A stretch of DNA of 32,373 nucleotides from a virus: IMG/VR virus record IMGVR_UViG_3300025873_000022, positions 1-32,373 of that record. One strand, written 5' to 3'. Numbering within the stretch: the stretch's first letter is position 1; each line of letters opens with the position of its first letter. The position numbers and the translations under genes were made by a program. Shown piece by piece: positions 1 through 32,373 of this stretch. The notes beneath the pieces are model-generated. The model was not told where the DNA came from and did not search any database. It was given only the letters and a program-made list of their open reading frames with translations.

Positions 1-153
1 TCATCTGAACAACGTTCAAGGAGAACTTCACCACCACCACCCGCCAAAACATTTCCGTTCGGGTCAATAACCAAGGCGGGTGATTGGGTTCCAACATGAA
101 ATTCAATTGGACTTCCGTTTCGTTTCCATGAGTTTGCGTTGTTTCCAATAATT
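1..153. repeat. Left copy of 153-bp terminal direct repeat (circular join)
   Basis: These 153 bases match 32221-32373 except for one position (T at 27, C at 32247). Overlap in the reading frame across the join shows a circular molecule or concatemer rather than a coding duplication. It is a product of assembly of a circular or permuted genome or, less likely, a true short terminal repeat. Confidence 0.9.
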
Positions 154-3100
154 ATTCCATTCGGATTGTTTTGAATAATATTATTGTTTCCAATTACAAC
201 TCCATTTCGGTTTTTAATGTTATTCTCATTTCCAATATTAAAACTCTTTGACGTTAATGGATTCGTTGTTATTTGTCCCGTTGTGTCCACATAACTCCAT
301 TTCGAGTTGTTTGGATTGTCCGCTTGGCTTTGTTCAACGTTATAATTTGTTGGAGTCAATGGATTGTTCAATGTTAAATTACTTTGTTTTGAAATTTCCA
401 ACTTTCCGACATTTACAATTCCTAATTCAGAAGCAAAATTTCTCATCAATCTGACTTTATTTGAACCAACTTGTCCAATTCCGCTGTCATAACTTGGTCC
501 ATACTCTTGACCTAATCGTGAGTGCAGTTGTTTCCTTGGTTTTGCAAGGGACCATTCAAATAATTCAACTTTTGTCATTTGATTGCTTGCGGGTTTGTAG
601 TCAACAATTTTATTTATTATGTAATATGTCGGGGCTTCTGAATTTTCAATATAAATTAATTTTTGAAATTCCAAATCTGAAATGTCTTGCGCTGTTAAAT
701 GGAACCACGCTGTTTTGATTTTTGGACGTGTTATAAGGTTTTCAATATTACGTTCCCAAAACACCCTATAAAGACCCTCACATGTTGCGAATGTCGCGGG
801 TGTTGGTTGTGCCATGTTTGCCAAAACGTCTTGAAAATATAATTGTGGATAATATGCAATTGTTCCAACTGTTAAATCGCCGAAATATGTTTCGTCCTCA
901 TCACAATAAACACCCGCAAATGGATAGTAATTTAATTCGTCCGCTGCATTTGATGGATTCGTTTGCGCAAATCGCCATGTGTTTGCGTTTGTAAATCCGT
1001 CATTCAAGTTCAATGGAGTTTTCCCACCCCACAATAAAATTCTCGCAATGTGTTCGTCAATTTTGTCAGGATAGTCAGCATTTGAATATGTGGACCATAT
1101 TGTTGAATATTCGGAATGAATTACGGGAATAAAAGGTGCCTTTGACGTGTTGGTCGCAATAACTCGGTCGCGGAACATATATGTTGGCGCGTAATAATTT
1201 GACCCAATTATTTGGTCCTCATTCACAAATAATTCTCCTAAATCTAAAACCTCGGAACCCAACTCACAAATTTGCGCTTTCCTCCTGTTTCTTTCCTCAA
1301 CAAAACCATCACTCCCGTCATTCATATATGAAAAACAAAGGTTTCGTTTTAATGAATCATAAATATATTTTGACGATTGTTTTCGTCCCCAATCTAATTT
1401 GTCGGACCAATCAATTGCGGTCGCCGCCCCCTCAACAAAATTGTCGCGTGGTTCAACCTTAATTGTTTTTGTGATTTCATTAGCTGACCAATATAAATTG
1501 AACAATCCTGTTAACCCATTCAACCATTCCAATTGTGTAACGTCGCACGGCAATAAATTTGAAACCGACACGGAACCGCCGTCAACAATAGTTGGTGTCA
1601 GACCTCCATTCATTTCCATTCGCTTCAATCTGTATTGACATTGACATCGGCTTCGGATTCCCGAACCACCACCAAATTCCTCCCACCATTCATAATTCAT
1701 TTCCTCATAAACTTCTGTATAATAATACACATAATCTTTGTCGGACAATATTTCAATTGTAACTCCATTGAATGAAAGGTCTGCGAAAATATTTCCCACC
1801 GCTGACGTTGGCAAATTTCCATTGCAATAACCCCAAATATTCGAATTTGTTCCACCTGACGAATTCAAATATTTACAATCAGCGACAATTGGTTCAACTC
1901 TACCTGTGGAATCTTTATAATGCATAACATATTGAACCGCCTTATAACGAAAACCAACACTTTCACCCTCGTAACCACCACCCACAACAATGTTCCAACC
2001 ACAACCATAAGCATAACTATAATAAATGAAACCACTTTCATGAGACGCCACGTTAAACATTGGGTCTAATGTTTCATTTGTTCCTAGAATCACGGCGTCG
2101 TTATACATTTCAACCTGACACGCGCCGTTGAATTCATATTCACCCAAAAAATTGGTGTTGAATTTCGCGCCGTCTGGGAAATCCTCGGCGTGTGATGTTG
2201 TTGGTTGTGGTGGTGGTGCTGTTGTCCAATCTGGTATGCAACTCCAATCACTTCCAACCCAAGACCAACCACAAACAGGCAAATTGAAAACCCCTAATTG
2301 GTCGCCATTAGCTAATGGATAGTTCGAACCCGTTCCCGAACCCCAATACCAACCAAAATAAGAAGCGGGAGGAGAATTTCCTAAAAGTAAATTTACGTCA
2401 ATAGGTTGTGTCGTGAATCCTAATTGAGTGATTAAATTACTCGGGTCCGATGTCGGCGTTACAACTTGCAATTCATGCCAACAACCTTTGAAATTCGATG
2501 CGTGTCCTGTCCCTCGTAAGTCCCAAGGAATTTTCCAACCTGTTTCGGTTGACTCTTGTTCATATTCAAACGCATATTGTTCCAACATGCTCTCGTCATT
2601 TTCCCACGATTGTGCGGGCGTTGCAGAAATTAATTTGTGGAACCATTCTGTTTCCATAAAATCCGAGTCCAATGTGTAACCTTGCTTTGCCAAAATTACT
2701 TTCACCATGTCATAAATCCAAATCGCTGGCGCCATTTCCTCAAAGTGAACTTGGTTCCCATAAATCCATTTTCCTGTGTTTATTAACGGATAAACAACAT
2801 GTGTTCCATCACCACCAATCAGTTGTCCGCTGTTGTTATAGTCCCACGTCGCCATCACATTGTCCCGTGAGTATTGAATTATATTTGGAGTGTCTGCATA
2901 AAAGCCTCCCGCGTCGAAATCAATATCACACAAATTTAGTTTGTCAAGTGCGTTCACCCATTTATAATTGTCTCCAAATACAACACATTCATAATAGTCA
3001 GGAATTTCGTCAATTGCATGTCCTTTGATTTGAAACCCACCCTCCAAAACCAATATTCCGTCAACAAAAATCCTTGCTTTTTTTCCCTCAATATATTCAA

Positions 3101-3341
3101 ACGAATTATAAAATGAATCTGAAATTAAGAATTTCAAAATCTTATTATTGTTTGACGTTGCGGGAATTTGAAATGATTTTGAGAACGAACCTTTTGAGGA
3201 CGTCATGTCCATAACATCTTTTATTGAAAATGTTAATGCTAAAGGAAAATTTGACGCTTCATAAATGTCGAGTTCCCCTTGGACAGACGCGTCCGATGAG
3301 TCAATAACTTGAAATAATATATTTGGATTCTCTGTTGCCAT
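1..3341 (-). CDS. Tail hub / baseplate-fibre protein, N-terminal 1113 codons (gene continues at the right end of the window)
   Basis: This frame opens at ATG 3341 and runs off the left edge. Because the window is circular it continues from 32220 to a TAA at 32127, giving about 1144 residues. The N-terminus (residues about 1-130) carries a pattern I associate with large tail proteins of Bacteroidota siphophages: a beta-rich start, then SSKGSFSKSFQIPATSNNNK, which I take as a distal-tail/hub-like domain. Near residues 1033-1075 there are repeats of the type IGNxNxI followed by NGxxIGNN, resembling the left-handed beta-roll of trimeric adhesins, so the C-terminal part may be a trimeric host-contacting fibre. 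It lies between the 498-aa tail protein and the tape measure. The start has an A-rich leader and no Shine-Dalgarno. The tail role is inferred from size, position and motifs. Confidence 0.75.
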   Translation of the reverse strand, partial: MATENPNILFQVIDSSDASVQGELDIYEASNFPLALTFSIKDVMDMTSSKGSFSKSFQIPATSNNNKILKFLISDSFYNSFEYIEGKKARIFVDGILVLEGGFQIKGHAIDEIPDYYECVVFGDNYKWVNALDKLNLCDIDFDAGGFYADTPNIIQYSRDNVMATWDYNNSGQLIGGDGTHVVYPLINTGKWIYGNQVHFEEMAPAIWIYDMVKVILAKQGYTLDSDFMETEWFHKLISATPAQSWENDESMLEQYAFEYEQESTETGWKIPWDLRGTGHASNFKGCWHELQVVTPTSDPSNLITQLGFTTQPIDVNLLLGNSPPASYFGWYWGSGTGSNYPLANGDQLGVFNLPVCGWSWVGSDWSCIPDWTTAPPPQPTTSHAEDFPDGAKFNTNFLGEYEFNGACQVEMYNDAVILGTNETLDPMFNVASHESGFIYYSYAYGCGWNIVVGGGYEGESVGFRYKAVQYVMHYKDSTGRVEPIVADCKYLNSSGGTNSNIWGYCNGNLPTSAVGNIFADLSFNGVTIEILSDKDYVYYYTEVYEEMNYEWWEEFGGGSGIRSRCQCQYRLKRMEMNGGLTPTIVDGGSVSVSNLLPCDVTQLEWLNGLTGLFNLYWSANEITKTIKVEPRDNFVEGAATAIDWSDKLDWGRKQSSKYIYDSLKRNLCFSYMNDGSDGFVEERNRRKAQICELGSEVLDLGELFVNEDQIIGSNYYAPTYMFRDRVIATNTSKAPFIPVIHSEYSTIWSTYSNADYPDKIDEHIARILLWGGKTPLNLNDGFTNANTWRFAQTNPSNAADELNYYPFAGVYCDEDETYFGDLTVGTIAYYPQLYFQDVLANMAQPTPATFATCEGLYRVFWERNIENLITRPKIKTAWFHLTAQDISDLEFQKLIYIENSEAPTYYIINKIVDYKPASNQMTKVELFEWSLAKPRKQLHSRLGQEYGPSYDSGIGQVGSNKVRLMRNFASELGIVNVGKLEISKQSNLTLNNPLTPTNYNVEQSQADNPNNSKWSYVDTTGQITTNPLTSKSFNIGNENNIKNRNGVVIGNNNIIQNNPNGIIIGNNANSWKRNGSPIEFHVGTQSPALVIDPNGNVLAGGGGEVLLERCSD

Positions 3342-3358
3342 AATTTATTGGTTTTCAA

Positions 3359-4855
3359 TTACATACGACCCCATCGTTCGTCAACCGCATATTCATAATT
3401 GAACTCTATTGTCATGTAATTTTCTTTTGATTTTGTGTTTTTTATACTTTTTGATTTTATTAAAATTGGAACCCAAAAATCACATTCGTTCCAATCCTCG
3501 AATTCCGCCATGTCCCGCCATAACGGGGTCGGGTTGATTTTGCTGTCCACGTCCATGATTTTCATATAAACTTGTGCTGACGAACCAATCATTGAAAACC
3601 ATTTCGCTTCTCGTTGTGTTAAACTATGACTTTTAACTTGTCCTCGTTTTGATGTTTTGTTGGACCAATTATTTTTTCCATAAGCAAATAAATTATTTGG
3701 CAATTGCCAGACATCGTCCCCTCCACTGCTAGTTGCCAAAATTCTTTTTTGGAATTGCTGACGTGCAATCACAATACTTTCAACAGCTGTCCCGTCGCTT
3801 GTAAATGCGTCCCAACCTCCCAATTGATTTCTCCACATGAATCGTTTATAACCCATTCCCTTGCACGTTCTGTCAACCTTAATTCTAAAAGGTGCGGCAA
3901 TGTCATCGGAATAAACGCCACCACCAGACGCCGTTTCCGCGTCTAAATGAACATAATAATATGCAACATTGTCAAACTCTTGTTCAAACAAATTACCCTC
4001 GGCTGCATTTGGTATATTATAAGCAAATGTTGATTTTGGTCCACACATAAATGATTTCATTCCGTCCCTGTCTCCATCAACATAAAACAATCTAGTGTTC
4101 AACAGATTGTCAGATTTATCGTAAGTTAGCAAACGAATTCTTGCATAAATTGGGTCGGGGTGAACATACGTCCACAACCACGCACAATATGCAAAGTCCT
4201 CGTCCTCTTTCATTGTCGCACGATATTCATTTAAGAAACCAACCTCGACGCCTGCGCGGTTAGCATAACGCGGGACGTTATTTAATATAAATAAATATTG
4301 TCTGTCGGCAAATAGTGAGTCAAAAGCTAATTCAAAATTTCCCCAATTCCCAACCATTCTTTTGAAATTCCAATCAATCTGTTGAACACCCTCATGTCCT
4401 GTAAAGTTGTTGGACGTTGTTTCGTCTGGGTCCAAAACAATCAATCCTGTTGCTGCGTCTAAATATTCGCGTTGAACAATAACTCGGAACAATCTGTTTC
4501 CTTTATATTCCCAATCAACCATTGTGCCTGTAATATATCGGTCGTCTGACCCTTTTGCGGGACAATTAGCAAGTGTGTAAATACTATACAAATGCGCGTC
4601 TGTATACGGATTTATAACGTCCTCAATGTTAATATAAAAGCTCCCCGCCGAATTCAACCGCGACGCGGCTCTCATTTTCCCACCAACATCAACCCAAGTT
4701 GAGGCGGGTGTCATTGCGGGTCCGTTCCAAACTTGAACTTGAACCACCACATTCAATGTGTCTGCGGAACCCTCTGTCATATTAAGCACTACTGGCAACA
4801 AAGATGAATTTATTGAATAGCTGTCTGGTTGTGTTGAAATCGTTACGAACGCCAT
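3359..4855 (-). CDS. Large tail structural protein (498 aa), probable distal tail/baseplate component
   Basis: An intact 498-residue frame with an A-rich leader before its ATG. It is mostly beta-type sequence rich in aromatic residues and glycine, with no transmembrane segment or signal peptide. I recognise no catalytic motif. It lies 17 bp upstream (in transcription) of the hub/fibre gene and 12 bp downstream of a neck-type protein, so it almost certainly belongs to the tail. Position and composition fit a distal tail or baseplate wedge protein. A minor tail-tube-like protein is an alternative. The specific role is inferred and the fold would need structure prediction. Confidence 0.6.
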   Translation of the reverse strand: MAFVTISTQPDSYSINSSLLPVVLNMTEGSADTLNVVVQVQVWNGPAMTPASTWVDVGGKMRAASRLNSAGSFYINIEDVINPYTDAHLYSIYTLANCPAKGSDDRYITGTMVDWEYKGNRLFRVIVQREYLDAATGLIVLDPDETTSNNFTGHEGVQQIDWNFKRMVGNWGNFELAFDSLFADRQYLFILNNVPRYANRAGVEVGFLNEYRATMKEDEDFAYCAWLWTYVHPDPIYARIRLLTYDKSDNLLNTRLFYVDGDRDGMKSFMCGPKSTFAYNIPNAAEGNLFEQEFDNVAYYYVHLDAETASGGGVYSDDIAAPFRIKVDRTCKGMGYKRFMWRNQLGGWDAFTSDGTAVESIVIARQQFQKRILATSSGGDDVWQLPNNLFAYGKNNWSNKTSKRGQVKSHSLTQREAKWFSMIGSSAQVYMKIMDVDSKINPTPLWRDMAEFEDWNECDFWVPILIKSKSIKNTKSKENYMTIEFNYEYAVDERWGRM

Positions 4856-4867
4856 TGTTTTATTTTT

Positions 4868-5398
4868 TTAGATTGTTATTAATTGTGCTTTTGGAATTGA
4901 ACCCATAATCATTGTTTCAATTTGTTTATTATATACCTGACCAATTTTTTGGATTTGTTCATTAACTTCATTTTGTGTTCGTCTGATAAATCCAAGTTTG
5001 TTTTTGTCCATTGGATTCCCAAGTCCCCACCCTTTGCCTTTTGAGGTTTGTTTTGTTGCGATAGCAAATGCAATTCCTTTTATAACATTGTTGTCGCTTG
5101 AAACACCTTTGATTTTCAACCAACGAATTAATCCTTGAATATATTTTGAATTCTGTGCTCCCGTTCGTGCTCCCGCTGTAAATGGAATGTTGGACGCGGG
5201 CACTCCATACTCAACGACGTCCCAATAGTCCAAACCCCTAATTGAAACAAACAACCCAAATTCTGTTGGTTGTTGAATTGTTGCGGTGAATGAATTTATT
5301 AAAGCACCCGACGCGTTTCTTTGCAATCGAATTAATTCCATTCCCCACAAAATCATAATTTGGTCCGCCATTTGATTTATTAATTTAAGGTCAAGCAT
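4868..5398 (-). CDS. Neck / head-tail joining protein (HK97 gp10-like, 176 aa)
   Basis: The protein has a short N-terminal helix followed by the stretch VVEYGVP...PFTAGARTGAQNSKYIQGLIRWLK. This resembles small neck proteins of the gp10 type, where a conserved Y/E-G loop and a GxxTGxxS-Y-I motif precede a long helix. Its 176 residues are near the usual 120-180. The start overlaps the end of the preceding gene by 19 bp, which suggests translational coupling. Next to a tail-terminator-like gene and ahead of the large tail proteins, it probably forms part of the head-tail connector or tail completion complex. Sub-function is uncertain. Confidence 0.5.
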   Translation of the reverse strand: MLDLKLINQMADQIMILWGMELIRLQRNASGALINSFTATIQQPTEFGLFVSIRGLDYWDVVEYGVPASNIPFTAGARTGAQNSKYIQGLIRWLKIKGVSSDNNVIKGIAFAIATKQTSKGKGWGLGNPMDKNKLGFIRRTQNEVNEQIQKIGQVYNKQIETMIMGSIPKAQLITI

Positions 5399-5874
5399 GT
5401 TCGATATGTTTGTAAGTTAAAATTAAATTGACACACAAATAAAGCGTCGTTCGCCGCGTCTTTGCTTCTGGTTATTGAAATTGCTGGCGAAGCTAAAACA
5501 CAAACGTTTGCACCCAATGTGTTCAATACATTTTCCAACCACACATAAAAACAATTTTCAATGTCGTCCCATAATTGTGTGATATATTCAGGGGTTTGAG
5601 AATAAGCTGTTGACGGAACATAATTATAAATTTGAATCGTATAACTTGACGATTGAATTCCATAATTTTTCTCGTAGTTTGTTGCTTCAATTGTTGAGGT
5701 TGGTGGGTTCACAATCATTAATGGCAACGTTTTATTATGAATGTCGTTGACTTCATTTGACCAACCAAAATAAAATCCATTGTTTGCCGCTTGTGCCTCA
5801 TCACACTTGAACGATGTCCATTGAGTTTTCATTTCACCAACGATTGATTGTAAGTTTGAAAGGTTATTCGCCAT
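5380..5874 (-). CDS. Tail terminator / tail completion-like protein (164 aa)
   Basis: A 164-residue protein with an N-terminal helix, a central beta region (PLMIVNPPTSTIE, SYTIQIYNYVPST) and a C-terminal strand-rich part, which is the general outline of tail terminator proteins (gpU-like). No membrane segment or enzyme motif is visible. It sits between the tail assembly chaperone and the gp10-like neck protein and overlaps the latter by 19 bp. In other siphophages the terminator lies close to these genes. The assignment rests on size, position and secondary-structure pattern and is therefore tentative. Confidence 0.4.
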   Translation of the reverse strand: MANNLSNLQSIVGEMKTQWTSFKCDEAQAANNGFYFGWSNEVNDIHNKTLPLMIVNPPTSTIEATNYEKNYGIQSSSYTIQIYNYVPSTAYSQTPEYITQLWDDIENCFYVWLENVLNTLGANVCVLASPAISITRSKDAANDALFVCQFNFNLQTYRTCLTLN

Positions 5875-5894
5875 TTTGTTTTTGTTTTATATTT

Positions 5895-6107
5895 TTATTT
5901 TGTTCTCATTTTCGATTTCGCTTCATTCTCAATTCCCTCCCGAACTGCATTTTCATATTCATTGCACGCCGATGTCCAACTAATATAAGTAAACACCTCA
6001 TAAACATTTTGTCGTTTAACAGAATTAATTGCGTTCAATGGTTGTTCTGTGAACAATCCACTTTTTGCAACGTCATATAAAGTATTTAACCACCCATAAC
6101 CCTCCAT
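5895..6107 (-). CDS. Tail assembly chaperone extension (T part): -1 frameshift product or separately started 70-aa protein
   Basis: This frame is the -1 frame relative to the upstream 225-aa gene. It is open without a stop from before the ten-T run at 6204-6213 down to 5895. A -1 slip on T TTT TTT (6212-6206) would join 193 codons of the upstream gene to 103 codons here, giving a protein of about 296 aa. Alternatively, an ATG at 6107 overlaps the upstream stop (TAATG) and would give a stand-alone 70-aa protein by coupled re-initiation. The sequence is helical, with EGYGWLNTLYDVA and VYEVFTYISW. Siphophage chaperones commonly make such short/long pairs, so I favour frameshifting, but re-initiation is not excluded. 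Confidence 0.6.
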   Translation of the reverse strand: MEGYGWLNTLYDVAKSGLFTEQPLNAINSVKRQNVYEVFTYISWTSACNEYENAVREGIENEAKSKMRTK

Positions 6108-6784
6108 TATATTCCAATTTCCCGTGGCGTGTCTGTCTGAAATTCTGTTCCCCTCTTTGAAAACGTTTTCAAATTTTGTTGCAATTGTTCCGTTGCATTT
6201 GTCAAAAAAAAAACAAAGTCCCAAACAATATTCATTGGCAATTCCTGAAATAATCGTGCTCGTTTCATTATGAGTTTTTCATTATAGTCCTCGTCTTGGT
6301 CTTTTGTTTTACAAAGAATCGCCATTTGTTCTGGGACAACAGCAAATCTCCCTCCATCTTTTTTCCCACTCAACATATTTAATTGCGCGCTTTCAATATA
6401 ATCACCGAATGTTGTTTGTTTGAAATCAATCGTTGGGAAATAATATGTTTCATTCTTAAATTTGAATGAGGGTTTTTCTGAAAATGTTTCTTTGTGTTTT
6501 ATGTCATTCAGAAATTTCAACATGAATTCGAGACACTCCTCAATCTGATATGAGGGACAACGTTTAATCATTGATGTTTCGCAGTTTGTTAAATAAGCAA
6601 AACATTCAAGGTTTGAGTTTATTGCGTTCACCTCGTTTTCCTCCTTTGTTTTTTCCGCCATCAATTCCTCTGTGACTTGGTGTTCATTAATAATATGAAC
6701 AATTTTCGCATATTGTTTCACACTTAATTCGGACCATTGATTCGGGAGTTTTACTTTTTTCTTTCCAACTTTCAAATTAATCAT
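6107..6784 (-). CDS. Tail assembly chaperone (G-type, 225 aa)
   Basis: A 225-residue, mainly helical protein beginning MINLKVGKKKVKLPNQWSEL, a type of start (short beta hairpin, then a helical domain) that I associate with tail assembly chaperones of Bacteroidota phages. The gene overlaps the next frame, contains a ten-T slippery run 33 codons before its stop, and lies in the tail block. These chaperones bind the tape measure and promote tail tube polymerisation around it. The start overlaps the upstream gene by 8 bp. The role is inferred mainly from the frameshift architecture and position, because the tape measure is several genes away rather than adjacent. Confidence 0.5.
   Translation of the reverse strand: MINLKVGKKKVKLPNQWSELSVKQYAKIVHIINEHQVTEELMAEKTKEENEVNAINSNLECFAYLTNCETSMIKRCPSYQIEECLEFMLKFLNDIKHKETFSEKPSFKFKNETYYFPTIDFKQTTFGDYIESAQLNMLSGKKDGGRFAVVPEQMAILCKTKDQDEDYNEKLIMKRARLFQELPMNIVWDFVFFLTNATEQLQQNLKTFSKRGTEFQTDTPREIGI
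6203..6214 (-). promoter_or_regulatory. Candidate -1 ribosomal frameshift slippery site (G, ten T, G)
   Basis: On the coding strand the bases are G followed by ten T and G, read in frame as GTT TTT TTT TTG. The heptamer T TTT TTT (6212-6206) lets both tRNAs re-pair after a -1 slip. The -1 frame is open on both sides and continues 103 codons beyond. This is where programmed frameshifts occur in tail chaperone genes of lambda-like phages. A homopolymer this long can also give transcriptional slippage with the same outcome. I did not identify a clear downstream pseudoknot. Confidence 0.55.
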
Positions 6785-7211
6785 TGTGTTGTTTTTTTAG
6801 TTTTGTTTTTTTTAATTGTTCGCGTTCCATTTCGTTTTGATGTTTAATTAACATGTCATCAAGGTTCAAAATTGTGTCCGACATGTCGGCGTAAAGTTGC
6901 CGAATGTCCTCATTTATTTCTGTAATATTGTCCGTGTTTTTTAATGCTGTAGCAAAACCCATTGAACCAAACAACAAAAAATTTGGCAACATGAAAACCC
7001 ATTCTGTGTAATGAATCGTTTCGTTATTCTCAATGTCTTTGCCAAGTTCATTATGTAAACGGATAGCTTCTGTTTTCAATGGTTTGAACATTTTCCATTT
7101 TTCCGCAGGTTCGCATTCCGTTACATTATAAACAAACTCATCAACCATTGCCAAATAATTTGTCAGGATTGATTTATGTTTTTTGTTTATTGTTTTCAAA
7201 AATTTTCCCAT
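6777..7211 (-). CDS. Unknown tail-block protein (144 aa)
   Basis: I take ATG 7211 as the start because it has an A-rich leader and a TACTTTTG box just upstream; an in-frame TTG at 7265 directly follows the TerL stop and is unlikely. The 144-residue protein is largely helical, with a hydrophobic stretch (EWVFMLPNFLLFGSMGFATAL, about residues 68-88) and a charged lysine-rich C-terminus. The hydrophobic stretch could be a membrane segment or a buried helix. I do not recognise a family. It sits between TerL and the tail assembly chaperone and overlaps the latter by 8 bp, so a tail assembly role is possible. Confidence 0.6.
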   Translation of the reverse strand: MGKFLKTINKKHKSILTNYLAMVDEFVYNVTECEPAEKWKMFKPLKTEAIRLHNELGKDIENNETIHYTEWVFMLPNFLLFGSMGFATALKNTDNITEINEDIRQLYADMSDTILNLDDMLIKHQNEMEREQLKKTKLKKQHND

Positions 7212-7218
7212 AATTTCA

Positions 7219-7226
7219 CAAAAGTA
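7219..7226 (-). promoter_or_regulatory. Candidate late promoter -7 box (TACTTTTG) between TerL and the tail block
   Basis: The coding-strand octamer TACTTTTG fits the Bacteroidota consensus TAnnTTTG and is identical to the box upstream of the small terminase gene. It lies in the 55-bp gap after TerL, with 7 nt between the box and ATG 7211. No clear -33 TTG is present at the usual spacing, so this is only a candidate. Confidence 0.35.
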
Positions 7227-7266
7227 ATATTTTTTTTCTTTGCCGCTTCGCAGTTTCTTTCGCAAC

Positions 7267-8577
7267 TTATTTGAAATAGACGATTTGGGACTTGCTTAAT
7301 TCAAAAAATTCCCTCATTATAATTGCGTCCGACAAGTCAGGTGAACGCCCCAACATTGATTTGATTTGTTCTTTTGGAGTGAGGGACAATTTGTTTTCTT
7401 TGTCAATGTCATGTTGTTTACATATTTCGAATTCATTTATTATTTCCTGTCTCATTGTTGGGTCGGAACAATTAATGAACACCTGTCCTTTTTTTACACG
7501 TTCCGCAAATTTATAATAACATTGAGTTTTTAAGTTTTTATAATTCTCATTCCTTAACGCCCTAGAATTATTAACGAATGATTTTATTCCTTTCAATATG
7601 TCAGGAATTGCACCACCAACCCCGTCCGAATCTGTTATAATATTTGAACGTGAAATCAGATTGTCATTCGCAATCCTTTGAACGTTGTCCGCCAATTCTG
7701 TCAATGTGTTTTTGTCCCATGTGAATATTTGTTCACATCGGAATCCTGACCACACACAAACGACACTCTTGTCCCGTCCGAATCTGGCAACATCAACCGA
7801 CATAAACTTTTGTCCTGTCATAACATAATCGTTTGTAAACATATCGTTCAATGAATCCACATCAAACAATCTGGTTTGGTCGTCGCTATATTCCCAATCA
7901 CCATAAAGCAAACGTCTTTGTGTCAACATGTCTGTTTGTTTTAATTGTTCAATGTAGTGTTTGGAAATGTTTGGATTGTCAGTAACTAACGATTGAATGA
8001 ACCTGTGATTTGGTTGCAATGTTTTTGATTTGTGTTTCTTATAAAACTGCGTGTAAATCCAACCAATGGACGGATTGCACGTCATAAGTATTTTTGGAAT
8101 GAGATTGTTTTCGTCTAACCTATAACGAATTCGTGATTGCAAAATGTTATATGCTATTGGTGTGATTTCTGCACACTCGTCAATGAAACAGCCTGAAATT
8201 TCAAGTGAACCAAGGGCGTCGAACTGCGGGTCCGAGGGAAATCTGAAAAGGTCTTTCAATAAAATTTCTGATTGTGAATGATGGAGTGTGATTAATGATT
8301 TTGTTTCGTTATAAGTATAATCAACATTTGCTTTCAATCCTTGCATTGAACACACCTCAAAGAATGATTGGAGTGTTGTCTCTTTCAAAATTTTCAAACG
8401 TGAACGACCAATCACCCAACGTGTCTTTTTATATTTCAACGCTGATTTCAATATCCAATAAACTCCCAACATTGATTTGCCTCCTCCCGCTCCGCCGCCA
8501 TACAATAAAACGTTGGTTGTCCTGTCCTCCAATATGTCAATCGCCTGTGTTTGTTTTTTCGATAGCTTCATGGTCAT
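7267..8577 (-). CDS. terL: Terminase large subunit (436 aa)
   Basis: This is the DNA packaging motor: the ATPase pumps DNA into the prohead and the nuclease cuts the concatemer. Walker A GGGAGGGKS is at residues 27-35, with K34 contacting phosphate. Walker B plus catalytic acid FIDEC is at 131-135, and the coupling motif TCNPS at 166-170. The RNase H-like nuclease shows D262 (SVDVARFGRDKS), the D316/D318 cluster (TDSDGVGG) and D417 (LSDAIIM). The length of 436 aa is normal. The start overlaps the small subunit gene by 41 bp; the first ATG (8577) and a second ATG two codons later are both possible. I cannot tell cos from headful packaging from the sequence. Confidence 0.95.
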   Translation of the reverse strand: MTMKLSKKQTQAIDILEDRTTNVLLYGGGAGGGKSMLGVYWILKSALKYKKTRWVIGRSRLKILKETTLQSFFEVCSMQGLKANVDYTYNETKSLITLHHSQSEILLKDLFRFPSDPQFDALGSLEISGCFIDECAEITPIAYNILQSRIRYRLDENNLIPKILMTCNPSIGWIYTQFYKKHKSKTLQPNHRFIQSLVTDNPNISKHYIEQLKQTDMLTQRRLLYGDWEYSDDQTRLFDVDSLNDMFTNDYVMTGQKFMSVDVARFGRDKSVVCVWSGFRCEQIFTWDKNTLTELADNVQRIANDNLISRSNIITDSDGVGGAIPDILKGIKSFVNNSRALRNENYKNLKTQCYYKFAERVKKGQVFINCSDPTMRQEIINEFEICKQHDIDKENKLSLTPKEQIKSMLGRSPDLSDAIIMREFFELSKSQIVYFK

Positions 8578-8968
8578 AAGATTTAGTTTCTTTCCAAACC
8601 AATGGACTTCCGTCCGAACCTGTTATTTCCTGTCGTTCAACATAACCACGATTTTTCCCTTTACATTTCAAATAAAAGAGAATTGTCGGAACGTTCCCGT
8701 CTTTAATTAGTTTCCACATTTCCGCCTCGCATATATCCAACGCCGCTTCCTGAATATCGTTAACACTTGTTTTGAAATCAATGTCGCCGTTATACCATCT
8801 GTAATATGTTGAACGATTGCATTCCGCAAAATGACACGCCAACGTTACATTTCCCATGTTTTGTTCAAGGTGTTTCAATAATACACTCTTTGTGATTTTG
8901 GTTCTGGTCTGTTCCTTTTTTATATGTGCCCCATTTTGTTTCATTTTTTTAGTTAAATTATTTGACAT
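8537..8968 (-). CDS. terS: Terminase small subunit (143 aa)
   Basis: A 143-residue protein directly upstream of and overlapping TerL. The N-terminal basic part contains a helix-turn-helix (residues about 28-62: LLKHLEQNMGNVTLACHFAE followed by CNRSTYYRWYNGD). A helical central region and a charged C-terminal tail follow (EKTNTGD end). Small terminases recognise the packaging site with such an HTH, form a ring and activate TerL. The gene begins 15 nt after a TACTTTTG promoter-like box, which suggests it heads the late transcript. The HTH and its synteny make the call firm; sequence similarity to any particular phage was not checked. Confidence 0.85.
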   Translation of the reverse strand: MSNNLTKKMKQNGAHIKKEQTRTKITKSVLLKHLEQNMGNVTLACHFAECNRSTYYRWYNGDIDFKTSVNDIQEAALDICEAEMWKLIKDGNVPTILFYLKCKGKNRGYVERQEITGSDGSPLVWKETKSYDHEAIEKTNTGD

Positions 8969-8983
8969 GATATTATTTTTTTA

Positions 8984-8991
8984 CAAAAGTA
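8984..8991 (-). promoter_or_regulatory. Candidate late promoter -7 box (TACTTTTG) upstream of terS
   Basis: The box TACTTTTG matches TAnnTTTG. It is followed by exactly 15 A-rich nt before the terS ATG. The whole segment from the box to the ATG closely matches the one in front of the 72-aa/portal genes (24451-24458), including the 15-nt spacing. A TTG occurs 22 nt upstream, slightly longer than the usual spacing. The match between the two late starts is stronger evidence than either box alone. Confidence 0.55.
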
Positions 8992-9038
8992 AACAAAACT
9001 TCAACAATTCTTTCAACACCTGAAAATTGTTTTTAACA

Positions 9039-9335
9039 TTACATTGTGAAACCACCCAAACTTGCAATTGGAACGTTCAACGCTTCAATGATTGCGAATT
9101 CAAATATCTTTGATTTATTGTCATAACCAATCACATCACCCCAATTCTCACACAACAATTCCCACGCTTCAAATGTTTCCTCACTTACTTTCAATGTGAT
9201 TACTTTGTCATAAACTTGTTTGTTGTCTTTTGTTGTTTCTTTACTTTCAATTGGATTCACTTTGAGTTCGTCATAATCAAACGGCAAATTCCTGTAATTG
9301 TCATAATAATATTTTGAATGTTTTACGTCTGTCAT
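9039..9335 (-). CDS. Ribbon-helix-helix-like small protein (98 aa)
   Basis: I choose ATG 9335; an upstream in-frame start would place the terminator hairpin inside the gene. The N-terminal 40 residues are polar. The C-terminal half (KVITLKVSEETFEAWELLCE followed by NKSKIFEFAIIEALNVPI) has the beta-strand, helix, turn, helix order of ribbon-helix-helix DNA-binding proteins, with NKS at the turn as in Arc/CopG-type folds. It sits alone between a strong terminator and the terS promoter, a position that suits a regulator of early-to-late switching. The fold assignment is from pattern only and DNA binding is an inference. Confidence 0.6.
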   Translation of the reverse strand: MTDVKHSKYYYDNYRNLPFDYDELKVNPIESKETTKDNKQVYDKVITLKVSEETFEAWELLCENWGDVIGYDNKSKIFEFAIIEALNVPIASLGGFTM

Positions 9336-9348
9336 TTTGCAATGATAC

Positions 9349-9389
9349 AAAAAAGAAAAGCAACATTCCCGAAATTGCGGGAACATTGC
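9349..9389 (-). terminator. Strong intrinsic terminator at the end of the accessory block
   Basis: The coding-strand stem GCAATGTTCCCG pairs over 12 bp (two G-U pairs) with CGGGAATGTTGC around a 6-nt loop, and is followed at once by TTTTCTTTTTT. In the window this is 9360-9371 against 9378-9389, with the T tract from 9359 down to about 9349. It ends only about 13 nt before the ATG of the RHH-like gene, so it may also act as an attenuator for that gene and the terminase genes. Confidence 0.85.
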
Positions 9390-9451
9390 CTTTCACCAAA
9401 AAAACCAATTATAAGGAACCACCCTCACAATGGAAACAAATGCAAAAATAA

Positions 9452-9796
9452 TTATTCGGTTGGTTTGTTTTTCGTATTTAACGGAATAATCTTTTTGTCC
9501 ACCTGTTTTTCTTTTAACTCTTTATTTGCTTCGGCTTCTAACTCTTTATTTCTTTGTTCTTGCAATGCTTGTAATTTTTGGTTTCTTTCCTCCATTTTTA
9601 CAATCAATTGTTCTAATCGTGCAAGTTCAATTTCAATGAATGTGATTCCAATGTTTTCCTCACCATGTTTCTTTTTGTAGGTTTCAAACATTTTATAACA
9701 GCCGTCCTTTTGTTCAATGTTTTTACACGACCAGATTGCTTGGCAAATTTTGACGCATTCGTCTTTTGCTGTAATTTCTTTTTTTGTTTTGTTCAT
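9452..9796 (-). CDS. Coiled-coil protein of unknown function (114 aa)
   Basis: The N-terminal 50 residues contain four cysteines (CVKICQAIWSC...C), followed by a long uninterrupted amphipathic helix (about residues 55-100, many E, Q, K and regular L/I), a probable coiled coil. The tail is KNKPTE. There is no membrane segment. It is the last gene of the accessory block before the strong terminator. I do not recognise a family. The cysteine cluster could bind metal, but the spacing is not a standard zinc finger. Confidence 0.65.
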   Translation of the reverse strand: MNKTKKEITAKDECVKICQAIWSCKNIEQKDGCYKMFETYKKKHGEENIGITFIEIELARLEQLIVKMEERNQKLQALQEQRNKELEAEANKELKEKQVDKKIIPLNTKNKPTE

Positions 9797-9827
9797 TTTA
9801 TTTATTTATTTGATTAATATTCCTTTA

Positions 9828-10022
9828 TTAAAAATCGAAACATAATTGATTCCCGTTATTAATATTCTGTTTTAGTTCCAAATATAATTCTTTTATTTGT
9901 TCGGCGGTTAATTCGTGGCAAATACAAGTGTGGAGTTTCATTCTGATATATTCATTTTTCGTGATGTGTTCCACCATTTCCCGACTCATATCAATTGGAC
10001 TAATGTCTTGATTGTTATTCAT
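9828..10022 (-). CDS. Small hypothetical protein (64 aa)
   Basis: I place the start at ATG 10022, which overlaps the previous stop by 8 bp; the longer reading would need a TTG. The 64 residues are mostly helical and slightly acidic, with a Cys-x-Cys-His group in the middle (HTCICHELTAEQIKELYLEL) and an FDF terminus. No family is recognised. It belongs to a chain of short overlapping genes in the accessory block. Confidence 0.6.
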   Translation of the reverse strand: MNNNQDISPIDMSREMVEHITKNEYIRMKLHTCICHELTAEQIKELYLELKQNINNGNQLCFDF

Positions 10023-10257
10023 TTTGTTTTTTTTCAAATGCTTTCATTTTTGCGTTGTAAGTTGACAACAACATTAAGTGTGGTTTTCCTTTTGTTAATC
10101 GGCGTCTCATTGCGTCTTTCATTTTTGCTGTCGCTTCTGTTTTATCATACGCCATAATAATAAAGTCGTCGCAGTCCCAATCACCATAACTTGCAATCCA
10201 CCCATAATATTGGCAAATATATTTCTTTAATTTTTTTTGTTTATTCAAAGGAACCAT
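10015..10257 (-). CDS. Small basic hypothetical protein (80 aa)
   Basis: The likely start is ATG 10257, inside the end of the upstream gene (17-bp overlap); a TTG eight codons earlier is less likely. The protein is basic at both ends (KKLKKY, RRRLTKGK) with an aromatic and acidic centre (YGWIASYGDWDCDDFIIMAY). No membrane segment or known motif was recognised. Alternating acidic (upstream) and basic (this one) small proteins in an overlapping chain might indicate partners, but that is speculation. Confidence 0.6.
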   Translation of the reverse strand: MVPLNKQKKLKKYICQYYGWIASYGDWDCDDFIIMAYDKTEATAKMKDAMRRRLTKGKPHLMLLSTYNAKMKAFEKKQNE

Positions 10258-10663
10258 AAATTGTTTTGTCTTGAAAGTCAATCTGAATGTTACTTAATCT
10301 ATATTGACCATTGAACTTGTCTTGGGTTTCTGTGTCAACTTCAAACTCTGACAAATCAAGTTCCAATTCAAATTCTAATTCTGTGTCGTTGTCCTCATCG
10401 TAAATGTTAACATGACAATAAACGTCCTTGACCCCTGTGAGACACACAGACAACGTTTTAACACCCCAACTCTTCATTTCTATAAAGAACGTCCATTCCG
10501 CTTTCAATTGAACGGAAATCGTGTCTATTTCGTTTGTATCGTTGAATTCAACATTGTGTTTTTCTTTCACCAATTCTTTAATGTAATCGTTTTCAAAAAA
10601 TAAATCCACATCAAAAGAATCGTTTCCGTTGTGGTTGTTCACCACAAAAATTTCTGTCATCAT
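10241..10663 (-). CDS. Strongly acidic hypothetical protein (140 aa), possible DNA mimic
   Basis: I count about 32 Asp/Glu against 10 Lys/Arg in 140 residues, a net charge near -22. The acidic residues are spread through beta-like alternating segments (DEDNDTELEFELELDLSEFE). It starts with two consecutive Met codons; either may be used. There is no signal peptide or membrane segment. Charge and size resemble anti-restriction DNA-mimic proteins, but there is no motif-level evidence, and small acidic structural or regulatory proteins are equally possible. It is preceded within 4 bp by another acidic gene. Confidence 0.65.
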   Translation of the reverse strand: MMTEIFVVNNHNGNDSFDVDLFFENDYIKELVKEKHNVEFNDTNEIDTISVQLKAEWTFFIEMKSWGVKTLSVCLTGVKDVYCHVNIYDEDNDTELEFELELDLSEFEVDTETQDKFNGQYRLSNIQIDFQDKTIYGSFE

Positions 10664-10667
10664 AATT

Positions 10668-10985
10668 TTATTGTTTTAATATTTCAATTTTCTCAATGTT
10701 TTTGAAAAAAATTTCAGCAATGTCCGAGTTGTCCCATTCGTCTGCGTAATCGTCCCCAACTTCTGTGATGTTTATTCCCTCGCGTGATTGAACGTCTGTC
10801 GGGTCGGAACTCCAACGTGGTTGATAAAACACTTCTTTGTTGAACAACGATGTTGGCAAAATCAATTTAATGTCTGTGTCCTCATTGAATTCAGAATAAT
10901 CATTAAAAATAATCACGTCAAGGTCTTTGTCCATTTCCCATTCCCATTGTTTTGATTTCAAATGTTTCAATATTTCAGTTTTCAT
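10668..10985 (-). CDS. Acidic hypothetical protein (105 aa)
   Basis: The ATG overlaps the stop of the preceding gene (ATGA), so translation is coupled. It has about 25 acidic and 12 basic residues, with an especially acidic C-terminal half (EVGDDYADEWDNSDIAEIFF). Aromatic residues are common. No recognised family. Like its downstream neighbour it could be a DNA mimic or a partner of a basic protein, which is inferred only from charge. Confidence 0.65.
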   Translation of the reverse strand: MKTEILKHLKSKQWEWEMDKDLDVIIFNDYSEFNEDTDIKLILPTSLFNKEVFYQPRWSSDPTDVQSREGINITEVGDDYADEWDNSDIAEIFFKNIEKIEILKQ

Positions 10986-11698
10986 ATATTCATGATTTTA
11001 GATTTCAAATGTTTTTTTAATGCGTTACAACGTTTTGATTGATTGTCCGTGGAATAATAACTCCATTCGTTTTTGAAACCTCGGAACCCGTTAAACTCTT
11101 TGTCCAAAAATAAAGACATAAAACCTGACGTGTTCACCTCAAAAAACGAAATGTTGATTGCACACGAATTTATTGCAAGTGAACCATTCCACGCATAAGC
11201 GTGAACCTCAATCGCGTCCTTATGGATTCCACCAAACTCACCATTGTTGTTTGGATAAAACGTTTCGAACACATATTCATAAAGAATGTTTTCATCATTG
11301 TTGCTTCTGTCCAATTTTGAAATTGGAATGTTAACCCCAACAAACGCACCTGTGTCATAATTTCGAACACCTAAAAATCGAACCGCCTTTGTGTCGTTCT
11401 CATAATTACATTGGTCGCTGGTGTTTCTTTTTTTCATTAAATAAACTTTCCCAACTCTTAATTTATTTGCAGGAACATTCTGTCTTTTTTTCCACATTCT
11501 GTTTTCCATTAACATGTCTTTGACAAATTCCCAACGTGGGTCTCCAAACTCGTTGTCCTGTCTCCATTTTGTGTTGATTGGATTTGATTGGTTTTCGTTT
11601 GAAAGTAATGTGTTCATGAACCTCAACCCCTCTGTTGACGAAATGAGTTCATTGTGAGTGTCGCATTGTGCAAATGATTTGTGATAATTTGGTTTCAT
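10982..11698 (-). CDS. Hypothetical protein with structured 5-prime leader (238 aa)
   Basis: A soluble, mixed alpha/beta protein of 238 residues with a basic centre (KKRQNVPANKLRVGKVYLMK) and a C-terminal basic helix (KRCNALKKHLKSK). I recognise no family. Its interest is in its leader: two hairpins and the sequence from GAAAGG to TATCAATT directly before the ATG match the leader of the unrelated gene at 18459. That implies a common regulatory mechanism for the two genes. The stop overlaps the next start (ATGA). Confidence 0.65.
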   Translation of the reverse strand: MKPNYHKSFAQCDTHNELISSTEGLRFMNTLLSNENQSNPINTKWRQDNEFGDPRWEFVKDMLMENRMWKKRQNVPANKLRVGKVYLMKKRNTSDQCNYENDTKAVRFLGVRNYDTGAFVGVNIPISKLDRSNNDENILYEYVFETFYPNNNGEFGGIHKDAIEVHAYAWNGSLAINSCAINISFFEVNTSGFMSLFLDKEFNGFRGFKNEWSYYSTDNQSKRCNALKKHLKSKIMNI

Positions 11699-11786
11699 AA
11701 TTGATATTTTTTTGTAGGGACAACATGTCCCCTTTCACCACCACAACCCCACAACTTTCGTTGCAGGGCGTTGGGGTGTTTATTGG
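11699..11786 (-). promoter_or_regulatory. Structured leader with two hairpins (copy A)
   Basis: Hairpin 1 pairs ACCCC (11746-11750) with GGGGT (11773-11777) and has an inner CAAC/GTTG helix (11752-11755 with 11760-11763). Hairpin 2 is GGGACA-ACA-TGTCCC (11717-11731). Between them the transcript reads GTGGTGGTGAAAGG, and ACAAAAAAATATCAATT follows up to the ATG. The same order of elements precedes the gene at 18459. It could be a regulatory RNA leader, a processing site or a protein-binding site. Confidence 0.55.
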
Positions 11787-12485
11787 TTAACTGACAAGAT
11801 GTTCTCTGTTCTCAATTTCAACGCCAATCATATCGTCATCAAAATTAAAATATTCCATAATTACTTCAGCGTCTTTTGTTATTTGTTGTGAACGATTAGA
11901 AACGTTGTCCATTGTTTCCTCAATTTCCACGCCGTCCAAATGTGTTGGTTCTGCGTTTGTGTGAACCCAATTTGTTTTGTTGTTCATTGTCCAAACGAAA
12001 TCCATGTCCCATTTGTCTGCAAATCTAATTTTCACATTCAAATGAACGCTGTCAGTGTCAATTGATTTTCCTGTTTCTATTTTCACAACCTCTGGTTTTG
12101 TGTTTTGATTGTGTTGAATAAATTTGTGATTGAAATTTGAATTGATTACGTCCCACATTTCTAATTTTGATGACGCGAATTCGTTTGCTTCTTGTTCTGT
12201 TGCAAAAATCATTGGCATTTCATATTTGATGTTTTCTTTCAAACGGATAGTTTGTTTAACGATTTCCATTCTGTCCTCATTTAAGATTGTGAACACGTTT
12301 GTTGTTTTTGGTGTTGCAGTTTGCTTATTCATTATCTTGATGTTTCTTTTGTATTGTAACGATTCGTTGTCAAAAACTTCTGTTGCCGTTTTGAATTTTG
12401 GATTGTGATTGCTGTTGAAAGTTGTTGTGGTTGTTTTCCCACCCCATTTGTTTGTTGTGATTTTTTCAGTTCTTGTTGGTTTCAT
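11787..12485 (-). CDS. Hypothetical protein (232 aa)
   Basis: A 232-residue protein with a basic, Thr/Asn-rich N-terminus (KTTTTTFNSNHNPKF), a central mixed region and an acidic C-terminus. An internal ATG at about residue 51 (MNKQTATPK) has an A-rich leader and could be an alternative start. The last 10 bases before the ATG (TATCAATT plus ATGAAACC context) match the two structured-leader genes, but the hairpins are absent here. No family is recognised. It is the second gene of the accessory transcript that starts at about 12727. Confidence 0.6.
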   Translation of the reverse strand: MKPTRTEKITTNKWGGKTTTTTFNSNHNPKFKTATEVFDNESLQYKRNIKIMNKQTATPKTTNVFTILNEDRMEIVKQTIRLKENIKYEMPMIFATEQEANEFASSKLEMWDVINSNFNHKFIQHNQNTKPEVVKIETGKSIDTDSVHLNVKIRFADKWDMDFVWTMNNKTNWVHTNAEPTHLDGVEIEETMDNVSNRSQQITKDAEVIMEYFNFDDDMIGVEIENREHLVS

Positions 12486-12505
12486 AATTGATAGTTTTTG
12501 GTTAA

Positions 12506-12727
12506 TTAATTATTGTCATAAAAAAAGTAATCGTTGATAGGTCTTGGAAAATATTCTCCGATTTCTTTATTTGTTAATTTTTGTAAAAATTTAATGAACT
12601 CGTTTGTTTCTGAAATTGTAACAAAATGCTCGTTGCTCATTTCTTCTGTCAACGTGTCTTGAATATAATATCCGATTCCTCTCATTTTGTAAGTTCTGAT
12701 AAATCTTTTTGTGTTTTTTGTTTTCAT
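12506..12727 (-). CDS. Small basic hypothetical protein (73 aa), probably translated from a leaderless mRNA
   Basis: A 73-residue protein with a basic N-terminus (KTKNTKRFIRTYKMRGIGYY) and an acidic, aromatic C-terminus. No family is recognised. The promoter just upstream (TTG, 18 nt, TATATTTG) ends only 4 nt before the ATG, so transcription probably begins at or within a few bases of the start codon. First gene of the accessory block. Confidence 0.65.
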   Translation of the reverse strand: MKTKNTKRFIRTYKMRGIGYYIQDTLTEEMSNEHFVTISETNEFIKFLQKLTNKEIGEYFPRPINDYFFYDNN

Positions 12728-12731
12728 ACTT

Positions 12732-12760
12732 CAAATATATGCAAGTTTTTTTGATTTCAA
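12732..12760 (-). promoter_or_regulatory. Promoter with -33 TTG and -7 TATATTTG
   Basis: On the coding strand TTG is followed by 18 nt and then TATATTTG (12739-12732), a full match to the Bacteroidota sigma-A promoter pattern (-33 TTG, -7 TAnnTTTG). It lies directly downstream of a likely terminator (12847-12873) in the only long gap between the replication and accessory blocks, which makes it the most convincing promoter in the window. Confidence 0.7.
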
Positions 12761-12846
12761 ACTACAAAATGAAAGAAAGTTTCAATTTATTTTCTTTTAA
12801 CCTGATAATCAACACGTTAGAACGTTAAAAAATATGTAAAAAAGTG

Positions 12847-12873
12847 AAAAAAACCTTGATTTTAGTCAAAATC
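12847..12873 (-). terminator. Probable intrinsic terminator at the end of the replication block
   Basis: The hairpin GATTTT-GACT-AAAATC (12873-12858 on the minus strand) overlaps the last codons and stop of the VRR-NUC gene and is followed by AAGG and seven T. The stem is short and AT-rich, so efficiency may be modest, but a promoter for the next unit follows about 90 bp downstream. Confidence 0.5.
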
Positions 12874-13224
12874 CTCGTTCAAATAACGTGTGATTTCCTC
12901 AATTGTGTGGTCAAAACCCTTGCAAACTACCGCATAATAACCGCGGTCGTTCAAATCTGACACCCATTGTTTTTGAACTTTTGACGGATAACATGTTTTG
13001 TCCGCTTTCAATTCAATTGCCATTCCGTTATGTCTATTTGTTGGGTGATATAAAAACAAATCTGGGAACCCTTTAACATATCCACTTGCTTTCATTTTCT
13101 TTGCAACTGACAACGAGGTTCTCATTCCACCCGCCGAAGCACAAAAACGAATTTCTGGGAATTGTAATTTCAACCATTTCACAACTCCAATTTGCAATAA
13201 TAATTCCGTTTGTCGATTTTTCAT
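12862..13224 (-). CDS. VRR-NUC domain nuclease (120 aa)
   Basis: A stand-alone VRR-NUC protein, a PD-(D/E)xK-type nuclease. The core reads GFPDLFLY (catalytic Asp in the PD motif), then GMAIELKADK (ExK) and QKQWVSDLNDRGYYAVVCKG, the Q-x-x-W-helix and final strand typical of the family. Stand-alone phage VRR-NUC proteins act on branched DNA such as Holliday junctions or replication forks. The length of 120 aa matches single-domain phage versions. The ATG overlaps the upstream stop (ATGA), coupling it to the replication genes. It probably resolves recombination or replication intermediates before packaging. Confidence 0.85.
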   Translation of the reverse strand: MKNRQTELLLQIGVVKWLKLQFPEIRFCASAGGMRTSLSVAKKMKASGYVKGFPDLFLYHPTNRHNGMAIELKADKTCYPSKVQKQWVSDLNDRGYYAVVCKGFDHTIEEITRYLNEDFD

Positions 13225-13640
13225 TTCAACTGTTTCATTTGTTTGTCGGTTGGAATTGTCCCTCTTAATTTACTGGCAATTGTTTTCATTCCCGTTCCAT
13301 TGCGACTGCGATATTTCAAACGTTTGTCTTGACGTTCTGGTTCTTTGCTTGATTCATTCCAAATCAATTGTCTGTGATTTTTCAACCACAAATAATATGT
13401 TTGAACATTAATAACAAATTTTGCCTCATGTGAACGAACGCCTTGACGAAACGCCATAATCACATCAATGAACGTAAGAGAATCGCCAAAGTCCTCAATC
13501 AAATCATTTGCCAAGCTGTTTGACATAATCACGAACCAATTCTCGTCCTTGTTGTTTTGTCCCAATTCAATGAGTGTTTTGAATAATAAATCATTGCACA
13601 TGATTTTCAATTCATTTATTTCAATATCTTTTATTTTCAT
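13221..13640 (-). CDS. Replication-associated hypothetical protein (139 aa)
   Basis: I choose ATG 13640, which overlaps the stop of the winged-helix protein (ATGA); a longer reading would overlap that gene by 85 bp. The 139-residue protein is helical with a conserved-looking centre (LANDLIEDFGDSLTFIDVIM, then AFRQGVRS and TYYLWLKNHR) and a basic C-terminal third (RQDKRLKYRSRNGTGMKTIASK). I do not know its biochemical function. Its place between a replication initiator-like protein and a VRR-NUC nuclease suggests a replication accessory role such as a helicase-loader-like factor. Confidence 0.6.
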   Translation of the reverse strand: MKIKDIEINELKIMCNDLLFKTLIELGQNNKDENWFVIMSNSLANDLIEDFGDSLTFIDVIMAFRQGVRSHEAKFVINVQTYYLWLKNHRQLIWNESSKEPERQDKRLKYRSRNGTGMKTIASKLRGTIPTDKQMKQLK

Positions 13641-14254
13641 TGTCCCATGAGTTTTTGTTTTGCTTTCAAATAATTGTCCATTGAATTTGTGATTGATTTT
13701 TTTGTGTTGTTGTGATTCCATTTTTTATCATTCTTGGACCACGTTTTCATGCGGCGTTTGGAACACCAAGTTTTTTCAAGTGATTGTCGTGTCTTTCCAC
13801 TTTTGGATTTCTCTTGCCAATATTCAATGAAATCAATTTTCATTTCTTTTGGATAATCTAATGACATAATTTCGTCCTCCCATTTAATAGATAATTTAAT
13901 TGAATTGTTAATTGTATTATTATGTTTTAAGTTTTCTTTAATGGTGCCTTTAAGTTTTCTTAAAGCCTGTTTTTCTAAATTCTTAAAAGCTGATTTCAAA
14001 ATCCGCCTCCGTCCGTCAAAAGAAATACATTTAACATAACCCAATTTTTTCAATTTAGAAATGGAAATTGAAATTGTTGTTGTGGACACGTCCAGAAATT
14101 CCGCAAAATATTCATTGGAAGCAAAACAACCCTGTTCGTTGTCAAGTGATTGAATTTCAACATATAATATTTTTTCGGTCCACGAAAGTTTTTTGTCCAA
14201 ATAAACATCACGCGGCAACCAAACACCCAGAAAATTTCTTTTGTTTTCTTTCAT
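13637..14254 (-). CDS. Winged-helix replication initiator-like protein (205 aa)
   Basis: The N-terminal 90 residues form a winged-helix domain: WTEKILYVEIQSLDNEQGCF is followed by ASNEYFAEFLDVSTTTISIS and ISKLKKLGYV. That is the arrangement of HTH_36/replisome-organiser proteins, where the second helix contacts origin DNA. The middle is basic and helical (KNLEKQALRKLKG); the C-terminal part (FIEYWQEKSKSGKTRQSLEK and the W-rich segment after it) resembles the tail region of DnaD-like phage initiators. With no polymerase or helicase gene present, it probably recruits the host replisome. The origin is not located with certainty; the hairpin-rich region at 18.5 kb is a candidate. Confidence 0.7.
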   Translation of the reverse strand: MKENKRNFLGVWLPRDVYLDKKLSWTEKILYVEIQSLDNEQGCFASNEYFAEFLDVSTTTISISISKLKKLGYVKCISFDGRRRILKSAFKNLEKQALRKLKGTIKENLKHNNTINNSIKLSIKWEDEIMSLDYPKEMKIDFIEYWQEKSKSGKTRQSLEKTWCSKRRMKTWSKNDKKWNHNNTKKSITNSMDNYLKAKQKLMGQ

Positions 14255-14256
14255 GA

Positions 14257-14535
14257 TTAAAATGGAACATCGTCATGTGATGGTGCTCCTTGTTGAATTT
14301 TTTGTGTTTGAATTTTTGAAATGAATTTGTTTTGTTCTGCGTAGTGCGTCAACCCATTTTCAGATTTTGTTTGTCTTTTTTTAATATCAATTGAAACAAA
14401 ACCCTTTTCATTTTTTAATTCATTCAATTGTTTTGTTAATGATTCCACACTAACGTCAATTTTTATAATTGAACCACCATTGTCAAATTCTTTTTCTCTA
14501 ATAAAGAGACCATTTATAAAAGTTTTTTCGTCCAT
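14257..14535 (-). CDS. SSB-like / ssDNA-binding-associated protein with acidic C-terminal tip (92 aa)
   Basis: A 92-residue protein with beta-strand-like segments (FINGLFIREKEFDNGGSIIK and KGFVSIDIKKRQ) and a C-terminus ending HDDVPF. An acidic-hydrophobic tip of the form D-D-hydrophobic-P-F is the hallmark by which SSB proteins recruit replication and repair partners. The protein is shorter than a standard OB-fold SSB, so it could be a minimal phage SSB or a mimic of the SSB tail. It sits directly upstream of the initiator-like gene. The tail is seen in the sequence; ssDNA binding is inferred. Confidence 0.55.
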   Translation of the reverse strand: MDEKTFINGLFIREKEFDNGGSIIKIDVSVESLTKQLNELKNEKGFVSIDIKKRQTKSENGLTHYAEQNKFISKIQTQKIQQGAPSHDDVPF

Positions 14536-14539
14536 AATT

Positions 14540-14669
14540 TTAATTTTTTTTGTTATTATTTTTGTTATTTATATTGTTGTCAATATGTTTTTCAATTTGG
14601 GTCGCCGCATAAAGTCCCGTCGCAATTCCTATCATATACAAAACCAAACCGAACAACACTTTAATCATT
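14540..14669 (-). pseudogene. Small membrane-protein gene with an apparent one-base frameshift
   Basis: From ATG 14669 the frame reads MIKVLFGLVF and then ends early after 25 codons. Dropping one T from the five-T run at 14640-14644 gives a continuous 42-residue protein with one hydrophobic helix (the second half reads LYMIGIATGLYAATQIEKHI) and an Asn/Lys-rich tail ending in TAA at 14540. Within the present sequence the second half could also start on its own at ATG 14635 (31 aa). It is either a real mutation, an error in a homopolymer, or two very short ORFs. I favour a single membrane-protein gene with an indel. Confidence 0.4.
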
Positions 14670-14671
14670 AT

Positions 14672-14878
14672 TCATAATTTTTCAATGAATCCTTTATATT
14701 GTTCCACCCATTCTGGTGGTTGAAAACGTTCCGAAAATATTTTGTCAATGGTTCCACATGTCAAATTAAAATGTTTTGTTGCGTATAAAACCGAACAATC
14801 CTGTTTGGTGATAAAATCCAAAATTTCATTTTTTTTCCGTTTCGTTAATTGTGCGAACCCCTTTTTTTTATTTCTCAT
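14672..14878 (-). CDS. Small HTH-like DNA-binding protein (68 aa)
   Basis: A basic 68-residue protein. The centre (KKNEILDFITKQDCSVLYAT, then KHFNLTCGTIDKIF) reads like a helix-turn-helix with a regulator- or replication-type recognition helix. The start lies within the end of the upstream HTH gene (11-bp overlap), suggesting that the two are made together. No membrane or catalytic features. The DNA-binding function is inferred from the pattern only. Confidence 0.55.
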   Translation of the reverse strand: MRNKKKGFAQLTKRKKNEILDFITKQDCSVLYATKHFNLTCGTIDKIFSERFQPPEWVEQYKGFIEKL

Positions 14879-15086
14879 CGTCCGAAATTATTTCGTCCAA
14901 TTTACTCAAATTTAATTCTGTCAACCTGCCAATCGTTCGTAATTGGTCAAGACGGAATTTTTGTGGGTTCTCGCAATATGCTTTTATTGTTGGTTGTGAA
15001 ATTGATAATTCATGACCCAATTGTCGTTTGGATATTCCGTGAAACCTCATTGTTTTAATGAAATCATTGTCTGTTTTTTTTGTCAT
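14868..15086 (-). CDS. Small XRE-like helix-turn-helix protein (72 aa)
   Basis: A 72-residue protein with a clear helix-turn-helix (MRFHGISKRQLGHELSISQP followed by TIKAYCENPQKF), the ISKRQLxxxLxISxPTIKxY pattern of Cro/XRE-type domains, and an acidic C-terminus. It could be a phage regulator. It overlaps the next HTH gene by 11 bp. With no integrase or obvious lysogeny switch, I read it as an early-gene regulator rather than a prophage repressor. Confidence 0.65.
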   Translation of the reverse strand: MTKKTDNDFIKTMRFHGISKRQLGHELSISQPTIKAYCENPQKFRLDQLRTIGRLTELNLSKLDEIISDDEK

Positions 15087-15099
15087 TTTATTTTATTTT

Positions 15100-15366
15100 T
15101 TAATTAAACACTCCGTCCCGAAACATGTTGTCCAATTGTTCTTTTGGGTCTCGCACGATTTGATGTTCTTTCAACTCATTTACTAATTTATTGAACTCAC
15201 TTTGACGCAAACTTTCCGACACTTCCAACATTTTCGATTTCGTGTCATTGTCATAAATTGAATTCCAAATCAACGATTCCAACATTCCAATTGCATTAAA
15301 ATTCTCCACAATCGGGTCCTCGATTTCGTCCAACAACTCATCAATAATATGTTTTTCGTTTGCCAT
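15100..15366 (-). CDS. Acidic helical hypothetical protein (88 aa)
   Basis: A helical acidic protein of 88 residues (ELLDEIEDPIVENFNAIGML in the N-terminal part) ending RDPKEQLDNMFRDGVFN, a type of ending I have the impression recurs in small Bacteroidota phage proteins. Function unknown. A normal A-rich start and standard spacing (13 bp to the next gene) make the gene itself likely. Confidence 0.6.
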   Translation of the reverse strand: MANEKHIIDELLDEIEDPIVENFNAIGMLESLIWNSIYDNDTKSKMLEVSESLRQSEFNKLVNELKEHQIVRDPKEQLDNMFRDGVFN

Positions 15367-15404
15367 AAGCTTTCAAAACTAAAACAATTTTTTATATTAT
15401 ACAA

Positions 15405-15704
15405 TTATTTTTTGTTTTCTTTTGAACTTTTCTTTGTTAATTTCTTTCGTTTTTTGATTTTCTGGTTGTCCTTAAATTTTTTGAATTTCAATTCACCAAT
15501 TCGTTCCGAAACTGTTGTTTCCAATTCTTTTTGTTTTTCTTGCGTCAATGTTTCATAAAGAGACGCGTCCAATTTTCCCCACTCACGGCGGTCGTTTTGG
15601 AATAAGTTTTTATAACCTTTTATCATTCCGAAAACGTAAAAAATATAACACATCACAATCAATAAACATAACACGGCAACACACAACATAATTTTAATAA
15701 ACAT
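15405..15704 (-). CDS. Single-pass membrane protein with basic tail (99 aa)
   Basis: The first 30 residues form one strongly hydrophobic helix (IKIMLCVAVLCLLIVMCYIF) followed by a charged helical cytoplasmic-type region and a very basic C-terminus (KKRKKLTKKSSKENKK). This predicts a small inner-membrane protein with its basic tail inside the cell. Function is unknown; early membrane proteins in phages often affect superinfection or host processes, but nothing here shows that. Confidence 0.6.
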   Translation of the reverse strand: MFIKIMLCVAVLCLLIVMCYIFYVFGMIKGYKNLFQNDRREWGKLDASLYETLTQEKQKELETTVSERIGELKFKKFKDNQKIKKRKKLTKKSSKENKK

Positions 15705-15709
15705 AATTT

Positions 15710-16069
15710 TTAATTTTTAATTTCTATTTCTATAATTTTGTTTGATTTAATTAACTCGTCATATTCTTTCAATGTGTAATTAATAACAATTTCAGAAAAT
15801 AACAATAAATCATTCAACATAATAACGTCCCCGTTTTCAATCACCTTTCCATAAATAACGGGTTCATTTAACAAACAAGGGTCTTTCCCTTGTCGCTTCA
15901 TTCTGTTAATGAAAAAAGACGCTGACTCATGTTCAATCCAATTTTCACCCAACACATTTGAAACCACGTCTTTAACTAAAAAATCACATGGCAATTCAAA
16001 TTTTGATTTCAACATTTCACATTGTGATGTGATTAAATACCGCGCGTGCAAATATAGTGTATCTGTCAT
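15710..16069 (-). CDS. Hypothetical protein (119 aa)
   Basis: A 119-residue soluble protein. It has two cysteines near the start (SQCEMLKSKFELPCDFLVKD) and a helical C-terminus rich in Ile/Lys. It begins one base after the methyltransferase stop, so the two are probably co-translated. I do not recognise it; its close link with the methyltransferase raises the possibility of a functional connection but no nuclease motif is visible. Confidence 0.6.
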   Translation of the reverse strand: MTDTLYLHARYLITSQCEMLKSKFELPCDFLVKDVVSNVLGENWIEHESASFFINRMKRQGKDPCLLNEPVIYGKVIENGDVIMLNDLLLFSEIVINYTLKEYDELIKSNKIIEIEIKN

Positions 16070-16070
16070 A

Positions 16071-16865
16071 TTAAAACAATTTCGTTTGCGTTAAATATTT
16101 CACCAATCGTTTGTTGGCAATTTCAACATATTCACTTGATATTTCCGAACCAATCCATTTTCTGTTTTGTAAATGTGCCATTTTTGCTGTTGTTCCCGAA
16201 CCCATAAATGGGTCATAAATTAAATCGTTTTCATTACTCCAACTATAGAGATGGTCTGCTGCTAATTTTTCAGGGAAAACGGCTGGGTGCCCTACATTTT
16301 CATTTTGAAACCCCACTAAATAATTCCATATATTTACTCTAATTCCATTGTAGTCGGTTATTTGTTGTTTTTTAACATTGGATTGTTGGCGCTTGCTTCC
16401 GTCAGGATTGTATAAATTTCCCATTGAACTAATATCTCCAACAGTTTTATTTGGTCTGTCCTTTATTAAGTTTGTAGTGTTTGGTTTGCCTTTACTAAAA
16501 ATAAACATATATTCAAAAACTTGATAATAGCGATTTTTAGAGGGGAAAGGGGGGCTGTTTTTCTTAAATATCATTGTGTCGTGTAAATTAAAACCACATT
16601 CCATAAAAAATAAAGCTTGTCGAAAACTTGAACCCGTTTCACTTCCGTCAATCGTTGCGTCCCCCACAACCCAAACAACAACCCCTCCTTTTTTTGTAAT
16701 ACGAAACAATTCTTTTGCGATGGATTCAAAATTAAATTCATATCCCTTATATGTTCTTAAATTATCATAAGGTGGGGACGTAATAATTAAGTCAACAAAA
16801 TCGTCAGACATTTTGGACATCGTGTCCAAGCAATTTTCGTTGTATATTTTATTAATTTCAATCAT
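16071..16865 (-). CDS. Orphan DNA methyltransferase, beta class (264 aa; N4-cytosine or N6-adenine)
   Basis: A SAM-dependent DNA methylase. The catalytic motif TSPPY is at residues 29-33 and the SAM-binding motif DPFMGSGTT at 218-226, so the catalytic motif comes before the SAM motif, the beta-class order. SPPY is common in N4-cytosine enzymes but also occurs in N6-adenine enzymes, so the modified base is uncertain. No partner restriction nuclease is next to it, so it is an orphan, probably protecting phage DNA from host restriction. Its ATG overlaps the stop of the annealing-like gene (ATGA). Target specificity cannot be read from the sequence. Confidence 0.88.
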   Translation of the reverse strand: MIEINKIYNENCLDTMSKMSDDFVDLIITSPPYDNLRTYKGYEFNFESIAKELFRITKKGGVVVWVVGDATIDGSETGSSFRQALFFMECGFNLHDTMIFKKNSPPFPSKNRYYQVFEYMFIFSKGKPNTTNLIKDRPNKTVGDISSMGNLYNPDGSKRQQSNVKKQQITDYNGIRVNIWNYLVGFQNENVGHPAVFPEKLAADHLYSWSNENDLIYDPFMGSGTTAKMAHLQNRKWIGSEISSEYVEIANKRLVKYLTQTKLF

Positions 16866-17338
16866 TGTTCGTTGTAATCAATCATTACATCACCCAAGCC
16901 GCCGTCTCCTGTTCGTTTTGGTGTCGGTGTTGTTTTGTGGGTTGGTTTGAAATCGTCCGCCTCGTCCTCCGAATAAACACCACACGAATAAAATTCTGTG
17001 ATTTGTAAAATTGCTCTCACCTTTGCACGTTTTTCCGCCATTTCAGGATAATATGCAAGTTGACAATTCTTTGTTGTAGCTGACCCAAACGTTTCAATTA
17101 ATACGTCTTTGCCGTCTTTGTTCATTAACGCTGTTGCTTTTACAACACAGCCGTTTAACATATCACTTTGAACGATTTCAAAACTCAATTTGATGTCGTC
17201 CTTTGCCATGATTTTTTCAACTCCCGTTCGTGTAATCATAATATAACCGAATTTTTTGTGTTTGAACACGTCCTCTGGTGTTAAATTGTAGTGATTGTAT
17301 AATTCCTTTAATCGTTCCCTGTTGGTGTTTGCTGTCAT
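16862..17338 (-). CDS. Putative recombination / single-strand annealing protein (158 aa)
   Basis: A 158-residue protein with a conserved-looking core: GYIMITRTGVEKIMAKDDIK, then a beta region (VVKATALMNKDG, IETFGSAT), then YYPEMAEKRAKVRAILQITE and a GVYSEDEADDF end. The A-x-K-R-A-x-x-R-A pattern after a beta-sheet core recalls ERF/Rad52-type single-strand annealing proteins, and its position near the SSB-like and VRR-NUC genes fits a recombination module. This is a pattern-based guess; it may be a different ssDNA- or replication-associated family. It overlaps the methyltransferase by 4 bp. Confidence 0.4.
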   Translation of the reverse strand: MTANTNRERLKELYNHYNLTPEDVFKHKKFGYIMITRTGVEKIMAKDDIKLSFEIVQSDMLNGCVVKATALMNKDGKDVLIETFGSATTKNCQLAYYPEMAEKRAKVRAILQITEFYSCGVYSEDEADDFKPTHKTTPTPKRTGDGGLGDVMIDYNEQ

Positions 17339-17341
17339 GAT

Positions 17342-17605
17342 TTATTTGTTTTTTATTTCTAAAATTAATATTGAGGGAACCTCCAATTTGGTTTCGTCCC
17401 AAGTGTCTTTGACGTTGAACGCCATTATTTGATGTTGTTCTTTTTTATAAATAAACGTGATTGTGGAAACATAATTGAACATGTTGACGTAAACCCCAAC
17501 AACCTCACAACCAAATTTTTTCAAGTTCCGACATGATTTCCGAATGAGTTTTTCGCGGTCTTTCCCACTCATGTTATTTAATTCTTTCCAATTGTCCACA
17601 CCCAT
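17342..17605 (-). CDS. Hypothetical protein (87 aa)
   Basis: An 87-residue protein, basic at the N-terminus (GKDREKLIRKSCRNLKKFGC) with three cysteines and beta-like segments after (EVVGVYVNMFNYVSTITFIY). Its ATG overlaps the previous stop (TAATG). Not recognised. It is tightly packed in the early operon between an unknown 84-aa gene and the annealing-like gene. Confidence 0.6.
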   Translation of the reverse strand: MGVDNWKELNNMSGKDREKLIRKSCRNLKKFGCEVVGVYVNMFNYVSTITFIYKKEQHQIMAFNVKDTWDETKLEVPSILILEIKNK

Positions 17606-17859
17606 TATTTATAAATATTTCCTTTATATTTTGGATTTGAGTCCGCGTCAATTAGTCCTTTTGATTTCTCTACCAGACCCACAACCACGTCTCCCGCAAC
17701 TGCGTTTTTAATTAATTTTTCCCACTTGACGAAATTTCTGAATGTGGAATCCACACACGTTCTGAATGAACGTTCACCATCGTTGAAAAAAACATAATAC
17801 ATTTGACCACCGAATCGTGATGGAACTTTTTTCGTATTTTTGAAAATATATTCTTTCAT
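17605..17859 (-). CDS. Hypothetical protein (84 aa)
   Basis: ATG 17859 overlaps the stop of the small membrane-protein gene upstream (ATGA). The 84 residues are basic and beta-rich, with an aromatic strand (GGQMYYVFFNDGERSFRTCV) and a glycine-rich segment later (AGDVVVGLVEKSKGLIDADS). It looks like a small single-domain fold, perhaps nucleic acid binding, but I recognise no family. Confidence 0.6.
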   Translation of the reverse strand: MKEYIFKNTKKVPSRFGGQMYYVFFNDGERSFRTCVDSTFRNFVKWEKLIKNAVAGDVVVGLVEKSKGLIDADSNPKYKGNIYK

Positions 17860-17972
17860 TGTCTCCAAGATTTATTGTTATTATTTTGGTTGTGTTCAAA
17901 GCCGTCAACCATTCCGACCGATTTTGCGTGTTCGTAAATAAACCACACGACTATTAAAATAAGTATTTCCAT
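17856..17972 (-). CDS. Very small membrane protein (38 aa)
   Basis: A short frame (MEILILIVVWFIYEHAK...) beginning after an A-rich leader and ending in a TGA that overlaps the next ATG. The first 13 residues form a hydrophobic segment and the tail is Asn-rich (HNQNNNNKSW). Start context and perfect ATGA coupling with the next gene support a real gene, despite its size. Function unknown. Confidence 0.5.
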   Translation of the reverse strand: MEILILIVVWFIYEHAKSVGMVDGFEHNQNNNNKSWRQ

Positions 17973-17976
17973 TTTT

Positions 17977-18459
17977 TTATTTTTTTGAATTTAAGTAAAA
18001 CCAAGCGTTGTCCCTTTCCTCCTTTTCACACGTTGTGAACATTGTGTTGTGCATTTTATTCAATTGTGTTTCAATTCTTTTATCTCTGTCTGTCCACTCA
18101 ATTGAATTTCTTTCGCCATTTCGTGTGAAATATTTTGCGTTTGTATAATCGGAAAACCTGTCGTGTAGTTCAAAAACAATTTCCGAAACCCGTCCATTTA
18201 TTTCCATTGTTGTCGGACGGGCCACAGCACAGTGCCAACAATCCAATAAAGCGTGAACATTCCTATTAACACAATCAAAAAGTCCATAAGGATTTGACTT
18301 AACATTTCCACATTCTTTTCTCAAACGTGTTATGTCTTTGTGAGTAAATCTGTCCGCTTGTCTTTCCTCAAATCTTTGTTGAGTAATTTTTTCCATTTGG
18401 TTGTCTGTTATTTCAATTGTTGGTTTGTTGATGTTGCTTGTGTTAAGAAAAATTTTCAT
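17977..18459 (-). CDS. Hypothetical early protein with structured leader (160 aa)
   Basis: I choose ATG 18459 because the start context matches exactly the structured-leader gene at 11698; a longer reading (13 more codons) would run into the hairpin. The 160-residue protein has a possible HTH-like basic helix (RFTHKDITRLRKECGN) and a C-H-C cluster (LLDCWHCAVARPTTMEI). It is the first gene after the 417-bp non-coding region and so probably among the first expressed. No family is recognised; a regulatory or host-takeover role is possible. Confidence 0.65.
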   Translation of the reverse strand: MKIFLNTSNINKPTIEITDNQMEKITQQRFEERQADRFTHKDITRLRKECGNVKSNPYGLFDCVNRNVHALLDCWHCAVARPTTMEINGRVSEIVFELHDRFSDYTNAKYFTRNGERNSIEWTDRDKRIETQLNKMHNTMFTTCEKEERDNAWFYLNSKK

Positions 18460-18475
18460 AATTGATATTTTTTGG

Positions 18476-18536
18476 AGACGCAAAACGCGCCCTTTCATAC
18501 CACCAAAACCCCGACATTTTCATGACGAGGTTGGTG
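18476..18536 (-). promoter_or_regulatory. Structured leader with two hairpins (copy B)
   Basis: The hairpin further from the gene pairs CACCAACCTCG with CGGGGTTTTGGTG (18536-18526 with 18513-18501) with a 2-nt bulge and 12-nt loop. The nearer hairpin is GGGCGC-GTTTT-GCGTCT (18492-18476) with two G-U pairs. Between them is GGTATGAAAGGG and after them CCAAAAAATATCAATT before the ATG. Sequences between hairpins match copy A at 11.7 kb while the hairpin arms differ yet still pair. Confidence 0.55.
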
Positions 18537-18565
18537 TTGTTTTGGTTGGGGTCGCTGTTACATTT

Positions 18566-18579
18566 GGTTTTGCAAAACC
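18566..18579. promoter_or_regulatory. Perfect 14-bp palindrome, operator-like
   Basis: GGTTTTGCAAAACC is a perfect palindrome (7+7) and is flanked by direct copies of CTGTTAC on both sides. Such a site is a classic form for a dimeric repressor or initiator binding site. It lies in the non-coding region upstream of the early genes. No matching protein is assigned; the XRE-like and HTH-like proteins encoded at 14.7-15.1 kb are candidates. Confidence 0.45.
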
Positions 18580-18876
18580 GCCTGTTACGAGATTACGACA
18601 TTTTCAGGTTCTCACACCCCAATTTGAAACCGCGAATTTCAAATCACTCACCACAACATCTTTATATGTTAAAGAAACACAAACAATGCTGGTTTTTCAA
18701 ATTTGTGTTTCAATATTTCAATGAACTTTCGTTGACAAAACTACAAAAAAATTGCATATAAAACGATAAAAGCAAGTTTTTTTTATTTACTAGGTTAAAA
18801 AAGTATAAAAAAAGGGGTTAAAACTGAAAATTTGTTTAATAAACTGAAAGAAATTTCCTTTAATTTCGTCAACTTC

Positions 18877-20124
18877 TTATAAATTATGTGAGAATTGACA
18901 CACCATTCCTTGATTTTCGTCCCAAACAAACGCCTCACAAGCTTGAACCGCTCCTTTATAACCTTTCAAATTGTGCCAAGCGTCGGTTCCCGACAACGAA
19001 CGCATGTATCTCAACACAATTCCTTTGTGTTCTTGCGTTGACATGAATTTTATTTCTTTTTTGTGATGTAAATGTCCAATATGAATTTCACGATATTTTG
19101 TTTCGGACCACAATTTTGGCTTTTCGGTGGCGACAATCAATGGCAAATCAGCAATTTTTTCATTGTTTCCATGTGTATAACCAATTAAACATTTTCCGAA
19201 CTTATAATATTTTCTGGGAGTTGGTTGGTTATTAACTGAAACATTTTGGTTGTTGTGATACCAACAAGACAACACATCGCCAACATAAAACGAACGTTCC
19301 CAATCGTGATTTCCTTGAACCACAATCACGTCAACGGGTGCAACTTGGGACAATATGTCAATTCCCTCAATTAATAATTCTCGTCCCGCCTTGAATGTTT
19401 TTTGCCAACGAACGTCCTCGTCCTGTGGTGTCCCCGCGGTCGTTGTGTTATTCAAATTGTCGGAATTAAAAAAATCGTTGCCAATTGGAAAAACAATTCG
19501 TTTGATGTCATAACATTGAACTTTCGAAATAATGTCTGAAATCGCCGATAAATAACGTTTTCGTGCAATTTTCGTGTCGTAATTGTCTCCCGTTTCCAAA
19601 CCCCAACATAATTTTCCAAAATGTAGGTCAAAAATATTGATTTCCAACAATTGTCCAACATTGATTTTTTTGTATTTAATCGGAACATATTTTGGTGCGA
19701 AATTTTTAACCTCGTCAACCAATTCTGTTTTTAATTTCTTTAATGTGAAAATGTCATTGTTTTTTTTCAACCACGCTTTTATTTGAAACAAAGGTTCAAC
19801 AATAACACGTCCCTCAATTGTGGACCCAACCTCCCATTTGTTAACAATATAACGTTCAATTTCCCAAACCTCTGTGTCTATTTTACACGCTTCAATCAAA
19901 TCGTCCAATGTTTTAATTCTGTTTGATTTTTTTGACGTTATTGTTCGTTTGTTTTTTTTCTCATCAACAATAACCTCGTTCGACTCTTTCATTGTGTTTA
20001 ATAAATTTAACAGACATTGAACTTGAATCGTTTCGGAAAATTCTCTAAATTGTGAAATCAAATGTTGGAGGGGTTCGTTCCAATGTGGTCGGAATTGTTT
20101 TGGGTTTTTTAGATTTTCACTCAA
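18877..20124 (-). CDS. Calcineurin-like metallophosphoesterase (415 aa)
   Basis: The C-terminal two-thirds show the two-metal phosphoesterase motifs in order: DLH (D166, H168), GND (215-217), GNHD (271-274), H318 in YTHGN, and GHLH (350-353). The N-terminal 130 residues (KTLDDLIEACKIDTEVWEIE onward) form a helical module I associate with this protein in Bacteroidota phages. The substrate is unknown; family members act on nucleic acids or nucleotides, and a DNA repair- or replication-linked nuclease role is plausible. It is the last gene before the long non-coding region, 2 bp after the spanin gene, so it may be expressed late with the lysis genes. Confidence 0.85.
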   Translation of the reverse strand: MSENLKNPKQFRPHWNEPLQHLISQFREFSETIQVQCLLNLLNTMKESNEVIVDEKKNKRTITSKKSNRIKTLDDLIEACKIDTEVWEIERYIVNKWEVGSTIEGRVIVEPLFQIKAWLKKNNDIFTLKKLKTELVDEVKNFAPKYVPIKYKKINVGQLLEINIFDLHFGKLCWGLETGDNYDTKIARKRYLSAISDIISKVQCYDIKRIVFPIGNDFFNSDNLNNTTTAGTPQDEDVRWQKTFKAGRELLIEGIDILSQVAPVDVIVVQGNHDWERSFYVGDVLSCWYHNNQNVSVNNQPTPRKYYKFGKCLIGYTHGNNEKIADLPLIVATEKPKLWSETKYREIHIGHLHHKKEIKFMSTQEHKGIVLRYMRSLSGTDAWHNLKGYKGAVQACEAFVWDENQGMVCQFSHNL

Positions 20125-20126
20125 AA

Positions 20127-20603
20127 TTATTTGAAAATGTTAAACACTTTGAAAATATCTTTGAAAAATATTCTCACAACTAACAATAACGCTGCAATCG
20201 CAAACGCAAAATATGTCCAATCCTTTGCGCGTTCTGCAAACGTTGGTTTTCTGACAATAACCTTTTCAACAGGAATTTCATTTGTTATTATAATTGTGTC
20301 GCTTTCACATTCACCCATTAAATAAATCACACTATCTTTTTTAATATATTTTATTTTGATTTTATCATTTTCAACAATTATTGTGTCGGAATTCGTTGTG
20401 AAAATAAAAGACGTGTCAACGGAAATTGTTTCAAAAATGATTGTGTCTCGGACAATTATGGTGTCGTTTTGTGTGGTTAATTCTGGGAATTTTTGGGTTA
20501 ATTCATAAATTTTTTTTTCGGCTTTGTCCACCTCACATTGCCTTGTCGTGCAACATGAGGTGAGGACAAAAGCTAAAATTATTATTCCTATGTTTTTGAA
20601 CAT
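20127..20603 (-). CDS. Unimolecular spanin-like lipoprotein (158 aa)
   Basis: The N-terminus is a lipoprotein signal with a lipobox LTSC (Cys17). The ectodomain is beta-rich with repeated DTII-type strands. The C-terminus has one hydrophobic helix (about residues 131-146, FAFAIAALLLVV) and a basic tail. An outer-membrane-anchored N-terminus plus inner-membrane C-terminus is the layout of u-spanins such as T1 gp11, which fuse the two membranes at the end of lysis. The gene overlaps the small membrane protein upstream by 16 bp and follows amidase and holin candidates. Confidence 0.75.
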   Translation of the reverse strand: MFKNIGIIILAFVLTSCCTTRQCEVDKAEKKIYELTQKFPELTTQNDTIIVRDTIIFETISVDTSFIFTTNSDTIIVENDKIKIKYIKKDSVIYLMGECESDTIIITNEIPVEKVIVRKPTFAERAKDWTYFAFAIAALLLVVRIFFKDIFKVFNIFK

Positions 20604-20803
20604 TTATCACACCCATTTGAGGGTCTTTTTGTTTCTCCATAAATGTAACCAATTACAAAGGGTGAAAGGGCTGCGAAATACGCTGCAAATTCACTCATGT
20701 TTGTTCCTTGTTTTATTCCGAAATAACCAAATATTAACCATGAAACCATCATGAATAAAGTTAAGGTGAATCGTTTTGAATTAAAGATATTAAATATTTT
20801 CAT
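20588..20803 (-). CDS. Small membrane protein, holin candidate (71 aa)
   Basis: Two hydrophobic segments (about residues 13-30, LTLFMMVSWLIFGYFG, and 38-55, FAAYFAALSPFVIGYIYG) separated by a short loop, then a basic, Cys-containing tail. This is the form of class II holins. Located between amidase and spanin genes. The 60-aa membrane protein at 21477 is a competing holin candidate; one may be a holin and the other an antiholin. Confidence 0.55.
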   Translation of the reverse strand: MKIFNIFNSKRFTLTLFMMVSWLIFGYFGIKQGTNMSEFAAYFAALSPFVIGYIYGETKRPSNGCDKCSKT

Positions 20804-20825
20804 TTTATTTTTATTTTTATTATTA

Positions 20826-21335
20826 TTAAATTCCGCTTCCGTAATGGTTCGGATTCTCTGTGTAAATGTTTTTACTATTTATTTCCAATTCCTTGCAGTA
20901 ATTTGGGACAAAGAAGCAAGGACATGATTTTTTTGAAAATTGATTGTGTCCCGCAATTAACAAGTCGGGGTGTCTTAAAATTTCATGTTTGACATAAATT
21001 TCAAGAGTGTCTCTTTGTTCGTTTGTGAGTGTGTTTTTTGGGTCTTTGTTTTTATCAAGACCACCGACATAACAAACGTGTTTTGAATAAGCGTTAATTC
21101 CTTTCACACCCCACGTCATTTCTGAATATTCAATATAGTCGTCATTCGGGTTTGTTCCCTCGGCAAAATGCATATTGTGCAAAGCTCCGTCAAGTGTAAT
21201 CAAATCGGAATAACCAACACGCGACCAACCTCGTCCAGATTTTCCCATGTGCCATTCCTTGATTTGTTCTGGTTTTATGTTAACACCCTCAATTGTTGCG
21301 CTGCAATGAATAACTAAATATTTATATTGAGACAT
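20826..21335 (-). CDS. N-acetylmuramoyl-L-alanine amidase (endolysin, T7 lysozyme-like, 169 aa)
   Basis: A single-domain amidase_2 enzyme that cuts the bond between N-acetylmuramic acid and L-Ala. Zinc ligands expected from T7 lysozyme are H10 (VIHCSAT), H130 (AGHNQ) and C138 (SCPC), with the same 8-residue spacing between the last two. The catalytic Tyr is Y42 (RVGYSDLI) and the Lys two before the Cys is K136. One difference is Ser rather than His after GY. There is no signal peptide, so a holin must release it. Length is normal for this type. Confidence 0.92.
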   Translation of the reverse strand: MSQYKYLVIHCSATIEGVNIKPEQIKEWHMGKSGRGWSRVGYSDLITLDGALHNMHFAEGTNPNDDYIEYSEMTWGVKGINAYSKHVCYVGGLDKNKDPKNTLTNEQRDTLEIYVKHEILRHPDLLIAGHNQFSKKSCPCFFVPNYCKELEINSKNIYTENPNHYGSGI

Positions 21336-21349
21336 ATTTGTTTTTTAAG

Positions 21350-21475
21350 TTAACGTCCTTGACCTCGATATTTTTTTTTATAACCATTTTGACCTCGACT
21401 TGCATTTTTTGAATGAACTCCTTTCCTTTTTTTCCTTGATTTTTCTCTAAATATAAAAGCGTTTGTTTTTGCCAT
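21350..21475 (-). CDS. Very small basic protein (41 aa)
   Basis: A 41-residue frame with an A-rich start and extremely basic sequence: REKSRKKRKGVHSKNASRGQ and a terminal KKKYRGQGR. I associate this kind of KRKGVHSKN...KKYRGQGR peptide with Bacteroidota phages, next to lysis or structural genes. There are 13-15 Lys/Arg and one acidic residue, so it could bind nucleic acid or polyanions, but its function is unknown. Confidence 0.6.
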   Translation of the reverse strand: MAKTNAFIFREKSRKKRKGVHSKNASRGQNGYKKKYRGQGR

Positions 21476-21476
21476 T

Positions 21477-21659
21477 TTATTTTTTGGTTTTATCGTTCCA
21501 AAATTTTATTTCTTTTGTTATTTTAACGAGCGTCCAAATTAGTGCTGCGCTATAGGACGCCAATTTCAAACCCATTTCCAAATCTGTCATTGAAATTCCA
21601 ATTGCACCCACATTAAGCATGATTGTCATTGGACAAATTCGTGATATTATTTCATTCAT
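21477..21659 (-). CDS. Small membrane protein, holin candidate (60 aa)
   Basis: Two moderately hydrophobic segments (IMLNVGAIGISM and LASYSAALIWTLVKI) within 60 residues and a basic C-terminus (KFWNDKTKK). A holin is expected here: between the structural genes and the amidase gene. The hydrophobicity of the first segment is weak, so a one-helix membrane protein is also possible. Confidence 0.5.
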   Translation of the reverse strand: MNEIISRICPMTIMLNVGAIGISMTDLEMGLKLASYSAALIWTLVKITKEIKFWNDKTKK

Positions 21660-21677
21660 TTTTTTATTTATTAAAAA

Positions 21678-22304
21678 TTAATCATTCGTAAATTTTATTG
21701 TGCTGTCAAAATAAAAACTGCCGTTAATTGCCGTGAGTCGCGCCGTTATTAAATAAATACATTTAGGGGTTGGCTCCTGTGGACATGCTAAATTAAAACT
21801 CGACACCTGAAAACACAAAGGGTTGTTATTTCCTGTTAATGCAAGGTCTCCCGTTGTTGCCATTAAACACATGTCCATATTTGCCCCCGTTGATTGGCAA
21901 GGATTCCAAAAAACCCTCCACAACTCTAAATTTACACTCACACCCGCCGCACCTCCAATATGTCCCGTCCATTCAGTTGGTGTCTCGGACTCTGTTACAC
22001 TATACCAAGACCCTCCCACTGCGTCTTTTGGTGGAATTGTTGTTGGTGCCGCACCCAAGTCAACTGTGTATTTATGCTCGTTGTTCCCGCTTGGCGCCGC
22101 CTGACAAAAGGTGTTTGTTCCCGTGAGGTTTCCATAACCTTTTTTGTGGGTTGACACAAATTTTCCACTCGCGGCGCCCGAATCCGTTATCCATTCCAAA
22201 AGACCAGAAGCGTTTTTTGACAATATTGTTCCAATCGCCGCTGCGTCAAAATTCTTTGGATTGTGAATTTGGTCGTTTGCCAAATCTTTGTGTAAATTAC
22301 TCAT
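21678..22304 (-). CDS. Virion structural protein, fibre/decoration-like (208 aa)
   Basis: I choose ATG 22304, which overlaps the small gene's stop by 8 bp; the 21 residues before it belong to another frame of that gene. The protein begins MSNLHKDLANDQIHNPKNFD, followed by IGTILSKNASGLLEW, a start pattern I have the impression is common for surface or fibre-type proteins of Bacteroidota phages, then a glycine/Thr-rich beta region typical of an exposed structural protein with several cysteines. It sits after portal and connector. Head fibre/decoration or an extra tail-related appendage are both possible. Confidence 0.55.
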   Translation of the reverse strand: MSNLHKDLANDQIHNPKNFDAAAIGTILSKNASGLLEWITDSGAASGKFVSTHKKGYGNLTGTNTFCQAAPSGNNEHKYTVDLGAAPTTIPPKDAVGGSWYSVTESETPTEWTGHIGGAAGVSVNLELWRVFWNPCQSTGANMDMCLMATTGDLALTGNNNPLCFQVSSFNLACPQEPTPKCIYLITARLTAINGSFYFDSTIKFTND

Positions 22305-22473
22305 CTTTTTTTTCTTTTTTAGTTTGTTTTTTGTCTTTATTGTCCCATTGTGATTGACATATCGCAATGCGTTGAGTTATATTTGAATATTCAGTTGACA
22401 TCACATTGTCATCAATACAACGTGTGATGAATTTTGATTTTGTCTCGTCTTTTGTTGGTGTTGGAATCGGCAT
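22297..22473 (-). CDS. Small conserved-type protein with RC...QR-A-C-W pattern (58 aa)
   Basis: A 58-residue frame with two cysteines: MPIPTPTKDETKSKFITRCI, then STEYSNITQRIAICQSQW and a Lys-rich tail. The pattern P-x-P-x-x-x-E-x-x-x-x-F-x-x-R-C ... Q-R-x-A-x-C-x-x-W resembles a short motif that I have seen near phage head proteins (portal and protease), sometimes fused to them. The gene is 4 bp after the connector gene and overlaps the next one. Its function is unknown, but virion morphogenesis is likely. Confidence 0.6.
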   Translation of the reverse strand: MPIPTPTKDETKSKFITRCIDDNVMSTEYSNITQRIAICQSQWDNKDKKQTKKEKKDE

Positions 22474-22477
22474 AATT

Positions 22478-23014
22478 TTAATAAATAATCATTCCATGTG
22501 TCTTTGACACAATTTTGTTTTTATTACATAATAAATCAACATCGGTTGCGTCTGCATATTCAGGAAATTCGGTATAATTTTTGTCTAAAAATTTAATCAT
22601 TTGTTCCAACATCACTTTCCCTTTACGATATGTGTCTTGTTTGTAAACATTTAATTCGTCAGAACTCACCACGTTTGCAAATTCAGGAATGTTGTGGACA
22701 ATTCCTGACGATGTGGATTGATGTTGAATTTCAACAATTAATTCAAAACGTGTGAACCACGCCAATGTTGGTTTTATCCAATCTGACATCAATGTTGTTT
22801 CTTCTGCGGTTTCTGTTCCACCATCAAACGCGTCTTTCAAATGAATGTAAAAATCACGTCCAATTGGGTCCATAATATGTGCAACCTCTGCAAGTTTTCG
22901 AACCTCTGACGAAATTAAAGATGTGTCGGTGTTTTTATTTGTGAACGCAAACGTTATAACTTCTGCGGCTGTCATAAAAGGTGCGTCCGCCATGTAATTT
23001 TCTACAATTGCCAT
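22478..23014 (-). CDS. Head-tail connector / DUF6712-like protein (178 aa)
   Basis: An all-helical 178-residue protein with an N-terminal helix bundle (EVRKLAEVAHIMDPIGRDFY and KPTLAWFTRFELIVEIQHQS) and an internal loop GIVHNIPEFANVVSS. I recall this as a DUF6712-type connector family in Bacteroidota phages; its position directly after the portal gene (1 bp apart) supports a head completion/connector ring. No other motif. Confidence 0.55.
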   Translation of the reverse strand: MAIVENYMADAPFMTAAEVITFAFTNKNTDTSLISSEVRKLAEVAHIMDPIGRDFYIHLKDAFDGGTETAEETTLMSDWIKPTLAWFTRFELIVEIQHQSTSSGIVHNIPEFANVVSSDELNVYKQDTYRKGKVMLEQMIKFLDKNYTEFPEYADATDVDLLCNKNKIVSKTHGMIIY

Positions 23015-23015
23015 A

Positions 23016-24251
23016 TTATTTTGTTGTTTTATTAGTTAATAAAATGTCCCCGTTTTCCTTAAATTCAAAACCAAGCAATTCACGTTGTTCATTTATCGTC
23101 AAAACACTCGATGGAGTGATGTCCGATAAAAATGAAATTGGTGGTTCGTAAACAATTTGTAAATCTGACGTGTCAATTGCTGTTAACTGTGTAATAATTT
23201 TTTTTATTTTATTTAACACTAACCCCTCAACGTCTTTTATTATTGTTCCCATAACCATTTCCCAAGCAACTCGAATTTCTGCACCTGTTGAATTTAATTT
23301 TCCCGCCGAAACAATTCCTGACATTGCTGGTTGCCAACGATGTGCAGTTATAATGTTTTGAGACGTCAATTTTTGTAAATCCATAAACGAGCCGTCAGAA
23401 CTATCATTCAACATTGTTATGTTGGCGGGTGATGTGTCTCCATTTTTAACAAGGAATAAAATTTTTGAATTATTTCCCTCACCTGTCCATTTTTGTTGTG
23501 CTTCTTTGACTAATTCCTCGGCTTCCATTTCACCCATGTCTCCATTGATTTCAACAATACAACTTGGCGTGAAATTATTTTCAAATTTTGTTAAATTATA
23601 TTTCTGCAAATGATTATCAATACCAATCCATTCCAACGCCGCCACAAAATCTGGCAAACCATAATAACTGAATGTCGGTTCATAATCTTTGAAATGCAGA
23701 ATTGATGTGTTGTTTTCAAAATTTGGATAAATAGGAATAACAACTTGGTCTTTTTTTGTTGCTTGGTATTGTGTCCAATCTGGGTGAATGTAAACAAACT
23801 CTTGGTCTTTTGAAACTCGACATTTGGTTGCGTCAATGTGGAATAAATTTATTCCTGTTTTGTGTTTAACGATTTGCAAATAAGAATTCCCGAAACAATA
23901 ATAATCGTCAATCACACTTGCATAAACTTCACGCAAACTTTCGTCAATATTTACATTTTCCAAAAAGTTGACCAACATTTCATTTTCGGAATGAAACTCT
24001 TGACCAATTGAAAGAATTTTTTTCTGACCTAAAATTGCCCGATGTGTGGGTGATTTTCTTTTGATTTCTGCTAAAAATTGAGGGAATAAATTGTCCACAC
24101 CGAATGGAATATAAGGAGTGTTAATTCTTTGCATATTTGTAACCTCATCAATTCTTTCGGGAACCGCCAAATTTATAATGTCAAACTTTGCGAAACCCAA
24201 CTTTGACGCGGCTTTCTTAATCGTTTGCGCTGTCGTCTGTTTTCGTTTCAT
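23016..24251 (-). CDS. Portal protein (411 aa)
   Basis: A 411-residue portal (PBSX/HK97-like). The N-terminal part has NTPYIPFGVDNLFPQFLAEI, the middle SYYGLPDFVAALEWIGIDNH and the following KFENNFTPSCIV, and later AHRWQPAMSGI, the typical order of wing, stem and crown regions. Portals form the dodecameric ring for DNA entry and tail attachment. The gene starts within the end of the 72-aa gene (35-bp overlap). Unusually, it lies after the capsid and likely tail tube genes rather than after the terminase. Confidence 0.85.
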   Translation of the reverse strand: MKRKQTTAQTIKKAASKLGFAKFDIINLAVPERIDEVTNMQRINTPYIPFGVDNLFPQFLAEIKRKSPTHRAILGQKKILSIGQEFHSENEMLVNFLENVNIDESLREVYASVIDDYYCFGNSYLQIVKHKTGINLFHIDATKCRVSKDQEFVYIHPDWTQYQATKKDQVVIPIYPNFENNTSILHFKDYEPTFSYYGLPDFVAALEWIGIDNHLQKYNLTKFENNFTPSCIVEINGDMGEMEAEELVKEAQQKWTGEGNNSKILFLVKNGDTSPANITMLNDSSDGSFMDLQKLTSQNIITAHRWQPAMSGIVSAGKLNSTGAEIRVAWEMVMGTIIKDVEGLVLNKIKKIITQLTAIDTSDLQIVYEPPISFLSDITPSSVLTINEQRELLGFEFKENGDILLTNKTTK

Positions 24252-24435
24252 TTGATTTTGATTTTTTAACTTTTATTTTTTTATTGTCTCCGACAACAAA
24301 ATCACAACCTGCGTCGTCTAATTGCTGCAAATCTTTTTGTGTTATTGTTCTGACAACAAATTTTTTCAAAACCCCGTTAATTTCATAACGAAACGATTGT
24401 GAATTCAAAATGTGCTTTTTTAATTTTAATTCCAT
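24217..24435 (-). CDS. Small basic protein upstream of portal (72 aa)
   Basis: ATG 24435 has a typical A-rich leader; a TTG six codons earlier is less likely. The 72 residues are beta-like in the middle (FRYEINGVLKKFVVRTITQK) and very basic near the C-terminus (KKIKVKKSKSNETKTDDS). The gene overlaps the portal start by 35 bp and follows a candidate late promoter. No family is recognised. Confidence 0.55.
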   Translation of the reverse strand: MELKLKKHILNSQSFRYEINGVLKKFVVRTITQKDLQQLDDAGCDFVVGDNKKIKVKKSKSNETKTDDSAND

Positions 24436-24450
24436 TTTATTATTTTTTTT

Positions 24451-24458
24451 CAAAAATA
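24451..24458 (-). promoter_or_regulatory. Candidate late promoter -7 box (TATTTTTG) upstream of the portal operon
   Basis: TATTTTTG matches TAnnTTTG and is followed by 15 nt (AAAAAAAATAATAAA) and then ATG. The box-to-ATG segment matches the terS one with few changes and the same spacing. It lies immediately downstream of the intrinsic terminator at 24474-24510, the expected position for the start of a new transcript. A -33 TTG at normal spacing is not evident. Confidence 0.55.
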
Positions 24459-24473
24459 CTTATTTAATCAAAT

Positions 24474-24510
24474 AAAAAAGCGAACACCTTTCAAAGATAT
24501 TCGCTTTTTA
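24474..24510 (-). terminator. Intrinsic terminator after the capsid/tail tube genes
   Basis: On the coding strand AAAAAGCGAA pairs with TTCGCTTTTT, and the 15-nt loop itself contains a short inner stem (ATCTT/AAGGT). A run of T follows. The flanks are A-rich on one side and T-rich on the other, so it could work in both directions. It separates the capsid transcript from the portal-lysis transcript. Confidence 0.85.
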
Positions 24511-24560
24511 ATGTTAATAAAGTAAACTTCCGTCAGGTTTTACAACAATCAAATCAACTA

Positions 24561-25112
24561 TTATACAGGAATTACCCCCGTGAATGCTCTTGGATATTCT
24601 CCTTGTTGAGTTGTGATTGTTATTGCTGTTCCGTTTGCGTCTTGTAATGCAACGCCCGTCGCTTCCTCACCTGATGTAAACTCCATGTAAGCTGTTTCCT
24701 CAAATATTTCGTCCCAACCTAGAACGAACATATAAGTCACTGCGGGTGTTTCACAATCGTCAGCGTAACTTTCAACAATTGCCGTCATTCCACAACTTGT
24801 AACCAACTCCATCAAATCGTGATTAACTTCGCCTGTAACTTTTGGAATATATAATTCAAGAGAAACGTCAATCATTGTTGACCCATTTTCTCTTGTTGCG
24901 GAAGCTGTGAATCCTGCTGTCCCTCTGTCAAATTCCCATTTGAAAAATACTGCGGCTCCGACCATTGTCACTGTTGTGTAACCATGTGAACCCGCTGTAG
25001 CGTCTAATGTGAAAGACGTTATGTCGTCCGTGTTTGCAAGGTGAATCGCTTTCAACCCACCTCGTCTGTTTCTATCGCAACAAATTACGTTATGTCCTGT
25101 TGTTAATGCCAT
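24561..25112 (-). CDS. Probable major tail (tube) protein (183 aa)
   Basis: A 183-residue, beta-rich protein without cysteine-rich domains or membrane helices; it starts MALTTGHNVICCDRNRRGGL and ends EYPRAFTGVIPV. The alternating strands and the terminal aromatic-Pro-hydrophobic tail fit tail tube proteins, and it lies just after the major capsid gene. A head decoration or auxiliary capsid protein is an alternative; I have no motif that excludes it. Confidence 0.55.
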   Translation of the reverse strand: MALTTGHNVICCDRNRRGGLKAIHLANTDDITSFTLDATAGSHGYTTVTMVGAAVFFKWEFDRGTAGFTASATRENGSTMIDVSLELYIPKVTGEVNHDLMELVTSCGMTAIVESYADDCETPAVTYMFVLGWDEIFEETAYMEFTSGEEATGVALQDANGTAITITTQQGEYPRAFTGVIPV

Positions 25113-25138
25113 TTTTTTATGTTTTTAATAGTTAATAA

Positions 25139-26119
25139 TTAATATCCAATTTGAACCATGCTGTCATGTAGAAATTGAACACCCATTTTGAAATAACTTC
25201 TTACATAAACTTTCTCTGTAAGGTCATCATAAAACATTTTCATTTCTCCTTGTGGGTCGTTAGTGTCTGTCCCAACTGCAAGATTTTGTTTTGCAACATA
25301 ACACGCTCTGATGTCGTCAGCTGTCCCAACTTGTGTTGCCGCTGTGTCCCAACTATACATTGGAATAATTTCAACACCTCTGAAATAAACTCTGACAAGT
25401 CCGTCAACTAATGTTGAATAACCCTCTGCATTTCCTAGGTCCTCTAATGTTGTTAAATAATCATCATATAAAGTTCTCGAAACATAAAACGCTTTGTCTC
25501 TTGCTTCAACTCCTTGTAATGCTGACGGTGCTGATGTCCACATTGCTCTCAATGCTGTTAATGCGTTTCCTGCCGCCCATGCTCCTGAATTTGGAATCAC
25601 AACTTTGTTTCCGTCCACTGTTGCGTCTGCAATTAGTAATTTCCACCACCCGTCTGTTGAGTCATAACACGCCGCCGAAGCTCCCGCCTCCGCTGTGTCT
25701 CCCCACCAAGCTAATTTGGTGATGTCGTTTCCAATTGATTGTCTCACGTTTGCAAGAATTGTGTCCATTAAATCTGTTCCTGTTAAATCAAAAACATTAA
25801 TTCCGTTTTTGAAACTTTCCTCAATGTAAGTTCCAAAAAATGCGTCTTGACATTCCGAAACAGCGACTCTTAATCGTCCCGCCGTTATTACTTTGTCATT
25901 CACATCGAACTCCCCTGTTTCCGCTCCACCACATGTCGTGTATTTTGCAACAATACATGACAGCGCGTCAGCTGTGTAAAGGTTCATTTTGTGTTTTACG
26001 TTCGGAATTACTCTAAATTGGAAAATGTCCGAATCTCTAAAGATTGGTTCCAAAAACAACTCCGAAAAATTAGCGCCTGAATAGGTCGCTGCGATTGCTG
26101 ATTGTGCTACATTTGCCAT
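25139..26119 (-). CDS. Major capsid protein (HK97-fold type, 326 aa)
   Basis: The 326-residue size, the position directly after the protease/scaffold gene and an Ala/Thr-rich, beta-type sequence are all typical of a siphovirus major capsid protein. Characteristic parts are LFLEPIFRDSDIFQFRVIPN at the N-terminal arm, a long spine-helix region (NVRQSIGNDITKLAW), and FYVSRTLYDDYLTTLEDLGN later. The strong A-rich start suits high expression. Identification is by context and composition rather than a unique motif. Confidence 0.8.
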   Translation of the reverse strand: MANVAQSAIAATYSGANFSELFLEPIFRDSDIFQFRVIPNVKHKMNLYTADALSCIVAKYTTCGGAETGEFDVNDKVITAGRLRVAVSECQDAFFGTYIEESFKNGINVFDLTGTDLMDTILANVRQSIGNDITKLAWWGDTAEAGASAACYDSTDGWWKLLIADATVDGNKVVIPNSGAWAAGNALTALRAMWTSAPSALQGVEARDKAFYVSRTLYDDYLTTLEDLGNAEGYSTLVDGLVRVYFRGVEIIPMYSWDTAATQVGTADDIRACYVAKQNLAVGTDTNDPQGEMKMFYDDLTEKVYVRSYFKMGVQFLHDSMVQIGY

Positions 26120-26158
26120 TTTTTCTAATTTTTAGTTATTATTATTTATTAAATTGAT

Positions 26159-26590
26159 TTATGCGTGTTTCTTAATTGCTTCCGCCATTGCATTAAAGAA
26201 ACCCAAATTTGGGTTTGCTGATTTCTCAACCTCAACCACACTTGGGTCCGCTTTTGCCACAACGTCTGTTTTTCCCGCTTTTAATTTAGAGTTTTCGTTT
26301 TCTAAAACTTTTATTTCCTCCAATTTGTTTTCAATTTCTTTCGCATTGTCCTCCGCTTCGTCCTCTGACATTCCAATTTTTTCCTCAATGTCATGAATTG
26401 CGTTTTCTAAATTGTCAACTCTGTCTTTTAGTTCCTCGTAACTTAACGCCCAATCCGCCTTTTCAGCGTCGCTTTCCTCGTCCTCTGGTGCGTTTTTAAT
26501 TTCAGGTGTTTGATTGATGAACAAGTCCTTGATTTGTGATAAAAGGTTTTTGTTTACCTCTTTCACATCATTTGTGTTTTCTTTTGCCAT
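26159..26590 (-). CDS. Nested scaffold protein from an internal start (143 aa)
   Basis: In-frame ATG 26590 is preceded by an A-rich stretch (ATAAATATAAATAAAACAGA followed by AATC), like other starts in the window, and begins MAKENTNDVKEVNKN just where the ClpP-like domain ends. The product is acidic, helical and coiled-coil, as expected of a scaffold, and would share the C-terminus of the fusion. This resembles the lambda C/Nu3 arrangement. The internal start is an inference from context. Confidence 0.55.
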   Translation of the reverse strand: MAKENTNDVKEVNKNLLSQIKDLFINQTPEIKNAPEDEESDAEKADWALSYEELKDRVDNLENAIHDIEEKIGMSEDEAEDNAKEIENKLEEIKVLENENSKLKAGKTDVVAKADPSVVEVEKSANPNLGFFNAMAEAIKKHA

Positions 26591-27223
26591 GATTTCTGTT
26601 TTATTTATATTTATTATTGAATTGATTTTATCGTGAGTTATATTTTTGAATTTTGAAATATTGTAATTGTTTTCAACTTTCAATGGTTCTGTTATTCCGT
26701 TCGCAAATCCAAGTTCATTCGCTTCAAGCGCATTGAACCATGTTTCGGATTCCATCAAACCAACCAATGTTTCGACATCTAAATTTGATTTTGTGGAATA
26801 TATTTTCGCAATTTCGTTTCTGATTTTATCTAAAATCGAGGCTGTTTTTCTTAATTCGTTAGCGTCGCCACCTGACATTGCAAAAGGATTGTGAATCATG
26901 AACAAAGAATTTTCCGCCATTTCTATTTTATCACCCGCCATTGCAACAACCGACGCAATCGACGCCGCGATTCCCTCAATTTTAATAACAACTTTTTTCG
27001 CGTGGTTTTTTAATGCGTTATAAATCGCAATTCCGTCAAATACGTCGCCACCTAATGAATTGATGTGGACGTTCAAATCCTTGTCTCCAACCTCTTGTAA
27101 TTGATTAATAAAACTTTGCGCGTTTACTTCATAACTTCCGACCTCTGAATAAATCCAAATGTCCGCTGTCTCTGACGTTGCTTCGTTTTTGAATTCAAAC
27201 CAATTGTTTGCAGTGTTTATCAT
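26159..27223 (-). CDS. Prohead protease (ClpP/S14-like) fused to a scaffold domain (354 aa)
   Basis: The N-terminal 200 residues are ClpP-like: NSLGGDVFDGIAIYN (residues 55-69), EGIAASIASVVAMAGD with catalytic Ser88, and MIHNP with His111. The third catalytic residue is not assigned. From about residue 212 it is a charged, helical coiled-coil region (DRVDNLENAIHDIEEKIGMS and more) typical of scaffolds. Such proteins mature the capsid by cutting scaffold and capsid N-termini. An internal start at ATG 26590 (M212) probably makes the scaffold separately. It lies just upstream of the major capsid gene. Confidence 0.88.
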   Translation of the reverse strand: MINTANNWFEFKNEATSETADIWIYSEVGSYEVNAQSFINQLQEVGDKDLNVHINSLGGDVFDGIAIYNALKNHAKKVVIKIEGIAASIASVVAMAGDKIEMAENSLFMIHNPFAMSGGDANELRKTASILDKIRNEIAKIYSTKSNLDVETLVGLMESETWFNALEANELGFANGITEPLKVENNYNISKFKNITHDKINSIININKTEIMAKENTNDVKEVNKNLLSQIKDLFINQTPEIKNAPEDEESDAEKADWALSYEELKDRVDNLENAIHDIEEKIGMSEDEAEDNAKEIENKLEEIKVLENENSKLKAGKTDVVAKADPSVVEVEKSANPNLGFFNAMAEAIKKHA

Positions 27224-27250
27224 AACAGCAAAAATAAAAAATGTAAAAAT

Positions 27251-27616
27251 TTATTTTACGAACTTTTTGGAAATTTTTATTTTCTCCCGTTTCCTTGTTC
27301 GTTTTATGTTGTTAAGTTTGTGAAATTTGTTTCGGTATTTATAAACAATTCCTTGAATTTGCCTGTCGCTTAAATTATATTCAATTGACAAATCCATAAA
27401 TGTGTGAGTGATGTGTCCTTTGTTTTCAACCAATAATCTGTCAAAATCAATTAATATTAAATAGTTGCGAACCCGTGTTGGTTCACAAATACCACGTTCA
27501 ACCAAATGAAAAATAACGTCCTTGGGTGTCGCGAACTCACCGAAACGTGTTCTGACTTCATTCCAAATTATGTCAACGAACTTGTTAACATGTTCAATGT
27601 CATTTGGTTTTGCCAT
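27251..27616 (-). CDS. HTH-like protein of unknown role (121 aa)
   Basis: A 121-residue helical protein with a possible HTH (FMDLSIEYNLSDRQIQGIVY followed by KYRNKF) and a very basic C-terminus (KRTRKREKIKISKKFVK). Overlaps the upstream gene by 17 bp. It lies between tape measure and protease genes, an unusual place for a regulator, so it might be a DNA-binding morphogenesis factor. Fold inferred, function unknown. Confidence 0.55.
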   Translation of the reverse strand: MAKPNDIEHVNKFVDIIWNEVRTRFGEFATPKDVIFHLVERGICEPTRVRNYLILIDFDRLLVENKGHITHTFMDLSIEYNLSDRQIQGIVYKYRNKFHKLNNIKRTRKREKIKISKKFVK

Positions 27617-27923
27617 TCAAATGTGTTGTTAATTGTTTCATTGTTCTGACTAATTTTTTTGCACAACCACCACAACCAAAAATGCTTGTTGTAACATTTT
27701 TGTCAAAATATTTTTGAAAAAAAGGCAAAAGGTTCAACGCTTGGGTTCTGTTATATTGAATATTCCCACGCGCGTCATTTGTAATTTGATTGGTGATTTT
27801 TTCAATTTCCAATTGGTCGTCCAATGAAATTGTTTCGGCGACACGTTCAATGTTGTTCATAATTTTTTGGTTGTTTTTTTGTCTTACAATATTAAGAGTT
27901 TTTGAGGAAATTGGAATCACCAT
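27600..27923 (-). CDS. Small Cys-containing protein (107 aa)
   Basis: A 107-residue helical protein with an internal CGGC (IFGCGGCAKKLVRTM), a C-x-x-C that may bind metal or be redox active. ATG 27923 has the usual A-rich leader; a second Met about 20 codons on is a possible alternative. It is one of three small genes between tape measure and protease. Function unknown. Confidence 0.55.
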   Translation of the reverse strand: MVIPISSKTLNIVRQKNNQKIMNNIERVAETISLDDQLEIEKITNQITNDARGNIQYNRTQALNLLPFFQKYFDKNVTTSIFGCGGCAKKLVRTMKQLTTHLNGKTK

Positions 27924-27955
27924 AATTTTTTGTTTTTAACAAATGAAAGTTAATT

Positions 27956-28144
27956 TCACCATTTGTCAATTGGACATTTGCCGCCCCACTCTTTTGACAT
28001 TTTTGTTTTTGCTTTCAAATTACACTTACATAACCCACACGAATCAGCGTTGAAAATAGATAAAAATTTCAACTTGCGATGTTCACATTTTTGACAAATT
28101 TTGAGTCGGTTTTGTTGTGTTTTATTGGAAATCGTTATATTCAC
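27956..28144 (-). CDS. Small zinc-ribbon-like protein (62 aa), GTG start
   Basis: The frame begins with GTG at 28144 because no ATG occurs before the first cysteines. Cysteines are in a CQKC...CGLCKC...C arrangement ending GGKCPIDKW. This looks like a zinc ribbon with an additional Cys pair, a type of protein I recall near tape measure genes in Bacteroidota phages. Possible roles include nucleic acid or protein binding during virion assembly. Confidence 0.6.
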   Translation of the reverse strand: MNITISNKTQQNRLKICQKCEHRKLKFLSIFNADSCGLCKCNLKAKTKMSKEWGGKCPIDKW

Positions 28145-28311
28145 GTCAGTGTTGTTTTTAGACGTTTTAAGACATAAACGTTGTTTTGTCTTATGATTAC
28201 ATTGAAAGTTTCTTTTATTTCAATAGACGAAAAATGCTTGATAAGAAAAATAAAACTTTTTTTCATTGTTTTTTTATTATGTTAAATAGAAATATCACTC
28301 AAATTCGTCAA
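28145..28311 (-). other. 167-bp gap after the tape measure gene with two competing stems
   Basis: No gene is seen. Near the 62-aa gene, coding-strand AAGACA can pair with TGTCTT (28187-28192 with 28169-28174) and ACGTTT with AAACGT (28176-28181 with 28162-28167). The two stems interleave and cannot easily form together. The rest is A/T-rich with no clear -7 box or terminator. Confidence 0.4.
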
Positions 28312-31300
28312 TTAGAACGACGCTTTCGCTTCAATATTCTCAACGCTTCTTTGTGATTGTGTAACGTCAGCTTCAACCAATAACACTTCTTGAGGTTCGT
28401 TATTTCCCAATAAGGATTCCATTTGAACGGCTTGTGTTTCCAACATATCCGTCCCAAACATCATTCCGCCGTCTGCGAATTTTTTCCCACCACCCGCAAC
28501 ATTCATTTTGGACAACATTGGTCGGAACATTGCTGTTGAACGTTTATTTATAACAGCTTCGCCACCCTCTAATTCTGCAACCCTCCCTCCAACTCTGAAT
28601 TTCTCACCGCCTTGCGCGTGTGAATTGCCGTGAACCATTCCACCTTTTGCAAAAAACGAATTGTCCATAATACCACCCAATTCCGCAGTTGGTGCCTGTT
28701 GCGCATTAATAGCGGTCAATTGAATTCCTGTCATTGCAATTTGACCCGCGGTCATAATTCCTTTTATAACCAAATCAGCGATAACATTTCCTGTCGCTTG
28801 ACCCGCCCAAATATTCATGATTGCCATGGCGCCCGCAATTATTGCGGAGGTTCTTGCAAACTGTTTGTCTTTCTCCCATTGTGCAGTTTTCAAATTCAAC
28901 ATTTTGTCGTCATGTTTCTTTGCTATTTTGCTCAGGGCGGCGTCTTGTTGTTCTTGGTTCATCACCTTATATTCCCGCGTTTCCTTGAATGCTTCGATTT
29001 CCACGTTTTTCGCAGTTTCAATTGTTCCAAGTTCCTTTTGTAAATTTTGATTTTGTAAACTATTCACTTCGTCCATAATTCCCATAACGTTGTCCATTGT
29101 AACTGCAATTGAATCCACAAAGTCCGCACCCGTGAACCCTCCATCTGGGTCGTCCTCACCACCCGTTCCAAATAAATTTCTATTCAACCAACCAGACGCG
29201 GGAGTCGTTTCACTCGTTTCCGCCATTTTGTCCTCATAACCTTGAATTTCCTCTTGTAATTTTTTGATGTTTGCAATGGTTGCCGCTGTGTTTTCTTTCT
29301 CCGCTTCCGTAACGTCCTCATTAGCTTTGACGACTTTTAGTGCCATGTCGAGTTTTACTTTCGCGACTTTCAAGGCTTGTGCAATTTGTTCGTCTGCTAA
29401 TTTCGCGCCGCCCGCAATTAATTTGTCCAATACTTTCAAATAATTTTCCTCAACTTCCAACGCCGCTTCCCTTTTTTCCAATGCTGTTTCCTCCGCTTCT
29501 TCCGCTTCTTTGAACAAGTCATTAATTTTTTTCATTTCTTTTGAAACTTCTTTGTCAACTGTGTTCAAATCAATTTTTGCGTTTTTTAATTTCTCGATTT
29601 GTTTTGTAACGTCCTCCTGCGTAGCTTTCCCCAAGTTTCTCAATATTATGACACGTTTCAATTGTTGCTGTTCGTCTCTCACCGCTTTGCCAAGTTTTTC
29701 ATAGCGTGTCAATTTTCTTTCGTCCGCTTCCTCCTCCTCCGTTTTTGCAATAACAAGTCCCTCAACAACAGTTTCGGCGGCTTGCATAATTTCATTTTGC
29801 TCTGTTTGCCTCTTTGTAATTTCCTCATTCTTTTTGTCAAACTTATGTTGAATTGACCACAATTCCTGTTTTCTATTAATTAATGCATTGTTCAAATTAA
29901 CCTCATCATACATAAATTGTCTCCCCTTTTCACTGTCGTGCATGTAATCTCCCGTTTCTTTTTTCATCTTCATGTGCCATTTATGCGCTGCTTGCTTTGA
30001 CTCTTTTAGCTTTTTCTCCGCGGCTGTCTGAGCTTCCGTGGCGTTAACTAATTTCCAATTATTGTCCTCCAACCATTTTGTGCGTTCGAGTTCCTCCTCA
30101 ATTAACGTAACAACTTCCTCCTCCGCGGCTTGTAATATATATTTTCCCTTTATAGCATTAACGGCGCTTGAATAAGCAACTTCCAAATCTTTTGCCAATT
30201 GAACTTCGTTAGATAAATTGGATATATTTGTCCCCGCAATGTTATTCAATGCCTTAACCGCTTTCATTCTGTCCTCTCGCGTTTTTGTTTCGTCCTTTAT
30301 ATCTTTTATTAAATTTTTGACATTCATCATTTCCTCGGCTTGCGATTTTCGGCGCGAAGCCGCTTGCGCTTTCAATTGGTCGTTTTTGTCTTTCAACTTT
30401 TGTTCCGCTTCCGTAAGTTCCTCAACCGCGCCTGCGGTTTCGTCAACCTCGTCACCCATTCCCGAAAACATTGCAATGGCACCCGCCGCCAAACCTGCAA
30501 TCAACCCAATTGGCGTTGCTTTTATTGCTAGTCCCAACGCTCTCATTGATAATGTCAAACCTCTGGTCCCATGCGTCATTGCAATTGTTGCAACCCTCGA
30601 AATCACCATCGCACCGTTATAAAGGTATGTCATTAATCTGGCGGAAATAATTACGAGTTTATATGTAACGAACGCGCTAGTCAACCCCACAATAACTGGC
30701 GACAAATAGGACAACACATTAAATAGTCCCTGAAAAGCACCCAACATAAATTCCAACGCTGGCGCCATTTTTTCAATCAATTCAATCGCGAACCCTTCCG
30801 CTGCGCTTTTTGTCTCGTCAATTGAACCTTTTAATGTGTCGCGCATTGTTTCGGCAAAACTCTTGGCGGTTCCTTCCGATTCTTTGAGTTTTTTATTTAA
30901 GATTTCTAAATCTTCCGAACCCGACAATAAGGAGGCGAACGCCGTTACACTTCGTCTGTCTGTAATTTCCAACATTTCCGCAACATCAATTCCATTTGCT
31001 TCCAATTCCTGTAATGCGGGAACAAGTTCCTCAACTGATGTGATGTTTCGTCCCAAGGCCATTGAAAGTTCTCCCGTGGGGTCTGCTAATTTTAAGAAAA
31101 TATTTTTTAATGCGGTTCCCGCTGATGACGCCTCCATTCCTGTGTCCGATAAAGCCGCCAACAACGTAACTGTGTCCTCCAATTCAAACCCCATTTCGGA
31201 CGCTAACTTTCCAACCTTTGGAAATGCAACACCAAATTTTTCCAAATCAAATGCAGTATTTGAAAACGCCGCCGCCATAACGTCAGTAACTCTTGTGGAT

Positions 31301-32115
31301 TCGCTTGCGTCTAATTGAAATGATTTCAAGACAATTCCCACTTGTTTTGACGATTCTGCCAAATCATAACCAAATGCAAATGACAAATCCAAAATTCCCG
31401 ATGTCATATTCTCAATCTGGTCTGGTTGAAAACCTAATTTTGACAATTCTATTTGTAAACCCGCCACCTCTGACGCTGTGAACGCTGTGGAACTTCCTAA
31501 TTCTTTCGCTTGGGTCTCTAACATTTTCATTTCCTCCGCGGACGCACCCGAAATCACTCCCACTTGTTTGATTGCAAATTCAAAATCAACAAAAGTTCCA
31601 ATCACACGTTCCATTGTTTTGAATGCAATAACCACCGCACCAATTTTCATTGCTAGTCCCGAAAACGCGGCTCCATAATTTCCAACATTTCTTTGTGAAC
31701 GACCCATTGCCGAGTCCATTTTTTTCAATTTATTTGTGTTGTTGTCAATTTGACCAGATAATTTTTGAAATTCTTTATTGTTTTTTCCCAATGGGTCTTG
31801 TAATTTTCTCAATTGAACTGAAAGGGCTGCATTTTTTCGTGTCAAATCGTTATATGAATTCCCCAATTTCCCTGTGGATTCATTTAATTTAAGGACGTCA
31901 TTTTTATTCGCGTTTAATTCTTTCCTCATTCCTTTGAGTTTTGTTTCCGCTTCAACAATTGATTGGGTGAAAACTTTCCCACCTTTCCCCGCTTTTGCCT
32001 GCGCGGTTTTCAACTCTTTTAACCCCTTTTCTGTTTGAGTGATTTGGTCTTTTAACTTAACCATTGCCGATGTTCCCTCGACTCTAATGTTCAATATCGT
32101 TTCTAATGACGCCAT
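28312..32115 (-). CDS. Tape measure protein (1267 aa)
   Basis: The longest gene. It starts with coiled-coil helices (about residues 20-140), then a TP901-type tape measure core (about 180-400: FEFAIKQVGVISGASAEEMK, LGSSTAFTASEVAGLQIELS, AGTALKNIFLKLADPTGELS), hydrophobic helices near 470-555, long charged coiled coils, and a C-terminus rich in Gly with GGMVHGNSHAQGGEKF and LEGGEAVINKRS, an ending I have seen in tape measures. It sets tail length; at the usual 0.15 nm per residue the tail would be near 190 nm. Some cleavage of the C-terminus is possible. It lies 11 bp after the hub gene. Confidence 0.92.
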   Translation of the reverse strand: MASLETILNIRVEGTSAMVKLKDQITQTEKGLKELKTAQAKAGKGGKVFTQSIVEAETKLKGMRKELNANKNDVLKLNESTGKLGNSYNDLTRKNAALSVQLRKLQDPLGKNNKEFQKLSGQIDNNTNKLKKMDSAMGRSQRNVGNYGAAFSGLAMKIGAVVIAFKTMERVIGTFVDFEFAIKQVGVISGASAEEMKMLETQAKELGSSTAFTASEVAGLQIELSKLGFQPDQIENMTSGILDLSFAFGYDLAESSKQVGIVLKSFQLDASESTRVTDVMAAAFSNTAFDLEKFGVAFPKVGKLASEMGFELEDTVTLLAALSDTGMEASSAGTALKNIFLKLADPTGELSMALGRNITSVEELVPALQELEANGIDVAEMLEITDRRSVTAFASLLSGSEDLEILNKKLKESEGTAKSFAETMRDTLKGSIDETKSAAEGFAIELIEKMAPALEFMLGAFQGLFNVLSYLSPVIVGLTSAFVTYKLVIISARLMTYLYNGAMVISRVATIAMTHGTRGLTLSMRALGLAIKATPIGLIAGLAAGAIAMFSGMGDEVDETAGAVEELTEAEQKLKDKNDQLKAQAASRRKSQAEEMMNVKNLIKDIKDETKTREDRMKAVKALNNIAGTNISNLSNEVQLAKDLEVAYSSAVNAIKGKYILQAAEEEVVTLIEEELERTKWLEDNNWKLVNATEAQTAAEKKLKESKQAAHKWHMKMKKETGDYMHDSEKGRQFMYDEVNLNNALINRKQELWSIQHKFDKKNEEITKRQTEQNEIMQAAETVVEGLVIAKTEEEEADERKLTRYEKLGKAVRDEQQQLKRVIILRNLGKATQEDVTKQIEKLKNAKIDLNTVDKEVSKEMKKINDLFKEAEEAEETALEKREAALEVEENYLKVLDKLIAGGAKLADEQIAQALKVAKVKLDMALKVVKANEDVTEAEKENTAATIANIKKLQEEIQGYEDKMAETSETTPASGWLNRNLFGTGGEDDPDGGFTGADFVDSIAVTMDNVMGIMDEVNSLQNQNLQKELGTIETAKNVEIEAFKETREYKVMNQEQQDAALSKIAKKHDDKMLNLKTAQWEKDKQFARTSAIIAGAMAIMNIWAGQATGNVIADLVIKGIMTAGQIAMTGIQLTAINAQQAPTAELGGIMDNSFFAKGGMVHGNSHAQGGEKFRVGGRVAELEGGEAVINKRSTAMFRPMLSKMNVAGGGKKFADGGMMFGTDMLETQAVQMESLLGNNEPQEVLLVEADVTQSQRSVENIEAKASF

Positions 32116-32126
32116 TTTCTTTTTTT

Positions 32127-32373
32127 TTAATTACTTAATAAAACTTTTCTATACGTTACCAATAATGTGAACGGGTCTGTTTCCTCCAAATAAACCGCAT
32201 TAAGACAATACGTTCTCCCGTCATCTGAACAACGTTCAAGGAGAACCTCACCACCACCACCCGCCAAAACATTTCCGTTCGGGTCAATAACCAAGGCGGG
32301 TGATTGGGTTCCAACATGAAATTCAATTGGACTTCCGTTTCGTTTCCATGAGTTTGCGTTGTTTCCAATAATT
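32127..32373 (-). CDS. Tail hub / baseplate-fibre protein, C-terminal part (continues at position 1)
   Basis: This is the 3-prime end of the gene whose main part is at 1-3341. Bases 32221-32373 repeat positions 1-153, and the frame continues through to TAA at 32127 with the sequence ending ETDPFTLLVTYRKVLLSN. The only base difference in the repeat (27 against 32247) changes a Glu codon from GAA to GAG, so both give the same protein. Confidence 0.75.
   Translation of the reverse strand, partial: IIGNNANSWKRNGSPIEFHVGTQSPALVIDPNGNVLAGGGGEVLLERCSDDGRTYCLNAVYLEETDPFTLLVTYRKVLLSN
32221..32373. repeat. Right copy of 153-bp terminal direct repeat (circular join)
   Basis: Matches 1-153 with one substitution. 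See the left copy. The unique genome is therefore 32,220 bp. Confidence 0.9.

Follow-up and report, generated by a model that had tools for sequence, protein, structure and literature searches.

Absence of GATC, GTAC and CCGG from a phage genome, with other words missing from its close relatives, as a probable case of Type II restriction-site elimination

This study finds that the viral record IMGVR_UViG_3300025873_000022, whose whole stretch of 32,373 bases we call the window, contains not a single copy of GATC, GTAC or CCGG, and that its close relatives are each devoid of a different set of words. We consider it very probable that these absences reflect the elimination of many restriction sites under changing Type II systems of the hosts. 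Such purging is well supported, if indirectly, because the lost words are two-fold symmetric and in many cases known Type II sites, because they are erased synonymously and because the empty sets differ between close relatives.

Results

The genome and its relatives

The window record is a complete genome, because its ends repeat over 153 bases and because the G012 contig, which is 99.8% identical to the window and shows the same absences, crosses the end junction (Table 1). A near-identity search of phage records with the window gave no match, no relative of the window terminase was found in a bacterial genome collection, and no integrase was found among the window proteins scanned, which made up part of the protein set. 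Through the terminase we found 31 related viral contigs. By this protein the nearest cultured relatives are Flavobacterium phage 11b (48% identical) and Cellulophaga phage phi10:1 (44%), and a Bacteroidota host is likely because 11b is the nearest of the cultured phages; the window phage probably infects marine Bacteroidota. The relatives analysed were G001 to G008 (24-32 kb), which together with the window form nine long clade members, plus some shorter or more distant contigs.

Table 1. Features of the window discussed in the text
Feature	Position	Strand	Remarks
Complete phage genome without GATC, GTAC, CCGG; without or nearly without TTTAAA, GGATG, CCNGG, GCATC, GAAGG, CTNAG	1..32373		
Terminal repeat, left copy	1..153		152/153 bases identical to right end; G012 spans junction
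Terminal repeat, right copy	32221..32373		
Terminase large subunit	7267..8577	-	Pfam Terminase_3 / Terminase_6N; served to find and order relatives
Orphan N6/N4 DNA methyltransferase	16071..16865	-	PF01555
Residual GGCC	18220..18223		
Residual GGCC, within tail tape-measure gene	31057..31060		
Tail tape-measure gene	28312..32115	-	PhageMin_Tail

Words absent from the window

Counts over the whole length bear out the sequence-only reading that GATC, GTAC and CCGG are absent throughout the window, with 0 copies each in 32,373 bases. Its estimate that about 100 copies each of GATC and GTAC and about 30 of CCGG should be expected from composition also agrees with the computed values, which are 102, 102, 32 and 32 for GATC, GTAC, CCGG and GGCC. 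It had further placed the only two copies of GGCC at 18219 and 31057; the count of two and the second position are correct, but the first copy lies at 18220. Against Markov and codon nulls, these words are neither at normal frequency nor accounted for by codon or dinucleotide bias. A second-order Markov model, whose expectations are themselves lowered by the avoidance, still predicts 37 GATC, 13 GTAC, 37 CCGG and 20 GGCC, and synonymous codon shuffling of the coding part predicts 50, 34, 18.5 and 15. A null that holds the proteins, the codon counts and the codon-junction dinucleotides of the coding DNA gives 46, 24, 31 and 19 (z = -8.3, -6.2, -6.8 and -4.3, respectively). With site elimination taken as an observed/expected ratio below 0.1 at an adequate expected number, GATC (0/46), GTAC (0/24) and CCGG (0/31) are eliminated in the window. 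Exactly 3 of 135 testable 4-mer classes are purged there, and every one of them is a palindrome (p = 1.1e-3); TCGA is partly depleted (36 versus 95 expected under the codon and junction-dinucleotide null), and most of the remaining palindromes are near expectation. The absences in the window are thus unexplained by composition, codon usage or dinucleotide bias.

This list grows when enzyme recognition sites and every short word are scanned; from a greedy motif search only the first picks were taken, and symmetric classes were counted anew. Also absent are TTTAAA (observed/expected 0/39), GGATG/CATCC (0/39) and CCNGG (0/14), and nearly absent are GATGC (1/27), CCTTC (2/29), CTNAG (2/18), GTCAC (4/41) and GAAGA (6/55). 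The purged 5-mers of the window are enriched for sites on the REBASE list (6 of 9, p = 5.6e-3). The sequence-only reading had therefore named the three 4-mers correctly but was incomplete, having missed the purged words of five and six bases and having overlooked that the relatives lack different sets. Ten of the 21 leftover copies of the nearly purged words fall in the tape-measure gene, where 4.4 would be expected (binomial p = 5.5e-3), and this gene is perhaps a more recent acquisition.

Different empty sets in close relatives

Comparison with the relatives reveals that each close relative is without a different set of words. None of the nine long clade members has a single GTAC, where 38-86 copies are expected. 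GATC is missing from the window and G004 but occurs 200 times in G001 and 162 times in G003. G001 and G003 are without CATG, CCGG, GGCC, AGCT and CTAG; G005 is without GATC, CCGG, GGCC, TCGA, GCGC and AGCT; and G006 is without CATG, GCGC, CGCG and CTAG. Beyond GTAC, absences are found in G004 (GATC), G007 (CATG), G002 (CTAG) and G008 (AGCT). Most of the AGCT and CTAG zeros are not significant, since few copies are expected under a null that keeps dinucleotides. Mapped onto the tree of the terminase, GATC must have switched between presence and absence at least 6 times, CATG at least 5 times, CCGG and GGCC at least 4 times each, and GTAC at least twice.

Several side observations were made among these and other contigs. 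In the coding DNA of G001 and G003 (loci L117-L118 and L121-L122), GATC occurs at about twice its expected number (195 versus 102 and 154 versus 86), the reverse of the situation in the window. The distant relatives G021 (L135) and G020 (L136) are rich in CTAG and TA, and open frames cover little of them; reading through TAG raised the coverage somewhat in a crude test, and an alternative genetic code is unconvincing there. The methyltransferase also led to a phage contig of 170 kb (locus L080); in the 20.7 kb of it that were read, five palindromes (GATC, CCGG, GGCC, CGCG and CTAG) are missing or almost missing.

Symmetry of the lost words and their synonymous erasure

Homodimeric Type II enzymes are marked by two-fold symmetric sites, and the words lost from the clade are strongly biased towards such symmetry. 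In tests across the nine clade genomes, which are related so that shared history is counted more than once, 28 of 127 palindromic 4-mers are purged versus 18 of 1076 others (p = 1.5e-17), 11 of 118 symmetric XXNYY words versus 0 of 1080 others (p = 5.5e-12), and 15 of 130 symmetric XXNNYY words versus 0 of 1080 others (p = 1.4e-15); the gap between symmetric and other words is too wide to depend on genome kinship. Among XXNNNYY words none is purged, symmetric or not. The symmetric purged words are mostly known Type II sites, such as CCNGG, GANTC, ACNGT, GGNCC, GGNNCC and CCNNGG, and individual losses include GANTC in G005 (0/35), ACNGT in G003 (0/47), and GCNNGC (0/36) and GTYRAC (1/26) in G006. 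The lost words are Type II sites, either two-fold symmetric or Type IIS, with the exceptions of GACC, CCAG and ACAG in relatives. CCAG, an asymmetric word, is lost in the eight long relatives but not in the window. The asymmetric 4-mer GACC/GGTC has 0 of 45-70 expected copies on both strands of G001, G003, G007 and G008 (loci L117-L118, L121-L122 and L129-L132), and the enzyme list used holds no matching 4-base site.

Alignments of orthologs show how the sites differ where the amino acids are identical. None of 40 GATC copies of G003 is kept by the window, compared with 45 of 66 copies of GATT, and none of 32 CCGG copies of G004 is kept, while retention over all words at such positions is 53-54%. 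As judged from these aligned positions, the site differences arose by synonymous change, through loss in one lineage or gain in the other. Taken with the completeness of the absence, removal in the line of the window is the simpler reading.

The orphan methyltransferase

The methyltransferase of the window belongs to the N6_N4_Mtase family (PF01555, E 5.8e-44, 151 bits versus a curated cut-off of 26.7) and to PHROG 67, DNA methyltransferase (E 3.3e-56); its relatives in the PDB include the MboIIA and PvuII methyltransferases. It is above the family cut-off in 2 of 21 related records, one of which is the near-identical G012. As a cause of the absences it was rejected, since most relatives gave no match to the gene and still lack sites. 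The earlier argument that an orphan methyltransferase alone cannot explain three different sites is upheld by the same comparison, as among the relatives that share some of the absences, most gave no match to the gene.

Avoidance of CT on the sense strand

A second feature of the clade is a depletion of CT. The relative frequency of CT/AG is 0.53 in the window and 0.23 to 0.8 in the near relatives, as compared with 1.08 to 1.13 in phages 11b, P12002L and phi10:1. The avoidance is stronger for CT than for AG on the sense strand, and its strength varies between close relatives. The coding strand of G003 has 0 CTG and 46 CAG, where base composition predicts 246 and 366. In its two-fold codon pairs the share of the C-ending member is 2% when T follows and 51% when another base follows; the share of NCT codons is 2%, compared with 44% T in the control boxes. 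In the window, C-ending two-fold codons make up 11% before T versus 45% otherwise, and NCT codons 12% versus 45%, while phage 11b shows no CT effect in either two-fold codons or NCT codons.

Mutation of C to T as the sole cause of the CT depletion is rejected, since replacement affects not only C before T but also T after C; for the same reason, one mutation bias alone does not account for it. Neither does double-strand restriction explain the avoidance, because the strands differ, and restriction is therefore not the only pressure on the clade. Nearly all genes of the window and its relatives lie on one strand, so that transcription and replication cannot be told apart as the cause. A search of the literature on CT/AG depletion in phages found nothing relevant. 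We tentatively suggest, as a possibility, that besides restriction an undescribed pressure acts against CT on the sense strand (CU in mRNA), which would hint at a defence that is strand-specific or acts at the RNA level, or at a constraint on replication. CT avoidance is a more novel lead than the elimination of sites.

Discussion

The elimination of orthodox Type II sites is an established strategy of phages, commoner in non-temperate ones (PMC6286503). The window is a real and extreme case of this known strategy, and the turnover between its relatives is unusually clear. In the survey of Rusinov et al. (2018), elimination was found in 3.9-7.5% of the phage-site pairs of lytic dsDNA phages, the pairs having been chosen for a host that has the enzyme (PMC6286503). 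There as here, orthodox Type II sites are lost entirely or almost entirely (observed/expected < 0.1), in that survey mostly from non-temperate phages. In contrast to that survey, 22% of testable palindromic 4-mers are eliminated here, in nine related genomes that were not chosen by host and under a different null, so that the two figures are only roughly comparable, and the eliminated set changes between close relatives. A likeness also exists to the avoidance of restriction targets by plasmids (NAR 2023, PMC10359461), in that mobile DNA is shaped by the restriction repertoire of its hosts; there the avoidance is reported across plasmids, whereas whole words are absent from the phage clade. 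The cultured relatives, phages 11b and phi10:1, have few GGCC like the window (0/23 and 0/27), and CGCG is also scarce in them (1/10 and 1/23). Unlike the window, they keep GATC and GTAC, and their AG/CT frequency is normal (1.12 and 1.08).

Host restriction enzymes cut phage DNA at unmethylated sites, so that phages with fewer sites would survive more often and synonymous substitutions would clear the sites down to the last copy. As restriction repertoires vary among related hosts and strains, a phage lineage moving to another host would lose new sites and, with a former pressure gone, regain old ones by drift, which would lead to different empty sets in related phages. The differing sets of the close relatives point to rapid selection by changing restriction enzymes. 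That hosts carry enzymes cutting these sites, as the sequence-only reading had proposed, is favoured by the symmetry of the words, their synonymous erasure and the differing sets; the alternative it offered, a methylation pattern shared by phage and host, fits less well, since it would lift the pressure to lose sites. We infer host restriction enzymes as the agent, as well as their identity and the Bacteroidota hosts. Restriction pressure exists in a likely host group, because strains of Flavobacterium psychrophilum carry about 10 methyltransferases each, variable between strains and including CCGG, CCNGG, GATC and CGCG specificities (PMC11837570). The many motifs purged in one phage require either a host rich in Type II systems or several hosts, and the asymmetric words lost in relatives (GACC/GGTC and CCAG) count against restriction.

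Other explanations were weighed against restriction. A non-classical defence that reads the same symmetric words, such as a phosphorothioate-based or another modification-discriminating system, would select against the same kind of words, and GGCC and GATC are among the contexts open to phosphorothioate systems; we regard this as unlikely, as the breadth of the losses (CCNGG, GANTC, GCNNGC, GGNNCC, GTYRAC and TTTAAA) fits Type II specificities. The view that an unusual genome lost these words merely through its codon usage or its dinucleotide or mutation bias gains some appeal from the extreme dinucleotides of the clade, in which AG/CT reaches 0.23-0.8 of its expected frequency and TA about 0.5. 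This is very unlikely, because 13-46 copies of GATC, GTAC and CCGG are expected even under Markov models and under nulls that keep codons and junction dinucleotides, relatives of comparable or greater bias contain 162-200 GATC or 95-111 CCGG, and symmetric words are selectively affected; chance, codon and dinucleotide bias are rejected by the nulls, by zero retention at identical amino acids and by the symmetry counts. We give almost no credence to sites being methylated or used by phage or host and avoided as harmful, through mutation, regulation or methylation-dependent nucleases: the window does carry an orphan methyltransferase, but a single enzyme cannot cover at least three unrelated words, relatives without a detected methyltransferase gene also lack GTAC, CCGG or GATC, and mutation of methylated bases would leave a graded depletion where the absence is complete.

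In summary, under restriction-site elimination by changing Type II systems, the purged sets resemble a record of the restriction enzymes met by each phage lineage, and sequence alone might suffice to pair uncultured phages with the restriction repertoires of hosts. The additional avoidance of CT suggests a second pressure in the clade, beyond restriction. With conserved proteins and different empty sets, the clade is a natural experiment in which one can measure how fast, and in what order, sites are lost and regained.
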